Below are positions 1 to 64,000 of a DNA stretch of 64,000 nt, piece after piece (position 1 is the stretch's first letter; each line of letters opens with the position of its first letter). A program made the translations under genes and the position numbers. Below the pieces are notes generated by a model. The model saw only the letters and a program-made list of their open reading frames with translations. It was not told where the DNA came from and ran no database searches. Source of the stretch: Roseibium sp. Sym1 (GTDB lineage Bacteria > Pseudomonadota > Alphaproteobacteria > Rhizobiales > Stappiaceae); contig NZ_CP114786.1 of the NCBI RefSeq assembly GCF_027359675.1, positions 5,988,501 through 6,052,500 on the forward strand. Reading direction: 5' to 3'.

Positions 1-29
1 GGGTCTCGCGCTGCTCGCCCGGGGTGACA
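1..29. repeat. right arm of an intergenic palindromic repeat, cut by the window edge
   Basis: The first 29 bases are nearly identical to the right arm of the large inverted repeat at 9902-10053; both contain CTCGCCCGGGGTGAC. The left arm would lie outside the window. It is probably one copy of a dispersed element. Confidence 0.55.
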
Positions 30-69
30 GCGCTTAGGGTGGCCAAGGTCCTTGAAAGCAGGCAGCACC

Positions 70-456
70 CTACTCGTCCTCTCCGTCCTCCCGGTCCCGC
101 TCGTAAAGCGTCATCTCGGAAATGTCCGGCAGCCAGGCCTCGCGCCTTATGGTCCAGAGTTCATAACTCGGCCGGAACTGATCCGGCGCATCAAATGCGC
201 CCAGATGCAGCTCCATCTCATCGCCGGTCTGTGAAAACACCGAGGATCCGCAGCGGGGGCAGAAGGACCGGCGCTGATAAGACCCCGTTTCGCCTTCGAC
301 CGTGACGGCGTCCTCGGGATAGATCGCCGAAGCATGAAACAGCGCACCATGGTGCTTGCGGCAGTCCATGCAATGGCAGAGGCCGACGCGCAGCGGCTGG
401 CCCGTGGCGGTGAAACGAACCGCACCGCATAGGCAGCCGCCGGTATGGGTTTCCAT
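70..456 (-). CDS. GFA/CENP-V domain protein
   Basis: A 128-aa protein of the glutathione-dependent formaldehyde-activating (GFA) fold, a small zinc-binding beta-tent protein. The zinc cysteines are in GGCLCGAVRF near the N-terminus, CHCMDCRKHHG in the middle and FCPRCGSS further on. I chose the ATG at 456 because GAGGAGAAGG precedes it at good spacing; an upstream in-frame ATG at 489 has no such site and would overlap the SDR gene. It lies 10 bp after the stop of the upstream SDR gene, so the two are co-transcribed. Most GFA-family members have no proven reaction, and the formaldehyde role is not established for this branch. Confidence 0.8.
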   Translation of the reverse strand: METHTGGCLCGAVRFTATGQPLRVGLCHCMDCRKHHGALFHASAIYPEDAVTVEGETGSYQRRSFCPRCGSSVFSQTGDEMELHLGAFDAPDQFRPSYELWTIRREAWLPDISEMTLYERDREDGEDE

Positions 457-466
457 GGCCTTCTCC

Positions 467-1207
467 TCAGATACAGCGGCCGCCATCAACCTCCATCGCC
501 ACGCCGGTGATCATGCCGGCTTCATCCGAACACAGGAAACACGCGGCGTTGCCCATGTCTTCCGGCGTCGAGAAGCGGCCGATCGGGATGGTCGACAGGA
601 ACTTGGCGCGCATTTCCGGCGTGTCTTCGCCCATGAAGCTCTTCAGGAGCGGGGTTTCGCCGGCAACCGGGCAGATGGCGTTGACGCGCACGCCCGACGG
701 CGCCAGCTCGACCGCCATGGTCTTGGTCGCGGTGATCATCCAGCCCTTGGAGGCATTGTACCAGTTGAGTTTCGGGCGCGGGCTGAGACCGGCGGTCGAG
801 GCAACGTTCAGGATCGCGCCCCTGCCAGCCTCCGTCATAGCGGGCACGAAATGTTTCGCCGTCAGGTAGACCGACTTGCAGTTGACCGCCATGACCCGGT
901 CGAACTCCTCCTCGGTGACGTCCTGCATCGGCTTGGGCAGATGTGTGATGCCGGCATTGTTGACGAGGATATCGACGGGTCCGAGCAACGAGGAGGCAAC
1001 GTCGGCCAGGTGGCTGACGCTGTCATTGCTGGAGACATCGGCCCTGATGGCGAGACCCTTCACCTCCGCCGCGATTTCCTCCGCCAGGTCAAGGTTCAGG
1101 TCGGCAACCATCACCTTCGCGCCTTCAGCGGCGAATTTGCGCACGATCCCGGCGCCGAAGCCGGAGGCACCGCCGGTGACGATCGCTTTTTTTCCGTCCA
1201 GTCTCAT
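467..1207 (-). CDS. SDR-family NAD(P)-dependent oxidoreductase
   Basis: A 246-aa classical short-chain dehydrogenase/reductase of normal length. The Rossmann glycine motif TGGASGFG is at residues 11-18, NNAG at about 83-86, and the catalytic Ser137, Tyr150 and Lys154 (YNASK) are present; the C-terminus ends in the usual VDGGRCI. It resembles 3-oxoacyl-ACP reductase (FabG)-like and glucose dehydrogenase-like SDRs that act in catabolism. The substrate cannot be told from sequence. It leads a two-gene unit with the GFA protein. It is separated from the aldehyde dehydrogenase upstream by 288 bp containing hairpins, so it may have its own promoter. Confidence 0.85.
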   Translation of the reverse strand: MRLDGKKAIVTGGASGFGAGIVRKFAAEGAKVMVADLNLDLAEEIAAEVKGLAIRADVSSNDSVSHLADVASSLLGPVDILVNNAGITHLPKPMQDVTEEEFDRVMAVNCKSVYLTAKHFVPAMTEAGRGAILNVASTAGLSPRPKLNWYNASKGWMITATKTMAVELAPSGVRVNAICPVAGETPLLKSFMGEDTPEMRAKFLSTIPIGRFSTPEDMGNAACFLCSDEAGMITGVAMEVDGGRCI

Positions 1208-1330
1208 GTCTGTCTCCCGTTCCTGTATCCCTGCTCTCCGTCGTCATCCCGGCCAAGCGCAGCAAACACCGGGACCGAAGAGCCACGTTCATCTGTTCGT
1301 TTCTTTAACGCCCACCCTCACCATTCGTCA

Positions 1331-1432
1331 TTGCCGGGCGCGACCCGGCAATCCATGCCGTGACCGCGCATCACGCCCAGGCCGTGCTTGCGGAAACGAA
1401 ACGGGATGGATGCCATGGCCAAGCCATGGCAT
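1331..1432. repeat. two hairpins between the aldehyde dehydrogenase and SDR genes
   Basis: Two perfect stems lie in this gap. TTGCCGGG pairs with CCCGGCAA (1331-1351, loop of 5). ATGCCATGG pairs with CCATGGCAT (1410-1432, loop of 5). The second lies 64 bp beyond the dehydrogenase stop and may end that transcript, although no T-run follows. The rest of 1208-1495 shows nothing else clear. Confidence 0.45.
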
Positions 1433-1495
1433 GACGGAGGAGAGGATGGCCGCCCTCAATTGTCACGTTTGGTTCAAGTCGGTTTGCCCTTCTCC

Positions 1496-2950
1496 TCACC
1501 CGTGGAACGCCGCCACGGTCTTCAGCGTGGTAAAGCCATAGAGCGCCTCGAAGCCTTTTTCCCTTCCGTGGCCGGACTTGCCCATGCCGCCGAAGGGCAG
1601 TTCGACACCGCCGCCGGCGCCGTAATTGTTGATGAAGACCTGGCCGGTGCGGATCTTCTTCGCAAGGCGCATCTGGCGCGCGCCGTCGCGGGTCCACAGG
1701 CTGGCCACCAGGCCATAATCGGTGCCGTTGGCAATGGCGATTGCCTCGTCCTCGTCGTCGAAGGGAATGATCACCTGGACCGGCCCGAAGATCTCGTCGC
1801 GGGCAAGCGTGTGGTTGGGCGCGACACCGGCAAACAGCGTCGGGCGGACATAATTGCCGCCCTCAGGCGCCTCGTGAAGCACGCCTTCGGCGGCCTTTTC
1901 CAGGTCCGCGCCGCGATCCAGGAAACTGGAGACGATGCCCTGCTGTTTCGCCGAGATCAGCGGTCCGACATCGAGATCGGCCAGTGCCGGCCCGACCTTC
2001 AAGGCGCCGTAGCGCTCGGCCATCCGTGCCGTGACCTCGTCGAGCCTCGAGCGCTGCACCAGGATGCGCGAGGAGGCCGAGCAGGTCTGGCCGGCGTTCT
2101 GAATACCGGCATTGACGAGAAACGGCAGGGCGGCGTCGAGATCGGCGTCGTCAAAGACAAGCTGGGGCGACTTTCCGCCGAGTTCCAGCGTCACCGGCAC
2201 GACGTTCTTCGCCGCCGCGGTCTGGACATGCACGCCGGTCGCGACCGAGCCGGTGAAGCTGATGTGATGGACGCGCGGATGGGCGGTGAGCGCCGCGCCG
2301 GCTTCCGAGCCGAGACCAGGCACCACGTTGAGCGCGCCGTCCGGCAATCCGGCCTGACGGGCGAGATCCGCAAAGGCGAGCGCGGTCAGGCAGGCGTCTT
2401 CCGCCGGCTTCAGGACGCAGGCATTGCCGGTTGCCAGCGCCGCCCCGACCGAACGGCCGATGATCTGCATCGGATAGTTCCACGGCACGATGTGGCCGGT
2501 GACCCCGTGCGGCTCGCGCAGGGTGTAGACCGTGTAGCCGTCGAGATAGGGAATGGTCTGCCCGTGCAGCTTGTCGGCGGCACCGCCATAGAATTCCAGG
2601 TAACGCGCCAGCGCGACGGCATCGGCCCGCGCCTGTTTCAGCGGCTTGCCGACATCGATGGCCTCGATCCGGGCGAGATGCTCGACCTTTTCCAGTACCA
2701 GCTCGCGCAGACGGAACAGGAAGCGGCCGCGTTCGGCGGCCGTCGCCCGGCCCCACTCGCCTTGCATCGCGGCTTCGGCGGCGGCAACCGCCGCATCGAT
2801 ATCCTCCGCCCCGCCCCGGGCGATGGAGCCGATGCGGGCGCCGGTCGAGGGATCGTTCAGCGGCAGGTCCTCGCCGCCCACCGGGTCCACCCATTGACCG
2901 GCGATCAGGCATTTGGCGGGATCGAACCAGAGATCGAGTTCCTGGGTCAT
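1496..2950 (-). CDS. aldehyde dehydrogenase (betaine-aldehyde/aminoaldehyde type)
   Basis: A 484-aa NAD(P)-dependent aldehyde dehydrogenase of normal length. Seen: the oxyanion-hole Asn158 in PWNYP, the general-base Glu256 in LELGGK, and the nucleophile Cys290 in GQTCSASSR. AGGAGG five bases before the ATG at 2950 sets the start. It follows the ABC transporter ATPase by 10 bp, as the last gene of the M20/ABC importer operon. The overall pattern is closest to betaine-aldehyde and gamma-aminobutyraldehyde dehydrogenases. With an importer and a deacylase in the same unit, oxidation of an aldehyde derived from an N-acylated amine or amino acid is plausible but unproven. Confidence 0.88.
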   Translation of the reverse strand: MTQELDLWFDPAKCLIAGQWVDPVGGEDLPLNDPSTGARIGSIARGGAEDIDAAVAAAEAAMQGEWGRATAAERGRFLFRLRELVLEKVEHLARIEAIDVGKPLKQARADAVALARYLEFYGGAADKLHGQTIPYLDGYTVYTLREPHGVTGHIVPWNYPMQIIGRSVGAALATGNACVLKPAEDACLTALAFADLARQAGLPDGALNVVPGLGSEAGAALTAHPRVHHISFTGSVATGVHVQTAAAKNVVPVTLELGGKSPQLVFDDADLDAALPFLVNAGIQNAGQTCSASSRILVQRSRLDEVTARMAERYGALKVGPALADLDVGPLISAKQQGIVSSFLDRGADLEKAAEGVLHEAPEGGNYVRPTLFAGVAPNHTLARDEIFGPVQVIIPFDDEDEAIAIANGTDYGLVASLWTRDGARQMRLAKKIRTGQVFINNYGAGGGVELPFGGMGKSGHGREKGFEALYGFTTLKTVAAFHG

Positions 2951-2960
2951 GATACCTCCT

Positions 2961-4550
2961 TCAGGCCGCGTCCGCCGGCAGAACCGGCGCGGCGGCAACA
3001 AGCTGTTTGGTGTAGGGATGGTTCGGGTGGTCAAGGACGGTGGCCGTCGGGCCTTCCTCGACGATCTTGCCGGCCTGCATCACCAGGACCCGGTCGGTGA
3101 TCGAGCGCACCACGCTGAGGTCATGGCTGATGAAGAGATAGGTCAGACCGAAGCGGCCGCCCAGATCCGCCAGAAGATCGAGCACCTGGGCGCGCACCGA
3201 GACATCGAGCGCCGAAACGGCCTCGTCCAGGATGATCAGGTCCGGTTTGATGATCAGCGCCCTGGCAATGGCGATCCGCTGGCGCTGACCGCCGGAGAAC
3301 TCGTGAATATACTTGTCCGCATCGGACGCCTTCAGGCCGACACTTTCCAGTGCCTCGGCGATGGCGTCCGCCCGATCTTGCCCTTTCGGCGGCGCCTCCA
3401 GAAGATGGAACGGCTCGGTGACCAGCCGGTCGACCTTCCAGCGCGGGTTGAAGCTGCCATAGGGATCCTGGAAGACCACCTGCATGCGCCGGCGCACGGC
3501 GGCATTTGCGTGATGGTGGGTGAAGACCGGCTGGCCGTCGAACAGGATCTCGCCGCCCTGGACTTCCTCCAGCCCGAGGATCGCCCGTGTCAGCGTGGAC
3601 TTGCCGCAGCCGGATTCGCCGACAAGCCCGAGACTTTCGCCCTTGCGGATCTCGAAACTCACCTTGTCGACGGCCCTGAAATGCGTGGCCTTGCCCCACC
3701 AGCCGTGGGTGTGGCCGGTATAATCGCGCACGACATCCCGCACTTGAAGAAGCGGTGTCTCGACTGCCTCGCCGGTGCGCTCGGGCACATGGCCGGACGC
3801 TTCCAGCAGGGCCCGGGAATAGGGATGCTTCAGGTTGGAGAAGAGGTGGTCGGCCGGGCCGCTTTCGACCACCTCGCCGTCCTTCATGATCACAAGGTCG
3901 TCGGCGAGATCGGCGACGACGGCAAGGTCATGGCTGATCAGCATCAGACCCATGCCGTCCTCGGCGACTAGCCGTTTCAGGAGATCGAGGATCTGCGCCT
4001 GGGTGGTGACATCAAGGGCGGTTGTCGGTTCGTCCGCGATCAGGAGTTTCGGTTTCAGGGCAATCGCCATGGCGATCACCACACGCTGGCGCTGGCCGCC
4101 GGAGAGTTCATGCGGATAGCGCGACAGCGGGAACCTGTCCTGCGGCAGTTCGGCCCGGGAGAGCGCCTCTGCGGCACGGGACATGGCGTCGGCTTTTGAA
4201 ACATTCTCATGGATGAGAATGGTCTCGGCCACCTGTGCCCCGATGGTCTTCAGCGGGTTGAGCGCCGTCATCGGCTCCTGGAAGACCATGCCGACATCCC
4301 GGCCCCGCAGGCTGCAGAGGTCCTTTTCGGCAAGGGAGAGAATGTCCTTTCCGTCCAGCGTAATCCGGCCGGCGCAGTCCGACCCGTTTGGCAGGAGCTG
4401 CAGCACGCTGAAGGCGGTGATCGACTTGCCCGAACCGCTCTCGCCGATGACCCCGAGAATCCTCCCGGGGGCAACCTTCATGGACACGCCCTTCAGGATC
4501 GGCTGTCCGTGAATGGTGAGCGACAGGGCGTCGATCGCCAGAAGGCTCAT
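2961..4550 (-). CDS. dipeptide-type ABC importer, fused double ATPase
   Basis: A 529-aa protein with two complete ABC ATPase domains in tandem, as in the GsiA/YejF type (a DppD-DppF fusion). The first half has Walker A GESGSGKS at residues 36-43 and signature LSGGQRQRV; the second has [10 protein letters not shown] and FSGGQRQRI. Both keep Walker B aspartates (LLIADEP, LIILDEA). Each half carries the oligopeptide C-terminal extension ending in the HPYT/HPYS element. The ATG at 4550 overlaps the stop of the permease gene as ATGA, showing translational coupling. It powers import through the two permeases encoded just upstream. Confidence 0.92.
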
Positions 4551-5377
4551 GCGCGCGCCCTCCTGAGTTTCGGGTCGAGCACGTCCCGCAATCCGTCGCC
4601 GAGCAGGTTGAGGCCGAGTACGGTCAGCAGGATGGCGAGGCCCGGGAAGAGCGCGAGATGGGGCGCGAGCGATATCATCGTCTGGCTGTCTGCCAGCATG
4701 CGCCCCCAGCTGGCAATCGGCGGCTGCGCGCCGAGCCCGACATAGCTCAAGCCCGCCTCGGCGAGAATGCCGAGCGAAAACTGGATGGTGCCCTGGACGA
4801 TCAGCAGGTTGGCGACATTGGGCAGGATGTGTTCCAGCGAGATCCGCGCCGGCCCCTTGCCAGCCACCCGCGCCGCCAGGATGTAGTCCCGGCTCCACAG
4901 CGACAGCGCCGCGCCGCGCGTCAGGCGCGCGAAGACCGGAATGTTGAAAATGCCGATGGCGATGATGGCATTCAGCGCCGACGCGCCGAAGACGGCGGTG
5001 ATCATCACGGCAATCAGCAGGCTCGGAAAGGCAAAGACGAGATCGTTGCCGCGCATGATCACCTCGTCCACGAGCCCCCCCTTCCTGGCGGCCGCAGCCA
5101 GGCCGAACGGCACGCCGATGACCATGCCGATGCCGACAGCGACCAACGCAACGGCAATGGAGGTTCGCGCGCCTTCCATGATCATGCTGAGGATATCCCG
5201 GCCGAACTGGTCCGTGCCGAAAGGATGGGCCCAGCCTGGACCTTTCATGCGGTTCGCGATGTCCAGCACGGTGATGTCGTAGGGCACCCAGACGAGGCTG
5301 ATCAGCGCGGCACCGGCAAAGACAAGCGTCAGGATCAGGCCGGGCAAAAGCGTTCGGCTGGAAAGGAGAACACTCAT
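4547..5377 (-). CDS. dipeptide-type ABC importer permease (DppC-like)
   Basis: A 276-aa inner-membrane permease with about six hydrophobic segments. The BPD_transp_1 EAA loop is visible as EAGLSYVGLGAQPP followed by a conserved W (SWGRML). The N-terminal GTDQFGRDILS is typical of the DppC/OppC family. Its start overlaps the stop of the DppB-like gene by one base (TGATG), and its stop overlaps the ATPase start. It forms the channel with the adjacent DppB-like subunit. Confidence 0.92.
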   Translation of the reverse strand: MSVLLSSRTLLPGLILTLVFAGAALISLVWVPYDITVLDIANRMKGPGWAHPFGTDQFGRDILSMIMEGARTSIAVALVAVGIGMVIGVPFGLAAAARKGGLVDEVIMRGNDLVFAFPSLLIAVMITAVFGASALNAIIAIGIFNIPVFARLTRGAALSLWSRDYILAARVAGKGPARISLEHILPNVANLLIVQGTIQFSLGILAEAGLSYVGLGAQPPIASWGRMLADSQTMISLAPHLALFPGLAILLTVLGLNLLGDGLRDVLDPKLRRARA

Positions 5378-6324
5378 CAGCGGCGTCTCCTCAGGCGCGG
5401 ATCCACCCAGGCATAGGCCATGTCGACCGCGAAATTGACCAGGATCACCGCGAAGACCAGCAGCATCACGACACTCTCGACCACGATCAGATCGCGCGCG
5501 CTGATTGACTGGAACACCAGCCGGCCAAGGCCCGGCAGGAAAAAGACATTCTCGATGATGATGGCACCGGCCAGCAGAAACGAGAACTGCAGGCCCAGAA
5601 TCGTCAGCACCGGGATCAGGGCGTTGCGGACCGCGTGCCGCCAGAGCGCCTGGCCCCTGCTCAGTCCCTTGGCACGGGCGGTGCGGATGAAATCCTCGCT
5701 GAGCGTGTCGAGAAGGCTGGAGCGCATCACCCTGGTCAGGATGCTCGCCTGCGGCAACGCAAGCGCGATGGCCGGCAGGGTCAGCGCCTTCATGGCCGGG
5801 AAGAAACCGGCATCCCAGCCCGGGAATCCGCCGGCGGAGAACCAGCGCAGATTGATGGCGAACACCAGCACCATCAGCATGGCGAACCAGAAATTCGGAA
5901 TGGCGACGCCGAGCTGCGTTACCCCCATGACACCGGCATCAACGGCGGAACCGCGCCGGGAAGCCGCCCAGATCCCGGCCGGGAATGCGATCAGCGTGCT
6001 CAGGGTGAGCGCGTAAAGCGCCAACGGCAGGGACACCCAGAGCCGGTCGCCGATCATGCCGGCCACGGGCGTGCGGTAGGTGTAGGAGGTGCCGAAATCG
6101 CCGGTCAGCAGGCCGCCCGCCCAGGACAGGTAGCGTTCAAGCACCGAACCGTTCAGGCCGAGTTCCTGCCGTAGGGCATTGAGCGTGTCTTCCTGGGCGT
6201 TGAGGCCGAGCATATAGGCCGCCGGGTCGCCCGGCACGACTTCCAGCGCCAGGAAGATCACCACCGAGGCGGCCACGAGGCTCAGCCCCAGGGACAACAG
6301 GCGTTTCAGGAAATAGTGCAGCAT
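5377..6324 (-). CDS. dipeptide-type ABC importer permease (DppB-like)
   Basis: A 315-aa inner-membrane permease. It has the N-terminal TM helix of the family (LKRLLSLGLSLVAASVVIFL), then VPGDPAAYMLG, the EAA region with RTARAKGL, and a C-terminal WVDPRLR motif seen in nearly all DppB/OppB/GsiC proteins. It is preceded by a 92-bp gap after the binding-protein gene with no obvious terminator, so it is probably in the same operon. Confidence 0.92.
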   Translation of the reverse strand: MLHYFLKRLLSLGLSLVAASVVIFLALEVVPGDPAAYMLGLNAQEDTLNALRQELGLNGSVLERYLSWAGGLLTGDFGTSYTYRTPVAGMIGDRLWVSLPLALYALTLSTLIAFPAGIWAASRRGSAVDAGVMGVTQLGVAIPNFWFAMLMVLVFAINLRWFSAGGFPGWDAGFFPAMKALTLPAIALALPQASILTRVMRSSLLDTLSEDFIRTARAKGLSRGQALWRHAVRNALIPVLTILGLQFSFLLAGAIIIENVFFLPGLGRLVFQSISARDLIVVESVVMLLVFAVILVNFAVDMAYAWVDPRLRRRR

Positions 6325-6416
6325 GACCGCGTTAAGTGCCTATCGGCGGTTCCAGGAAGGCGAAGGGAGTGGCGCGTGTCCGCGAAAAGGCACGGACACG
6401 CGTGTTCAGGCGACGA

Positions 6417-7901
6417 TCAGTCTTCCCAGTAGACGGCCGTCAGGTCCGTCGCCTGGGTCGGCTGGTTCTTCCAGAGCCCCTTGATCTTGGCGTTGGCAAC
6501 GGTCGGGAAGGCAAGCTGGAACAGGTAGCCGTTGACATAGTCGTTGGAGATGATCTCCTGCGCGTCCTTCAAAAGCGCCGAGCGTTTTGCCGGATCGTTT
6601 TCAACGGTCAGGGCCTCGATCAGCTTCTGGAAGTCCGCATTGTCATACTGGAAATAGTAGTCCGGTCGGGCATAGATGCCGATGTCCATCGGTTCGGTGT
6701 GGCTGACGATGGTCAGGCCGAAATCCTTGCCCTTGAACACCTGCTCCAGCCACTGCGCCCATTCCAGGTTGGTGATCTCCGTCTCGATGCCGACGGCGCG
6801 CAGCTGCGCGGCGATGATCTCGCCGCCCCGGCGGGCATAGGACGGCGGCGGCAGCTTCAATGTGGTGGTGAAACCGTCCGGGAACCCGGCCTCGGCAAGC
6901 AGTTTCTTCGACAGTTCCGGGTCGTACTGGCTCAAGGAAGTCAGATCGACATAGTCCGGGTTATGCGGCGCGAAATGGGTGCCGATCGGTGTGCCGTAGC
7001 CGAACATGGCGCCGTCGATGATCGCCTGCCGGTCGATGGCATGGGCAATCGCTTCGCGCACCTTGATGTTGTCGAGCGGCGGCAGCTTGTTGTTGGTCGA
7101 CAGGATCGTCTCGCCTTCCGTCGACCCGACCAGCACCTGGAAGCGCGGATCGGCCTCGAATTGCGGCAGGTTTTCCGGTGCCGGGAAACCGACAAAGGCA
7201 TTGACGTCCTCGGCCATCACCGCCGCAAAGGCCGCGGTCGGATCGGAAATGAACTTGAAGGTGACCTTGTCGAGCTTTGCAGGCTCGCCCCAGTAGTCGG
7301 CGTTCTTTTCCAGGTCGATCCGGTCGCCCTGGACCCAGTCGGCAAACTGGAAGGCACCGGTGCCGATCGGCTTCGACTTGATGTCGCCGACGCTCTCCGG
7401 CGCGACAATGACCGCGTCGCCCCAGGCCATGTTGAACAGGAAGCTGCCATTCGGCTCTTTCAGGGTCACCTTGACGGTCAGCGGATCGACTGCCTCGACG
7501 CTGTCGATGCCGGCAAACAGCGCCTTCTGGGCGTTCTGGCTGTCATCGGCACGGGCACGGTCCAGGCTGAACTTGACGTCCTCGGCAGTCATGTCGGTGC
7601 CGTCGTGGAACTTGACGCCCTCATGCAGCTTGAACGTATAGGTCTTGCCGTCCTCGGAGATCTCCCAGCTTTCGGCAAGGCCCGGATTGACCGAACCGTC
7701 CGGCCCGAAGCGGGTCAGGCCCTCGAAAACATTGGAATAAAGCACGGAATCGATGGCCCCGGCCGCGGCACTGGTCGGGTCCAGATGCGGCGGCTCGAGC
7801 TGCATGGCGACAACGATATCGCCCTTGGCATGGGCGAGCCCCATGCTCGCGGTCAGCGCCAAGGCACTTATCACTCCCAGTCCGATCTTACGCAAGCTCA
7901 T
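6417..7901 (-). CDS. ABC importer substrate-binding protein, family 5
   Basis: A 494-aa periplasmic binding protein of the SBP_bac_5 family. A Sec signal peptide ends near residue 25 (ALTASMGLAHA-KG). The family signature follows: PPHLDPT, VYSNVFEGL-like (LYSNVFEGLTRF), WEISEDGKTYTFKLHEGVKFHDG and the DVKFSLDR segment. Such proteins bind di- or oligopeptides, but also opines, glutathione and other small amides. It overlaps the upstream M20 gene by 14 bp, which suggests that the imported ligand is the amidohydrolase substrate. Confidence 0.9.
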   Translation of the reverse strand: MSLRKIGLGVISALALTASMGLAHAKGDIVVAMQLEPPHLDPTSAAAGAIDSVLYSNVFEGLTRFGPDGSVNPGLAESWEISEDGKTYTFKLHEGVKFHDGTDMTAEDVKFSLDRARADDSQNAQKALFAGIDSVEAVDPLTVKVTLKEPNGSFLFNMAWGDAVIVAPESVGDIKSKPIGTGAFQFADWVQGDRIDLEKNADYWGEPAKLDKVTFKFISDPTAAFAAVMAEDVNAFVGFPAPENLPQFEADPRFQVLVGSTEGETILSTNNKLPPLDNIKVREAIAHAIDRQAIIDGAMFGYGTPIGTHFAPHNPDYVDLTSLSQYDPELSKKLLAEAGFPDGFTTTLKLPPPSYARRGGEIIAAQLRAVGIETEITNLEWAQWLEQVFKGKDFGLTIVSHTEPMDIGIYARPDYYFQYDNADFQKLIEALTVENDPAKRSALLKDAQEIISNDYVNGYLFQLAFPTVANAKIKGLWKNQPTQATDLTAVYWED

Positions 7902-9213
7902 GACTTCCCCCTTTTTCTGTCGGCTGATTTTCGTCTTCAGCCAGAAGATCTATCAGCGAGCGGCCCATCACCTTCGCCGAGTCGAGCATGTCGTCCACGC
8001 CGACATATTCGTCCGGTTTGTGTGCCAGATCCAGAATGCCCGGGCCATAGGCGATACAATTTTTCAGTTTGCCGATGCGGTCGATATGCTTCTGGTCGTA
8101 GGTGCCGGGGCTGACCACATATTCCGCGTCCCTGCCCATGGTCTCGCGGATGGCTTTCGCAACAGTCGTGACCACCGGCGCGTCCTTTTCCGTCATGGTC
8201 GGCAGCACCCGATGGAGTTCGCGGACATCGTAGCGGAATTTTTCTCGCCGGCCCTCAACCGTCTTCAACACGTCCATCACTTCGGCTTGGACCTCGTCGA
8301 TATTTTCCTCCAGCAGGAAGCGTCGGTCGATCACCATGCGGCAGCTGTCGGGCACGCAGGGACTGGGCAGGCCGGTGAAATCGGCATCGCCTTCCGACTG
8401 GCCGCCATGGATGGAATTGATGTTCAGGGTCGACTGGCGCGCGCCTTCCGGCACCACCGGCATGTCCGTGCGCTTTTGCGCCAGGGCGGGAAAGAGGCTC
8501 TCTTCCATCTCGTCGATCACCGCGCCCATATGACGGACGGCACAGTCACCCAGAAACGGCATGGAGCCATGGGCGATCTCGCCGTAGGTCTCGACTTCGG
8601 CCCACCAGACACCGCGGTGACCGAGGCAGATCCGGTCCTTGTTGAGCGGCTCGGGAATGATGACATGCTGGACACGCTCCGGGCTGAAATAGCCCTTGCC
8701 GGCGAGATAGGCGACGCCGCCATATCCACCCGATTCCTCATCCGCCGTGCCGCTGATCTCGATGGCACCGGAGAAGTCCGGGCACACGGCCAGAAAAGCC
8801 TCGGCCGCGACGATGCTGGCGGCCAGGCCACCCTTCATGTCGCAGGCCCCGCGGCCATAGATCTTGCCGTCGATCAGTTCACCGCCGAACGGGTCCTTCG
8901 TCCAGCCATGGCCGACATCGACCACGTCGATATGGCTGTTGAAATGAACGCACTCGCCGGGCCTGTCGCCGTCCCGGCGCGCAACGATGTTCCAGCGCGG
9001 ATAGCGGTCACTGTCTCCGGGCGTGCCGTGCGCGCGGATCAGTTCCACGTCAAAACCGGACGCCGCCAGGCGTTTCTGCAGGTAGTCGCAGATCTCGCGG
9101 TAGTTCTCGCCGGGCGGGTTCAATGTCGGAATGCGCAGGAGATCCTGGGTCAGCGCGACCAGGTCGTCACGCCTCATGTCAATTTCCCGGATCAGGTCGT
9201 CTGCAAGCGGCAT
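7888..9213 (-). CDS. M20 family amidohydrolase (ArgE/DapE-like)
   Basis: A 441-aa metallo-amidohydrolase of the acetylornithine deacetylase / succinyl-diaminopimelate desuccinylase family. Metal and catalytic residues are visible: HxD in NSHIDVV, GRGACDMKGG, the Glu-Glu pair in GTADEESGG, and IIPEP; a conserved His lies in the C-terminal SPGTYDQKHIDRIG. In-frame starts also exist at 9231 (ATG) and 9246 (TTG); I prefer 9213 because GGGAG lies 11 bases upstream and the homologous region begins near there. As the first gene of the importer operon, it probably cleaves an amide bond of the imported compound. A biosynthetic ArgE or DapE role is unlikely in this setting. Confidence 0.88.
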   Translation of the reverse strand: MPLADDLIREIDMRRDDLVALTQDLLRIPTLNPPGENYREICDYLQKRLAASGFDVELIRAHGTPGDSDRYPRWNIVARRDGDRPGECVHFNSHIDVVDVGHGWTKDPFGGELIDGKIYGRGACDMKGGLAASIVAAEAFLAVCPDFSGAIEISGTADEESGGYGGVAYLAGKGYFSPERVQHVIIPEPLNKDRICLGHRGVWWAEVETYGEIAHGSMPFLGDCAVRHMGAVIDEMEESLFPALAQKRTDMPVVPEGARQSTLNINSIHGGQSEGDADFTGLPSPCVPDSCRMVIDRRFLLEENIDEVQAEVMDVLKTVEGRREKFRYDVRELHRVLPTMTEKDAPVVTTVAKAIRETMGRDAEYVVSPGTYDQKHIDRIGKLKNCIAYGPGILDLAHKPDEYVGVDDMLDSAKVMGRSLIDLLAEDENQPTEKGGSHELA

Positions 9214-9265
9214 TCCGGTATCATCTCCCATTGGCAAAAGGAGCAATCACTATGCTACCCTCTTC

Positions 9266-9285
9266 CTACGGTGCCAATACCGTAG
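9266..9285. promoter_or_regulatory. inverted repeat in the divergent luxR / M20 promoter region
   Basis: CTACGGT and ACCGTAG form perfect 7-bp arms around the 6-base spacer GCCAAT. The site is centred between two divergent genes, 21 bp before the PAS-LuxR start. It is a good candidate operator for that LuxR protein, whose family binds dyads of about 18-20 bp. Confidence 0.5.
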
Positions 9286-9305
9286 TTTCACGGTGACCCA
9301 ATCAC

Positions 9306-9866
9306 ATGCACGATCTCGATCAGCTCGCCTTCGATCACGCCCCCATGGGCCTTGCGCTCACCGAGGACCGGATCATCCGCACCTGCAACGGCACCTTTGC
9401 CGAGATGTTCGGCTACCGGAAGGAGGACCTGATCGGCCAGAGTTTCCGCCGGCTCTACGGCACCGACCAGGAATTCCACCAGATCCGCGATATCGGCCTT
9501 GAACCCCTGCGCCGGTCCCTGCCCTATACGGACGAGCGCCTGATGCAACGCGCCGACGGCTCCCGGATCTGGTGCCGGTTCCGGGCCCGCACGCTGACAC
9601 CCGAAGCGCCGCTCAGGCGCATCGTGCTGAGCTTTGCCCTGATCGACAATGCCAGCGCCGGTCCGAAACTCACCCCGCGCGAGCGCGAGGTTCTCCTGCT
9701 GCTGTCCAAGGGCCAGACCAGCAAAGAAATGGGCCGCGTTCTCGGCCTGTCACCGCGCACGGTCGAGGACGTCCGCGCGCGGCTCTTGAAGAAGTTTCAG
9801 GTGAAAAGCGTCGCGGTGCTTCTGGCGCGGCTGTCCGGGCATCAGGCGGGCAAAGGGGGGCGGTAA
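9306..9866 (+). CDS. PAS domain - LuxR-type DNA-binding regulator
   Basis: A 186-aa transcription factor with two domains. Residues 1-115 form a PAS fold (DHAPMGLALTEDRIIRTCNG, FGYRKEDLIGQSFR, then a PAC-like end). Residues about 120-180 form a GerE/LuxR helix-turn-helix (LTPREREVLLLLSKG, SKEMGRVLGLSPRTVE). There is no receiver domain or kinase nearby, so it probably senses a small molecule directly through the PAS domain. It is divergent from the M20/ABC operon, which it most likely controls. Confidence 0.88.
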   Translation: MHDLDQLAFDHAPMGLALTEDRIIRTCNGTFAEMFGYRKEDLIGQSFRRLYGTDQEFHQIRDIGLEPLRRSLPYTDERLMQRADGSRIWCRFRARTLTPEAPLRRIVLSFALIDNASAGPKLTPREREVLLLLSKGQTSKEMGRVLGLSPRTVEDVRARLLKKFQVKSVAVLLARLSGHQAGKGGR

Positions 9867-9901
9867 GAGACGACTAGGCAATCGGCCACAGCTACAAACC
9901 C

Positions 9902-10053
9902 AGGGGTCACCCCGGACGAGCGAAGCGAAGATCCGGGGCCCAATCATTTCCAGAGCGCCGACCGTTTTGAGGTCAGTGCCCTGAAGGGCCAATCCTGATC
10001 GCAAGTGGCAATGCGAGTAGGCCCCGGGTCTCGCGTTGCTCGCCCGGGGTGAC
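9902..10053. repeat. large imperfect inverted repeat between convergent genes
   Basis: A left arm of about 40 bases (from 9902, containing TCACCCCGGACGAGCGAAG) pairs imperfectly with a right arm ending near 10053 (containing TTGCTCGCCCGGGGTGA), with about 75 bp between them. The right arm also matches bases 1-29 of the window. It separates the stop codons of the LuxR gene (plus) and the FAH hydrolase gene (minus), so it could act as a two-way terminator. Confidence 0.6.
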
Positions 10054-10084
10054 ACCCAAAAAACGACAAGGTGTGGTTGGCGCC

Positions 10085-10939
10085 TCAGGCTTTCGTCACC
10101 TTCTGGGTCTGAACACCCAGCTTGTCGATGCCCAGTTTCATGACCTCGCCGCCCTCCAGATAAACCGGCGGCTTGCAGCCCATGCCGACGCCGGGAGGGG
10201 TGCCGGTGGAGATGACATCGCCCGGCTGCAGGCTCATGAAGCGGCTGAGATAGGAAATCAGGAACGGGACCCGGTAGACCATCGTCTTGGTGGATCCGTT
10301 CTGGTAGCGCTTGCCGTCGACTTCCAGCCACATGCCGAGATCGTCGAAGTTGCCGACCTCGTCCGGCGTCACCAGCCAGGGTCCGGTCGGACCGAAGGTG
10401 TCGCAGCCCTTGCCCTTGTCCCATGTGCCGGAGCGTTCGATCTGGAATTCACGTTCGGAGACATCATTGACGACGCAGAAGCCGGCGACATGGTCCATCG
10501 CATCGGCTTCGTCGATATAGGCGCCACCCTTGCCGATCACGACGCCAAGCTCGACTTCCCAGTCGGTCTTTTCAGAGCCGCGCGGGATCTTCACATCGTC
10601 GTCCGGACCGACAATGGCAGAGGTCCACTTGTTGAAGACGACGGGTTCGGGCGGTACGTCCATGCCGGATTCCGCGGCGTGGTCCGCGTAGTTGAGGCCG
10701 ATGCAGATGAACTTGCCGATGGCACCGACACACGGGCCGAGACGCAGGTCCTGCTGCGGCACACCGTCGACGAGCGGAAGCCCGGCGATGTCCAGCCCGC
10801 GCAGCCGCTCCATGGTCTCCGGCAAAAGCGCGTCACCCGCTACGTCAGGGATAACGGAAGACAGGTCGCGCACCCTGTTGTCGGCATCGAGAACACCGGG
10901 CTTTTCCTGTCCCGGGGCACCAAATCTCAGCAATTTCAT
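10085..10939 (-). CDS. FAH-family hydrolase, probable 2,4-diketo-3-deoxy-L-fuconate hydrolase
   Basis: A 284-aa fumarylacetoacetate hydrolase superfamily protein. The family core is visible: KFICIGLNYADHAAE, the metal-binding acidic residues in WEVELGVVIGK, NDVSERE, and the C-terminal GDVISTGTPPGVG. FAH proteins of this length include 2,4-diketo-3-deoxy-L-fuconate hydrolases, which split the diketo acid into pyruvate and L-lactate. Its place as the last gene of an operon with an L-fucose-type dehydratase, dehydrogenase and importer supports that assignment. Ureidoglycolate lyase, often the automatic name for such proteins, does not fit the neighbours. Confidence 0.82.
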   Translation of the reverse strand: MKLLRFGAPGQEKPGVLDADNRVRDLSSVIPDVAGDALLPETMERLRGLDIAGLPLVDGVPQQDLRLGPCVGAIGKFICIGLNYADHAAESGMDVPPEPVVFNKWTSAIVGPDDDVKIPRGSEKTDWEVELGVVIGKGGAYIDEADAMDHVAGFCVVNDVSEREFQIERSGTWDKGKGCDTFGPTGPWLVTPDEVGNFDDLGMWLEVDGKRYQNGSTKTMVYRVPFLISYLSRFMSLQPGDVISTGTPPGVGMGCKPPVYLEGGEVMKLGIDKLGVQTQKVTKA

Positions 10940-11015
10940 GAAATACCGTCCTTGAATTGTTGGAGCCCGGTCACTCGCGCAACCGGGCTCTTTCCAGAGT
11001 TACACCCTATATCGC

Positions 11016-11960
11016 TCAGTCGTACAAGACAGCAGCGATCTTCGGGTCGTCAATGTTGGATTTGTCGTAGTAGTAGAAGCCGGTGTCGATATGGCCCGGA
11101 ACCTCCTTGCCCTGGGACGCTTCGAGCGCCGCCTTGACGGTCTCGTAGCCGATGCCGACCGGGTTCTGGGTGATCGCGCCGGCCATCACGCCGTTGCGGA
11201 TCGCGTCCTTCTGCGCCTTGCCGCTGTCATAGCCGATGATGACGATGTCGGACTTGCCCATTTCGGTGACGCCGTTGACAACACCCAGGGCCGAGCCTTC
11301 GTTGGCACCGAAGATGCCTTTCAGGTCCGGATTGGCCGTCAGGATCGCCTTGGTGAGTTCCGTCGACTTCAGGTGATCACCGCCGCCATACTGCACGGTC
11401 ACAACTTCAATGTCCGGGTGCTTGTCCTTGATCTGATTGGCAAAACCGTCAACGCGGTCGATGCCGGTGCGGCTGGTCTGGTCATGGGCGATGATGGCAA
11501 CCTTGCCGGCACCGCCGATGAGTTCAGCCATCTTGTCGGCCGCAAGCGCCGCGGCGGCGACGTTGTCGGTGGACGCGGTGGTCACCGGGATGTCGCTGTC
11601 GACGCCGCTGTCGAAGGCAATCACCGGAATGCCGTTTTCCTGGGCCTGCCTCAAGAGTGGGATCGCGGCCTGGCTGTCCAGCGCGGCAAAGCCGATCGCG
11701 GTCGGGTTCTTGGCAAGGGCGGCGGCGAGCATGTCGATCTGGCGGTCGACCATGGTCTCGTTGTCCGGGCCCTCGAAGGTGATGGCCACGCCGAATTCTT
11801 CGGCTGCCTGGTCGGCACCGGCCTTCACGGCCTGCCAGAACTGGTGCTGGAAGCCCTTGGAAATCAGCGGAATGTAGGTTTCCTGGGCATTGGCGATGTT
11901 CCCGGACAGCATCAGCGCGACTGCGCTGGCGGCTCCGATGAGGGTACGTCTGTTCAGCAT
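11016..11960 (-). CDS. sugar ABC importer substrate-binding protein (CUT2 type)
   Basis: A 314-aa periplasmic binding protein of the RbsB-like family (Peripla_BP_4). The signal sequence begins MLNRRTLIG and ends near ANA-QE. Typical features follow: YIPLISKGFQHQFWQAVKAGADQAA, the DSGVDSDIPVTTASTDN segment, and YDSGKAQKDAIRNG. The ATG at 11960 is preceded by GGAGAGGAAA. It follows the permease gene by 80 bp. Its ligand is inferred to be L-fucose or a related deoxysugar from the surrounding enzymes. Confidence 0.9.
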   Translation of the reverse strand: MLNRRTLIGAASAVALMLSGNIANAQETYIPLISKGFQHQFWQAVKAGADQAAEEFGVAITFEGPDNETMVDRQIDMLAAALAKNPTAIGFAALDSQAAIPLLRQAQENGIPVIAFDSGVDSDIPVTTASTDNVAAAALAADKMAELIGGAGKVAIIAHDQTSRTGIDRVDGFANQIKDKHPDIEVVTVQYGGGDHLKSTELTKAILTANPDLKGIFGANEGSALGVVNGVTEMGKSDIVIIGYDSGKAQKDAIRNGVMAGAITQNPVGIGYETVKAALEASQGKEVPGHIDTGFYYYDKSNIDDPKIAAVLYD

Positions 11961-12040
11961 TTTCCTCTCCTTTGGTTGATCCGGACGAAAGGTCCGGTAC
12001 GCGGGGTGTGGACACCCTCTTGTTGGTTGGTTGGTGAAAC

Positions 12041-13041
12041 TCAGGCCTTGCGCTTGCGCACCATGTCCGCATAGACGGCCAGGATGATGATTGCGCCGGT
12101 GACCACCGTCTGCCATTCCTGGGCGACGGAGAGCACCCGCAGCCCGTTGGTCAGGACGGCCATGATCAGGGCCCCGATGAGGGTGCCGAGCACTGTGCCG
12201 CGCCCGCCGCTGAGCGACGTGCCCCCGATCACGACCGCCGCGATGGCTTCCAGTTCGTAGCCGAGGCCCAGCGCCGGCTGGGCGGAATTGAGCCGTGAGG
12301 CGATCAGGATGCCGGCAATGCCGCAGATCGAGCCGGCCAGCGCATAGACGGACATCTTCCAGAAATCGGTGTTCACGCCCGAGAGGCGCACCGCCTCCTC
12401 GTTGGATCCAAGGGCAAACGTGTAGCGGCCCAGCACCGTGCGGCCCAGAATATAGGCGGCGGCGCCCGCGACCAGGAACAGGATCAGCACGCCGTTCGGG
12501 ATCGGCAGCGCCGGAATGATGTCGCCGATCAGCGAGCCTCGGGAAATCTGGTCGAAGCCGGGCGTGTCGTTGAAATAGATCGGCCGCGTGCCGGAAATCA
12601 CCAGCGACAGCCCCTTCAGGATCAGCATCATGCCGAGGGTGGCGATGAAGGGCGGGATCTTCATCTTGGCAACGAAGGTTCCAGAGCACAGGCCGCAGAA
12701 GGCGCCGGTCGCAATCGCCGCGATGACGCCCAATGGCAAAGGCATGCCGAGATTGGTCAGGACCACACCGGCGATCACCGCGCAGAAGGTCATCAGCGTG
12801 CCGACCGACAGGTCGATGCCGCCGGTGATGATCACCAGCGTGGCCGCGACGGCCAGCACCCCGTTGACCGAGGTCGCCTGCAGGATCGCGATCATGTTCG
12901 AGGTCTGCATGAAATTCGGCGAGGCGATCGAGAACCCGATCAGCAGCAGGATCAGGCTGGCAAAGGCGAGCAGTTTCTGGTGCGCGCCGGCTTCGACCAG
13001 ACGGCCAACGAGCGACGGGCTCGAGGTGGTGTTCACGGCGG

Positions 13042-13045
<4 letters not shown>
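12041..13045 (-). CDS. sugar ABC importer permease (RbsC-like)
   Basis: A 334-aa inner-membrane permease with 8-10 hydrophobic segments. Family hallmarks are [13 protein letters not shown], the GLxxGxxVAK-like [20 protein letters not shown] region and [19 protein letters not shown]. The ATG at 13045 overlaps the ATPase stop as ATGA. It forms the membrane channel of the importer with the adjacent ATPase and binding protein. Confidence 0.92.
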
Positions 13046-14568
<1,523 letters not shown>

Positions 14569-14603
14569 GACACGGTCCTCCCAAACCGCGACGGTGCATC
14601 ACC

Positions 14604-15353
14604 TCAGATGGTGACACCTCCGTCGACCAGGAGCGCCTGCCCGGACACGAACCGGCTCTCGTCGGACAACAGGTAGACGACCATCGGGGTCAGGTCGTCG
14701 ACGGTTGCCAGCCGGCCCATGGGCTGGCGGGCAATGAAGTTCTTCTCCGCCTCGACCGGATCCGGCGCAGCAGCAATCCGTCCGCGCAGGGACGGCGTGT
14801 CGACCGTTCCCGGGCAAAGCGCGTTGCAGCGAATGCCTTCGGCGACGAAGTCGGCTGCGACGCCCTTGGTCAGGCCGATCACCGCGGCTTTTGTGGCACC
14901 GTAGAGCGTACGCACGGGAAAGCCTTTCAGGGACGAGGCCATCGACGACATGTTCAGGATGGACGCGGTGCCGGTTTCCTTCGCACGGGCCCTCATGCCG
15001 GGCAGAAAGGCCTGGGTCATGCGGTACATGGAGCGGACATTGAGATCGAAACTGAAGTCCCAGTCGTCCTCGCCGATGTCCAGAACCGTGCCGTGATGGA
15101 CAAAGCCGGCGCAGTTGAAAAGGCCGTCGAGATCGGGCAACTCGCGCGCAAGCGCATCGATTGCGGCGCGGTCGCAGACATCCAGCGTGCGGGTCTCGAT
15201 GTCCGGGGCTTCTCCCGGGAGCGTTGCCAGGGTGCCGGCATTGATGTCGACCGCGTAGACCTTTGCCCCTTCCCTGGCGCAGGCAATCGCGCTGGCGCGG
15301 CCGATCCCCTGCCCCGCCGCCGATACCAATATTGTCTTGTCCTTCAAGCGCAC
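14604..15353 (-). CDS. SDR oxidoreductase, probable 2-keto-3-deoxy-L-fuconate dehydrogenase
   Basis: A 249-aa classical SDR. The glycine motif is SAAGQGIG (residues 11-18, starting with Ser rather than Thr), CAG replaces NAG at 81-83, and the catalytic Ser137, Tyr151 and Lys155 (YGATK) are intact. These atypical motifs match SDRs annotated as 2-keto-3-deoxy-L-fuconate dehydrogenase and the DHRS6-like group. It would oxidise the C4 hydroxyl of 2-keto-3-deoxy-L-fuconate, giving the diketo acid that the FAH hydrolase cleaves. The gene lies between the dehydratase and the importer in one operon. Confidence 0.83.
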   Translation of the reverse strand: MRLKDKTILVSAAGQGIGRASAIACAREGAKVYAVDINAGTLATLPGEAPDIETRTLDVCDRAAIDALARELPDLDGLFNCAGFVHHGTVLDIGEDDWDFSFDLNVRSMYRMTQAFLPGMRARAKETGTASILNMSSMASSLKGFPVRTLYGATKAAVIGLTKGVAADFVAEGIRCNALCPGTVDTPSLRGRIAAAPDPVEAEKNFIARQPMGRLATVDDLTPMVVYLLSDESRFVSGQALLVDGGVTI

Positions 15354-15404
15354 TCAAAACCCTCCCGAAAGTCCACGCGTTTCTTTTTCTTTTCCAGTGA
15401 GCGC

Positions 15405-16931
15405 CTACATCACGGCGCCAATCTGCCACGGCACGAATTCCACGCCGCCAAAGCCGAGCTCTTCGCTCATGGACTTCTCGCCGGAGGCCACGGCGACGAT
15501 CTTCTCGAAGATCTCTTCGCCCTTGGCCTCCAGGCTGACATTTTCCGAAACGACGTCGCCGCAATTGATGTCCATGTCTTCCGACATGCGGGCATACATC
15601 TCGCTGTTGGTGGCCAGTTTGATGCAGGGCGTCGGCATGTAGCCGGAGACGGAGCCGCGGCCCGTCGTGAAGACGATGATATTGGCGCCCGAGGCGATCT
15701 GTCCGGTCACGGAACAGGGGTCGAACCCGGGGCTGTCCATGAAGACGAAGCCCTTCTTGTCGATGGGCTCACCAAACTTGTAGACATCGACCAGCGGCGC
15801 CGATCCGCCCTTGGCGGCCGCACCCAGGGACTTCTCCAGAATGGTGGTCAGGCCGCCGCGCTTGTTGCCGGGAGACGGGTTGTTGTCCATCTCGCCGCCG
15901 TTGCGGGCGGTGTAATCCTCCCACCAGCGCACGCGCTCGATCAGCTTCTTGCCCACCTCGACCGACACGGCCCGACGGGTCAGAAGGTGCTCGGCGCCGT
16001 AGATCTCCGAGGTCTCCGACAGGATCGTGGTGCCGCCATGGCGCACCAGCAGATCCGAGGCGATGCCAAGCGCCGGATTGGCGGTGATGCCGGAATAGCC
16101 GTCCGAGCCGCCGCATTGCATGCCGACGGTGATCTCGGAAATCGGAACCGGTGTCCTGACAGCCTTGTTGGCTTTCTCGGCCAATGCGCGCAGCTCGCTC
16201 AGCCCCGCCTCGATGGTCTTGCGGGTGCCACCGGTCTGCTGGATGGTCATGTAGCGCAGGTCGCCATCGGGCCGGATCTTGCGGTCGCCGACCAGGTCGG
16301 CGATCTGCATGACCTCGCAGCCGAGGCCGATCAGAAGGATGCCCGCAAAATTCGGGTGCTGGGCGTATCCCGACAGCGTCCGGAACAGGGTCGCGTAGCC
16401 CTCGTCCTTGCCGGACATGCCGCAACCGGTGCCATGAACGATCGGGACGATGCCGTCGACATTCGGATAGTCGTCGAGGAACCCGGACTTTTCCGCTGCC
16501 TCGGCAATGAACTTGGCCACCGACCCGGAACAGTTCACCGAGGTCAGAATGCCGATATAGTTGCGCGTGCCTGCCCGGCCCGTTTCGCGGCGGTAGCCCA
16601 TGAAGGTCCGCTCTTGGGATATCGGCGCAAGAGGAACGCAAGCTTCAGCGTGCTGGTAATCCTGGCTGTGGTCGCCCATGCCGAGATTGTGGACATGGAC
16701 ATGCTCACCAGGCTGAATATCGGATTTCGCCTGGCCGATGATCTGGCCGTAGCGAATGACGTTGTCACCGGCTGCAATGGCGCTGCGTGCGATCTTGTGA
16801 CCGCGCTGGACCTGCCCGGGAAGCGGGACATCCACGAACGCAGCCTTGGCGCCGGCCTCAATGTCCTCAAGCGCGATGACGACGTTGTCTTCGCCGTTCA
16901 ATAGAATCGAATTTGCGTGAGGTTTCAGCAC
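15405..16931 (-). CDS. UxaA-family sugar-acid dehydratase, probable L-fuconate dehydratase
   Basis: A 508-aa protein of the altronate/galactarate dehydratase family. It has an N-terminal SAF-like domain (residues about 1-75, ending at HVHNLGMGDH) and the large C-terminal domain with GYRRETGRAGTRNYIG, GTGCGMSG, MQCGGSDGYSGITANPALG and DSPGFDPCSVTGQIASG. Start is GTG at 16931, with GGGAG eight bases upstream. Altronate or galactarate is the usual substrate, but the flanking FucU, lactonase and FAH genes point to L-fuconate. The classical L-fuconate dehydratase belongs to the enolase superfamily, so this would be a non-homologous replacement. Confidence 0.8.
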   Translation of the reverse strand: MLKPHANSILLNGEDNVVIALEDIEAGAKAAFVDVPLPGQVQRGHKIARSAIAAGDNVIRYGQIIGQAKSDIQPGEHVHVHNLGMGDHSQDYQHAEACVPLAPISQERTFMGYRRETGRAGTRNYIGILTSVNCSGSVAKFIAEAAEKSGFLDDYPNVDGIVPIVHGTGCGMSGKDEGYATLFRTLSGYAQHPNFAGILLIGLGCEVMQIADLVGDRKIRPDGDLRYMTIQQTGGTRKTIEAGLSELRALAEKANKAVRTPVPISEITVGMQCGGSDGYSGITANPALGIASDLLVRHGGTTILSETSEIYGAEHLLTRRAVSVEVGKKLIERVRWWEDYTARNGGEMDNNPSPGNKRGGLTTILEKSLGAAAKGGSAPLVDVYKFGEPIDKKGFVFMDSPGFDPCSVTGQIASGANIIVFTTGRGSVSGYMPTPCIKLATNSEMYARMSEDMDINCGDVVSENVSLEAKGEEIFEKIVAVASGEKSMSEELGFGGVEFVPWQIGAVM

Positions 16932-16985
16932 GAATGTCTCTCCCGGTCCGGCAATTCAGAGCGCCGTTCTGTCTCGACGATTAGC

Positions 16986-17018
16986 TTGACACGAGAACTG
17001 TGTCAACTAACATGTTAG
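16986..17018. promoter_or_regulatory. tandem palindromes and promoter in the fucose divergent region
   Basis: Two adjacent dyads are seen: TTGACAC/GTGTCAA arms with a 7-base spacer (16986-17006), and the perfect 12-mer CTAACATGTTAG (17007-17018). TTGACA (16986-16991) with TAACAT (17008-17013) at 16-bp spacing makes a plausible sigma-70 promoter toward gntR. A repressor bound here would block that promoter and the divergent operon, so the site is the likely operator of the GntR protein. Confidence 0.6.
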
Positions 17019-17037
17019 CATTCTAATCGAGATAGCC

Positions 17038-17751
17038 ATGTCCCTCAGCACCGAACCAGATGCCCTTGAATTTCCCTTGCCGGACATCGGCAAACTGTCC
17101 GGATCACTGGCGCAGCGCGTTTACGAAGCTCTGCGGTCGGCGATCCTGGCGATGGACCTGCCGCCGGGCACACCTCTGAAAAAACAGGTGATCTGCGAGC
17201 AGCTCGGCGTATCGCGCTCCCCCGTAACGGAGGCGATCACCCGACTGGCGGCGGAAGGGCTGGTCGAGGTGATTCCGCAGTCCGGCTCTCGCGTCACCCG
17301 GTTTTCCATGTCGGAGATCCGCGAGGGTGCTTTCCTGCGCGAAGCCATCGAACTGGCCGCCGTCGCCAAGGTGGCGGTGGAGCGGACCGAGGAGCAGCTC
17401 GCCGAACTGACCCGGAACCTGCGGCTTCAGGCACTTTGTCTGGAAGACCATGACGAGGCCGGCTTCTACCGCGAGGACGAACGCCTGCACGAACTGATCT
17501 TTTCCTTCACCGGATTTCCGAAGCTGAATGCGATTGCGGCGACCGGCTGGGTTCAGGTCAACCGGGCGCGTCACCTGCTTCTTCCCATGCGCGGCCGGGC
17601 GATTGCGTCGTACGAGGAACACCGGGCCATCGTCGAAGCCATCCGCGAGCAGGACCCCGAAAAGGCGCGCAAGGCCATGCAGGTCCATTTGAGCGAACTT
17701 GTGACCCGTCTGGAACCGCTTGTCGAAAGCCGCCCGGACCTCTTCGAATAG
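17038..17751 (+). CDS. GntR-family regulator, FCD (FadR) subfamily
   Basis: A 237-aa repressor-type regulator. It has an N-terminal winged helix (residues about 20-90: LAQRVYEALRSAILAMDLPPGTPL, CEQLGVSRSPVTEAITRL) and a C-terminal all-helical FCD ligand-binding domain (FLREAIELAAVAKV; metal-site histidines in RLHELIF and EEHRAIVEAI). It is the first gene on the plus strand, divergent from the dehydratase operon. FCD regulators in such loci usually respond to a sugar-acid intermediate, so L-fuconate or its keto derivative is the probable inducer. Confidence 0.88.
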   Translation: MSLSTEPDALEFPLPDIGKLSGSLAQRVYEALRSAILAMDLPPGTPLKKQVICEQLGVSRSPVTEAITRLAAEGLVEVIPQSGSRVTRFSMSEIREGAFLREAIELAAVAKVAVERTEEQLAELTRNLRLQALCLEDHDEAGFYREDERLHELIFSFTGFPKLNAIAATGWVQVNRARHLLLPMRGRAIASYEEHRAIVEAIREQDPEKARKAMQVHLSELVTRLEPLVESRPDLFE

Positions 17752-17821
17752 CACGACCCCATCGACCGGAACGCCCACGGCAAACGTGGCAGACCGGACA
17801 AGAACCTAACGGAGGACGCCC

Positions 17822-18874
17822 ATGAACGCCCTGCCGACGCGGACCCTGAACAACAGGACCGCGCGTAAGATTGACCTGACGGAAATGGGCTTTGGCGGTG
17901 CGCCGCTCGGCAATCTCTATCGAAAGGTCACGGAAGACGACGCCCAGGCGGCACTGCAGGCAGCCTATGACCACGGCATCCGCTACTTCGACACGGCACC
18001 GCAATACGGTCTCGGCCGCTCGGAAATGCGTTTCGCGGAAGCCATCCGGCGGTTCGGGCGCGACACCATAGAGCTCTCCACCAAGATCGGTCGCCTGCTG
18101 CTTGATTGCGCTCCGGAGGAAGTCACGCCGGAAGCCTTTGTCGACGTGCCTCAGAAGCGGATCGTCTTCGACTACAGCTACGACGGCGTCATGCGCAGCT
18201 ACGAGGCGAGCCGCAAGCGGCTCGGTGTCGCCAATGCCGACATTCTTTTCGTGCACGATGTCTGCGCCTTTTCGCAAGGCTCCCAGGAAGCCAGCGACGC
18301 CCGGGTACGCGAGCTCTTCGACGACGGCGGCTACAAGGCCCTGTGCGAGTTGAAGGATGCCGGCGAGATCAGCGCGATCGGCGCCGGTGTCAATGAATGG
18401 CAGGTCTGCCAGAAACTGCTTGGCCTCGCCGATTTCGACTGTTTCCTGCTGGCCGGCCGTTACACGCTGCTGGAACAGGACGCGCTGGAAAGCTTCCTGC
18501 CGCTCTGCGTGGAGCGCGATGTCGGCATCATCCTGGGCGGGCCCTACAATTCCGGCATCCTGGCGACCGGCGCCGTTCCCGGTGCCAAATACAATTATGC
18601 CGACGCGCCGCCGGACATCCTCGAACGGGTGCGCCGCATCGAGGATGTCTGCCGGTCCCATTCGGTCCCCCTGATCGCCGCGGCCCTTCAGTTCGTGCTC
18701 GGTCACCCTTCGGTAAAGACGGTCATCCCGGGCGCGGTGAACGCCAGAGAAGTCGAAGCCAATATCGCGCTCTTGCAAACCGACATTCCCGCCGGACTGT
18801 GGTCCGACCTCAGATCCGAAACCCTGATCCGTCCCGACGCGCCCCTACCGAGCGAGGCCACCCATGCTGCGTAA
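17822..18874 (+). CDS. aldo/keto reductase, probable L-fucose dehydrogenase
   Basis: A 350-aa aldo/keto reductase. The catalytic Asp and Tyr are in YFDTAPQYGLGRSE, the Lys in STKIGRLL, and VHDV stands at the family HD position. The length and the GGAPLGNLYRKV opening match D-threo-aldose 1-dehydrogenases, which oxidise L-fucose at C1 to the lactone. A ribosome site (GGAGG) lies just before the ATG at 17822. The gene starts 70 bp after gntR and overlaps fucU by 11 bp, placing it at the first oxidation step. Confidence 0.87.
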   Translation: MNALPTRTLNNRTARKIDLTEMGFGGAPLGNLYRKVTEDDAQAALQAAYDHGIRYFDTAPQYGLGRSEMRFAEAIRRFGRDTIELSTKIGRLLLDCAPEEVTPEAFVDVPQKRIVFDYSYDGVMRSYEASRKRLGVANADILFVHDVCAFSQGSQEASDARVRELFDDGGYKALCELKDAGEISAIGAGVNEWQVCQKLLGLADFDCFLLAGRYTLLEQDALESFLPLCVERDVGIILGGPYNSGILATGAVPGAKYNYADAPPDILERVRRIEDVCRSHSVPLIAAALQFVLGHPSVKTVIPGAVNAREVEANIALLQTDIPAGLWSDLRSETLIRPDAPLPSEATHAA

Positions 18875-19295
18875 CCTGCCCCCGATCCTCGGTCCGTCGC
18901 TGCTATATGCCCTGAGGGCCATGGGCCATGGCGACAGGATCGCCATCGTCGACGCCAACTTTCCCGCGGAAAGCTCGGGCCCCGAGTGCATCCGCCTCGA
19001 CGGCATCTCCGCGACCGACGTTCTGGGAGCGGTCCTCAAGGTGATGCCGCTCGACACGTTCGTGCCCGCTCCGGCCCAGACAATGCAGGTCGTCGGAGAT
19101 CCGGACGCCGTGCCGGACATCGTGGCGGACTTCCAAACGATCATCGATGAGGTCGCCGACAAGCCCGCGCAGATCGATACTCTGGAACGGCATGCCTTCT
19201 ATGAGGAAGCCGCGACCGCGTTCGCGGTCGTCCAGACCGGCGAACAGCGCCTTTACGGCAACATTCTTCTGACCAAGGGCATCATCGAACCATGA
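18864..19295 (+). CDS. fucU: L-fucose mutarotase, RbsD/FucU family
   Basis: A 143-aa RbsD/FucU protein. The diagnostic motif MGHGDRIAIVDANFP is at residues 20-34; its His and Asp are the catalytic and structural residues of the decameric mutarotase. It interconverts the anomers of L-fucose so that the dehydrogenase gets its preferred form. It overlaps the genes on both sides (11 bp and 4 bp), which indicates tight co-translation. Confidence 0.9.
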   Translation: MLRNLPPILGPSLLYALRAMGHGDRIAIVDANFPAESSGPECIRLDGISATDVLGAVLKVMPLDTFVPAPAQTMQVVGDPDAVPDIVADFQTIIDEVADKPAQIDTLERHAFYEEAATAFAVVQTGEQRLYGNILLTKGIIEP

Positions 19296-20143
19296 GACTG
19301 GATGCCCACCAGCATTTCTGGAAACTCGAGCGCGGCGACTATGGCTGGCTGACGCCGGAGACCGGTCCGATCTATCGCGATTTCGGCCCGGAAGACCTGA
19401 CGCCCTTCCTTGAGCGGTTCGGCATCGACGGCACCATCCTCGTCCAGGCGGCGCCGACGGTGGCCGAGACCCGCTACATGCTCGATCTCGCGCGCCAGAA
19501 CGATTTCGTCAGGGGCGTCGTCGGCTGGGCCGATTTCGAAGCGCCTGATGCGCCGGACCAGATCGGCGACCTCGCGAGAGACCCGAATCTCGTCGGCCTC
19601 AGGCCGATGATCCAGGACATCGCCGATCCGGACTGGATGCTGCGGGACAGCCTTGCCCCTGCCTATCGCGCCCTCGTCGCGCATGACCTTGTCTTCGACG
19701 CCCTTACCTTGCCGCCGCATCTGAAGAACCTGCTGCAGCTTGCCGACAGGCACCCGGACCTGCGCATGGTCGTCGACCACGGCTCCAAGCCGTTTATTGC
19801 CAAGGGGATCATCGACGGCTGGGCCGAAGACATGACCGCGATCGCGAACAATACTCCGGCCTTCTGTAAGCTCTCCGGCCTCGTGACCGAGGCGGGAGAC
19901 AGCCGGAAGGTCAGAGACTTGCGTCCGTATGTTGACCACCTGCTGGAAGCCTTCGGTCCCGGCAGGCTGATCTGGGGCTCTGACTGGCCCGTCTGCACCC
20001 TCGCCTGTTCCTACGAGGACTGGATCGGCATCACCGACACGCTGTTGAAGGACCTCAACGAGGCCGAGCGGCAGGCCGTGCTCGGCGGCAATGCCGAGCG
20101 GGTCTACCTGTCAAAGTCGACCCGGCAAAGAACCGCCTCCTGA
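19292..20143 (+). CDS. amidohydrolase-superfamily lactonase (COG3618), probable L-fuconolactonase
   Basis: A 283-aa amidohydrolase-2 (COG3618) protein. Seen: the N-terminal HxH motif in DAHQHFW, the central VDHGSKP, KLSGL, and the C-terminal WGSDWPV with the catalytic Asp. COG3618 includes L-fucono-1,5-lactonase, L-rhamnonolactonase and 4-sulfomuconolactonase. Coupling to fucU and an aldose dehydrogenase makes L-fuconolactone the likely substrate. The start overlaps the fucU stop by 4 bp (ATGA). Confidence 0.87.
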   Translation: MRLDAHQHFWKLERGDYGWLTPETGPIYRDFGPEDLTPFLERFGIDGTILVQAAPTVAETRYMLDLARQNDFVRGVVGWADFEAPDAPDQIGDLARDPNLVGLRPMIQDIADPDWMLRDSLAPAYRALVAHDLVFDALTLPPHLKNLLQLADRHPDLRMVVDHGSKPFIAKGIIDGWAEDMTAIANNTPAFCKLSGLVTEAGDSRKVRDLRPYVDHLLEAFGPGRLIWGSDWPVCTLACSYEDWIGITDTLLKDLNEAERQAVLGGNAERVYLSKSTRQRTAS

Positions 20144-20198
20144 GGAAGCGAAGGCCCCACGCCTAACATTTTGCCCCCCTCTCGCCCTTGTGGGGCAG

Positions 20199-20400
20199 GG
20201 CAATCGCATTTGGCAGAGCATTGCTCCCTCTCCCTGTGGGAGAGGGTTGGGGTGAGGGAACAAACGCCTGAGACCTGCAGAAAAGTCTGCCCCCTCACCC
20301 GGACCTTCGGTCCGACCTCTCCCAGTGGGAGAGGTAAATTTGGCGACTGCGGACAGGATGTTTGTCAAATGCGATAGCCCTGCCCTCAAGGTGGGAGAGG
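20199..20400. repeat. palindromic repeat cluster between convergent genes
   Basis: The 314-bp gap 20144-20457 holds no gene but several related inverted elements. CCCTCTCCCTGTGGGAGAGG (20226-20245) is a near-perfect hairpin; GGACCTTCGGTCC lies near 20301, and CCTCTCCCAGTGGGAGAGG (20316-20334) is another hairpin. The outer arms GGTGAGGG and CCCTCACCC also pair. A degenerate fragment with GGTGGGAGAGG follows near 20390. It lies between the lactonase and mdeB stop codons and could end transcription both ways. Confidence 0.65.
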
Positions 20401-20457
20401 TGCGCAAGGGGTGTTGTCCGCAACCCTCAAAGCGCCTCGCGGTCGTCCTTGCTCCCT

Positions 20458-22815
20458 CTAGACCCGTCTCCCCGGTGTCAGGCCGTTGACCTTCTCGATG
20501 ATCGAGGTCGCGTCGATGCCGAAATGGCGATAGAGGTCGCCGATCGAGCCGGTCTGGCCGAAATGCTCAACGCCGAGCGGAATGGTCTGATGACCCGCCA
20601 CGCCGCCGAGCCAGGCGAGCGTCGCCGGGTGGCCGTCGATGACGGTGATCAGCCTGCAATGGGCCGGCAGGTCACCGAGCAGTTGCTCGATATGGGAGCG
20701 GGCCGAGGCATTGCCGCGTGAGCGGGCGCGTTGCGCCGCCGTCCAGCCGGCATTGAGCCGGTCCGCAGAGGTGACCGCCAGCACACCGACATCGCGCCGG
20801 TTGCCGGCCAGTTCCCCGGCCGCCTTGACCGCTTCCGGCGCGACCACGCCCTGGTAGGCAATCACGACCTCGCAATTCGGCCCCGGCTTGCGCAGCCAGT
20901 AGGCCCCGTCGATGGCGCCCTGGCGGAAATCCTCGTCGGCGCGCTTGACCGGCTGTTCGATCGGGTTGGTCGAGAGGCGCAGGTAGACCGATCCTCCCGT
21001 CTCGTCACGGAGCCAGGTGCGCTCGTCCGGATCGCCCTCGCCGTCCCGCTGCAGATAATCGAAGGCCCATTCCATGATGACGGCCAGTTCGTCGGCGAAG
21101 GCAGGCTCGAAGGCCGCCAGACCGTCCTGGCTCATACCGATCAACGGCGTGCCGATGGACTGGTGCGCGCCGCCCTCCGGCGCCAGCGTGACACCGGACG
21201 GCGTGCCGACGATCATGAAGCGGGCGTCCTGGTAACAGGCATAGTTGAGTGCATCGAGGCCGCGGCAGACGAACGGGTCATAGACCGTGCCGACGGGAAT
21301 GAGCCGCTCGCCGAACAGCGAATGGGACAGGCCGGCCGCGCCAAGCAGCAGGAAAAGGTTCATCTCCGCAATGCCGAGTTCGATATGCTGTCCCTCAGGC
21401 GTGAACTCCCATTTGGCGGTCGAGGGGATGCGGTGCTCGATGAAGGCGTCTGCCATGGCGGTGCGTGCAAACAGCTTGCGCCGGTTGACCCAGGGACCGA
21501 GATTGGTCGTGCCGGTGACGTCCGGCGAGGTTGTCACGATGCGTTCGGCCAGCTTGCTGTCGCCCTTGGACAGGTCATCGAGCACCTTGCCGAAGGCCAT
21601 CTGGGTGGAGATGTCGCGGTCCGAGCCAAGCTCGATGGACGGCACCGGGATCTTGTCGTCCGAATAGCGGCGGCGGCCCTTTTTAAAGAACGGCACCTGA
21701 TCCAGGAAGGCCCTGAGCGCCTCCGCGTTTTGCACCGTGGCGAAAGGCTCCCATTCCTCACCCTCGGCCACGCCCATGTGTTTCTGCCATTCTGCCATCT
21801 GGGCCTTGTTCATCAGGCCGCCGTGATTGTCCTTGTGGCCGGCAATCGGCGTGCCCCAGCCCTTGATCGTATAGGCGAGGAAACAAGTCGGCCGGTCGTG
21901 GTCGATGGCGGCGAAGGCCCCCGCCATGGTCGCGGTGCAGTTGCCGCCGAGGTTCTCCATCAGGTCGGCCAGCTCGTCGTCGGAGCGGCGGTCGATCAGG
22001 GCCGTGACGTCGCCCTGGTCGCCGAGATCGTCCATCAGGCGCTTGCGCCAGACGGCGCCACCCATGAAGGTCAGCGCCGAGTAGTCCTGGTTGGAACAGC
22101 CGTCGATCCACTGCCGCAGCCTGTCGCCGCCCGGCTCCTCGAATGCGGCCCGCTGCAAGGCACCGTACTTGACTCGCACGACGTCCCAGCCGAAGGCGTC
22201 GAAGATCTTCTCGACCCTGTCGAACAGGCCCTCGCGGACAATGCCGTCGAGCGACTGGCGATTGTAGTCGATGATCCACCAGCAGTTCCGGAGGTCGTTC
22301 TTCCAGCCCTCCTGCAGGGCCTCGTAGACATTGCCTTCATCGAGCTCGGCGTCCCCGACCAGGGCGATCATGCGGCCGAGCGGCCTGTCGCCCGACCAGC
22401 TCTTGGCAGCGATATAGTCCTGGACGAGCGAGGCAAAGGAGGTGATCGCGACACCGAGGCCGACCGAGCCGGTGGAGAAATCGACGTCGTCGATGTCCTT
22501 GGTCCGCGAGGGATAGGACTGCACACCGCCGTAGCCCCGGAAGTTTTCCATCTTCTCGCGGGTCTGGTTGCCCATCAGGTACTGGATCGCGTGGAAGACC
22601 GGTGACGCATGCGGCTTGACCGCGACCCGGTCCTCCGGCTTCAGCACGGAAAAATAAAGTGCTGTCATGATCGATACCATCGAGGCGGAACTTGCCTGGT
22701 GGCCACCGATCTTGATGCCGTCCTCCTTGGGACGGATGTGATTGGCGTGATGGATCATCCAGTGCGACAGCCACAGGAGCCGCTGCTCGATGGTCTTCAA
22801 GTGATCGGTGCTCAT
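20458..22815 (-). CDS. mdeB: 2-oxoacid dehydrogenase E1-like, transketolase-family protein (MdeB-like)
   Basis: A 785-aa thiamine-diphosphate enzyme of the homodimeric pyruvate dehydrogenase E1 (AceE)/transketolase class. The ThDP/Mg motif starts at GDAELDEGN (residues 154-162) and ends at YNRQ (184-187); GGHQASSAS and STGSVGLG are conserved cofactor-pocket segments. The ATG at 22815 has GAGGGGCAGC before it; more upstream in-frame ATGs lack a good site. In Pseudomonas putida mdeB encodes an E1-like protein that handles alpha-ketobutyrate from methionine gamma-lyase, under an Lrp-type regulator. Here both a methionine gamma-lyase and Lrp genes are adjacent, which supports the same role. A plain pyruvate E1 is the main alternative; no E2 or E3 gene is present. 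Confidence 0.8.
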   Translation of the reverse strand: MSTDHLKTIEQRLLWLSHWMIHHANHIRPKEDGIKIGGHQASSASMVSIMTALYFSVLKPEDRVAVKPHASPVFHAIQYLMGNQTREKMENFRGYGGVQSYPSRTKDIDDVDFSTGSVGLGVAITSFASLVQDYIAAKSWSGDRPLGRMIALVGDAELDEGNVYEALQEGWKNDLRNCWWIIDYNRQSLDGIVREGLFDRVEKIFDAFGWDVVRVKYGALQRAAFEEPGGDRLRQWIDGCSNQDYSALTFMGGAVWRKRLMDDLGDQGDVTALIDRRSDDELADLMENLGGNCTATMAGAFAAIDHDRPTCFLAYTIKGWGTPIAGHKDNHGGLMNKAQMAEWQKHMGVAEGEEWEPFATVQNAEALRAFLDQVPFFKKGRRRYSDDKIPVPSIELGSDRDISTQMAFGKVLDDLSKGDSKLAERIVTTSPDVTGTTNLGPWVNRRKLFARTAMADAFIEHRIPSTAKWEFTPEGQHIELGIAEMNLFLLLGAAGLSHSLFGERLIPVGTVYDPFVCRGLDALNYACYQDARFMIVGTPSGVTLAPEGGAHQSIGTPLIGMSQDGLAAFEPAFADELAVIMEWAFDYLQRDGEGDPDERTWLRDETGGSVYLRLSTNPIEQPVKRADEDFRQGAIDGAYWLRKPGPNCEVVIAYQGVVAPEAVKAAGELAGNRRDVGVLAVTSADRLNAGWTAAQRARSRGNASARSHIEQLLGDLPAHCRLITVIDGHPATLAWLGGVAGHQTIPLGVEHFGQTGSIGDLYRHFGIDATSIIEKVNGLTPGRRV

Positions 22816-22941
22816 GCTGCCCCTCATTCCCGCAGATGCTTGATTGAACGCCACTTTAGTGGGTCACCGAAACCGGATTCTTGCGATTTCCTACCCACTT
22901 CAGCTAGTCTTTGGCGAATTCCACTCACAAAGGTTTCTTTC

Positions 22942-23412
22942 TTGGCGATTTCCGACACATTGGACACGTTCGATATCCAGATCCTGCGAGAGCTGCGTAA
23001 AAACGGCCGCATATCGATTCAGGACTTGTCCGAGCGCATCGGCCTCAGCGCGACCCCGGCGGCGCGCCGTCTCCGGAACCTGGAAGACCGCGGCATCATC
23101 ACCGGATATTGCGCGCTGATCGACGAGGGGAAGCTCGGCTACGAGGTGTCGGTCTTCGTTTCCGTCCAGCTCGACAAGCAGGTCGACGTTACGCTCGACC
23201 AGTTCGAGGCGGCGATCCAGGCCTTTCCGGAGGTCGTCGACTGCTGGCTTATGACCGGCAACCGCGACTATCTCCTGCGCGTGGCAACCACCGGACTGGC
23301 GGCCTTCGAGACCTTCCTGACCGGCAAGCTCACCAAGGTGCCCGGTGTTGCCAATATCGAAAGCTCGATCCCGCTGCGGCGGGTCAAATCGGGCGTGGCG
23401 CGAACGCCCTGA
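22942..23412 (+). CDS. Lrp/AsnC-family regulator (divergent from mdeB)
   Basis: A 156-aa Lrp-family regulator. The N-terminal helix-turn-helix reads DTFDIQILRELRKNGRISIQDLSERIGLS, and the C-terminal RAM ligand-binding domain includes VVDCWLMTGNRDYLLRV. There is no ATG: I chose TTG at 22942 (AAAGG eight bases upstream), which gives the family's usual length; TTG at 22960 is an alternative. It is divergent from mdeB with 126 bp between them, the standard layout for a local amino-acid regulator. Confidence 0.85.
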   Translation: MAISDTLDTFDIQILRELRKNGRISIQDLSERIGLSATPAARRLRNLEDRGIITGYCALIDEGKLGYEVSVFVSVQLDKQVDVTLDQFEAAIQAFPEVVDCWLMTGNRDYLLRVATTGLAAFETFLTGKLTKVPGVANIESSIPLRRVKSGVARTP

Positions 23413-23458
23413 CCTTAGGTGATCCGTTCCCCCAGCCTCACAACTCCCTTCCCACAGC

Positions 23459-23564
23459 GTCATCCTGAGGAGGGCCAAAGGCCCGCCTCGAAGGATCGGC
23501 ACCTTGTGAAAGAGTAAATGGCCGATCCTTCGAGACGCCGCTGTCGCGGCTCCTCGGGATGACG
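23459..23564. repeat. long inverted repeat between convergent genes
   Basis: Arms of about 43 bases (23459-23500 and 23521-23564) begin and end with CGTCATCC and GGATGACG. Inside them CGAAGGATCGGC pairs with GCCGATCCTTCG around a 20-base loop. The left arm also has its own small hairpin, GGGCCAAAGGCCC. It separates the stop codons of the Lrp gene and the lyase gene, and looks like a dispersed intergenic palindrome that also ends transcription. Confidence 0.65.
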
Positions 23565-23592
23565 TTGGAAGGTTGGGCCGGCTCTTTGTGGT

Positions 23593-24795
23593 TCAGGCCG
23601 CCGCAGCCACTTCGCCTTCCGGCAGGGCCTGCGCCAGGTCCGCGAGGATGTCCTCGACCTCTTCCAGTCCCACCGACAGGCGCACGAGACCGTCGCTGAT
23701 GCCGTGGGCCGCGCGCTCTTCTGCTGTGTAGGTGGAGTGGGTCATGGAAGCCGGGTGCTGGATCAGGGTTTCCGCGTCGCCAAGGGAAACGGCGCGCTGG
23801 ATCATCTCAAGGGCGTTCATCATGGAAATGCCCGCCTCCAGGCCGCCTTCCAGTTCAAAGGCGATCATGCCGCCCGGCTGGCTCATCTGTTTTGTCGCCA
23901 GACCATACTGCTCGAAGCTCTCAAGACCCGGAAAGAAGACCTTGGAAACCGCCGGCTGGGCTTCCAGCCATTCGGCGACTTTTTTGGCCGAGGCACAATG
24001 CCGGTCCATGCGTAGGGCAAGGGTCTTGAGACCACGAAGGATCAGGAGCGCGTTGAACGGCGCCATCACCGCGCCGGTCATGTCCTTCATGCCGACGAGG
24101 CGGATCTCCTGGATCTGTTCGGCGCGGCCGACCACGAGGCCGGCGACGACATCGCCATGGCCGCCGAGGTACTTCGTCGCCGAATGCAGGACGATATCGG
24201 CGCCAAGTTCGATCGGGCGGGTGAGATAGGGGGTCGCATAGGTGTTGTCGACGATTACCTTGGCGCCGGCTTCATGAGCGATCGACGCAACGTGTTCGAT
24301 GTCGACCAGGCGCATGTTCGGGTTGGCCGGGGTCTCGAAATAGACCACGCGGGTCTTGTCGGTAATTGCGCCGCGAAGGTTTTCCGGGTCGGTCATGTCC
24401 ACGTGGGTGATGGTGATGCCGAACCTGGTCAGGCCGTGGCGCATGAAGGCGAAGGTGCAGCCATAGAGCGTTTCATCGACAATGATCTCGTCGCCGGGTG
24501 CCACCAGGGTCCAGAGTGTCGCGGTGATCGCACCCATGCCGGAGGACAGCGCCAGACCGGCTTCCGCGCCTTCCAGGTCGGCGATGCGCTGTTCCAGGAG
24601 GTCCAGGGTCGGATTGGAGATCCGGCTGTAGATATGTCCCGGACGCTCGCCGGCGAATATCTCGCCTCCCGCCTCTGCGGTTTCGAACACGAAGGTCGAA
24701 CTCAAGTGGAGCGGCGGCGTCAAAGAGGCGTCGTTGGCCAACGGCTCATAGGCGTGGTGGATGGCGCGGCTTGCAAAACCCTTCATGGCACTCAT
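23593..24795 (-). CDS. megL: methionine gamma-lyase
   Basis: A 400-aa PLP enzyme of the Cys/Met metabolism family. The PLP lysine is Lys208 in HSATKYLGGHGD; YSRISNPT and LSSGMGAI are conserved. YGCTFAF at residues 111-117 carries the Cys that marks methionine gamma-lyase (Cys116 in P. putida), where cystathionine lyases usually differ. It splits L-methionine into methanethiol, ammonia and alpha-ketobutyrate. GGGAG precedes the ATG at 24795. It is divergent from its own Lrp-family gene and faces the mdeB pair across a palindromic repeat. Confidence 0.88.
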   Translation of the reverse strand: MSAMKGFASRAIHHAYEPLANDASLTPPLHLSSTFVFETAEAGGEIFAGERPGHIYSRISNPTLDLLEQRIADLEGAEAGLALSSGMGAITATLWTLVAPGDEIIVDETLYGCTFAFMRHGLTRFGITITHVDMTDPENLRGAITDKTRVVYFETPANPNMRLVDIEHVASIAHEAGAKVIVDNTYATPYLTRPIELGADIVLHSATKYLGGHGDVVAGLVVGRAEQIQEIRLVGMKDMTGAVMAPFNALLILRGLKTLALRMDRHCASAKKVAEWLEAQPAVSKVFFPGLESFEQYGLATKQMSQPGGMIAFELEGGLEAGISMMNALEMIQRAVSLGDAETLIQHPASMTHSTYTAEERAAHGISDGLVRLSVGLEEVEDILADLAQALPEGEVAAAA

Positions 24796-24880
24796 GGCTG
24801 TCTCCCAGATCTCAGTGAGAGCAATATGACGGATCCATGAGAGCAATAGATTTCAAATTCTGTCACACCGATATATCATT

Positions 24881-24897
24881 TTGGCAGAATCTGCCAA
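24881..24897. promoter_or_regulatory. perfect inverted repeat upstream of the second Lrp gene
   Basis: TTGGCAGA and TCTGCCAA form perfect 8-bp arms around a single A. The site lies 11 bp before the Lrp-family start, in the divergent region with megL, so it probably serves for autoregulation and control of megL. Confidence 0.5.
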
Positions 24898-24908
24898 TAG
24901 AGAGCGAT

Positions 24909-25367
24909 ATGGACAGAAAAGATCGCCAGATCATCCGCGCCCTGCAACGCGACGGCCGCATGACCAACCAGGATCTCGCCGAGGAGGTCAACCTGTCACC
25001 CTCGCCCTGCCTGCGCCGATTGCGCAACCTGGAGACGTCCGGCGCGATCAAGGGGTTTTCGGTCGATGTCGACCCCTCCGCCTATGGGTTGCCGATCACC
25101 GTTTTTGTGCGCATCCGGCTGGAGCGCCACAACGAAGACGACGTGCGCCGGTTCGAGCGGCAGGTCCAGACCATCGAAGAAATCCTGGAGTGTCATGTCC
25201 TGACCGGCGCGATGGACTACCAGCTGCGCGTGGTTGTCTCGGACCTCGATGCCTACGAGCGCTTTATCCGCACGAGGATCCACCCGATCGGAGGCATTGC
25301 CTCGATCGACACCAGCTTCGTTTACGGCACGGTCAAGAAGACGGCCGTTTTCCCGGCTCTGGACTGA
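24909..25367 (+). CDS. Lrp/AsnC-family regulator (divergent from megL; MdeR-like)
   Basis: A 152-aa Lrp-family regulator: helix-turn-helix DRKDRQIIRALQRDGRMTNQDLAEEVNLSPSPC cut here into its parts DRKDRQIIRAL and NQDLAEEVNLSPS, then an RAM domain with LECHVLTGAMDYQLRV. The ATG at 24909 gives the standard length; an upstream in-frame ATG at 24837 would add an unconserved tail. Position next to methionine gamma-lyase matches MdeR of pseudomonads, the activator of methionine catabolism. Confidence 0.87.
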   Translation: MDRKDRQIIRALQRDGRMTNQDLAEEVNLSPSPCLRRLRNLETSGAIKGFSVDVDPSAYGLPITVFVRIRLERHNEDDVRRFERQVQTIEEILECHVLTGAMDYQLRVVVSDLDAYERFIRTRIHPIGGIASIDTSFVYGTVKKTAVFPALD

Positions 25368-25368
25368 A

Positions 25369-25388
25369 CGCAGGGCGCCCGCCCTGCG
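25369..25388. terminator. hairpin between converging lrp and algJ
   Basis: CGCAGGGCG and CGCCCTGCG are perfect 9-bp arms with two bases between them. It lies 2 bp after the Lrp-gene stop and 22 bp past the algJ stop on the other strand. No T-run follows, but the stem is strong and symmetric, so it could serve both converging transcripts. Confidence 0.6.
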
Positions 25389-25409
25389 AACTCCGTCCTT
25401 GCCGCGGGA

Positions 25410-26543
25410 TCAAAAATTCGGCTCGTCGAAATAGCGCAGCGGCATTTCCCAGATCACGACCTTCAGGTCGGACAATCCGGCAACCTCCTCCTTCAGGAAA
25501 CTCTCCATGGGTTTGAACGGCCCCTCGCCCTCCGCGGCAAGATTGATCAGGTCGGCCCGTGTCGCCGCCCGCAGTTGCGCCTCGAAGCTCCAGAGCGGAT
25601 TGGCCGAATAGCTCGACCCCACAAGGGCAACCTCGGGGCCCGCCTCCTCGTCGGCGAAGAGATCGTCCAGCCCCAGCTCCGCGGCCACCGCATCCAGGCG
25701 GGTAACCGGTTCAGCCGGCTGATCGAAATAGGGCGAAAACGCCGAGAACTCCGCGAAGTTGTAGAGGTCGCCCTTGTGGGCGATTTCCGGCTGAGGCTTC
25801 AGTTCGTAGGTTGTCTCTTTCAGTCCGGCCACATTTTCCAGCGTTGCGGCGACCGTATTGGCTGCCACTCCCGCGCCGAACACCGTCCAGTGGGTATCGG
25901 ATTTCAGGAAGACCTTTTCCTGCTCCCTGGCCGCCAGAAAGTCCCGCCGAAGGTCAGGCACCTTGAGATGCTCGATCGCCATCAGACGCCGGCGAACCGT
26001 TTCATAGTAGGTCGCGCGCATGGAAGGCTGTTCGATCTTGCCAAGCTGGTCACTGTAGATATCCGCCTTTTCCGGAATCAGGACGGCAACGACCGTGACA
26101 CCCTTGTGCGTGAGATCGAAGACCGTTTCCTCGACGAAGGCCAGGTGTTCATTGAGGGTCGCTGTCGATTCCCTGTTCCAGGTGAATTCCTCGTCAGAGA
26201 ACAGCCAGCCGTCCGTCCCCTTGACCAGGCCTTTCCGGGCTTCGTCAAAGACACCGAAGCTGATGGCATTCATCAGGCCGGTCGCAAAGTTCCTGATCGG
26301 AAATTCGTCCTTGAAGATTTCCTCAAGCGCCAGGGCCTCGCGCCCCTGGATAATGTCCTGAGCGCTCACCGGTTTTTGCCGGTGCTCCTGGAGTGCCTCG
26401 CTGTTCCAGAAATGCACGAAGGCGTAGATGCCGAACATGCACATGGCAGCGGAAAAGAATGTCGGCAGATACCTGACCGTTGTGGCCAGCGGATTGTCGT
26501 CCCGAACGGAAACGGCGCCGAGCATGATTTGACGGATATTCAT
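25410..26543 (-). CDS. algJ: alginate O-acetyltransferase AlgJ
   Basis: A 377-aa protein of the AlgX/AlgJ SGNH-hydrolase-like family. An N-terminal signal anchor lies at residues about 25-45 (RYLPTFFSAAMCMFGIYAFVHF in full). The acetylesterase triad is present: Asp216 and His218 in SDTHWT, and Ser311 in VGSSYSA. DGWLF at 111-115 is the usual AlgJ opening. AlgJ works in the periplasm with AlgI, AlgF and AlgX to O-acetylate mannuronate residues. It is the last gene of the long alginate unit, 18 bp after algI. Confidence 0.9.
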   Translation of the reverse strand: MNIRQIMLGAVSVRDDNPLATTVRYLPTFFSAAMCMFGIYAFVHFWNSEALQEHRQKPVSAQDIIQGREALALEEIFKDEFPIRNFATGLMNAISFGVFDEARKGLVKGTDGWLFSDEEFTWNRESTATLNEHLAFVEETVFDLTHKGVTVVAVLIPEKADIYSDQLGKIEQPSMRATYYETVRRRLMAIEHLKVPDLRRDFLAAREQEKVFLKSDTHWTVFGAGVAANTVAATLENVAGLKETTYELKPQPEIAHKGDLYNFAEFSAFSPYFDQPAEPVTRLDAVAAELGLDDLFADEEAGPEVALVGSSYSANPLWSFEAQLRAATRADLINLAAEGEGPFKPMESFLKEEVAGLSDLKVVIWEMPLRYFDEPNF

Positions 26544-26561
26544 GGGTCAGTCTCCGGGGCT

Positions 26562-27998
26562 TCAGAACTGGAAGTAAAGGAACGGCGTGTCGCTGTCGGC
26601 GACCAGCTTCAGGATGGCCAGGCCGCCGAGCACCGTGGCAACGAGTGCCATCGGCTGGGTGATCGGCGGATTGTCGATTTCCCCGCCCTTGACCAGCTCG
26701 TGTGTGCTTTTCAGCCGGAAGACCTGACGAAGCTGCCGTTCGCCAAGAGCGATAGCCACGCCGACCGCGAACAGGGCCAGCGAGAACCCGGTGAACTGCC
26801 AGGCATAGTCGCTTCTGAGCGCCAGGCCGTGGAACCCGAACATGCCCGACAGCATGTCCATGGCCTGCCCCATGGTTTCGGACCGGAAGAACACCCAGCC
26901 GATCACGAACACCAGGGTCGTCAGCAGCCAGTTGCCGACCCGGAAGGGAGCGCTGGCCTTGACGTTGAACAGACGCTCGATGATCAGCCAGAGCCCGTGC
27001 CACGCCCCCCAGACGATGAAGGTCATGTTGGCGCCATGCCACAGGCCGCCGAGCACCATCGTCGCCGCCAGGTTGACATAGGTCCGGCTTATGGAGATGC
27101 GGTTGCCACCCAGCGAAATGTAGAGGTAGTCGCGTAGCCAGGACGACAGCGAAATGTGCCAGCGGCGCCAGAAGTCGGTGATGTTGACCGAGGTGTAGGG
27201 CGCGTCGAAGTTTTCGACGAAGTAGAAGCCGACCATCATGGCCAGGCCGATCGCCATCGAGGAATAGCCTGAAAAGTCGAAATAGAGCTGGATCGAGTAG
27301 GCGATCGCGCCAAGCCAGGCTTCCGCCGCAGTCGGGTTCGGAATGGCGAACGCGGCGTCGGCGATAACGGCCGCGCTGTCGGCGATCAGAACCTTCTTGG
27401 CAAGGCCGGTCATGAACCGCACCGCGCCGTAATTGAATTTCGCAGGGTTGTGCGCCCGCGCGTAGAACTGCTCCTTGAGGTCGGCGAAACGCAGAACGGG
27501 GCCCGCGATCTGGTGCGGAAAAAACGCGATGAAGGCCGAGAAGTCGACAAAGCTGCGTGAAGGCGTCAGGTCGCGCCGGTAGACATCCACGAGATAACTC
27601 AGGTTATGGAAGATGTAGAAGGAGATCCCGATCGGCAGGATGACCTGCGGCAGAGCCCAGGCATAGGTCTCTCCACCGTTGAAGACATAGGAGACGCTGT
27701 CGGTGAAGAAGTTGAAATACTTGAAATAGAACAGCAGGCCGAGATCTGCGACCACCATGCCGGCGAGGATACTCAACCGGACACGGTCATTGTCCGATCT
27801 GAACATCTGCGCAACCGCGATGTAGTTCACCCAGGTGGTGAAGAACATCAGAAAGGCGAAGTCGATGCGCCACCAGGCATAAAACGCATAGGACAGAACC
27901 AGGATCACCCAGGAGCGAAACCTGTTCGGCGTCAGGTAGTAGCAGGCCAGGAACAGCGGCAAATAGGTGAAAATGAAAATGACCGAAGAAAACACCAT
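26562..27998 (-). CDS. algI: alginate O-acetylation MBOAT protein AlgI
   Basis: A 478-aa multi-pass membrane-bound O-acyltransferase of normal length. Conserved features are SYLVDVYRR, PHQIAGPVLR, DFSGYSSMAIG, FWRRWHISLSSWLRDYLYI and the catalytic His321 in LGGLWHGANMTF. It passes acetyl groups across the inner membrane to AlgJ/AlgX. It is followed closely by algJ and separated from the AGE isomerase gene by 124 bp, where a GCTCGC/GCGAGC hairpin lies. Confidence 0.93.
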   Translation of the reverse strand: MVFSSVIFIFTYLPLFLACYYLTPNRFRSWVILVLSYAFYAWWRIDFAFLMFFTTWVNYIAVAQMFRSDNDRVRLSILAGMVVADLGLLFYFKYFNFFTDSVSYVFNGGETYAWALPQVILPIGISFYIFHNLSYLVDVYRRDLTPSRSFVDFSAFIAFFPHQIAGPVLRFADLKEQFYARAHNPAKFNYGAVRFMTGLAKKVLIADSAAVIADAAFAIPNPTAAEAWLGAIAYSIQLYFDFSGYSSMAIGLAMMVGFYFVENFDAPYTSVNITDFWRRWHISLSSWLRDYLYISLGGNRISISRTYVNLAATMVLGGLWHGANMTFIVWGAWHGLWLIIERLFNVKASAPFRVGNWLLTTLVFVIGWVFFRSETMGQAMDMLSGMFGFHGLALRSDYAWQFTGFSLALFAVGVAIALGERQLRQVFRLKSTHELVKGGEIDNPPITQPMALVATVLGGLAILKLVADSDTPFLYFQF

Positions 27999-28122
27999 GG
28001 CCTAACTCTTTCCAAAACAACCGGTTTTCCTGGATCAGATCCGGGAAGCGGAATTTTCAAATTCGGCGTATCTCAGCCCAGGAGAGGCCGGTGCCGGTCT
28101 TGTACGCTCGCGCAGGCGAGCC

Positions 28123-29337
28123 TCACGCCGATTTCTTCAGTCCCTCGGCCGCGAGCAGGTCAAGCGTGTCCCGTGCCTCATGGATGGCGCAGACGATGTG
28201 ATAGAAGCTGCTTGCCGGGGCCGGTTCGTCGACAAAGGACCCGTCCGGTTTGAGCTTGTCGAACCAGAGGCCTCTCAGGGGCGTTTCGAAAAACTTGCCG
28301 AGTGCCTGGCAGGCCCTGACAGCTTCCCGCAGGTAGACCGACCGTTCCGCCATTCCGCTTTGCCGCGCCAGAATGCCGGCCGCCTTCAACCATTCGGTCT
28401 GCGGCCACAGCCGGGCGACCGGGTCCGAGACCGAGAAGTCGTCGTAAAGACCCATGAAGGCCACCTGCCGGTCTTCGCAGATGCCGTGGAACGTCCCGAT
28501 TGCAAAAAGCCGTTTTGCCTTTTCCAGCGCGTCGGCACGCCCTCGGCTTTCCCCCCAGCGGCACAGGAGCCAGGCCCATTCGAACTGGTGACCGGGTTCG
28601 ACAATCCTGCCCTTGTCGCCCTCGAAGGGGGCCCAGTCGTGATCGAAGAATTCCCGCAACGCGCCGGTATCCGCGTCTATGAACCGGGTCATGGCAAGCA
28701 GGGCAATCTCGTCCGCCAACGCGGTCCAGGGCGCAGGTTCGGCAGCGGCGGTTTCCCATGCCAGCGCGGCCTCGAACAGGTGCATGTGCGGGTTGGAACA
28801 CAGCGGCAGCTTGACCGGCACCGCTTCCTCGAATCCCAGTTGGGGGTGCGCGTAAGTCGCCTTCAGCGCGGCCAGAAGCGCCCGCGCCTTTTCCTCCATC
28901 TCCGCCTGCCGCTCCGGAAACGCCGCGCCGAATTCAGCGAAGGCGAACAGGGCGAAGGCCTGGTTGTAGAGATCGAAGCCGTCGTCGATCAACTCTCCGT
29001 CCGGTGAAGCCAGATTGCCGTAGAAGCCATCCGAACGACGATAGACCTTCTCGAACAGGTCATAGGCATCCCGGGACGCGGTGCGCCAGTTCCCGGTCCA
29101 GCCGCGCGCGCCGGCCGCCGCGTAGCAGTAGATCTGCCGGGGTTGAACGCGGGCACGGCGATTGTCCGTGGTGCTCGGCTGTCCGTCCTGCCGGATCCTT
29201 TCCTGAAAACCGCCATGAACGGGATCACAGCCGGCATCAAGCCAGAGTGGGAGGGCGGCATTCGTCAGCCAGTCCTCCAGTTTTTCGACCTCCCGGCCGA
29301 ACGCTACCGACTGCAGTTCACATTCTGAATCAACCAC
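28123..29337 (-). CDS. AGE-family sugar epimerase/isomerase, probable mannose-(6-phosphate) isomerase
   Basis: A 404-aa alpha/alpha-barrel protein of the N-acylglucosamine 2-epimerase superfamily. The catalytic histidines lie in NPHMHLFEA and EPGHQFEWAWLL, and the C-terminal TEWLKA segment is conserved. GTG at 29337 has AGGAG eight bases upstream; a TTG at 29343 is closer to it and less likely. Family members isomerise mannose and fructose or epimerise N-acyl sugars, and a rhizobial member has been described as a mannose-6-phosphate isomerase. Inside an alginate locus whose AlgA has a degenerate isomerase domain, it probably supplies mannose 6-phosphate. This is inference from context. Confidence 0.78.
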   Translation of the reverse strand: MVDSECELQSVAFGREVEKLEDWLTNAALPLWLDAGCDPVHGGFQERIRQDGQPSTTDNRRARVQPRQIYCYAAAGARGWTGNWRTASRDAYDLFEKVYRRSDGFYGNLASPDGELIDDGFDLYNQAFALFAFAEFGAAFPERQAEMEEKARALLAALKATYAHPQLGFEEAVPVKLPLCSNPHMHLFEAALAWETAAAEPAPWTALADEIALLAMTRFIDADTGALREFFDHDWAPFEGDKGRIVEPGHQFEWAWLLCRWGESRGRADALEKAKRLFAIGTFHGICEDRQVAFMGLYDDFSVSDPVARLWPQTEWLKAAGILARQSGMAERSVYLREAVRACQALGKFFETPLRGLWFDKLKPDGSFVDEPAPASSFYHIVCAIHEARDTLDLLAAEGLKKSA

Positions 29338-29364
29338 GGGCAATACTCCTGAAAATACAGATAC

Positions 29365-30762
29365 CTACTGCTTTGTCTTCAGATAGGAGGACGCAAACGG
29401 ATCGCCGCTCGCCGCAGCCATCTTGAGATATTTCAAGGCGGTGGCCTGGTCGGCTCCCCCGTTGCCGTTCTCAAAGAGATCCACACCGAGTTCGTACTGG
29501 GACTTGGTGTCGCCGGCATCGGCCGCCTTGCGCAGCCACTTGCGGCTTTCCGACACGCTTGCCGGCTTGGCACCCCCGATCGAATAGATCGAACTCAGCG
29601 CCCTCGCGGCGGAGACATTGCCTTTGTTGGCGGCGGACGCGACGGCGGAATAGAGCGTGTTTGCCGCTCCGCTGCCCGCGCGGGCGCGCTGCAGCCGCTT
29701 GATCATCACCTCAAGCGCTTCCGACTTGCCGCCGGAATAGGCCTTGACCAGATAGCCCGCGATCGCGTCGTCATTTCCGCCGGTCTCGATGAAGAGGTTC
29801 GCCAGAACTAGGGCGGCGTCCGCGTTGCCGTTGCGCGCCGACTGCTCGAGAGGCGCGATGATCGCCCGGCGCGCCTCCTCCGACTTGGCGGCGCGATATT
29901 CGCGCGAGATCCGGCCCTGGGGCAGGACATTGCTGATGCCGGCCGCCGAGGCGACTTCCTGCAGGTAGGCGCCGTCCTTGCTGCCGCCCGTCGTCCGGTA
30001 GACCCGCGCTGCCAGTTGCCCGGCGCCCTTTTTGTCCAGCCTGCGTGCCTGTTCCATCCAGGCATGTGCGATCCTGGTGTTCTGCCCTACGCCCTGACCA
30101 AGGTAGTACACCCGCGCCTGGCGGAGGGCCCGGTCGCTCTTCGAAATCCGGTCGTTCCTGGCGTAGTATTTGGCCGCGAGTTTGATATTGCCTGCCCTTT
30201 CGGCATTTTCAGCAAGCTCGCGGGAAGCTGTCGTGGAGCCCTTGCCGGCTGCCCTTTGCAGCCAGTAGCTTTCGGATTTGAACTCGGCACCGCGCACCTT
30301 GCCCTTGCCGACAAGGTCTGCCATCAGCAAGTTGGCCGAAACGCTCGATCCGCTGTTGGCGGCGGGAAGATAGACTTCCCTGGCAACCTTGTTCAGGTTC
30401 GACGGACGGTACTTGCCGTCGATCTGCCCCTTAATCAGCCGGTTCTGGGAAGAGGTGTCACCGGCCAGCGCCGCCTTTTCAAAGGCCTGATAGGCGCTGC
30501 GGGTCTTGCCGCGCTCCTGCAGATACTTGCCGTATTCACGGTTGTAGTGCTGGATATCGGCCTTGGACGTCGCCTTGCTGGCGGCGATCGCAAGAAGCTG
30601 TTCGGGACTGTTCGGCGTTTTCACGCCGGCCTTGCCGTGGGCGATGCTGATCTTGGCTTCCCGATAGGCAGAATCCGGATTGCCCTGACACGCTGCGAGC
30701 AGCATGCCGGCGCTTCCCAAAAACAAGACAAGCCAAGCGTTTGCTTTGATACGATTAGCCAC
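29365..30762 (-). CDS. algK: AlgK-like Sel1/TPR lipoprotein
   Basis: A 465-aa lipoprotein with a helical repeat solenoid. The lipobox LLAAC places the lipidated Cys at residue 25. Sel1-type repeats run through the rest (for example SESYWLQRAAGKGSTTASRE, SRKWLRKAADAGDTKSQYEL, ALKYLKMAAASGDPFASSYL). Size, lipidation and repeats match Pseudomonas AlgK (475 aa), the periplasmic outer-membrane scaffold that localises the AlgE porin. Start is GTG at 30762 after GGAGTGGGGAA. Its place late in the operon differs from Pseudomonas, where algK follows alg44. Confidence 0.75.
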   Translation of the reverse strand: MANRIKANAWLVLFLGSAGMLLAACQGNPDSAYREAKISIAHGKAGVKTPNSPEQLLAIAASKATSKADIQHYNREYGKYLQERGKTRSAYQAFEKAALAGDTSSQNRLIKGQIDGKYRPSNLNKVAREVYLPAANSGSSVSANLLMADLVGKGKVRGAEFKSESYWLQRAAGKGSTTASRELAENAERAGNIKLAAKYYARNDRISKSDRALRQARVYYLGQGVGQNTRIAHAWMEQARRLDKKGAGQLAARVYRTTGGSKDGAYLQEVASAAGISNVLPQGRISREYRAAKSEEARRAIIAPLEQSARNGNADAALVLANLFIETGGNDDAIAGYLVKAYSGGKSEALEVMIKRLQRARAGSGAANTLYSAVASAANKGNVSAARALSSIYSIGGAKPASVSESRKWLRKAADAGDTKSQYELGVDLFENGNGGADQATALKYLKMAAASGDPFASSYLKTKQ

Positions 30763-30839
30763 TTCCCCACTCCAATCCCCAAAAGGTGTTCATTTCAGTT
30801 TGTTCTTCTCGGCGGTTCGCCCGCTCATGCCAGGACGCC

Positions 30840-32270
30840 TCACGCGGCCGCGTCCTGGTCGAAGGACACAAGCAGGCCGAGCCCGCGCTCCAGCAGGCGG
30901 TTGCATGTCTCGACGTCGGAAGCTTCCACGTAGCAGCGCATTTCCGGGGCATTCCCCGACGGCCGGAAATGCATGACCGAACCGTCTTCAAGGGTGATCC
31001 TCATGCCGTCGAGCGCGTTGACCGAGGCAGGCGTTCCGACCGGTTCGACAAAGCTGGCCACATTGCCCTCATCGGCTGAGAGCCAGGCCATGATCGCCGC
31101 GCTTTTTTCCTGCGGAAACTCCTGCAGCCTGTCGGCCGCCGTAGCGTTCAGTCCAAGCGACGCCGTGACCTTTGAGAGCGGCAGGCCGCTTTGAACCGTC
31201 GTCGCCAAAACGGCGAGGATGGGCAGGAAACAGTCGCGGGTCGGAAGCGGTGCCAAAACGCCGCCGGCAACCTCGAATTCCGATGCCGTCAGCGTTCCGC
31301 CATTGGCCTCGAAACCGACGATGCGGGCGTCGGCGGAGCCGGTTTCCGCGTCCATGCCGGAAATCACGAAGGGGGAGCCCACTTTGGTTCTCACCACCTT
31401 TCCGGAAATCTTCGCGTCGATGCCGGAGTTGGACGTGACCGGTGTCACCACCCGGTTGGCCTTGAGAAACAGGGCCACCAGAAGACCGCAGATATCGCCG
31501 TTGACCGGTTCCCCGGTTTCGTCGGCAACCAGCGGCCGGTCGCCGTCGCCATCCGCGGAGACGATGGCGTCAAGTTCATGCGCACGCGCCCATTCCCTCA
31601 GGGCGGCGCGTGTCTCGGCTGAGACGGCTTCCGTATCGACCGGGATGAATTCTTCGGAGCGGCCGAGGAGAACGGTCTGCGCGCCATAGAATTCGAGGAT
31701 CTCGGCAAGCATGTCCCGGGCAACCGTCGAATGCTGGTAGACGCCGACCTTCAGCCCTTTCAGCGCTCCTTCGGCCAGGAGCGACCGGTTGCGCTGCAGA
31801 AACAGCGCGACAGCCTCGGCGCCGTGGTCTTCAGACGTTGCCTCCCCCTCCAGGCTCCCGGGGGCCTGAATGCCGTCGGCAAGTGCGGTTATCGCCTGCT
31901 CGTCCGCCTTGCCGATTTCACCGGTCGGCAGATAGAACTTGATGCCGTTCCTGTCCGCGGGAATATGCGATCCGGTCACCATCATGGAGGCGGCGCCGAG
32001 CTTTATCCCGTAAAAGGCCAGCGCAGGTGTCGGCAGGGTTCCGCAATCAACCGGGATCATCCCGGCCGAGCGGACCGCGCGCTTGACATTGGCCGCGATT
32101 GCCGGACTGGACTCACGGAAGTCGTACCCGATCAGCACCCGGCTGCCGGGACCGGCAAGACCTTCGTCCAGGAGGTATTTCGAAAATGCTGCGGCATAGA
32201 CAAAGGACGGGCTGCCGACCAGATCGGCGGAAAGACCACGAAGACCGCTTGTGCCAAATTTCAAACTCAC
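30840..32270 (-). CDS. phosphomannomutase (AlgC/ManB type)
   Basis: A 476-aa alpha-D-phosphohexomutase. The four family loops are present: FGTSGLRG at the N-terminus, the phosphoserine loop TGSHIPADRNG (Ser101, in place of the common TASHNP), the metal loop SADGDGDRP (Asp240, 242, 244) and the phosphate-binding RPSGNAPE near the C-terminus. Start is GTG at 32270 behind AAGGAG. It converts mannose 6-phosphate to mannose 1-phosphate for AlgA. In Pseudomonas algC is outside the alginate operon, whereas here the mutase is built in, so the locus carries the complete route to GDP-mannose. Confidence 0.88.
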   Translation of the reverse strand: MSLKFGTSGLRGLSADLVGSPSFVYAAAFSKYLLDEGLAGPGSRVLIGYDFRESSPAIAANVKRAVRSAGMIPVDCGTLPTPALAFYGIKLGAASMMVTGSHIPADRNGIKFYLPTGEIGKADEQAITALADGIQAPGSLEGEATSEDHGAEAVALFLQRNRSLLAEGALKGLKVGVYQHSTVARDMLAEILEFYGAQTVLLGRSEEFIPVDTEAVSAETRAALREWARAHELDAIVSADGDGDRPLVADETGEPVNGDICGLLVALFLKANRVVTPVTSNSGIDAKISGKVVRTKVGSPFVISGMDAETGSADARIVGFEANGGTLTASEFEVAGGVLAPLPTRDCFLPILAVLATTVQSGLPLSKVTASLGLNATAADRLQEFPQEKSAAIMAWLSADEGNVASFVEPVGTPASVNALDGMRITLEDGSVMHFRPSGNAPEMRCYVEASDVETCNRLLERGLGLLVSFDQDAAA

Positions 32271-32305
32271 GGGAATCTCCTTAAACAATACACTGTGATT
32301 TCCGA

Positions 32306-33406
32306 TCAGTTTCTGAAGTCGATGTTGTAGACGGCGCTGATGCGCCCGCCCAAAGACGACGAATACAGGGGGTCCACATAGAGCCCGCCGTATTTCGCCC
32401 GGTCTTCCGGGTATTTCATGAGATAGACTTCGAGCCAGGCGATCCGGTCTCCCCGGATCAGGCCGTTTTCCTCGCGCGGCAGCTTCACCTGCCGTTCGCC
32501 GCTGAGCTCTTCCATGCGGCTGGGATCGGCAATCGAATCGAGCGAAAAGCGGACGAGCCTTCGCAGCGCGTTGCCACACAGGGAATAGGCTTCATAGCCG
32601 TTGGCCTCGGTCAGGGACGCCAGCATGAGCAAGGGCGCCAGGGCATGGAGGTGGTAATCGCGGGCCTTCTTCCTGCGATCCAGCTCCAGAGGCAACGCGC
32701 CGTCTGCGGTCACCTGGCAGACGCCCAGCTTGTAGCTGTCATAACCGAATTCGAGCAGGTCCTTCCGGCCGACAGCCACACCGACGGCGGCCACTGCGAA
32801 GCCGCCCCAGTAGCGATGGTTCTGCCTGTTGGACCGGCGGTCGCCGGATTCGGTGTAAACGGGAATGGTGGCCTCGGCGAGCCGGACGAGCCACTTGTCG
32901 ATTTCGGCGGTGTCGAAGTCCAGCAGCCGAACCGCTGGACGAACCTGCATGTACGCCACCGCGCTGCCCGCAATGATACGGGTCATGCTCAGGAAGGACT
33001 GCCGCGTTTTCAGATCCGACAGCGCGTCTGCCCGAGCCCAGAGATCCAGGGCCGCAAGAGCGCACGCGGCGTCGTCCAGCCGATTGCCGTCGGTCTGGGT
33101 GTAGTTGCTTGCGTTCTTGGTGACGAAGCTGAGATAAGCACGCGTATCCTTGATGGCGGCCTGGTACCGGCGCTTGTTGTCCGGATCGATGGTCGACCGG
33201 CTTTCATCCGCTGAACTGTAGATGCTGCCCAGTTCAAGCGTTCTGACCGGCTGGGGCAGTTTTTCTGAACAGCTTGTCTTGCCGTTATTGTCTTCCACAC
33301 TGCGTGCGAGCGGAAACGGAACGCTGAACCCGCTCGCGGATGCCGAAGATCCCATCAGTGCCACCACTATGGAAAACATCATCAATTTCATTGATTTAAG
33401 CGTCAT
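32306..33406 (-). CDS. algL: alginate lyase family protein, PL5 (AlgL)
   Basis: A 366-aa PL5-family lyase of usual length with a signal peptide ending near ASAS. The SRSTIDP region, CALAALDLWARADAL, NHRYWGG, the LPLELDRRKKARDYH segment with Arg and Tyr, and the C-terminal AWLE are conserved with Pseudomonas AlgL. Two catalytic-region differences stand out: the conserved SKY Lys is replaced (SIYSS at about residues 61-65), and the NNH motif reads QNH. In Pseudomonas AlgL clears stray alginate from the periplasm. This copy may be weak or changed in specificity. Confidence 0.85.
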   Translation of the reverse strand: MTLKSMKLMMFSIVVALMGSSASASGFSVPFPLARSVEDNNGKTSCSEKLPQPVRTLELGSIYSSADESRSTIDPDNKRRYQAAIKDTRAYLSFVTKNASNYTQTDGNRLDDAACALAALDLWARADALSDLKTRQSFLSMTRIIAGSAVAYMQVRPAVRLLDFDTAEIDKWLVRLAEATIPVYTESGDRRSNRQNHRYWGGFAVAAVGVAVGRKDLLEFGYDSYKLGVCQVTADGALPLELDRRKKARDYHLHALAPLLMLASLTEANGYEAYSLCGNALRRLVRFSLDSIADPSRMEELSGERQVKLPREENGLIRGDRIAWLEVYLMKYPEDRAKYGGLYVDPLYSSSLGGRISAVYNIDFRN

Positions 33407-33478
33407 TTCTCTGCCTTGATCTCCTGCAATCCGTCCGGGTTACGCTCTTGTTCGGAGGTACGCGGCTTTCCTTTGCCC

Positions 33479-36325
33479 TCATTCAAGATCCTCGAGTTCC
33501 TTGTATTGGCCTTCCCAGTAGGAGGCCTTCTCGGGGTCAGCCGCCAGGCCGGGCACCCCGACCTTGTAGGCGACGGCCAGGTCGCGGGCGCCTTTCGGAT
33601 TGCCCGCCTCCGCTGACTTTTCAAGCCAGTCCAGGGCGAGTTCGACATCCTTGGGAGCGCCATCGCCGAAGAAATAGGCCCGGTAGAGGCGGTACATGGC
33701 GTTCGGCTCTCCAGCCCGTGCTGCGAGAACAAGCCAATCAATGACCTTGGAATTGTCGGTATCACCCAAGCCGCCATCCAGATTGAGCCTGGCCAGCTTG
33801 AGAAGGTATTTCCCTGGCGATCTGACATCTTCGCCCAGGAAGCCGAGCAGTTCGGAGACTTCCTGGATATCAGAACCGATGGTTCCGTCGGCGATCTCGC
33901 TCAGCAGCTTGTTACCGGCTTCCTTGTCACCAAGATCGGCGAGCTTGCGGAGATATTCCTTTGCCTTTTCTGGCGAGGAATCGTTCCAGAAATCCTTCAG
34001 GTGCCCCTCTGCAAGATCTCGCAGAACCGAATTGCGGCCGAGCGCAAGCGCGCTCAAGAGATATTCCTCGGCGCGGTACCGTTCGTCGAGACCGTTGACG
34101 CCGTCCTGAAAGGCTGAGCCGATGGCATACAGGTCATCCGCATCCTGGTCGGCAATCTTGGTCGCCAGCGAAATCCAGTACTTGGCCATGGTGCCCGCCT
34201 GCGGATCGGGCAATGTCGAATAGACCCGGGCGACTGATACCATCTCGTCGACCGTACAGACCTCGCCTGAGGAGGAGATTTCGGCCATGGACTGCATAGC
34301 ATCCGCGGCACCCGGGTCCAGCAACGCCAGCTTGGCCTTGAAATCGCCGTCAGCCGCCGCTTTTTCCAGCCAGCCTCGGCCGACCGACACGTCAAGGGAA
34401 AGATCGGACAGGAGGAGCTTGCCGAATTCGCGCTGCCCACGACTGTCCCCCATCTCGGCAATCGTGCGATAGAGCTCGGCCAGTTCCGCTTCCTTGGCGG
34501 TGCCGGCGTTCCGGAGCATCTCCGCCTTGGCGAGATAGGCTTCAGGCCCGCCGGTCTCCAGAAGCGGCTCCAGTTCCAGGATCTGTGCTTCCTTTTCCTC
34601 GACGGTTTCCGCGACTTCAAACCGGTTCCGCAGGATCGCGATCTTGGCCCTGATGCGCTGATCGGGATCTTTGAGATTGTCGACGAAATCCGTCAGGCGT
34701 TTGGCCGCCTCGACCTGTTCTTCGAAACCTTCAATTCCCTTTTCCCAGCGGGCAACTGCGTAACCGATTGCTGAAGGACTGCCTTTAAAGGCCGCCTGCT
34801 TGATGTAGGTTCGGCCTCGTTCGCGCTCGGTCTCGTCGGAACTTGCAAGCAGGTTGAGCCCGGAAATATAGATCGAGTTGACCCCTCCCAGGACAGCCGC
34901 CTGGTGCAGCCACTCGTTGGCCAGATTGACAGAGATCGGAACGCCCATGCCGCAGGAAAACATCCTGGCCAGCTTGGAGGCGCTGTCCGGATTTCCCGAC
35001 TTTGCAGAAGACCTGAAATAGTCCAGGGCCTTCTCAAGCAACCTGGTGTCCTCGCGGCCGAGCTGCAAATAGATCTTGGCGATTTCGTTTGCCGCCTCGA
35101 CCGAGCCGACATCGGCGGCATGCTGAAGAACACGAAGCGCGTAGCGAAGATCTCCCTCGCGGCCGATCTCCATCAGGTAACCGCCATACACCACCGGCAG
35201 GGAGTCCGAACGTCCCGGCTGTTTCAGGGCCTTTTCGAAATAGGATTTCGCCTTGGCTTCGTCCGGCTCTCCCCCGAATTCGCCGGAATAGATGCGGGCC
35301 AGCCATTCATCAGCCGCGTGCAGCCCCTGCGCGGAAGCCTGCTGGAAATATCGCTCCGCGAGGACAAGGTCGCGCTCCAGCGACACGCCCGTGACATAGG
35401 CTTTGCCCAAGCCGAACTGCGCAGACGCTATGCCACCATCCGCCGCCTGCTGGAGGTAGCGGAGCGACTTGGAAACATCTATCTGCTCGACCTGGTTGGA
35501 CATGAACAGATCCGCCAGATAGTTGGCCGTTCGCGGGTCTCCCGTCTGGGCATATGCCTCGAGCCACTTGAGACCGGTGCTGACGTCCCGCTCCACCAGA
35601 ACGCCACGCAGATATAAAAATCCGATGTCGTTGAGCACCGAGCAATCGCCTTCCTTGAGCTGCGCGACCATGTTCAAGAGCGCGCCCAGAACCGCGGTGC
35701 GTTTCTGCTCAATCGGGACATTCGGATCGACAACCAGAACCTGGGCATATTCGGCAAGCCCATCCGGATCGGCCGAAAGCGCGGACAGGCGCAGGTAATG
35801 TCTGGCCATTTCGGCATCGCGTGTTTCGGCGGGCCCGTCCTCACCGTAGAACTGCCCGAGCGCCAGGGCGGCACGGGCGTAGCCGCTGTCATAGGATTCA
35901 AGCAGATAGGCCTCCGCCCGTTGCAAGTCCTCGGACGTTTCGGCAGCGGCCTGAAGGGTGCGCGCCAGAGGCAGCAGGAACGACCGCCGTCTGTCGGGGT
36001 AGGTCTCCATGGCCGCTTCCAGAATGCGCAGGGCCGTTTCCGGGGACCGTGGCACCTGCTCGCTGCCACGCAGATACTCACGCGAAATCGCGATCGCGGC
36101 AGACGCTTCCACGCCCAGCTCTTCCCCGTCCCATGTCGTCCAGTCCCGGTCGAGCACAATCTGCTCGCGTTCCTCTTCCGGTTCGCAAATGGCCGCGTAA
36201 TCCAGCTGGGGCGGTTCAAGAACAATGAGCGGATTCTCGGCCTGCACCCCATGGGCGCTGCAGGCCAGAATGGCCAATGCGGATACAGCCCCTGCCGTTT
36301 TTCTCCAACGAGTGATCTTTTTCAT
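33479..36325 (-). CDS. very large Sel1-repeat periplasmic protein
   Basis: A 948-aa protein with a Sec signal peptide (cleavage near VQA-EN) and Sel1/TPR-like helical repeats over almost its whole length, each with an A-x-x-G or A-x-x-Y spacing (SLRYLQQAADGGIASAQFGL, ALDWLEKSAEAGNPKGARDL). No enzyme motif or lipobox is present. Start is the ATG at 36325. It stands between algF and algL. It is twice the length of AlgK and has no counterpart in the Pseudomonas operon. A scaffold role linking the synthase, modification enzymes and exit route is a reasonable inference. Confidence 0.75.
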   Translation of the reverse strand: MKKITRWRKTAGAVSALAILACSAHGVQAENPLIVLEPPQLDYAAICEPEEEREQIVLDRDWTTWDGEELGVEASAAIAISREYLRGSEQVPRSPETALRILEAAMETYPDRRRSFLLPLARTLQAAAETSEDLQRAEAYLLESYDSGYARAALALGQFYGEDGPAETRDAEMARHYLRLSALSADPDGLAEYAQVLVVDPNVPIEQKRTAVLGALLNMVAQLKEGDCSVLNDIGFLYLRGVLVERDVSTGLKWLEAYAQTGDPRTANYLADLFMSNQVEQIDVSKSLRYLQQAADGGIASAQFGLGKAYVTGVSLERDLVLAERYFQQASAQGLHAADEWLARIYSGEFGGEPDEAKAKSYFEKALKQPGRSDSLPVVYGGYLMEIGREGDLRYALRVLQHAADVGSVEAANEIAKIYLQLGREDTRLLEKALDYFRSSAKSGNPDSASKLARMFSCGMGVPISVNLANEWLHQAAVLGGVNSIYISGLNLLASSDETERERGRTYIKQAAFKGSPSAIGYAVARWEKGIEGFEEQVEAAKRLTDFVDNLKDPDQRIRAKIAILRNRFEVAETVEEKEAQILELEPLLETGGPEAYLAKAEMLRNAGTAKEAELAELYRTIAEMGDSRGQREFGKLLLSDLSLDVSVGRGWLEKAAADGDFKAKLALLDPGAADAMQSMAEISSSGEVCTVDEMVSVARVYSTLPDPQAGTMAKYWISLATKIADQDADDLYAIGSAFQDGVNGLDERYRAEEYLLSALALGRNSVLRDLAEGHLKDFWNDSSPEKAKEYLRKLADLGDKEAGNKLLSEIADGTIGSDIQEVSELLGFLGEDVRSPGKYLLKLARLNLDGGLGDTDNSKVIDWLVLAARAGEPNAMYRLYRAYFFGDGAPKDVELALDWLEKSAEAGNPKGARDLAVAYKVGVPGLAADPEKASYWEGQYKELEDLE

Positions 36326-36365
36326 TTTTCTTGACCCCCAACCCGAACGGGTTTGTTTTCCCTGA

Positions 36366-37019
36366 TTATTTGTCGAGCTCCGTCGCGGCGAGATAAGCGG
36401 TGATCCCCCCGGAGGTCTCCAGAACAACCACGTTCTGGCGCTTGTCCGCAGTCAGCGATACGGATTCCACTTCAAGCACCTGCTCACCGTCGGACGAGGC
36501 CAGAAGGCCGATATCGATTGCCGGCAGCTCCTTGCTCGACATTCCGCCGGGGGCGACCGCTTCGAACAGCGTGCGTTTGTCGCCTTTCAGCGCAAGCGCG
36601 AGATCGGCCGGCTGGCTGGCAAAGTTGTAGAATGTCAGCGCGGACTTGGATGGATTGTCGACGGCCTTGTCCTCGATCACGAGGATCGGCGCTCCCCCGG
36701 CGTTTTCAGCGCCCACGGCCACGGTGTAAAACTTGCCGGGCTCGAGAACAGCGTCGGTCGTCGTGATCCCGTCACCAATCGAATAGCTGCCGTTCTGGAT
36801 GATGTGGTAGGCCGTGAGCGCCTTGCCGTCGACGCTGAATTTCTGGCCAGAGAAATCGACCACGAGCCCGTTCTTGAGCTTCGCGTTGACGAACCGCACC
36901 AGGCTCTTGTCCGCGGGAATTGGCGCTTCATACAATGCGTCTTCGGCGACGCTCCAGGTGGATGCACCAACGAGAGTGACAAAAATTGCAGCAGCCAGCG
37001 TGCTGAGTTTGGATAACAT
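36366..37019 (-). CDS. algF: alginate O-acetylation protein AlgF
   Basis: A 217-aa secreted beta-rich protein matching AlgF in size and pattern: signal peptide ending near SVA-ED, then LYEAPIPADKSLVRFVNA, a repeat-like FSVDGKALTAYHII, and LTFYNFASQPADLALAL. AlgF is a periplasmic adaptor needed for alginate acetylation together with AlgI, AlgJ and AlgX. It lies 17 bp after algX, beside the other acetylation protein, unlike the Pseudomonas order. Confidence 0.87.
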   Translation of the reverse strand: MLSKLSTLAAAIFVTLVGASTWSVAEDALYEAPIPADKSLVRFVNAKLKNGLVVDFSGQKFSVDGKALTAYHIIQNGSYSIGDGITTTDAVLEPGKFYTVAVGAENAGGAPILVIEDKAVDNPSKSALTFYNFASQPADLALALKGDKRTLFEAVAPGGMSSKELPAIDIGLLASSDGEQVLEVESVSLTADKRQNVVVLETSGGITAYLAATELDK

Positions 37020-37036
37020 GTTCTAATCCTCGAAAA

Positions 37037-38467
37037 CTAGTTGGATACCGGTTGTTCAGAAAAGACGTTTGGCGGAAATCGGCAGAGCTGCACCGCGCCT
37101 GATGTCAGGAGATCGTTCTCGACCTGAAGCGACACCTGTGCGGGCGTTGCATCCTTTTCTTCCGGAAACGTCTGATAGAATTCCCTCAAGCCGGTCACGC
37201 GAACGGGATTTGCAAAGCTGACAAGCTCTTCATCTCCGTCCGCATACCGGTAGGAAATGCGGAAGCCGGTCAGTGCCGCGTTTGAAAAACTGAACCGGAG
37301 GTAATAGTTGCCGGGGGCGTCCCCTGTCTCCGGAAACGAGAAGGAAAACCGCGAACCTTCATCGAACGTGCCGGACGCAATTTCCAGGTCGGCGGAACAC
37401 TGACCCAAAATGGCCGGCACTATGGCCCTGCTGACAACGTTGAGTTCTTTCAGAATCTCGCGCAGGTCTGAGTATTCCCAGAGCAGGATCTTCGGTTTCC
37501 TGGCCAATCCACTCGACTTCTGCGTCCAGCCGTATATCGCTTCCGTGAGGCCCCCACCCGCAACGGCAAAGTTGGACACGTCCTGCTGCAAATACTCCCT
37601 GAGGTACCCAGCAAAGTTGTAGTAGAGCGCTTCATCCGTGTAGGACGTGCCGACGATATGCAGCAGTTCACGCTCCGGCTCCGCGTTTTCGTCCGCGAAG
37701 AGTGAATCCAGCGTGTCCAGTTCCTGAACCGTCTTGAAGGTCTTCAGCACATCCGGCGGTATCTTGTCCTGGCAGACTTCGTTCAGCGCCTTGGTCAGGT
37801 TGCCGCGCACCAGAACCTCTTCACCGGAGGGACGTGTCTGAAAGGTGACAGGATTGGAAGTGTCCGGTGCGAGCTCCCTGATCTTGTCAGCGACCGCCTT
37901 TGCCACCAGTTGTGCACCGGCCGGCTTCCAATGCACATCTCCCGGAAACGCGTAGCTGCTGGCGTCAAAGTCCGGGTTGTCCAGCAAAATCCGGTTGATG
38001 TCGACCACGTCGATGCCCGATTGCCGGAGCGTGTCGACAAACGCGCTGAACTGGCCTGCCGAAAAGTCCGCATCGTAGATCATGTCGGGCAGCAGGCCGT
38101 TGTTCGGAATCTTGTCCCGCCCGACAATTCCCCTCGGGATCATCGGCATCAGGATCAAATGAATGTCGTGATAGGCCAGCGCGTCATTGACCCGCTTGAA
38201 CGCCTCAAGGCTCTCCTCGGAAATCTCGAACAGGTTCTCCAGATCGCTTTTGCGGAAGAACCAGCCGTCATAGCCTTGGTAGAGTTTCACTCCGATGGTC
38301 GATTTGGGTGACTTTTCCTGGAGATTTTCACAGCGGTAAAGCACCCTCTCCTCGCCGGCAGTTTCCCCGGCAATGCTGCCGGTCGCCGTGAAGGCGGAAA
38401 GCGAAACCAGCGCGAGGCCGGCAGCAATCCGGGAAACGCCTTGCCGTTTCAATACCCATCCGGTCAT
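37037..38467 (-). CDS. algX: alginate acetyltransferase and export protein AlgX
   Basis: A 476-aa periplasmic protein (Pseudomonas AlgX is 474 aa). After the signal peptide, the SGNH-like domain has Asp177 and His179 in GDVHWKP and Ser275 in VGTSYTDEA, closely matching D174/H176/S269 of the Pseudomonas enzyme; a C-terminal carbohydrate-binding domain follows (from about residue 345). The ATG at 38467 overlaps the upstream gene's stop as ATGA. It adds acetyl groups directly to the polymer and is part of the secretion complex. Confidence 0.92.
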   Translation of the reverse strand: MTGWVLKRQGVSRIAAGLALVSLSAFTATGSIAGETAGEERVLYRCENLQEKSPKSTIGVKLYQGYDGWFFRKSDLENLFEISEESLEAFKRVNDALAYHDIHLILMPMIPRGIVGRDKIPNNGLLPDMIYDADFSAGQFSAFVDTLRQSGIDVVDINRILLDNPDFDASSYAFPGDVHWKPAGAQLVAKAVADKIRELAPDTSNPVTFQTRPSGEEVLVRGNLTKALNEVCQDKIPPDVLKTFKTVQELDTLDSLFADENAEPERELLHIVGTSYTDEALYYNFAGYLREYLQQDVSNFAVAGGGLTEAIYGWTQKSSGLARKPKILLWEYSDLREILKELNVVSRAIVPAILGQCSADLEIASGTFDEGSRFSFSFPETGDAPGNYYLRFSFSNAALTGFRISYRYADGDEELVSFANPVRVTGLREFYQTFPEEKDATPAQVSLQVENDLLTSGAVQLCRFPPNVFSEQPVSN

Positions 38468-41460
38468 GTCGCGTCCTCGCCTCGGTCTTCCTGCAGGTAG
38501 ATGTTTCTCAGCCGGCGGGCGAACTGGCTTCCGAGCGCTTCCGCCCTGTCGAGAAGCTGGCCGATTTCTTCGCGATGGTCTTCCTTGGAACGATTGCGCA
38601 ACAGCACCGCCTTGCGGATGATCATGTCGGGGACATCTGCGGCAACGAGTGCATCCAGCCATTCTTCCGCCTGCGGGTTGTCGGTCGTCGGGTTCTGGAC
38701 GAAGTAGTAGTAGTAGAGCTGGATCATCGCTTCGGAGCTGCCACGCGCGGCTGCACGCTCCAGCCAGGCGAGACCTTTCTCGGCATCCCGGGCCGCCCCC
38801 GCCCCCGCGATGTAACTGCGGCCGAGCTCCGTCATTGCGGTGACCGAGCCGCTGGTCGCGGCACGCGCATAATGGGCAAAGGCGCGCGATTCATAGACGC
38901 GGCTGCTGGGACCCTTGGAATAAAGGCGTGCCAGGGACAAGGCGCTGCGGTTTGATCCGATAAAGGCCAGGTCCCGGTAAATGGTCATGGCCCTGTTCCG
39001 GTCGGGTTCGACCCCCTCGCCGTAATAATAGGTGTTGGCGATTTCGAACAACGCGGATTCGTTGCCGAGTTCCGCGGCCTCCCGGATCAGTTCTTCCGCC
39101 TTTGACGCATCCTTGTCGCGATATTTTCCGCGCACATATTGCCGGGCAATGAACATGCGCAAGTTGCCGTTCCTCGGCATGAACGGCAGCATGTCCTCTA
39201 CCGTGTCGATCAAGTAGCGGTAATTGTTTTCGCCGACCGCATGAATATCGACGTCACGGGCGACACGCGTCAGCGGACCACCGCGGCCACGCTCCGCGAA
39301 CACGCGGCACCAGTCGACGACTTTCCGGAAACTGAGTGCTTCCGTGCGTGGCCATTTCTGGCGCAACTGGAAGGCCAGTTCGATTGCATCGACCTGGCGT
39401 GTGTCGGCGATCCTTGCCAGCACACCCAGAACCGGCTCGACCGTTTCAAGAGCCAGGTCGTCCTTGCGGGCATAATCGTCGATGAACCCCAAGAGGGTCT
39501 TGTTGTCGCCCTTGAATTCCAGAATGATCTCGCGCATCTGGACGTAGGCGTCGACTTCCGAAATCCGGCCGAGCTGCATGGCCACCTTTGCGCGCAGGAA
39601 CCGGGCAGGTGGAACGGTGTCCATTTCAGGAGCGTCGAGAAGCTGGAAGGCCTTCTTGAAATCCCCGAGCGTGTAGCTGATCCGCGCAAGGAACACGATG
39701 TCCTCGGGCGAGAGCGTTCTGGTATCGAACCGGTCATAAGCTTCGGAAAGCGCAACGAGCTTTTCCCTGCTCTGCGTCTGGAGGGCATATTCGGCCGCGT
39801 TGGAACCCGCCGACAGGTAACCTTGATTGAGAGCCTGCAATAGCAGGGCAAAGCCCTGTTCCGGCTCCGGCGTGATGCGCGGCCCTCCACTCAGGAGCAA
39901 CTTGCCGTATTCTCGCATGGCCCAAACGCTGCCGCGATCCACCAGGCTGCGCACCAGGGCGTGGTATTCGGCGTGGTTGCGGAAAACTTCAAGATCCTCG
40001 CGCATGAGCTTGGCGATTTGCTCATGCAGATGCGTGGTCTTGTCTTCGTCGCCCGCGGCAAGCGCCAGGAGTTCCTCGTAGTATTTCCGCGCCTTCAGCC
40101 TGTCTGCAGGCACCAGGCGGCCATCCCGGTAGATTTCCGCCAGCACGGATCCGGCGGTGATGCTGCCGCCGATATAGGCGTCTTCCAGTTCCGAAACGAG
40201 CGTTTCCGCGGGCAGCGGAAAATCCGCGGGCGACGTGTAATAGCCGGCACGGTCGGCCTGCATGATGATCCGTCCGATCCGCGTAATGGCGCGACCGTCT
40301 CCGCGTTCGCGGGCATCCAGGTAGAGCGGCAGCGCGTAACGCGCGGTCAGCGCATTGGAGAGGTTCATCCTGGAAAAGCGATCGGCAATCTCCAAGTGAT
40401 CCTCGCCGACCTCGGACATCTGCGCCTGCATGCGTTCCATCGCGGCGACAGCCCTTTGCAGATCCCTTTTGACGTGGACCCCCTGGTAATAGAGTTTCGC
40501 GATCAGGTAGTTGGCGCGGAAGTTCTCAAGCTCGTCCAGGCGTTCGACGGCCCAGAGTGAATCCTCCTGATCGAAGCCGAAAACGTTGTTGTCGACGAGA
40601 TCGAGAGCAACCACTTCCATCGCCCGGTCCGAACCGGCGGCCACAAGCTGCCAGATTATGTCCCTGAACTTGTCCGCTCCGATCCCGTCGAGCCGCTCCT
40701 GGCTGGCGTTGACGATGGACATGACCGTGTCGGAGCCGCTGTTGGCAGCCAGGTTCAGCAGTGACAGCAACGTTTCGGGGTGCTCTTCGGCATCGATGCT
40801 GTCCGCGTAGCGCCGTGCAAGCTTGATGACGGAACTGTCGCTGTCGATGATTTCGATGTTGGCGAGATAGAGCATCTGGCTGCGCACGACGTCGGCTTCC
40901 CGGGAGCCCTGACGTCGAAGCAGCAGCAGAAGGTCCAGCGTGGCATCGAGAGATCCTTCGGCCATGTCGCTGCGGAGGGTCTGCTCGATCTCCGCATCGT
41001 CCAAAGCAGGCAAGATCTGCGGGGCCGCGGGGACCGCGGGCGCCTGCCCTGTCGCAACCAGAACCCGTTCAAGGTCCGCAACTTCTGCCTGATGAGCGTC
41101 ACCGCCGAAGCGGACCAGCAGATCACGCAACTCCCGCACCGCCTTGAGCCGCGTCCTGTCGTCGTCGAGGCCGACAAGTTCACGATAGATCTCGACCGCC
41201 CGTCCGGGCGCGGAAACGCGGATCGGGTTTGTCTTGCCGGTGATCAGGCCGTCGACGAGGAACCGCGCATAGTCAAGCCGGTCCTCGGGATCTGTCGCCA
41301 ACTCGAACCGCTCGAGCGTCTTGTCCTGTTCCTCGAAGGCCGATGCGGTACGGCGCTCGATCTGCCGGGGCATGTCGGACGCAAACACCGGTGAAGTCGA
41401 GGCCGGTAGAAGGATGGCGGCCGACAGCAGCAGCAGGGAAAGGGAGCGTGTGTGCTTCAT
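38464..41460 (-). CDS. very large TPR/Sel1-repeat periplasmic protein
   Basis: A 998-aa protein with a signal peptide (MKHTRSLSLLLLSAAILLP, cleavage near VFA-SD) and an almost wholly helical body. Clear Sel1 repeats occupy the last third (KAEELIREAAELGNESALFE, GLAWLERAAARGSSEAMIQL); the first 600 residues look like diverged TPRs. There is no catalytic motif, and no amphipathic beta-strand pattern that would suggest a porin. It sits between algG and algX, where Pseudomonas has algK/algE upstream of algG. It may take over part of the AlgK scaffold role. Confidence 0.72.
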   Translation of the reverse strand: MKHTRSLSLLLLSAAILLPASTSPVFASDMPRQIERRTASAFEEQDKTLERFELATDPEDRLDYARFLVDGLITGKTNPIRVSAPGRAVEIYRELVGLDDDRTRLKAVRELRDLLVRFGGDAHQAEVADLERVLVATGQAPAVPAAPQILPALDDAEIEQTLRSDMAEGSLDATLDLLLLLRRQGSREADVVRSQMLYLANIEIIDSDSSVIKLARRYADSIDAEEHPETLLSLLNLAANSGSDTVMSIVNASQERLDGIGADKFRDIIWQLVAAGSDRAMEVVALDLVDNNVFGFDQEDSLWAVERLDELENFRANYLIAKLYYQGVHVKRDLQRAVAAMERMQAQMSEVGEDHLEIADRFSRMNLSNALTARYALPLYLDARERGDGRAITRIGRIIMQADRAGYYTSPADFPLPAETLVSELEDAYIGGSITAGSVLAEIYRDGRLVPADRLKARKYYEELLALAAGDEDKTTHLHEQIAKLMREDLEVFRNHAEYHALVRSLVDRGSVWAMREYGKLLLSGGPRITPEPEQGFALLLQALNQGYLSAGSNAAEYALQTQSREKLVALSEAYDRFDTRTLSPEDIVFLARISYTLGDFKKAFQLLDAPEMDTVPPARFLRAKVAMQLGRISEVDAYVQMREIILEFKGDNKTLLGFIDDYARKDDLALETVEPVLGVLARIADTRQVDAIELAFQLRQKWPRTEALSFRKVVDWCRVFAERGRGGPLTRVARDVDIHAVGENNYRYLIDTVEDMLPFMPRNGNLRMFIARQYVRGKYRDKDASKAEELIREAAELGNESALFEIANTYYYGEGVEPDRNRAMTIYRDLAFIGSNRSALSLARLYSKGPSSRVYESRAFAHYARAATSGSVTAMTELGRSYIAGAGAARDAEKGLAWLERAAARGSSEAMIQLYYYYFVQNPTTDNPQAEEWLDALVAADVPDMIIRKAVLLRNRSKEDHREEIGQLLDRAEALGSQFARRLRNIYLQEDRGEDAT

Positions 41461-41463
41461 CGG

Positions 41464-44400
41464 TTACTCCACGCCAGCTGAATTGAAGGAATTGGCTTGC
41501 GGTGTGCCCGCGACATCGACGCAGAAGTTTTCCGCGGCATCCGCGCCCCGATAAGGCGCCTGCGCCACGTGTGAGTAGATGATGCCCTTCTGGAACAGGG
41601 AGCAGCTCTTCTCGATCGTGATCTTCGGAACACAGGCGGAGCGCACCTGCACGCCGTTGCTCATGCTGCGGGAAACCACGTCTATCGCCAGCGGTTTGAT
41701 GTCGCCGCTCGCGTATTTAGGGGCCTGGTCGATGAACCGGTTCTGGAAGTACATGCCTTCCGTTGCGCCGCGGATGGCGACACCGACCGCATTGTCGCTG
41801 ATCTGGTTTCGCACGGCCGAGAGGGTCGCAACAGGCAGGAACGGGTCCTTCTTGAAATTGCGGAATTCGCTGGCATCGGCGGCGCGAAGGTTGTCGATAT
41901 AGGCCTCGACACCCGCAGCGCGGTTGCCCGCAACGATGTTGTTGGCGACATGGACGTCCCAGGAATTGCGGATCTTCACGCCTGCACGCCGGTTGCCCGC
42001 GAAATAGTTGCTGTCCACGAGGACGCACGGGCTTTCCATCGCGGCGAAGCCATCGCCCTTGTTGTGGCTGGCATCATTCGCGAACACGATCGTGCCGAAG
42101 CTCATGCGGTCGAGCATGATGCCCGAGCCCTTGTTCTCAAAGGACAGGTTTCCGACGATGTAGCTGTCATCGACCTCGCGCGAGATGATGATGCCGTGCT
42201 TCTTCTGCGTTCCGTAGGCCGCGTTGTAGGCCATCATCAGGTTGTAGGACCAGTCGTGCGGGTCCAGACCGTAGATGACACCGTTCACCAGCTCGTTGCC
42301 GACATAGACAACGTCCTCGGCCTCGTAGGTGTAGAAGCCGTAATAGAGGTTGTCGAAGGAGTTGTTGATGAACGTTCCGGTCGGCGGTTCCGAGTGCAGG
42401 CGTTTTGACACCGCATCGGAAGGGCCCGCCGACAGGGACAGGCCATAGGTGCGTCCGCCGGCATAGCCGAGCGCCACGAAATGTGACGAGCTTGCGAAGG
42501 TCCGGCTGTTGCTCCAGGAAAGCAGGAACGGACGGAACATCGGCTTTTTGCCGCCGTCGGTGACGAAACTCGGTTTTCCGGTCTCTTCGTCGAAAGACGA
42601 CACGGTGACGCGGTCGACAAAGAGGCGGCCGCTGTTGACAAGGAAGGCACCCTTGTTCGTGTTGAGCCGGAATTCCTTGATCTCCAGCCCGCTCAGGATC
42701 AGTTCGGCGCCTTCGTTGATCGCGAGCGGCACATTCAGCGTCACGATCCCGTCTTCAAAGGTGATGGCATCCGGATCGCTGGCCTGGATCTGGGAAACAA
42801 GCTCGCTCGCAGTGAGAACACCTTGCGAGATGAAGATGATGCGCGGTGTCGAACTGCCCGTGTTCAGAAAGACGTATTCACGGGCGCCGAGGTTGATCAG
42901 CCCGTCATAATGCTCCGAGGAAAACCTGACCAGGCGGGTCGCACGGGTCTCGCCGCGTTTCGCAATGCTGGCGAGTGCGCCAAGGAGGTTGCGGTGTTCC
43001 GGCACGGGCACACTGGACGTCACCGCCTCGGGCCCGGTCAAAAGGTTCGGCATGAACGGAGTTCTTGTTCCGGAAAAGTCGCTGTCGCCGCTGGTTTTCA
43101 ACGTAAGGCGACCGTCGCTGGCCACACCGTTCGGACTGAATTCGGGCACCATTGGACCGGCCGCTTCCGTGCGCACGGCCCCGTTGAGCCATCCCTTGCT
43201 GTCCAGCACGTCCGCCCGCGCGGCCGCCAGCCGGTGAAAGGCCCTGACCCGGTCCAGGTAATCGGGGACCTCCTTCAGCATGCCGGTCATTTCAGAGGCG
43301 CCGTTGAAAACAGCACGCGCTTCGAGCAGACCGCGTTTCTCCGTCTCCGTTTCAGCAACCCCGACATCCAGCTTCTCACCTTTGGACGCGAGATAGCGGG
43401 CATAGCGGACAAGGGTCTGGCCGCGCGGGATCGCCTCTTCGTCGACATCGCCAATGGACGCTCCAAGGAGATCCTTGATGTGGGACGGAGCCAGCGACGG
43501 CAGAAGTGCTTCGATCCCCGCGGCGACCGCGGCCCCTTTCGGGCCGGTGACGTCAAAGGCAGGATTGGCCGTTACCCCGAGCGCGACCACCTGGCGCAGG
43601 ACCGGGTCGGTCTCGCTGGCAACAAAATCTGCAAGGACTTTTCTATGTGCCCTGTAATGCCACAGGCGCTCTGCCACTTTCGCCAGGAGGTCCAGATCTT
43701 CGGCCGGCGCCGAGCCGGCGTCTCCCGGGACAAGCTTTCCGCCGATCAGATCGGCCGCCGCCGAAAGTGCGCCCGAGCTGCCGGAGGGTACCGCAATCGG
43801 AGCAGCGCCTACCGGCCTGTCGACCGGCCCGGCGAAAATCCTGCGGATCGAGCCGCGCAGCTTGGCGCGTTCGCCCAGGGCCGCCGTACCGGGCAAGGCC
43901 TCGACGAGGCGATCGATCCGGGCATTGTCGGGCACCGTCTCCAGCGCGGCGAAAAGGGACGACATGTGGACATCATCGAGACTGATGCTGCCGGCGGAGA
44001 CTGCGGCGGCAACCTCGTCGGCAAGCAAGGCTACATAGGTTCCGTAACCGTGGTCGGCAAAACTCTCGATGAGAGCAAGATAGACCGGCAACACGTCTTC
44101 CGGTCCAAGCGGGAGATTGTTCAGTTTCTGGAATGCCAGCAGCGGACGGCCGGCACCAATGTCTTCTCCCAGGGACTGCTCCAGGAGCTTTTTGCGCGCG
44201 GTGCGGTCCTGCTGGGCGGCATACACCAGTTCGAAGGCCACAAAATTCGCGGTTGCCGAGGCTCGTTCGAACAGATCCCCCGCCAAATCCGTGGGCGGCG
44301 CACCGGACACCATCTGAACACCATGGATCCAGGCCTGAAGCGTGGTTCGGCGCGCGCCTTCCGCCGTTTCGAGCTGACCCACCAGGTAGGCCGGGTCCAG

Positions 44401-45216
44401 TTTGGTGAAGGCGAGCCTTGACAGCTCTACCTTTTCAGATACCGGGGCGTTGGTCAGAACCTCGCCCAAGGCCCGCATGACTTCCGGTGCGTTCAGCAGA
44501 CTCGCCTTTTGGGCGGCTTCGCCGACGAGCTCGCGCCGTTCGGCCGCAGTCTCCAGAAGACCAAAATAATAGGGAACGAAATCCGCATAGGTTTCCGCAG
44601 CCAGATCGACAAGACCGTCTTCTGCGAACCGTGCTGCCAGTTCGATGGCAAGCCGTGCGGCTTCGATATCACCCAGATAGTCCAGGATCAGCGCGTAGCT
44701 GACTTTCAGCCGCTCGATTCTATCCTCCGCGAACAGAGCTCCGTCGGACTCGACCAGGACGGCGAGCGCGGCCTTGCCCGCGGCGTCGGCCGTCAGGTCG
44801 TTCGCTAGCAGATCAGCATGGATCTGTGCCGCTGCCGCGGCGAGCTCGCTTTGCAGGCCCACACCGGCAAGCTGCGAGGCGCGTTCCAGACTTTCAATAC
44901 GCGCGACCTCGCGGAAAATCTCGAAATAGGCGTCAAACCCTTGTTGTGTCGGATCTTCCTGCAACACCTTCCAGCGCGCGATCGCGACCTCGGCGCCGAA
45001 TTTGAGGTTGTCGACCGTGACATCCTTCTCCGTCGGCGCAAGCTGGCGCCGCCCGGGCAGCAGCTCGTTTTCGGTGAGCTCCTGGGCAAACGCAGACCCG
45101 TCCGCACCGAGCGGCAAATATCCCGGCAGCCCGCAGGCGCATGCCGCAAAGGTGCATCCAAGGAGCAAAGCCCGATATGCAGTCGAAAATGCCATGTGAC
45201 CGTTAAACCTCAACAC
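41464..45216 (-). CDS. algG: mannuronan C5-epimerase AlgG fused to a large N-terminal helical domain
   Basis: A 1250-aa protein, more than twice the usual AlgG length (about 540). Residues about 730-1250 are the AlgG right-handed beta-helix, with the catalytic DPHD at 985-988 (GLDPHDWSYN), followed by KKHGIIISREVDDSYIVGN and many N-x-(A/G)-x-G-x turns. Residues about 45-690 are helix-rich and lack a recognised motif; they resemble a TPR/HEAT-type solenoid. A signal peptide ends near AFA-QE. Start is GTG at 45216, preceded by GGGAGCTGAGGG; the internal ATG at 45195 has no good ribosome site. It epimerises mannuronate to guluronate in the polymer during export. Confidence 0.87.
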   Translation of the reverse strand: MLRFNGHMAFSTAYRALLLGCTFAACACGLPGYLPLGADGSAFAQELTENELLPGRRQLAPTEKDVTVDNLKFGAEVAIARWKVLQEDPTQQGFDAYFEIFREVARIESLERASQLAGVGLQSELAAAAAQIHADLLANDLTADAAGKAALAVLVESDGALFAEDRIERLKVSYALILDYLGDIEAARLAIELAARFAEDGLVDLAAETYADFVPYYFGLLETAAERRELVGEAAQKASLLNAPEVMRALGEVLTNAPVSEKVELSRLAFTKLDPAYLVGQLETAEGARRTTLQAWIHGVQMVSGAPPTDLAGDLFERASATANFVAFELVYAAQQDRTARKKLLEQSLGEDIGAGRPLLAFQKLNNLPLGPEDVLPVYLALIESFADHGYGTYVALLADEVAAAVSAGSISLDDVHMSSLFAALETVPDNARIDRLVEALPGTAALGERAKLRGSIRRIFAGPVDRPVGAAPIAVPSGSSGALSAAADLIGGKLVPGDAGSAPAEDLDLLAKVAERLWHYRAHRKVLADFVASETDPVLRQVVALGVTANPAFDVTGPKGAAVAAGIEALLPSLAPSHIKDLLGASIGDVDEEAIPRGQTLVRYARYLASKGEKLDVGVAETETEKRGLLEARAVFNGASEMTGMLKEVPDYLDRVRAFHRLAAARADVLDSKGWLNGAVRTEAAGPMVPEFSPNGVASDGRLTLKTSGDSDFSGTRTPFMPNLLTGPEAVTSSVPVPEHRNLLGALASIAKRGETRATRLVRFSSEHYDGLINLGAREYVFLNTGSSTPRIIFISQGVLTASELVSQIQASDPDAITFEDGIVTLNVPLAINEGAELILSGLEIKEFRLNTNKGAFLVNSGRLFVDRVTVSSFDEETGKPSFVTDGGKKPMFRPFLLSWSNSRTFASSSHFVALGYAGGRTYGLSLSAGPSDAVSKRLHSEPPTGTFINNSFDNLYYGFYTYEAEDVVYVGNELVNGVIYGLDPHDWSYNLMMAYNAAYGTQKKHGIIISREVDDSYIVGNLSFENKGSGIMLDRMSFGTIVFANDASHNKGDGFAAMESPCVLVDSNYFAGNRRAGVKIRNSWDVHVANNIVAGNRAAGVEAYIDNLRAADASEFRNFKKDPFLPVATLSAVRNQISDNAVGVAIRGATEGMYFQNRFIDQAPKYASGDIKPLAIDVVSRSMSNGVQVRSACVPKITIEKSCSLFQKGIIYSHVAQAPYRGADAAENFCVDVAGTPQANSFNSAGVE

Positions 45217-45224
45217 GCTTTCCC

Positions 45225-46199
45225 TCAGCTCCCTGCCCGGTATGGCCAGAGCATCCGGTTGTCCCAGAAAGGCCGTTTGAACTGGACGACAAGAGGTTCG
45301 CCATCCGGCACCTCTTCATCCTCGGGAAGCTGAAACTCGATTTCCGCGAGCACGGTTCCGGTCTCGTCCGAAACCAGTTGGTTGCGGCTGGCATAGCGGC
45401 CGTACGAGCCGGGGATCGTTATCGTTTTGCCCGAAAGCGTGAAGGTGACTGTCACTTCCGGGGCTCCCAGGGCCGCCACGATCTCTTCCGGCCTGACGAA
45501 CGCGGCGACATAAGGCCTGGCGTCTTCCTCGGACACCCGCACCAGCGCCTGCCCCTTGCGCACGAAGTCGCCATTGCTGACCGCAACGCTCGAGACGACA
45601 CCGTCCGTCGTCGCCTCCAGGAACTTGGCGTGGCCCGTCGGCGTCTGGAGGGCGGCAAACATTTCGCCGTCCGCGAGGTTGCCCTCGTTTTTCAGGTAGG
45701 TCACTTCCCCGGTCGTATGTGCCTCCAGCGGCGCGCCGGGAAAGGCGACATAGGCAAGCTGAGCCGTGATGGTCGCGCTCTTCTGGGTGAGCAGGAACGA
45801 GATCAGCACGATCATGGCAACGGCAACCGTTCCAAGCATGGCGATCTTGCCAAGCTGCAGAACTCCGGACCGCCTGCGTTCCGAAACGACGGCCTGATCG
45901 TCGAATTCGGCGGCAAAGGACGAGGCCGCTCCGATCCGCCATTTCAGCACGCTGGCGACCCGCTTGAGTTCGGATTTCGGTCCGGTGAAGACAAGGCGCA
46001 TTTGCTCGTCGGCGCGCTCCGCGCGGATCTGTGCCCGGCCCTTCCAGACATAGTCCGCGCGGTGGACCTCGATATCGGCCTCGCCCTGGTAGCCGATGAG
46101 CGCCGGCTCGAGCGGCACGACGAGGGCACCCGCGGCGACGCCAAACAGGGGCAGCCGCGCACCGTCGATCTCAATGGCTGTATCCGAACCGAAATTCAT
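45225..46199 (-). CDS. second Alg44-like protein: degenerate N-terminal domain, TM helix, HlyD-like domain
   Basis: A 324-aa protein with the same layout as Alg44: a cytoplasmic beta-rich domain (residues 1-110), one TM helix (about 116-138) and a periplasmic HlyD/biotinyl-lipoyl-like domain (ATTDGVVSSVAVSNGDFVRKG is the typical barrel turn). Unlike the true Alg44 encoded at 47773-48822, the N-terminal domain has neither RxxxR nor (D/N)xSxxG, so it should not bind c-di-GMP. ATG at 46199 is the first residue of the conserved part. It lies 19 bp after algA and 8 bp before algG. It may pair with Alg44 in the membrane. Confidence 0.75.
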   Translation of the reverse strand: MNFGSDTAIEIDGARLPLFGVAAGALVVPLEPALIGYQGEADIEVHRADYVWKGRAQIRAERADEQMRLVFTGPKSELKRVASVLKWRIGAASSFAAEFDDQAVVSERRRSGVLQLGKIAMLGTVAVAMIVLISFLLTQKSATITAQLAYVAFPGAPLEAHTTGEVTYLKNEGNLADGEMFAALQTPTGHAKFLEATTDGVVSSVAVSNGDFVRKGQALVRVSEEDARPYVAAFVRPEEIVAALGAPEVTVTFTLSGKTITIPGSYGRYASRNQLVSDETGTVLAEIEFQLPEDEEVPDGEPLVVQFKRPFWDNRMLWPYRAGS

Positions 46200-46218
46200 T
46201 TCCAAAGCGCCTTTCCGT

Positions 46219-47721
46219 TCAGGCAAACCGGGCCGCGGCAGCGGCCAGCTCGACTTCGGCCACCTGCGGAAACCAGTCTTCAATCGCGTGGTCGAGATCG
46301 GGACTGCTGCGCACATAGGTGAATTCGGCGTGACCGGTCGTGTTGCGGAGCGTGACCACCTGCCCTTCGCTGAAGGACACCGGAACACCCGGCAGGAACG
46401 GCTTGAAGGTACCGTCCTCGCTGTATTCCGCGGATCCGTCGCCGTGGATCATCCAGACCTCGTGCGCCGCGCCGGCAACCCGGTAGGTGATCGGAACGTG
46501 CTTCTTGATGGTGACGGCGCAGACCTGCCCCCCCTCGAAGGTGCGATCGATGCTGACCGTGCCCCAGGTGCGCGTCGCGCTGCGGCTGTATTTCACCTGT
46601 TTGGCATTGGTTGCCTTCAGGGTCTTGACGATGTCCTTGACGCGTTGCGCCTGATGCCGGGGCAGAACGACGACAGTGTCCTCGCTGTCGATCACGACCA
46701 TGTCCTCGACATGTCCGAGCACCACCTTGCGCCCGGCCTGGGAATGGACAAAACAGTTGCGGGCTTCGGTCACCAGCGTGTCACCGACCAGCACGTTGCA
46801 ACTCTCCTCGTCGTCCTTGTCGCTGATTTCCCAGAGCGCGGACAGGGACCCGATGTCGGCCCAGTCGATATCGTTGCAGGGCACCACGGCGACGCAGTCG
46901 CTTTTCTCCATGACCGCGATGTCGATGGGAACGTCATCGGGGCAGCGCGCGAAATCCTCGGCGCACGGCATATGGACGACATGGCTGGCGAACGGCCGGT
47001 TCTCACCGTTTCTTATCGCGCGGGACGTTGCTTCATGGGTCTCAGGCGCATGTTTGCGCAATTCGTCTGCCAGCACGGAGGCCTTGAACAGGAAGATGCC
47101 CGCGTTCCAGTAATACCCTGCCTCCACGAACTGCTCGGCCCTCTCCCGGTCCGGCTTTTCCAGAAAACCGCCGGGCTGGCGCACCAGCGCGCCGATCTCG
47201 ACACCGTTGAGGAGATAGGGATCGGCCGGACGGATATAGCCGAAGCCCGTTTCCGGCGCCTTGGGAACGATGCCGAAGGTGACGATCTTTCCGTCCTCGG
47301 CGATCGGAATGGCGCGTTCGACAGCAGACACGAAGTTCTCGGGCTTGCCGACCACGTGGTCGGCTGGCATGGCCAGCACCAGGGCTTCAGGGTCCGTCGC
47401 GGCAAGTTTCAGGGCAACCACCGCCAGAGCGGCGGCCGTGCCGCGCTGAAGCGGCTCCAGAATGATGCCGTCATAGGCGCTGCCGACCTCATCCGCCTGG
47501 GTGTCCACAAGGTCCACGAAGGACTGTGTGGTCAGGAACCAGGGATTGGTGAAAACCGGATGGTCCACCCTCGAAAGAGTGTTTTGGAACAGGCTTTTTT
47601 CGTTGGTAAGGCGCAGGAACTGCTTGGGCATGTTGCTCCGGGAAAGCGGCCACAGACGCGACCCGGTTCCGCCAATCATGATTGCGGGTACAATTTTTCT
47701 CGAATTTACCAATTCAACCAT
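46219..47721 (-). CDS. algA: mannose-1-phosphate guanylyltransferase AlgA with degenerate isomerase domain
   Basis: A 500-aa type II enzyme. The N-terminal nucleotidyltransferase is intact: GGTGSRLWPLSR at residues 17-28, EPLQRGTAAALA, MPADHVV, PETGFGYI and FLEKPD. The C-terminal cupin (from about 370), which in AlgA is a mannose-6-phosphate isomerase, is altered. Where Pseudomonas has QMHHHRAEHW, this protein has ITYRVAGAAHEVW, losing most metal ligands. It should make GDP-mannose but probably not mannose 6-phosphate. It follows alg44 by 51 bp. Confidence 0.88.
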   Translation of the reverse strand: MVELVNSRKIVPAIMIGGTGSRLWPLSRSNMPKQFLRLTNEKSLFQNTLSRVDHPVFTNPWFLTTQSFVDLVDTQADEVGSAYDGIILEPLQRGTAAALAVVALKLAATDPEALVLAMPADHVVGKPENFVSAVERAIPIAEDGKIVTFGIVPKAPETGFGYIRPADPYLLNGVEIGALVRQPGGFLEKPDRERAEQFVEAGYYWNAGIFLFKASVLADELRKHAPETHEATSRAIRNGENRPFASHVVHMPCAEDFARCPDDVPIDIAVMEKSDCVAVVPCNDIDWADIGSLSALWEISDKDDEESCNVLVGDTLVTEARNCFVHSQAGRKVVLGHVEDMVVIDSEDTVVVLPRHQAQRVKDIVKTLKATNAKQVKYSRSATRTWGTVSIDRTFEGGQVCAVTIKKHVPITYRVAGAAHEVWMIHGDGSAEYSEDGTFKPFLPGVPVSFSEGQVVTLRNTTGHAEFTYVRSSPDLDHAIEDWFPQVAEVELAAAAARFA

Positions 47722-47772
47722 TTTCCAGTCTCCAATAAAAAACGAGTTCGCGCCCCCCCGGATGCTCCCCCC

Positions 47773-48822
47773 CTAGCGCCAGGGCGCCATGTCGAAAACC
47801 GCGTAAACGGGCTGTCCGATCATCGAGGGGTCGAGCCGGGTGCCCGCGTCAACGACGACTTCAAGCTGCGTCGCCGTGTATTCGCTGATTTTCGGAACAG
47901 CCAGGATCTCAACGCCATCCACCTTGGTGCCGTCTAGGTAAGTCAATGAAATAGCTGGATTTTTAGAAAGTGTTTCCAGTCTGCGGAACGGAACGCGCAG
48001 GGTCACGTGCGGTTGCGCATCCTTTGGCACCAGGTTGAACACCTGGGCGCCGGCCCGACCGAAATAGGAGCCCTGCGGCCGTGCCTGCTGCAGGACATAG
48101 CAGTCGCAGGGGGAGATGATGTCGACCACCCTGTTGCCATCCAGATCCGGCGCATCAAGCGTGACGGTGGCCAGTTTCTGACCCGGTGTCACCTCGCGCG
48201 GCAGGTCCGCGACCTCGACCACCCCGTCCCGCGGCTGGTAGACGGTCACGACGTCCGACGAGACGCTTGCGGAAATCGCCTCGAAGGTGAACAGCCGCTT
48301 GTAGACGACATCGAACAGAAACAGGAACGCTGCGATGCCGACAACCGCGAAGATTGCCAGGCCGAAAATGCGTCCGGCCAGGCCGCTCTGCCCGGATGAC
48401 GGAGCCGAGGCGACGACCGGCGACTTGATGCTTTCTGTTTCGGACATGGTGTTTCCCATTACGTAGATGTTCGTGTCTTGCTGAACCACGCGGCCGGCCA
48501 GGTAGAGGTCGGCAAAGTCGGACAGGGGTGCGGTCTTGTGCGCATCGTCGAGGATCTCGAGACCGGCCCGTCCTTCGTCCGGGTTGCACCAGACCACTCG
48601 TGTGGCGAGGGGAAGTTCGAGCACCGATCCGTTGGTCTCCAGGAGAACCGTGACGGTCAGGGTGCCGGGCACCTGCAGGGGAGCCGGCAGGTCGGCCAGT
48701 CCCAGTCCCGCAGCCGACCAGTCGCAGACCGTGACAGTTTCGCCGTCGATCCGTGCCTTCAGCGGAACCTTGTAGCGCGGGAACTGCCGGTCCGGGCGCT
48801 TTGCCTTAGCCACAGCACTCAT
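47773..48822 (-). CDS. alg44: alginate polymerase regulatory subunit Alg44 (PilZ - TM - HlyD-like)
   Basis: A 349-aa co-polymerase. Residues 1-100 form a PilZ domain with both c-di-GMP signatures, RQFPR (12-16) and DWSAAG (34-39). One TM helix lies at about 152-171, followed by a periplasmic HlyD-like domain (VYQPRDGVVEVADLPREVTPGQ). The ATG at 48822 overlaps the alg8 stop as ATGA, tying it to its catalytic partner. Polymer synthesis should therefore depend on c-di-GMP, as in Pseudomonas. No cyclase or phosphodiesterase gene is in the window. Confidence 0.92.
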   Translation of the reverse strand: MSAVAKAKRPDRQFPRYKVPLKARIDGETVTVCDWSAAGLGLADLPAPLQVPGTLTVTVLLETNGSVLELPLATRVVWCNPDEGRAGLEILDDAHKTAPLSDFADLYLAGRVVQQDTNIYVMGNTMSETESIKSPVVASAPSSGQSGLAGRIFGLAIFAVVGIAAFLFLFDVVYKRLFTFEAISASVSSDVVTVYQPRDGVVEVADLPREVTPGQKLATVTLDAPDLDGNRVVDIISPCDCYVLQQARPQGSYFGRAGAQVFNLVPKDAQPHVTLRVPFRRLETLSKNPAISLTYLDGTKVDGVEILAVPKISEYTATQLEVVVDAGTRLDPSMIGQPVYAVFDMAPWR

Positions 48823-50351
48823 GGAAAGGTCCTTTCCGAGACGCGCGGCATCCGCGGCGGCTGCTCTGACGTTGTGTAGTTGTGCATGTTCGACAGGAGC
48901 ACCAGCACCGAAACGAAGACCAGCAGGGCCACGGTGTTGATCAGGTGCGACGACCATTCCTTGAAGCGGGCCTCGAAGGCACTGTCGGTCTTCTTGAGCG
49001 CGGTCTTCTGCCGGGTCCATTTCTGCCTGTCGAGCCGGAAGAAGATGATCACCTTCACCAGGGACCCGAAGATCTGGTTGAAATAGAGAAGCGGAATGTA
49101 GACGAGGTTGATCGAGGGCCTGACCGTCAGGAAGGTGAGTGCCAGCAGGTAGCGCGAGACCGCCACCCAGAGCATGTAGAACGCGAAGGTCCACGGCGTG
49201 ATGAAGGCAGTCCCGAGCAGGGCCAGCGTAATGCCCGACAGGCTGGTCCACATGGAGATACGCTGATCGAGGATGGACCACCAGGTGAAGGCACCGATCT
49301 TCACGGGGCCGAGCTGCAGCGCGCGGGAATTGGTGCGCAGCATGTTGCCGAACCAGCGCGTCATCAGGGCGTAGGCAGACTTCAGGAAGTTCGGATCGGG
49401 CGGCTGCTCGATGGTTTCGACCTGGACATCCGGCACGTAATACATCTTGTAGCCATTCTTCAGCAGCCAGAACCAGCTCGACTTGTCGTCACCGGTCAGC
49501 ATCTTGATGCGGCCGAGACGCCAGTGATGGATGTAGTCGTTCTGCACGTGATCGATGAACTCGGGACTGCAGGCGACCTCGGCGCGGAACATGGACATCC
49601 GTCCGGTGAGGGTCAGAACCCGCTGGGCGAGTCCGTGCGAGGACATCAGGATCTGCCGCTGCGCAAACCGCATGGAGTACCATTGCTTGAAGATCTCGGC
49701 GCCTTCGACGGTGCAGACTTCGTCCGTCGTGAGCGCCCCGAGCTGCGGGTCGATCTGGAACAGGCAGGCGCATTTGCGGACAAGATCCGGCGGGATGATG
49801 CTGTCGCCGTCGATCACCGACACTGTGTCGGCGCGCGCCGGATTGTAGGCCGCGATTGCCCGGAAGCCATGTGCCAGCGCGTCCCGCTTGCCGGTTCCGG
49901 GAATGCGCACGATTTCAAGTGTGAAAGGCAGTTTCTCGCCGTACATGACCTCGGCAAGGCGGCGAATGAGCCGCTCGTCGCCCAGTTCGACAATCGAGCA
50001 GACCACGGTTGCGCCCGCCGGTGCCTCGGCCGCGGCGATGAACGCCCCGCGATAGACCTTGGCAGTGGTCGGCGCATCGATCCGGAAGCTTGTGATCAGG
50101 AAAAACGCATGGCCGTACCCTTCAGCATCGGCCGTCCGTTCCGCGAGCTTTCGTGTACGCGGGAAACGGACCAGCCGGAACCAGAGGCTTCTGACCAGGT
50201 GTACCAGGCCCCAGGACCAGCGCCACATGCCGATGACGCCGACCAGGAGAATGGCATTCCGTGATTTTTCGTCAAAGGCGATGTCCGGCAAAAGCACTGC
50301 GCACAGCGCAATTGCCAGGACAAAGATGACGTGGGTCAGAATGGCGACCAT
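48819..50351 (-). CDS. alg8: alginate synthase catalytic subunit Alg8
   Basis: A 510-aa processive family-2 glycosyltransferase with TM helices at both ends. The catalytic set is visible: DGD at residues 181-183, TGDD at 286-289 and the product-binding TRW at 331-333. Length and order are close to Pseudomonas Alg8 (494 aa). It polymerises mannuronate from GDP-mannuronate at the inner membrane. It lies 6 bp after algD and is translationally coupled to alg44. Confidence 0.92.
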   Translation of the reverse strand: MVAILTHVIFVLAIALCAVLLPDIAFDEKSRNAILLVGVIGMWRWSWGLVHLVRSLWFRLVRFPRTRKLAERTADAEGYGHAFFLITSFRIDAPTTAKVYRGAFIAAAEAPAGATVVCSIVELGDERLIRRLAEVMYGEKLPFTLEIVRIPGTGKRDALAHGFRAIAAYNPARADTVSVIDGDSIIPPDLVRKCACLFQIDPQLGALTTDEVCTVEGAEIFKQWYSMRFAQRQILMSSHGLAQRVLTLTGRMSMFRAEVACSPEFIDHVQNDYIHHWRLGRIKMLTGDDKSSWFWLLKNGYKMYYVPDVQVETIEQPPDPNFLKSAYALMTRWFGNMLRTNSRALQLGPVKIGAFTWWSILDQRISMWTSLSGITLALLGTAFITPWTFAFYMLWVAVSRYLLALTFLTVRPSINLVYIPLLYFNQIFGSLVKVIIFFRLDRQKWTRQKTALKKTDSAFEARFKEWSSHLINTVALLVFVSVLVLLSNMHNYTTSEQPPRMPRVSERTFP

Positions 50352-50357
50352 ATCGAT

Positions 50358-51674
50358 TTACCAGACGAGGCCTTCGTAGTGGACACCTTCCGGTGCCTCG
50401 ATCGGCAACCGGACGAGATCGACGATGCTCGCCCCTCCCCGCGCATTCTTGAGGGCTTCGCGGATCTGGTCGTTCTTGATGCCGATGATGATCGTGTCCA
50501 CTTCGGACGTGACCTCATCCGCGGAGCTCTTGATGAAGTCCGCCAGGTGCGGGACGAAATTGCGGCCGCCATCGTCGATCGCGGACACGTTCGGATCGTA
50601 GATCGACAGCTTGTGGCCCTTGCTCATCAGGCGCTCGGCGAGCAGGACCAGCGGGCTTTCCCGCAGGTCGTCCGTGTCGGGCTTGAAGGTCAGGCCGAAC
50701 ATGCCGACCTTCCGGGCACCGCCGCGATTGACCAGGCGGAAGGCCCGGTCCAGCTGGTATTCATTGGCTTCGACCGCGGCATCCAGCACCGGCGTCGAGA
50801 TGTTGTGGACCTTGCCGAAATGGCGCAGCGCCCGCAGATCCTTCGGCAGGCATGAACCGCCATAGGCGAAGCCGGGCTTCATGTAGGCCCGGGAGATGTT
50901 CAGCCGCGTATCCGCGCAAAGGACATCCATGACGACATGGCTGTCGATACCGACGGACTTGCACAGATTGCCGATCTCGTTGGAGAAGGAAATCTTGACG
51001 GCATGCCAGCAGTTGTTGGTGTATTTGACGATCTCGGCGCTGCGGATCGGAATGACATGTGGCTTGACCGGGATCTGCGCGCAAAGGGCCATGAGCGCTT
51101 TGACGGACTCTTCGTCGTCCTCGTATTTGCCGAAAACGATTGCCCCCGGTTCGTAGTAGTCGGAGATCGCGGTGCCTTCACGCAGGAATTCCGGATAGTA
51201 GGCAAGCCCGATATCCGTGCCGACCTTCTTGCCGGAGGACTTTTCCAGCGCCGGAATGACCTCGGCTTCCACGGTGCCCGGAAGAATTGTCGAACGCATC
51301 ACGACGATGTGCCGGCCTTCCTTCTCGCGGATCGCTTCGCCGATCTGCTCGGAGACAAGCTTCACATAGCCGGTGTTGAGCGACCCATCCTCCTGGCTCG
51401 GAGTGCCCGTGCAGCAGAACGAGACGTCGGTTTCAAGGACGGCTTTCTTGAAGTCGCTGGTCGCCGACAGCATGCCGTTGTCGACGCCGGACTTGATCAG
51501 TGCGGACAGGCCCGGCTCATAGATCGGAGAGTTGCCCGCAGAAATTGCATCGACCTTGTAGCTGTCCGGATCGACCGCGACCACTTCAAAACCGTCCTTC
51601 ACAAGACAGCCGGCAGATACGCAGCCCACATAGCCAGCACCGAAAATGCTTACCTTCAACTTCTTCTCGTTCAT
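50358..51674 (-). CDS. algD: GDP-mannose 6-dehydrogenase
   Basis: A 438-aa UDP-glucose/GDP-mannose dehydrogenase (Pseudomonas AlgD is 436 aa). The Rossmann motif is GAGYVG (residues 12-17), the catalytic Cys275 is in GGSCLPKD, and the C-terminal domain has GLTFKPDTDDLRESP. ATG at 51674 has GGAG eight bases upstream; an in-frame start at 51695 is further from the site. It oxidises GDP-mannose to GDP-mannuronate, the committed step. It is the first gene of the operon, behind the long regulatory region. Confidence 0.93.
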   Translation of the reverse strand: MNEKKLKVSIFGAGYVGCVSAGCLVKDGFEVVAVDPDSYKVDAISAGNSPIYEPGLSALIKSGVDNGMLSATSDFKKAVLETDVSFCCTGTPSQEDGSLNTGYVKLVSEQIGEAIREKEGRHIVVMRSTILPGTVEAEVIPALEKSSGKKVGTDIGLAYYPEFLREGTAISDYYEPGAIVFGKYEDDEESVKALMALCAQIPVKPHVIPIRSAEIVKYTNNCWHAVKISFSNEIGNLCKSVGIDSHVVMDVLCADTRLNISRAYMKPGFAYGGSCLPKDLRALRHFGKVHNISTPVLDAAVEANEYQLDRAFRLVNRGGARKVGMFGLTFKPDTDDLRESPLVLLAERLMSKGHKLSIYDPNVSAIDDGGRNFVPHLADFIKSSADEVTSEVDTIIIGIKNDQIREALKNARGGASIVDLVRLPIEAPEGVHYEGLVW

Positions 51675-51763
51675 TTCCGAATCTCCAAAATTCAAGTCGG
51701 ACTGGTGGCAACCGTTTCGGGCAGCCTTCTATAAACTACTGTTTTTAAGCACAGTTCCCCGAT

Positions 51764-51784
51764 CACAGCCGAAGGCCGGCTGTG
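51764..51784 (-). promoter_or_regulatory. hairpin in the algD leader
   Basis: CACAGCCG and CGGCTGTG form a perfect 8-bp stem with a 5-base loop, 90 bp before the algD start. If transcription starts further upstream, it lies in the untranslated leader and could affect stability or translation; it could also be a protein-binding dyad. Confidence 0.4.
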
Positions 51785-51812
51785 CTGGATTGCGCTCGTT
51801 GTTTCACTCGTC

Positions 51813-51854
51813 TTGATGTGCACAGAAATTTGTGCACCGCACTTTGTGCATCGC
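51813..51854. promoter_or_regulatory. three direct repeats with 14-bp period (TGTGCA array)
   Basis: Three consecutive 14-bp units each hold TGTGCA at the same place (51817, 51831, 51845); the last two read AATTTGTGCACCGC and ACTTTGTGCATCGC. A TGCACA in reverse orientation lies at 51954. This is likely a cooperative binding array for a regulator of algD. Confidence 0.6.
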
Positions 51855-52082
51855 AAAACCAATTAATGAGAACTTAAAGGGACAATTAGAAATCGCGTCA
51901 AGACGAAATTTTCCTGACATTTTTTCAGGCTGCAAAAAAAATAATCAATTGACTGCACAACAATCGCGCTACCAATACGTGCATTGCTGCGAAACAATTT
52001 TGCTTGCTAATTTTACCATCATCCAAAATGACCAGAATTCGTCGCTTCCCCGCAATTTGATGAAAATTTGAACAGCTCTATT

Positions 52083-52098
52083 ATTTCACCGGTGAAAT
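52083..52098. promoter_or_regulatory. perfect 16-bp palindrome
   Basis: ATTTCACCGGTGAAAT is perfectly symmetric, sits in AT-rich non-coding DNA about 410 bp upstream of algD, and has the form of a dimer-binding operator. Confidence 0.55.
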
Positions 52099-52419
52099 GA
52101 ACGATTTGGCGTCATTTTTCGTTAACCTTGCGGAAAGTCCGTGTTCACAAAACATTTCAGAGCCGGCTTCAGACGGCCAAACAGCCGCTCACTCTCCCTG
52201 GCAGGAGCGTATTAAATCGATTTGCGTTTGATTGAATTCGAGAAAAACGCGCCTGTAAGTTGATTTCGGACGGCTTTTGCCCCGAAAAATTCCGGCCTGA
52301 CCAGACGAAAATCGGCGAGGCGAGCACCAACATGTGCAATCCGCGGGTCCGGGCGGAGCAAGGGCCCGCCCCCCTGCACAGCTTCAATATCTGCGCGTCA
52401 GACAGCGTCAAACAGAATA

Positions 52420-52444
52420 CCCCGGCAGCTTGGCGCGGCCGGGG
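52420..52444 (-). terminator. Rho-independent terminator of the upstream PL5 lyase gene
   Basis: CCCCGGC (52420-52426) pairs with GCCGGGG (52438-52444). Read on the minus strand, the stem is followed by TATTCTGTTTG, a moderately T-rich tail. It lies about 30 bp beyond the lyase stop, so the lyase and algD are separate transcripts. Confidence 0.65.
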
Positions 52445-52474
52445 TTCTTCGAAAACGCAGGATGTCAGGCTGTT

Positions 52475-53695
52475 TCAGATGCCGAGCTGCTGAAATTGCA
52501 GGGCAGCCGAATAACTGGTTTCGCTGACTTTCACCTTCTGACGCATGCCAGAGTATCTTTCAAAATCAGCGGGGTCTTTCATCGCCTTTTGCATGGTTTG
52601 CTGAAGACGCTGGAACCCATCGAAACACTTCAACCCCTCGGCGGAGCCGTTGACCTGGTGCAACCTCGCGATTGCCGCCAGCGGGCGCAGGGCATAAAGG
52701 TGGTACTCCAGCGCCTTGGAACCGCGGCGCAACTCGCCGGGCAGCAGCCCGTTGGCGTCCACCTGACAGGACCCGATCTCGAAACTCCTGCGGCCCCAGG
52801 CCACCAGGTCCTGATCTTCGAGGACAACACCAATCGCTATCACCGAAAGGCCGGCCCAATATCTGTGATTGTTGGTGCGGGACTTGGGACCGAGGCGCAT
52901 GGCGTAGGCCTCGATCGTGCTGTCGGCGATCTTGCGCAGCCAGGCATCGTAGTTGGCGCGTCGCTCATTGCTGAGTTCGACCTTTTGCGACACTTCATGC
53001 AATGCGAGCACGGCCTCGGCGACCCAGCGGTCCCGGCTCAGGACGGCGTCGGAGGTTTGCATGTCCGTCAGGGCATCGGCCCGAGCCCAGGAGTCCAGGC
53101 TTTTCAGGACACATTCCGCGCGAGCCTCCGCAACAGCAGACGTCGCGGATTTGGCATAGGCGACATTCGTCAGGAGCCTCACCGAGTTGCGGATCGGCTG
53201 CACCTGGCTTTTGCGCTTCTTATGCGCCAGCGGATCGATGGTTGACCGGGACTTGTCTGCCTGGTCGTATTTGGAATAGGTCGCGAGCTGGGCCGGCGGG
53301 GCCGGAGCGAGAAGGCAGTCCGGCACGTTGGCCTCAACCCGCGGAGCCTTGTCGCGGCGCAGCTGGAGGGGGCTGCCACCGAGCAGCGCCGCCAACCGGA
53401 CCGCGGCGGAGCTCTTTTTCGGCACTTGCGCGGCCGGCGCTTGCTCCGCCTGCGGAAACAGCGCGTGCGGTGCTTCGATGCGATTGCCGCCAGCCTCGAT
53501 ACCCTGTCCGACAGGTTGCTGCGGCTCCGCGCCTGCGCGGTCATACCCGGTGTCCGTCAGGAGGGACGCGACCAGCCAGCCTTTGGCGGCACCTTGGCGC
53601 CCGTCCGCCGTGCCGTCCTCCGCAAACACGCTGGACCCCAGGCAAACAGACATCATCAAATTTACAAAAACAAAACTCTTGAAACGGAATTTCAT
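52475..53695 (-). CDS. second PL5 alginate-lyase-like protein
   Basis: A 406-aa secreted protein (signal peptide ending near VFA-ED). An unconserved, Ala/Pro/Gln-rich stretch covers residues about 25-125. The PL5 core follows: SKYDQADKSRSTIDP with the conserved Lys, LDSWARADAL, NNHRYWAG, and the PGELRRGSKALEYH segment with Arg and Tyr. These residues match Pseudomonas AlgL better than the operon copy does. The protein ends soon after (LQFQQLGI) without the C-terminal AWLE region, so it lacks about 50 residues. ATG at 53695 has GGAG eight bases upstream. It has its own terminator and an AT-rich promoter region. Confidence 0.78.
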   Translation of the reverse strand: MKFRFKSFVFVNLMMSVCLGSSVFAEDGTADGRQGAAKGWLVASLLTDTGYDRAGAEPQQPVGQGIEAGGNRIEAPHALFPQAEQAPAAQVPKKSSAAVRLAALLGGSPLQLRRDKAPRVEANVPDCLLAPAPPAQLATYSKYDQADKSRSTIDPLAHKKRKSQVQPIRNSVRLLTNVAYAKSATSAVAEARAECVLKSLDSWARADALTDMQTSDAVLSRDRWVAEAVLALHEVSQKVELSNERRANYDAWLRKIADSTIEAYAMRLGPKSRTNNHRYWAGLSVIAIGVVLEDQDLVAWGRRSFEIGSCQVDANGLLPGELRRGSKALEYHLYALRPLAAIARLHQVNGSAEGLKCFDGFQRLQQTMQKAMKDPADFERYSGMRQKVKVSETSYSAALQFQQLGI

Positions 53696-54030
53696 TCGTT
53701 CGCTCCGCACTATTTGGCACGGAACGTAGCTTCAAGCTCGAAATATCCGATTGAGCGAAACTCTAAAATTTTAGGGATCCGACAATTTGACGATGTAATT
53801 TTTTGTAAAGATAAAGTTTTATCTAAATTGCGACTTGGCGCCGCGAAATTGTCGCTTGCGATTACCGGTCTCAAGCCTATTCGCCACTTGCCCTCCTCCA
53901 GGGTCGCCCCGGCAACAGCCTCGATCCGGTCGCCGCCCCGGACGTTCTGCGCAAGGCGCTGGAAGGTTTCCAAGGTCCCGCGTGAGGCCCAGGCACCACT
54001 CGAGCGGTAGGTGACGGGGTGCCGGGGTTC
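53696..54030. other. gap with AT-rich promoter region and a possible gene remnant
   Basis: Bases 53700-53870 are AT-rich and contain the perfect palindrome CTAAAATTTTAG (53763-53774) and a dyad with AGATAAA/TTTATCT arms (53809-53824), likely the control region of the second lyase. Bases about 53880-54030 are GC-rich and read open on the minus strand in frame with the dehydrogenase gene just past its TAG stop, with protein-like composition but no start or known match. This may be a decayed gene end. Confidence 0.4.
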
Positions 54031-55185
54031 CTACAAGGCCTTGCCGTAAATCCCGAGCGCGGCCTCATAGGTCATCTCACGGGGATTGTTGACCAGGAGC
54101 CGGGTCTGTTTCATGGCGTCCTCCGCAAGGGTCGGCAGATTGTTGTGGCTCACGCCAACTTCCGAAAGCCTGGTCTGCATGCCAAGCTCCGGCCCCAGCT
54201 CCATGAAGCCCGTCACCATGCCTTCGACCATTTGCCGGGCGGGTTTGCCGGCAAGCTCGGGAAAGATGATCGGAGCGATTTCGGCGTAGAGCTTCTCGGC
54301 CTCCGGTGCGTTGTATTCCAGCACGTATGGCAGAACGAGCGCATTGGACAGTCCGTGGGGAACGTGGAAATGCCCTCCGAGCGGATAGGCCAGGGCATGC
54401 ACCGCTGCCACCGGCGCATTGGCGAAGGCCATGCCGGCGAGCATCGATCCCAGAAGCATCGCGCTGCGGGCGTCACGGTCCCGAGGGCTGTGGCAGGCCG
54501 TTCGGATATTGGCCCCCAGCAATTCCAGCGCTTGCCGGGCAAGGCAGTCCGACACCACGTTCTTCCTGTGCCTGGAAGTATAAGCTTCGATGGCGTGCAC
54601 CATGGCGTCGATGCCGGTTGCCGCCGTCACCGGTGCCGGCAGCCCCACTGTCAGTTCGGCGTCGAGGATGGCCCAGTCCGGCAGCAATTGCGGGGAAACA
54701 ACCCCCTTTTTCTCGGATGTCGGCGTTGTCACGATGGAGATCGGCGTCACCTCGGACCCCGTGCCCGCGGTCGTCGGGGCGAGCACCAGCGGCAATCTTT
54801 CGCCCTTGACGAGGCCTACGCCGTACATCTCCCCGATCGGCTGATCGGTGTTGAGGAGCACCGCGATCAACTTGGCGGTGTCCATCGACGAGCCGCCGCC
54901 GACCGACACGACGCCGTCGACATTCTCCGCCCGGGCTTGCTCGACGGCGCCCAGGATTACCGTTTCCGGTGGATCGGCCAGAACGCCGGAAAACGTCCAC
55001 ACGTCCACGCCCGCGGCCTCAAGGCCATCGAGCGCCTGCCGGGCCAGTCCAAGCTCAAGGATGATCGCGTCTGTCACGAAGGCGACCTTTCGGCAGCCCA
55101 TTCCGGCCAGTATCTCCCCGATCTTCGCGGTCGCGCCAACCTCGCACAGGACCGAGCGGGTGGTCTGGAAGCTGAACGGATTCAT
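54031..55185 (-). CDS. iron-containing alcohol dehydrogenase
   Basis: A 384-aa group III (Fe-ADH) dehydrogenase of normal length. NAD-binding GGGSSMDTAK and TTAGTGSEVT are present, and the metal histidines lie in DAMVHAIEAY, HALAYPLGGHFHVPHG. Members reduce aldehydes, maleylacetate or lactaldehyde, or oxidise alcohols; the sequence does not separate these. Its neighbour upstream, 202 bp away, is the YeiH-type transporter. Reduction of L-lactaldehyde is possible in a strain using deoxysugars, but the fucose genes are 35 kb away, so there is no direct support. Confidence 0.85.
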   Translation of the reverse strand: MNPFSFQTTRSVLCEVGATAKIGEILAGMGCRKVAFVTDAIILELGLARQALDGLEAAGVDVWTFSGVLADPPETVILGAVEQARAENVDGVVSVGGGSSMDTAKLIAVLLNTDQPIGEMYGVGLVKGERLPLVLAPTTAGTGSEVTPISIVTTPTSEKKGVVSPQLLPDWAILDAELTVGLPAPVTAATGIDAMVHAIEAYTSRHRKNVVSDCLARQALELLGANIRTACHSPRDRDARSAMLLGSMLAGMAFANAPVAAVHALAYPLGGHFHVPHGLSNALVLPYVLEYNAPEAEKLYAEIAPIIFPELAGKPARQMVEGMVTGFMELGPELGMQTRLSEVGVSHNNLPTLAEDAMKQTRLLVNNPREMTYEAALGIYGKAL

Positions 55186-55387
55186 GGTCTTGTCCCCTTT
55201 GCGCCATGCCCGGCCCTCGAACCTTTTCAGGCCTCTTGATCCCCGGACGGAATGAAGCGCAGGGAAGCAGCCGCGATGCGCGCAGTGTTCGGAATATTGT
55301 CGACCGCGTCAATTCATCCAGACCGCGAATCCGGTCTTGACGGTGGACATTATGGCCGGCACCTGAGGGACGCAGTCTTTCAATGGG

Positions 55388-56410
55388 TCAGGTAAGTGTC
55401 ACGGCAAAGAGCAGGCTGACGGCGGACAGAAGCACCAGGCTGGCGCTGACCCCGAGGATCAGTCTCGGACCGATCTTCAATAACCGGCGCAAATCGACGC
55501 TGAGGCCCAGCCCGGCCATGGCCACGACAAAGAGCGCGCGCGAAACATCCGACGTCAGTGTTTCAACCGGATCGGGGACATAACCCAGGTTGTTCATCAG
55601 GGCAGCCAGGAGGAAGCCCGGTATGAACCAGGGCAGTGTCCGGATCAGGCTGCCGCGTGGTTCCGCCTGAACCTGGTGACGGTTTTCACGCTTGCGCAGC
55701 AGCAGCGGCGCGACCAGGACCGCGGGAACGAGCATCAGCACGCGCATCAGCTTGACGGCCGTGCCCACCTGGGCGCTGAGCATGCTGACAGGCGCGGTCG
55801 CGGCCACGACCTGCGGAACCGCATAGACCGTCAGTCCGGCGAAGGTTCCGAACTGGAACGTGCTCAGACCGATGACCGGCGCCATGACGGGCAAGGCGAT
55901 GACAAACGCGACGCCGAGAATGGAACTGAAGGTGATTGCGGCAACCACGTCCTCGTTGCCCGCATGCACGACAGGGGCGACCGCGGCGATCGCCGCATTC
56001 CCGCAAATGGCGTTTCCGCAGGCGACCAGCACGGCCAGGTCCTCGGGCAGGCCAATCGCCCTGCAGATCGCGAAACTGGTCACGATCATGACAACGACGA
56101 AGGACATGACCATGCCGACAAAGGCCAGGTTGCTGCCTTCGAAAACGCTCAGGTCTATGGAAAAGCCGAGCAGGAAGACGGCGACCTCGAGCACCGAGAC
56201 TGTCCCGCAGCGGATGCCGGGGGCGCAGGCCTGCGGAATGCGGACAAAGGTTCTTATGCAGAACCCCAGCACGATGGCAGCGGTAAAGGGATCGATCAGC
56301 CGCACGCCCGCAAGAAGACTTCCGGCCTTGCCGATGCCGGCCGCAAGGGCGCTGACGACAAGACACAGGAGAAGTCCCGGCAGGAGCCCGGACATGGCCC
56401 GGGTCTTCAT
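55388..56410 (-). CDS. YeiH-family (UPF0324) putative sulfate/sulfite exporter
   Basis: A 340-aa integral membrane protein with about 9-10 hydrophobic segments. Family marks are GxCIRTF-like FCIRTFVRIP, VACGNAICGNAAIAAVAPV and the C-terminal VAMAGLGLSVDLRRLLKIGPR. YeiH proteins are annotated as putative sulfate exporters, with weak experimental support. The start overlaps the fpr stop as ATGA, so it is co-translated with a ferredoxin-NADP reductase. This is unusual, and hints at a link with the redox and sulfur-type genes on the other strand. Confidence 0.8.
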   Translation of the reverse strand: MKTRAMSGLLPGLLLCLVVSALAAGIGKAGSLLAGVRLIDPFTAAIVLGFCIRTFVRIPQACAPGIRCGTVSVLEVAVFLLGFSIDLSVFEGSNLAFVGMVMSFVVVMIVTSFAICRAIGLPEDLAVLVACGNAICGNAAIAAVAPVVHAGNEDVVAAITFSSILGVAFVIALPVMAPVIGLSTFQFGTFAGLTVYAVPQVVAATAPVSMLSAQVGTAVKLMRVLMLVPAVLVAPLLLRKRENRHQVQAEPRGSLIRTLPWFIPGFLLAALMNNLGYVPDPVETLTSDVSRALFVVAMAGLGLSVDLRRLLKIGPRLILGVSASLVLLSAVSLLFAVTLT

Positions 56411-57222
56411 CCCGCGAAGGCCCTTTCGATGACGAATTCGGCCGGACGGTTGTTGGCGCCCTCGGTGAGCCCCGCCTTTTCCAGCAGCGCCTTGGTGTCC
56501 TTGAGCATTTCCGCGGAACCGCAGATCATGCCCCGGTCCGTTGCCGGGTCCAGGGGCGGCACGCCGAGGTCGTCGAACAGCTTGCCGTTCCCGATCAGGT
56601 CGGTGATCCGGCCCTGAAAAGGATACTCCTCGCGGGTGACGGAATTGTAGAGCCTGAGTTTCGAGGTATCGAACAGCTCGTTGAGCATTTCGTCCTGCTT
56701 GACCGCCTCGACCAGGTCCTGGCCGTATTTGAGCTCCGCCACTTCCCGGCAGGAATGGGTCAGGATCAACTCGTCGAATTTTTCGTAGGTTTCCGGATCC
56801 CGGATCACGCTGGCGAAGGGCGCAATGCCCGTGCCGGTCGAGAACATGTAGAGCCGGCGCCCGGCCACCAGTGCGTCGTTGACCAGTGTCCCCGTCGGCT
56901 TCTTGCGCATCAGGATCGCGTCGCCCGGCTGGATCTTCTGCAGGTGCGCCGTCAACGGGCCGTCGGGCACCTTGATGGAAAAGAACTCCATGTCCTCCGC
57001 CCAGGACGGACTGGCGATCGAATAGGCCCGGAACACGGGTTTGCCCTCGATCATCAGCCCGATCATGACGAACTCGCCCGAGCGGAACCGGAACCCGGCG
57101 GGACGGGTCATGTGAAAATGGAACAGCCGGTTGGTGTAATGGGTGACCTTGGTGACGGTTTCGACAAAGGTGCCCGCAGGTGCGCAGGCTTCCAGCTCTT
57201 CGGGGCGGGTCATGACATTCAT
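56407..57222 (-). CDS. fpr: ferredoxin-NADP reductase
   Basis: A 271-aa FAD/NADP flavoprotein of the bacterial FprA type. FAD-binding RAYSIASP (66-73), the NADP loop GTGIAPF (130-136), HSCREVAELKYG and a C-terminal MICGSAEML are visible. ATG at 57222 has GAGAG upstream; a second ATG lies 9 bases on. It passes electrons between NADPH and ferredoxin or flavodoxin. It lies 68 bp after fdxA, whose product is a natural partner. Confidence 0.9.
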   Translation of the reverse strand: MNVMTRPEELEACAPAGTFVETVTKVTHYTNRLFHFHMTRPAGFRFRSGEFVMIGLMIEGKPVFRAYSIASPSWAEDMEFFSIKVPDGPLTAHLQKIQPGDAILMRKKPTGTLVNDALVAGRRLYMFSTGTGIAPFASVIRDPETYEKFDELILTHSCREVAELKYGQDLVEAVKQDEMLNELFDTSKLRLYNSVTREEYPFQGRITDLIGNGKLFDDLGVPPLDPATDRGMICGSAEMLKDTKALLEKAGLTEGANNRPAEFVIERAFAG

Positions 57223-57290
57223 GGCAAGCTCTCTCGGTTGGATCGGGTTCGCGGCGCGGGGGCCGGGTGAGCGGGCGGATACTTCCGTGT

Positions 57291-57617
57291 TCAGGCGGCT
57301 TTTTCGCTCAGTTGCTCGAGTTTGCCACCAACGCCATTCCAGTCCTCGGCATCCGGCAGGGCGTCGATCTTTTCGGTGATGACCGGCCAGAGGGCGGCGT
57401 ATTTGGCATTGAGATCGATCCATTTCTGCGCTTCCGGATCGGTGTCGGCCAGGATGGCCTCGGCGGGGCATTCCGGTTCACAGACGCCGCAATCGATGCA
57501 CTCGTCCGGATTGATGACGAGCATGTTCTCGCCCTCATAGAAGCAGTCGACCGGACAGACTTCGACACAGTCGGTGTATTTGCACCGGATGCAGTTTTCA
57601 GTGACGACAAAGGTCAT
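57291..57617 (-). CDS. fdxA: 7Fe ferredoxin FdxA
   Basis: A 108-aa ferredoxin with one [3Fe-4S] and one [4Fe-4S] cluster: [17 protein letters not shown] and [12 protein letters not shown]. The length, and the C-terminal tail with [13 protein letters not shown], are typical of alphaproteobacterial FdxA. It starts a minus-strand unit with fpr and yeiH, divergent from the DUF971 gene. Confidence 0.93.
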
Positions 57618-57743
57618 TGGCCCCTCCGTTTTGATGAACTTTCGCCGTTATTGCGGTCCTTTTCCGAATTGTCGGTCAATTAGTTGCTATTGGCGTCTGC
57701 GGGCGTGTGGTCAGCTGCTTTCATCAAAGGCAAGGAGCTGAAA

Positions 57744-58151
57744 CCCGTGATCCCGACCCCATCAGAACCAACCGTCCCCCTTCCCTCGCCCGACCGGCTG
57801 AGAAACTGTGAAGGCCCGGAGGAAATCCGGGTGACCGGCAAAGGCGCAGGATTGAAGCTGACCTGGCCGGACGGTCAGGTGCTTTCCTTCACCGCGCCGT
57901 TTTTGCGGGACAACAGCCAGTCGGCGCGAAGCAAGAAACTGAAACTTTCGGGCCTGGCCGTTCCGGCTGCCGCGGACCTGTCGATCAGCGCAGTTCGCCC
58001 GATCGGTTCCTACGCGATCAACATCGTCTTTTCCGACGGGTATGACCGCGCGATCTATCCCTGGGCCTATCTGCTGGACCTTGCCCAAACAGTGCAGCCC
58101 GCCCCGGAAAACAGCCCTCTGACACCAAATGATTTTCTGAAGGGCAATTAG
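57744..58151 (+). CDS. DUF971 family protein
   Basis: A small protein of about 135 aa carrying a DUF971 domain (the fold at the N-terminus of gamma-butyrobetaine hydroxylases): EEIRVTGKGAGLKLTWPDGQ, LRDNSQSARSK, and GSYAINIVFSDGYDRAIYPWAYL. I start it at GTG because AAGGAG lies about nine bases before it; the frame stays open upstream to a TTG near 57684. Some DUF971 proteins are tied to iron-sulfur cluster handling, which would fit the ferredoxin-rich neighbourhood, but the role is unknown. Confidence 0.75.
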   Translation, partial: PVIPTPSEPTVPLPSPDRLRNCEGPEEIRVTGKGAGLKLTWPDGQVLSFTAPFLRDNSQSARSKKLKLSGLAVPAAADLSISAVRPIGSYAINIVFSDGYDRAIYPWAYLLDLAQTVQPAPENSPLTPNDFLKGN

Positions 58152-58217
58152 TTGACCGACCGGCCGTGAGCGCCGGTCCTAGTCTGAATGCAATTGCTGG
58201 AGAGAGTGGAGACAGGC

Positions 58218-59954
58218 ATGGATGACCTTCGTGCAGGATTGAATGAAGTGGATTGCGACCTGCTGGTGATCGGCGGCGGCACGGCCGGGCCGATGGCGGC
58301 CTACAGGGCGCGGAAGAAGAACCCGAACGCCAAGGTCATCCTGCTGGAAAAGGCCAACGTGAAACGGTCCGGCGCCATTTCCATGGGCATGGACGGCCTC
58401 AACAACGCGGTCATTCCCGGGCACTCGACGCCCGAGCAGTACACCAAGGAAATCACCATCGCCAATGACGGCATCGTCGACCAGGCGGCCGTCTACAAAT
58501 ATGCCCAGAACTGCTACGGCATCATCGAGGAGCTCGACCAGTTCGGCATCAGGTTCCAGAAGGACGAGAACGGCGAATACGACGTCAAGAAGGTTCACCA
58601 CATGGGAACCTACGTCCTGCCGATGCCCAATGGCGACACCGTCAAGAAGGCGCTTTACCGTCAGCTGCGCCGGGCGCGCGTGCTGATTTCCAACCGCTAC
58701 ATGGCGACACGCCTGCTGACGGGAAAGAGCGGCCGCGCCGCCGGCGCGATCGCCGTCAACACCCGTACGGGCGAGTTCCTGGTGATCAAGGCCAAGGCCG
58801 TGATCATGTGCATGGGGGCCGCCGGCCGTCTCGGCCTGCCGACATCCGGTTATCTGTACGGCACCTACGAGAACCCGACGAATTCCGGGGAAGGCTATTC
58901 CATGGCCTATCACGCGGGTGCCAAGCTCGCGAACCTGGAGTGTTTCCAGATCAACCCGTTGATCAAGGACTATAATGGCCCCGCCTGTGCCTATGTGGCG
59001 GGTCCTTTCGGGGGCTATACCGCCAACTCGAAAAACGAACGATTTATCGAATGCGACTACTGGTCCGGCCAGATGATGCAGGAGTTCTACAACGAACTGC
59101 AGTCCGGCAAGGGACCGGTGTTCCTCAAGCTCAACCACCTGCACAAGGATACCGCCGATCACATCGAGCACATCCTGCACACGGTTGAGCGGCCGAGCCG
59201 CGGCCGCTTCCACGAGCAGCGCGGCACGAAATATTCCGAGCAGATGATCGAGATGCACATCTCGGAAATCGGATTCTGCTCCGGACACTCGGCCTCCGGG
59301 GTTTATGTCGACGAGTTCGCCCGCACCACCGTGCCAGGCCTCTATGCCGCCGGAGACATGGCGAGCGTCCCGCACAACTACATGCTGGGCGCGTTTACAA
59401 ACGGTGCGATCGCGGGCGAACACGCTATCGAGTTCGCAGACGACGTCGATTTCGACGAATTCGACGACGCTGCGATCTCCCTCGAGCAGGAGCGTGTTCT
59501 GGCGCCGACAAGGCGCGACGACGGCATTCCACCGAACCAGATCGAATACAAGATCCGCCGCCTGGTGAACGACTACCTGCAGCCGCCGAAGGTGACGGCC
59601 AAATACGAGCTTTGCCAGGCCCGTCTTGCCGAGGTGCGCGAGGACATGGAAACCCAGATGATGGCCCGGGACGCGCACGAACTGATGCGGTCCATGGAAG
59701 TTACCAGCATCCTCGACTGCGCCGATATGGCCGCACATGCCTCGCTCTACCGGGCGGAGAGCCGCTGGGGCCTGTACCACTGGCGCTCGGACTATCCGGA
59801 CTCCAATGACACGGACTGGAAATGCCACGTGCTCCTGTCCAAGCAGGGCGGCGCCATGACCTGCGAGAAAAAGGAGGTCGCGCCCTACATCATCCCGATC
59901 GCCGAGGATGAGAAGGACGCCTACTACAAACAACGCATCTCGGCCCAGGCCTGA
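58218..59954 (+). CDS. adenylylsulfate reductase alpha-like flavoprotein (fumarate reductase superfamily)
   Basis: A 578-aa FAD protein. The dinucleotide fold GGGTAG is at residues 19-24, followed by EKANVKRSGAISMGMDG; the C-terminal FAD segment reads PGLYAAGDMA and GAFTNGAIAGEHA. GFCSGHSASGVYV and HNYMLGAF resemble the substrate side of AprA, the adenylylsulfate reductase alpha subunit, rather than SdhA/FrdA. The ATG at 58218 follows GGAG. It is followed 21 bp later by an AprB-like ferredoxin, so the two should form an AprAB-like complex. No ATP sulfurylase or Qmo gene is in the window, so classical APS reduction is not supported. Confidence 0.83.
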   Translation: MDDLRAGLNEVDCDLLVIGGGTAGPMAAYRARKKNPNAKVILLEKANVKRSGAISMGMDGLNNAVIPGHSTPEQYTKEITIANDGIVDQAAVYKYAQNCYGIIEELDQFGIRFQKDENGEYDVKKVHHMGTYVLPMPNGDTVKKALYRQLRRARVLISNRYMATRLLTGKSGRAAGAIAVNTRTGEFLVIKAKAVIMCMGAAGRLGLPTSGYLYGTYENPTNSGEGYSMAYHAGAKLANLECFQINPLIKDYNGPACAYVAGPFGGYTANSKNERFIECDYWSGQMMQEFYNELQSGKGPVFLKLNHLHKDTADHIEHILHTVERPSRGRFHEQRGTKYSEQMIEMHISEIGFCSGHSASGVYVDEFARTTVPGLYAAGDMASVPHNYMLGAFTNGAIAGEHAIEFADDVDFDEFDDAAISLEQERVLAPTRRDDGIPPNQIEYKIRRLVNDYLQPPKVTAKYELCQARLAEVREDMETQMMARDAHELMRSMEVTSILDCADMAAHASLYRAESRWGLYHWRSDYPDSNDTDWKCHVLLSKQGGAMTCEKKEVAPYIIPIAEDEKDAYYKQRISAQA

Positions 59955-59975
59955 CCCGAAAGAACGGAGACACAT

Positions 59976-60209
59976 ATGCCCATTGCAAACACGCCGACAA
60001 CCGTTCCTGTCGTGGTCGACGAGGGAAAATGCATCGCCGACAAGGGCTGCACGGTCTGTGTCGATGTCTGCCCGCTCGACGTGCTGCGCATCAGCGACCT
60101 GACCGGCAAGGCCTACATGAAATATGACGAGTGCTGGTACTGCATGCCCTGCGAGGCGGATTGCCCGACCGACGCCGTCACGGTCAACATTCCCTATCTG
60201 CTGCGCTGA
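59976..60209 (+). CDS. AprB-like 2[4Fe-4S] ferredoxin
   Basis: A 77-aa ferredoxin with two cluster motifs, CIADKGCTVCVDVCPLD and CWYCMPCEADCPTDAV, in the spacing of the AprB ferredoxin domain. It lacks the long C-terminal tail that AprB of sulfate reducers uses to embrace AprA. It lies between the AprA-like gene (21 bp) and the HEAT gene (10 bp), so it is the electron carrier of that flavoprotein. Confidence 0.87.
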   Translation: MPIANTPTTVPVVVDEGKCIADKGCTVCVDVCPLDVLRISDLTGKAYMKYDECWYCMPCEADCPTDAVTVNIPYLLR

Positions 60210-60219
60210 GGAGGTCGAG

Positions 60220-61173
60220 ATGGTGTTCGAACCTTTCGAGGACGAAAGCGATTTTGAGGATCTGGACGAGAAACTCTCCGATCCCGACCCGGCGGTGCGC
60301 CGGGTGGCGGTGATGGATCTCGCCGACACGGCCGATCCCGAAGCCATTCCGCTGATTGCCCGGGCGGTTGGCGATGACAGCGCGGAAGTCCGCCTGCAGG
60401 CCGCGATCGCGCTGGGAGAATTCGACGGGCTGGCCGCGGCCACCGCCCTGTGCGAGGCACTGCAGGACACGGACGGCAAGGTGGCTAGGGCCGCCGCGGA
60501 CAGTCTTGCCGAACTGAAGGATCCGGACTCGGCGCCGCCCCTGCTGGCCCTGACCGGGCATGAGGATGCGAAGGTTCGCGAAGGGGCGCTGCTCGGCCTG
60601 AAGCAACTGCGCCGCCCCGATGCGCTGGCAAACGGCATCGAGGGCATGAAGGACCCGGTCGCAGCCGTGAGGATCCAGGCCCTCGGCGTGGTCGGCTATC
60701 TGAAGGCCGAGGAGGCCCTGCCCGCCCTGATCGCCAGCTGCCGGGACGAGGACCCGGAGGTCCGGCGGACGGCTGTCGGCGCACTCGCCTTTTCGAAATC
60801 CTCTCACGCCAAGGACGCCCTGCTGGCGGCGCTTCAGGACGACCACTGGGCCGTGCGCGAGATCGCGGCGGAGGTTCTCGGCAAGTTCTCCATGACCGAC
60901 GAGGCGGCACAGCTCATTCCGCTGCTCGACGACGCCTACTGGCAGGTTCGGGTCAAGGCGGTGCGCAGCCTCGGAAAACTGAAGGTCGTGGACGCCGTGG
61001 ACAGGATCGGGGCCCAGCTCGGCGAGCAGACCTCCAACCTGCGCAAGGAAGCGGCGGCGGCCCTCGGCGAGATCGCCGACCGGTCCGCCCTGCCGTTCCT
61101 GGAAAGCCTGGTGGACGATCCGGATCCGGACGTGCGCAAAAATGTTCGTTGGGCTTTGGCGCAAATCGAGTAA
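60220..61173 (+). CDS. HEAT/PBS-lyase repeat protein
   Basis: A 317-aa soluble protein made of about nine HEAT repeats of some 31 residues (for example VRRVAVMDLADTADPEAIPL, VRLQAAIALGEFDGLAAATA, VRRTAVGALAFSKSSHAKDA). ATG at 60220 is preceded by GAGGAGG. No enzyme motif. As the third gene of the AprAB-like unit it may assemble, chaperone or couple the complex; HEAT proteins also act as bilin lyases, but the neighbours argue against that. Confidence 0.85.
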   Translation: MVFEPFEDESDFEDLDEKLSDPDPAVRRVAVMDLADTADPEAIPLIARAVGDDSAEVRLQAAIALGEFDGLAAATALCEALQDTDGKVARAAADSLAELKDPDSAPPLLALTGHEDAKVREGALLGLKQLRRPDALANGIEGMKDPVAAVRIQALGVVGYLKAEEALPALIASCRDEDPEVRRTAVGALAFSKSSHAKDALLAALQDDHWAVREIAAEVLGKFSMTDEAAQLIPLLDDAYWQVRVKAVRSLGKLKVVDAVDRIGAQLGEQTSNLRKEAAAALGEIADRSALPFLESLVDDPDPDVRKNVRWALAQIE

Positions 61174-61215
61174 TAATGCTGCAGAGCAGCATTTCGGCAA
61201 GGGGAGAGGCACAAG

Positions 61216-62019
61216 GTGGGCAGACTGGTGGCACGGCAGGTGGACAGGACGAAGGCGCATGTCGATACCCGCCTGTGTGACACCCGTCCCTCGGCGACCG
61301 CCTCTTCCCGTCCGCCGAAATATCAGGAGATCGGCAACACGCTGATGGATGCGATCCTGGCGGGGGATTTTCCTCCCGGCAGCTATCTTCCCAGCGAAAG
61401 CGCCTTGATGAAACGTTTCGGGGTCAGCCGGGTCACCATCCGGCTGGCCCTTAATGTATTGCGGGATGCCAGCCTGATCGTCGGGCACCAGGGCAAGGGC
61501 TATTTCGTGTGCACGCTGCAGGCGGTGCAGGATCTCGGCCGGCTGCAGGGGTTCGGGGAACTGATGGCGCCGCTCGGCGTGGAAACCCGTTCCGAAGTCC
61601 TTTCCGCAGAGATTGTCCCGGCTCCGGCGGCCGCTGCGGCGGCGCTGAGCCTGAAACGCGGTGAAGACCTGGTCAAGATCCGCCGCATTCGCATCGCCGC
61701 CGAGGAAGCGATGAGCATCGACGTCAGCTATTTTCCATTGTCCATCGGCCAGCGGCTGCTCGAACTCGATCTGCCGCACACCGATATTTTTGCGCTCATC
61801 GAAAACAAGCTCGGCATTGAAATCGGCTTCGCCGACATCACCATGACGGTGGTCCCGGTGGAACCCGATATCGGCCGTCTCCTGAATGTGAACGAAGGTG
61901 ACGTGGTGATCCGCACCGAACGTCTTACCTTTGATGCATCCGGCAGGCCGATCGACTACGAACACCTGTTCGTGCGCGCGGACTGCCATCAATTCAAGAT
62001 CAGGGTACCGAGATGGTGA
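61216..62019 (+). CDS. GntR-family regulator, HutC/UTRA subfamily
   Basis: A 267-aa regulator. The winged helix lies at residues about 35-100 (YQEIGNTLMDAILAGDFPPG, ESALMKRFGVSRVTIRLAL) and the UTRA ligand-binding domain at about 115-260 (LGRLQGFGELMAPLGVE, IRTERLTFDASGRPIDYEHL). Start is GTG at 61216 after AAGGGGAGAGG. It follows the HEAT gene by 42 bp and overlaps the thioredoxin gene. It most likely controls the AprAB-like genes and importer in answer to the substrate. Confidence 0.87.
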   Translation: MGRLVARQVDRTKAHVDTRLCDTRPSATASSRPPKYQEIGNTLMDAILAGDFPPGSYLPSESALMKRFGVSRVTIRLALNVLRDASLIVGHQGKGYFVCTLQAVQDLGRLQGFGELMAPLGVETRSEVLSAEIVPAPAAAAAALSLKRGEDLVKIRRIRIAAEEAMSIDVSYFPLSIGQRLLELDLPHTDIFALIENKLGIEIGFADITMTVVPVEPDIGRLLNVNEGDVVIRTERLTFDASGRPIDYEHLFVRADCHQFKIRVPRW

Positions 62020-62549
62020 GCTTCAACCGGCGGGACATTCTGGGTGGTCTTGCTGCCGGCGCGGTGGCGGTGACACCCGCCTTTGGCGCGGAACATGACT
62101 TCAAATATCTGGGCCTGGCCGAGCCGCCATTGGCGATTGATGCCCCCGAACTCGATATTCCGGACCTGTCCGGCACCATTCACAGGATCGGCGACTACCG
62201 CGGAAAGACCGTGGTGATCTCCTTCTGGGCGACCTGGTGTCCGCCCTGCCGGAAGGAAATGCCGACGCTGGCACGGCTGAACCGCGAACTGGGACAGGAG
62301 CGCTTTGCCGTTCTTGCCGTCAATGTCGGCGACCGGGAGGACAGGGTCCGTGATTTCCTTCAGAAGATCGATCACGATGCGTTGCCTGTCCTGCTGGATC
62401 AGGACACCAAACTCGCAAGCAAGTGGTTCATACGCGGCCTGCCGGTAACCTATGTTCTGGATGCCGGCGGCCGGGTGATCTACGGAGCAATCGGTGAAAG
62501 GGTCTGGGACTCTCCGGCCATGATATCCGGCCTCAAGTCCTTGAGCTGA
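62013..62549 (+). CDS. TlpA-like periplasmic thioredoxin
   Basis: A 178-aa TlpA/ResA-type redoxin. Twin arginines in SFNRRDILGG and a following hydrophobic stretch suggest Tat export, with cleavage near FGA-EH. The active site WCPPC has Cys76 and Cys79, and GLPVTYVLD carries the cis-Pro. It overlaps the GntR gene by 7 bp. In this setting it may protect or reduce a periplasmic partner, or take part in cofactor maturation. Confidence 0.87.
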   Translation: MVSFNRRDILGGLAAGAVAVTPAFGAEHDFKYLGLAEPPLAIDAPELDIPDLSGTIHRIGDYRGKTVVISFWATWCPPCRKEMPTLARLNRELGQERFAVLAVNVGDREDRVRDFLQKIDHDALPVLLDQDTKLASKWFIRGLPVTYVLDAGGRVIYGAIGERVWDSPAMISGLKSLS

Positions 62550-62576
62550 TCCGGAGTTAAATTCAAGTATTTCCTG

Positions 62577-62600
62577 CTTTCCGGCCCTGGCCGGGAAGCC
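62577..62600 (+). terminator. hairpin after the thioredoxin gene
   Basis: TTCCGGCC and GGCCGGGAA form a GC-rich stem 28 bp beyond the stop. No clear T-run follows, so this is a weak terminator call. Confidence 0.4.
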
Positions 62601-62637
62601 TTGACGCCTTTTCACCAAATTCCCGAATAGAAAAAAG

Positions 62638-62662
62638 AGCAAACTTGATCGTCAAGTTTGCT
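62638..62662. promoter_or_regulatory. perfect dyad with 11-bp arms
   Basis: AGCAAACTTGA and TCAAGTTTGCT pair perfectly around TCG. On the minus strand the stem is followed by CTTTTTTC, like a terminator, but no minus-strand gene is present downstream of 62663 to need it. It may instead be an operator for the GntR/UTRA protein ahead of the importer genes. Confidence 0.5.
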
Positions 62663-62700
62663 GTTCTCCGTCTTGTCACGATCACAAAACACGTGCGCCT

Positions 62701-62725
62701 AATACAGGTTTTGCGAACTTGTATT
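62701..62725. promoter_or_regulatory. dyad that may be an upstream activator site
   Basis: AATACAGGTT and AACTTGTATT are 10-bp arms with one mismatch and a 5-base spacer, about 190 bp before the sigma-54 promoter; this is the usual distance for an enhancer-binding activator. The rest of the 404-bp gap 62550-62953 holds only a small TGGAGG/CCTCCA hairpin (62792-62809). Confidence 0.4.
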
Positions 62726-62891
62726 ACCGCTAAGCTTGCTGCACTGCATAAAAACCGCGCAACCTGCCATGCGGATAAGCGTTTCCCGGGTTGGAGGTTT
62801 CCGCCTCCATGGGCGGGACATTCCGTCATCCCGATATATACGTAGTCTTTTCAAGCTATTACAGAAATTTCCGTGTTTTCTTCCCTCAAGC

Positions 62892-62906
62892 TGGCACGGC
62901 TTTTGC
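62892..62906 (+). promoter_or_regulatory. sigma-54 (RpoN) promoter of the binding-protein gene
   Basis: TGGCACGGCTTTTGC matches the -24/-12 consensus: the GG (62893-62894) and GC (62905-62906) doublets are 12 bp apart. It lies 48 bp before the start codon, so transcription would begin near 62917-62919. Confidence 0.75.
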
Positions 62907-62953
62907 GCCATTAAAACCGTCCTGAGATAGGCGGCACTACTTGAGGGAACGTT

Positions 62954-64000
62954 ATGACGCAGAAAACACTTGGATTCGGATTGGGGCTCGCACTCGCGGT
63001 CGCACTCCCCAGCATTCCTGCATTGGCCAAGACCATCGACATCGCGATCGGTCACCAGAGCATGTGCACGGACACCTACACCGCGGGCATCGTGGTGAAG
63101 GAACTCGGACTTCTGGAAAAGAACCTTCCGAAAGACGGCGACTACGCGGATGTCGACTACAACATCTCGTGGGCGGATTATTCGTCCGGCGGGCCGATCA
63201 CCAACCAGATGCTCGCCAACAAGCTGAATATCGGCGTGATGGGTGACTATCCGCTCATCGTGAACGGTGCGAAGTTCCAGGAAACGGATTCCCTGCGAAC
63301 ACTCTACATTGCCGGAACCGGCTACAACCTGAAGGGCAGCGGCAACGCCGTCGTCGTGCCGGTGGACAGCGACATCTACTCCTTTGACCAGCTCAAGGGC
63401 AAATCGGTTTCGACACCGGTCGGGTCGGCGGCCTGGGGCATGCTCCTGAAGGCCATGCAGGACAACGGCATCAGGGAAGACGTTTCCCTGAAGAACCAGA
63501 GCCCAGCCGTTGGCGCTGCCAACATCGCGGCCGGCAAAATCGACGCGCATTCCGATTTCTGCCCCTGGTCCGAGATCATGGAATTCCGCGGCACGGGCCG
63601 GAAAATCTACGACGGCAGTGAAGCCGGTGTTCCCTACCTGCACGGCGTCGTGGTCCGCCAGGACTTCGCCGAGGAATATCCGGAAGTCGTCACGGCCTTC
63701 CTGAAGGCCGTCATCGAGGCCGGCAAGTGGATCGAGGACAATCCGAGTGAAGCCGTCGACCTGATGGAAAAATGGACCGGCGTGGAGAAGGAAGTCCTCT
63801 ACATCTACTTCTCCAATGGCGGTCACCTGACGCTGGATCCGACCATCAAGGACGCCTGGGTCGATGCCCTGAAGCTGGACCACACGGTCCTGGTCAAGGA
63901 AAAGGCCATCCCGCCGCTCGACTTCGATGCGTGGATCACCGAGGACTACATCAAGGCGGCCTATTCCGATCTTGGAATGGACTATGAAGCCGACAAGGCA
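62954..64000 (+). CDS. NitT/TauT-family ABC importer binding protein, cut by the window end
   Basis: At least 349 codons remain open to the last base, so the gene continues beyond the window. A signal peptide (cleavage near ALA-KT) is followed by IAIGHQSMCTDTYTAG, ISWADYSSGGPITNQML, NIGVMGDYPLI and the FLKAVIEAGKWIEDNP segment, typical of binding proteins for nitrate, taurine, sulfonates and thiamine precursors. ATG at 62954 has GAGGG seven bases upstream. The sigma-54 promoter implies control by an enhancer-binding protein, often nitrogen- or substrate-linked. The ligand is unknown; the AprAB-like genes upstream are the best clue. Confidence 0.85.
   Translation, partial: MTQKTLGFGLGLALAVALPSIPALAKTIDIAIGHQSMCTDTYTAGIVVKELGLLEKNLPKDGDYADVDYNISWADYSSGGPITNQMLANKLNIGVMGDYPLIVNGAKFQETDSLRTLYIAGTGYNLKGSGNAVVVPVDSDIYSFDQLKGKSVSTPVGSAAWGMLLKAMQDNGIREDVSLKNQSPAVGAANIAAGKIDAHSDFCPWSEIMEFRGTGRKIYDGSEAGVPYLHGVVVRQDFAEEYPEVVTAFLKAVIEAGKWIEDNPSEAVDLMEKWTGVEKEVLYIYFSNGGHLTLDPTIKDAWVDALKLDHTVLVKEKAIPPLDFDAWITEDYIKAAYSDLGMDYEADKA

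Follow-up and report, generated by a model that had tools for sequence, protein, structure and literature searches.

A complete alginate operon with no recognisable AlgE porin in the alphaproteobacterium Roseibium sp. Sym1

The alginate operon of Pseudomonas and Azotobacter has the gene order algD-8-44-K-E-G-X-L-I-J-F-A, and in the textbook account AlgE is the last part of the alginate machine. 'Atypical' alginate operons without algKE have been described, as have alphaproteobacterial cellulose operons that lack BcsC (Bundalovic-Torma 2020, PMC7112194). We have analysed here an alginate operon of Roseibium sp. Sym1 for which no AlgE can be detected. On balance we favour the reading that the operon is genuine and probably functional, that it serves to make acetylated, epimerised alginate, and that its lineage exports the polymer without AlgE. 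We found no report in the literature of this AlgE-less alphaproteobacterial clade or of its replacement parts.

The alginate gene set of the window (the whole 64,000-nucleotide stretch of DNA analysed) comprises 16 genes, all on the minus strand, which run from 51674 down to 25410 and are listed in that order in Table 1. The reading frames are open throughout and the motifs are conserved. BLAST comparison with a Pseudomonas-type cluster (L141) gives 25-46% identity for algD, alg8, alg44, algA, algG, algX, algL, algI and algJ. The Alg8/Alg44 synthase pair with its PilZ receptor is identified by Pfam, BLAST and motifs, and the acetylation set AlgX/AlgJ/AlgI/AlgF by Pfam and motifs, with AlgF falling slightly below its Pfam cut-off. 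A sequence-only reading of the window had named algD, alg8, alg44, algA, algG, algX, algF, algL, algI, algJ, an AlgK-like gene, a phosphomannomutase and an isomerase on one strand; Pfam, NCBIfam and BLAST recover them all, together with a second adaptor gene and an adjoining PL5 lyase that had been overlooked. The same reading had two giant Sel1 proteins and an AlgG fusion occupying the place of AlgE. These proteins exist, but the layout is different: where the Pseudomonas-type cluster has algK (named by position) and algE between alg44 and algG, the window carries algA followed by the adaptor gene, with the giant Sel1 proteins coming after algG.

Table 1. Genes of the alginate operon of Roseibium sp. 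Sym1 and the adjoining lyase gene (window coordinates)
Feature	Position	Strand	Evidence
algD, GDP-mannose dehydrogenase	50358..51674	-	Pfam UDPG_MGDP_dh domains; 46% to Pseudomonas-type AlgD
alg8, mannuronan synthase (GT2)	48819..50351	-	Pfam Glyco_tranf_2_3; 45% to Pseudomonas-type Alg8; DGD, GDDK motifs
alg44, c-di-GMP receptor (PilZ)	47773..48822	-	Pfam PilZ; RQFPR, DWSAAG motifs; 26% along length to Pseudomonas-type Alg44
algA, GDP-mannose pyrophosphorylase	46219..47721	-	Pfam NTP_transferase, ManC beta-helix; 37% to AlgA over residues 10-439
Second HlyD-like membrane-fusion (adaptor) protein	45225..46199	-	Pfam HlyD_3, E 5e-6
algG fused to N-terminal helical solenoid	41464..45195	-	NCBIfam AlgG, PDB AlgG, DPHD motif, AlphaFold
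Sel1_B, 998-aa Sel1-repeat protein, signal peptide by eye	38464..41460	-	Pfam Sel1; PDB AlgK match E 1e-9 over 768-862
algX, acetyltransferase (start codon uncertain)	37037..38467	-	Pfam ALGX; DVHW, GTSY motifs
algF	36366..37019	-	Pfam AlgF PF11182, 33.1 bits vs cut-off 34.4
Sel1_A, 948-aa Sel1 superhelix	33479..36325	-	Pfam Sel1; AlphaFold helical
algL, PL5 alginate lyase	32306..33406	-	Pfam Alginate_lyase E 5e-37
Phosphomannomutase (AlgC role)	30840..32270	-	Pfam PGM_PMM I-IV
AlgK-like Sel1 lipoprotein	29365..30762	-	Pfam Sel1; lipobox LLAAC by eye
AGE-family epimerase/isomerase	28123..29337	-	Pfam GlcNAc_2-epim E 2e-86; PDB cellobiose and GlcNAc 2-epimerases
algI, MBOAT acetyltransferase	26562..27998	-	Pfam MBOAT; 46% to AlgI
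algJ	25410..26543	-	Pfam ALGX E 3e-62; 36% to AlgJ; DTHW, GSSY motifs
Second PL5 alginate lyase adjoining operon	52475..53695	-	Pfam Alginate_lyase E 4e-33

Alg44 has, by eye, a single membrane segment with its periplasmic part C-terminal; it does not match the second adaptor significantly, and the latter has orthologues at all five Rhizobiaceae loci. The PMI cupin histidine motif (H-x-H/R-R) was looked for in AlgA and not found, and the AGE-family enzyme may be the source of mannose-6-phosphate isomerase activity. The AlgG fusion, a database protein of 1243 aa that starts at the ATG at 45195, matches NCBIfam AlgG over residues 785-1145 (E 7e-80; below the equivalog cut-off at 269 vs 700 bits) and AlgG in the PDB (E 2e-63). 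For the 465-residue 'AlgK-like' lipoprotein, AlgK is not among the PDB matches and BLAST against Pseudomonas-type AlgK gives no match; the partial matches to AlgK come instead from Sel1_A and Sel1_B. The second PL5 lyase has a counterpart adjoining each of the five Rhizobiaceae loci, on the opposite strand there, and another in Roseibium album.

The absence of AlgE from both operon and genome was assessed by two sequence tests, of a kind that could overlook a strongly diverged barrel. The Pfam profile PF13372 finds nothing at E<=10 in the Roseibium sp. Sym1 genome, and a Pseudomonas-type AlgE used as query returns noise only (E 0.48). The earlier claim that no AlgE is recognisable here is borne out by both tests, for the operon and for the genome, and the AlgE homologue elsewhere in the genome that would have told against it did not turn up with either query. 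The same holds among relatives: no AlgE lies near the alginate genes in 20 alphaproteobacterial clusters, three of them seen in part (G300, a single 24 kb locus that stops at PMM; G120, on a 10.4 kb contig; G273, where the alg8 end falls on another, short locus). As a positive control, all 11 of the Pseudomonas-type genomes examined have a full AlgE ~4 kb from alg8. With no AlgE detected in the genome and none beside the relatives' genes, the polymer probably leaves by another route.

It is unlikely, in our view, that these searches overlooked a highly divergent, dedicated AlgE-like barrel encoded at some other place in the genome. Such divergence has some precedent: the alg8-linked AlgE-type protein of G540 reaches no more than 30.8 bits. 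PF13372 was absent from the Alg8 contig in all 30 genomes with an Alg8-like gene, many of which have an Alg8 of 34-39% only and not a full alginate cluster, and it exceeds the cut-off on another contig in four of them (G285, G301, G039 and G036). Unlinked PF13372 proteins of this sort, which occur also in the Alg8-like genomes G653 and G648 (239 bits), lend the idea some support, as does the fact that separate contigs of a draft assembly may still be close together. Against it stand the noise-level results of two independent queries, the linkage of AlgE in every Pseudomonas-type control, and the nature of the unlinked G285 protein, whose family has members in Bosea and Labrys, among others, and which has no alginate gene within its 20 kb neighbourhood. 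We rejected that protein as the alginate pore of G285, given its separate contig, non-alginate context and lack of a PDB match. In a tree of Alg8 the AlgE-linked rows fall into a single group (100/100). The tree has 34 rows and includes 8 of the 11 f87 genomes, together with 18 of the 20 alphaproteobacterial clusters (all but G300 and G120); it omits the second alg8 of G543 and broken alg8 rows, and drew a Treekit warning of long branches that meet.

The AlgE-less clusters share a set of other parts. A ~900-residue Sel1 protein, the counterpart of Sel1_A, is present in 19 of the 20 alphaproteobacterial clusters, and twelve AlgE-less clusters have an AlgG with a helical-solenoid extension, usually accompanied by a second large Sel1 protein and an HlyD-like adaptor. 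Gene order is the same in Rhizobiaceae (one of five seen only up to PMM) and Roseibium album. Content nevertheless varies, with no algX, algF, algI or algJ found in G187 and G285.

AlphaFold models of Sel1_A (pLDDT 86.6) and of the AlgG extension (residues 40-790 of the fusion protein; pLDDT 82) are helical, so no barrel is hidden in either; in Foldseek they match generic superhelices or Sel1 proteins. No BcsC/PgaA-type barrel was found on a TPR/Sel1 protein, as judged from these models and, for Sel1_B, from composition and PDB sequence matches, and BcsC_C exceeds its cut-off in none of 16 genomes. A small gene present in eight clusters with a short AlgG was considered as a small barrel and rejected, all eight sequences being helical and Sel1-like by eye; no Pfam match was found in the three scanned. 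A rough score of strand propensity and moment sets three known or Pfam-assigned barrels apart from AlgK and the Sel1 proteins. We place little weight on it because it is home-made and flags non-barrel proteins, among them some cytoplasmic and inner-membrane ones, with high moments for the second adaptor and the phosphomannomutase.

Helical proteins can themselves form outer-membrane pores. Wza, the alpha-helical outer-membrane pore for capsules, is built from a short amphipathic helix, and a comparable structure might arise by oligomerisation of the AlgK-like lipoprotein or of one of the giant Sel1 proteins. The large Sel1 protein is indeed a constant part of AlgE-less clusters, and in three gammaproteobacterial examples a lipobox can be seen by eye at its N-terminus. 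We nevertheless regard a pore of this type as improbable: the Sel1_A model is a superhelix like those of soluble Sel1 proteins, and the alphaproteobacterial copies inspected mostly have an ordinary signal peptide by eye, that of the window copy being ambiguous.

Our preferred reading, export of alginate without AlgE, would work as follows. Alg8 would polymerise GDP-mannuronate, switched by c-di-GMP via Alg44, and the chain would be modified by AlgG, AlgX, AlgF, AlgI and AlgJ. Large alpha-solenoids (Sel1_A, Sel1_B and the AlgG extension), together with the AlgK-like outer-membrane lipoprotein, would form a scaffold guiding it across the periplasm, and its exit would be an outer-membrane channel whose gene lies elsewhere and which also serves other cargo. 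As one possibility for this channel we tentatively suggest a TolC-type protein, to which the extra HlyD-like adaptor would connect; another general barrel would be an alternative guess. TolC-family genes occur in all 23 Roseibium genomes, at three places in that of Roseibium sp. Sym1, and the alginate-positive genomes have no extra TolC (5-8 domain hits in 6 positive vs 3-10 in 17 negative genomes). The BBP2_2 barrel, rejected as an alginate porin, is a core gene, carried by 11 of 12 alginate-positive genomes and by all four alginate-negative congeners. Since both occur in alginate-negative genomes too, neither is tied to alginate. The sequence-only reading proposed export by way of another outer-membrane protein, different or distant; this is supported in part, by the genome-wide lack of a detectable AlgE. 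Our searches brought up no replacement channel.

Genes surrounding the clusters bear on whether polymer reaches the outside. Of 14 alginate-positive genomes, 10 have a single PL7 lyase gene, no more than ~5 kb away from the cluster; four negative Roseibium have none. The one such lyase scanned is RTX-type. No PL7 lyase was found in the genome of Roseibium sp. Sym1, nor in G155, G187 or G120. Type I secretion ABC genes occur in the loci of seven clusters, including that of Roseibium sp. Sym1, and one RTX epimerase-like protein adjoins a relative's cluster. By their gene context, the PL7 lyases beside relatives' clusters suggest that polymer gets outside the cell. That the cluster yields no exported alginate, being silent or decayed or having a periplasmic product, seems very improbable to us. 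Its presence in 6 of 87 genomes of the family, which makes it an accessory trait, fits that idea; the open frames and conserved motifs, the gene order kept in Rhizobiaceae at ~50% AlgG identity, and the lyases and secretion genes adjoining relatives' clusters all argue the other way. No pointers to a non-exported product were seen.

A lineage with the enzymes but without the pore offers a direct test of how a charged polymer gets across the outer membrane when no dedicated channel is linked to its genes, and cellulose in some alphaproteobacteria is a seemingly similar case. The clusters also suggest alginate production in rhizobia and Roseibium, and are a new source of alginate enzymes.

The window retains from the Pseudomonas/Azotobacter operon the synthase, c-di-GMP receptor, epimerase, lyase and acetylation proteins with their conserved motifs, as well as a Sel1 lipoprotein. 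It differs in having no AlgE, an AlgG with a helical solenoid of ~600 residues, two giant Sel1 proteins, an extra HlyD-like adaptor, an AlgA without the PMI histidine motif alongside an AGE-family enzyme, and a phosphomannomutase within the operon. It is doubtful, though conceivable, that AlgE was acquired late, in the Pseudomonas line, and that an older export system, in which a giant Sel1 superhelix spans the periplasm and a different exit is borrowed or formed in place of a dedicated porin, survives in Rhizobiaceae, Roseibium and some gammaproteobacteria. Compared with the 'atypical' operons lacking algKE, the window keeps and enlarges Sel1 proteins related to AlgK; the clade, the giant Sel1 proteins and the AlgG fusion are not named in the portion of that article available to us (PMC7112194). 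With the BcsC-less cellulose operons in the same source it shares a synthase-dependent polymer, an alphaproteobacterial host and the lack of a linked outer-membrane pore, though the polymer and the accessory proteins differ. A further likeness is to the PilZ-HlyD and GT2 synthase pairs of alphaproteobacteria (L092, L093), in which distant relatives of Alg8 lie beside PilZ-HlyD at loci with no AlgE match; these differ from the window in having no AlgG and, in L092, no algD.

The absence of AlgE, the outer-membrane barrel through which alginate leaves Pseudomonas, is systematic among clusters like that of the window and is accompanied by large helical proteins that recur as a set, a point that goes beyond the sequence-only reading. 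That reading had claimed a complete alginate gene set, and this is borne out: the operon comprises 16 co-directional genes in the order algD, alg8, alg44, algA, HlyD-like adaptor, algG, Sel1_B, algX, algF, Sel1_A, algL, phosphomannomutase, AlgK-like Sel1 lipoprotein, AGE-family epimerase, algI and algJ. Motifs are retained in Alg8 (DGD and GDDK), Alg44 (RxxxR and DxSxxG), AlgG (DPHD), AlgX (DVHW and GTSY) and AlgJ (DTHW and GSSY). AlgF and AlgG are recognised by their family models at scores below the curated thresholds (PF11182 and NF038177, respectively); the window AlgG also matches a solved AlgG structure (E 2e-63). AlgA is without the histidine motif of its isomerase half, and the AGE-family enzyme encoded within the operon may supply the mannose-6-phosphate isomerase step, possibly taken over from AlgA; a rhizobial ManA belongs to the AGE family. 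A second PL5 alginate lyase gene adjoins the operon, and its counterparts adjoin all five Rhizobiaceae clusters (on the opposite strand) and are also present in Roseibium album.

Features of the alginate region (window positions)
Feature	Position	Strand	Description
Alginate operon	51674 down to 25410	minus	16 co-directional genes
Second PL5 alginate lyase	52475-53695		adjoins operon
AlgA	46219-47721	minus	
Second adaptor	45225..46199	minus	HlyD-like
AlgG fusion	41464..45195	minus	AlgG with N-terminal helical solenoid
Sel1_B	38464..41460	minus	998-residue Sel1-repeat protein
Sel1_A	33479..36325	minus	948-residue Sel1-repeat protein
AGE-family enzyme	28123-29337	minus	

The claim that an AlgE porin is missing likewise stands, as searches of the window's own genome returned only noise: the AlgE model PF13372 gave no match at E<=10, and a Pseudomonas-type AlgE from G429, which matches solved AlgE structures at E 5e-248, had E 0.48 (11 bits) as its best match. 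The same query gave no match better than E 0.2 in 20 alphaproteobacterial genomes, and in the same run matched all three gammaproteobacterial controls better than that value. As a positive control, full-length AlgE lies ~4 kb from alg8 in 11/11 genomes of one gammaproteobacterial family (f87, by inference Pseudomonadaceae). Among 30 genomes that carry an Alg8-like gene, four encode a PF13372 protein above the cut-off, in each case on a contig other than that of Alg8. Such proteins are absent from the five other alginate-positive Roseibium genomes and from the alphaproteobacteria G441, G568 and G661; an unlinked protein of this kind (39.8 bits) is present in the alphaproteobacterium G653. Among three genomes of a second gammaproteobacterial family (f94), G648 has a strong yet unlinked AlgE (239 bits) and the other two have none, and in G540 AlgE is linked to alg8 but weak (30.8 bits). 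When AlgE was compared by tblastn with a collection of loci, only Pseudomonas-type loci and G540 matched. One PF13372 protein, in G285 (locus L042), lies in a non-alginate neighbourhood and has numerous relatives in, among others, Bosea and Labrys; for this group the label 'alginate export' may mislead.

A barrel might instead be hidden in the large proteins. The AlphaFold model of AlgG residues 40-790 (32 sequences, mean pLDDT 82, pTM 0.77) is a solenoid of about 30 helices with low confidence at both ends and no strand apart from two three-residue ones in the linker; compared with PDB structures it gave generic superhelix matches, none at E<=0.001. The Sel1_A model (22 sequences, mean pLDDT 86.6, pTM 0.58) is likewise helical and contains no three-residue strand, and its closest structural matches are Sel1 proteins. 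These predicted folds rule out a hidden barrel in the AlgG extension or Sel1_A. Sel1_B resembles Sel1_A in composition, and most of its matches in the PDB are to Sel1 proteins, AlgK included. The different export route proposed in the sequence-only reading fits the absence of AlgE; the exit channel itself was not found.

Clusters were read in 20 alphaproteobacterial genomes, including the window (G300, G120 and G273 only in part), and fall into two layouts. In the long layout (n=12) AlgG exceeds 1000 residues, and 11 of the genomes show two large Sel1 proteins and nine a second adaptor; in the short layout (n=8) AlgG has about 450-550 residues, and the operon holds one large Sel1 protein and a further small helical protein. 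A Sel1_A-like protein of about 880-960 residues occurs in 19/20 genomes (G120 is cut off), the large Sel1 protein of G661 matching Sel1_B best, and all three f94 clusters encode a large Sel1 protein of 863-909 residues with an N-terminal lipobox by eye. Inspection by eye likewise shows a lipobox in the window's AlgK-like protein and in 6/8 other alphaproteobacterial sequences examined. The window's gene order recurs in four Rhizobiaceae and R. album, and a fifth Rhizobiaceae, G300, agrees over its partial length. We saw no algX, algF, algI or algJ in the G187 and G285 clusters, no algI or algJ in that of G661 and no algD within 40 kb in G349; the epimerase gene of G297 is present, though overlooked by the gene caller. 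Small gammaproteobacterial clusters (L130-L135; G648, G654 and G720) contain algD, alg8, a PL5 lyase and a Sel1 lipoprotein of roughly 900 residues, plus an alg44 match in 2/3 and a PL14 lyase (G648 being the one scanned), and are without algG or linked AlgE.

Within the window's family (Stappiaceae, Hyphomicrobiales), 26/87 genomes have an Alg8-like match, and gene context identifies alginate clusters in six: the window, G331, G349 (Alg8 identity to the window 90% and 65%), and G341, G353 and G342 (about 50%). In the remaining 20 the match is only 33-36% and represents a different synthase, with context read in one, L092 of G330. There a distant Alg8 relative is accompanied by a PilZ-HlyD protein, a Sel1 protein and an MBOAT acetyltransferase, with neither algD nor algG, as in a putative operon for an acetylated polymer; synthases at the same 33-36% identity are present in another 19 genomes of the genus that have no alginate cluster. 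Proteins close to the AlgG fusion and to Sel1_A carry the name Roseibium in the protein database. Judging by their source names, some rhizobial copies are carried by plasmids (Rhizobium sullae, R. etli 8C-3), and the cluster may therefore be mobile between strains.

A single PL7 lyase lies within ~5 kb of the cluster in 10/14 alginate-positive genomes, and none was found in four alginate-negative Roseibium. None was found either in the window's genome, G155, G187 or G120, which counts against an argument for secretion. The R. aethiopicum PL7 lyase, the one scanned with Pfam, carries RTX repeats, and G285 (L040) encodes an RTX protein of 1473 residues whose epimerase domain is pectate-lyase-like. 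Since type I systems secrete RTX proteins, enzymes acting on extracellular alginate seem to travel with AlgE-less operons. ABC transporters resembling that adjoining the R. aethiopicum cluster occur at the loci of seven clusters, that one included. At L055, L040, L087, L047, L049, L054 and L044, relatives' clusters are adjoined by type I secretion genes and often by a PL7 alginate lyase as well.

Among 34 Alg8 rows placed in a tree, the nine that are AlgE-linked are set apart from the rest by one branch (100/100, one change). A single gain of AlgE by the Pseudomonas lineage is as simple an explanation as a single loss; the tree, being midpoint-rooted and having some long branches, does not prove a gain. 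Titles and abstract openings, in an incomplete coverage of the literature, yielded no published account of AlgE-independent alginate export in alphaproteobacteria. PMC7112194 describes deep-sea bacteria whose atypical alginate operons have lost algKE, as well as alphaproteobacterial cellulose operons without BcsC, and PMC4444821 reports many other genomes with putative alginate clusters and presents the AlgE model. Where the Pseudomonas-type cluster has a 469-residue AlgK and AlgE, the AlgE-less clusters have a large Sel1 protein.
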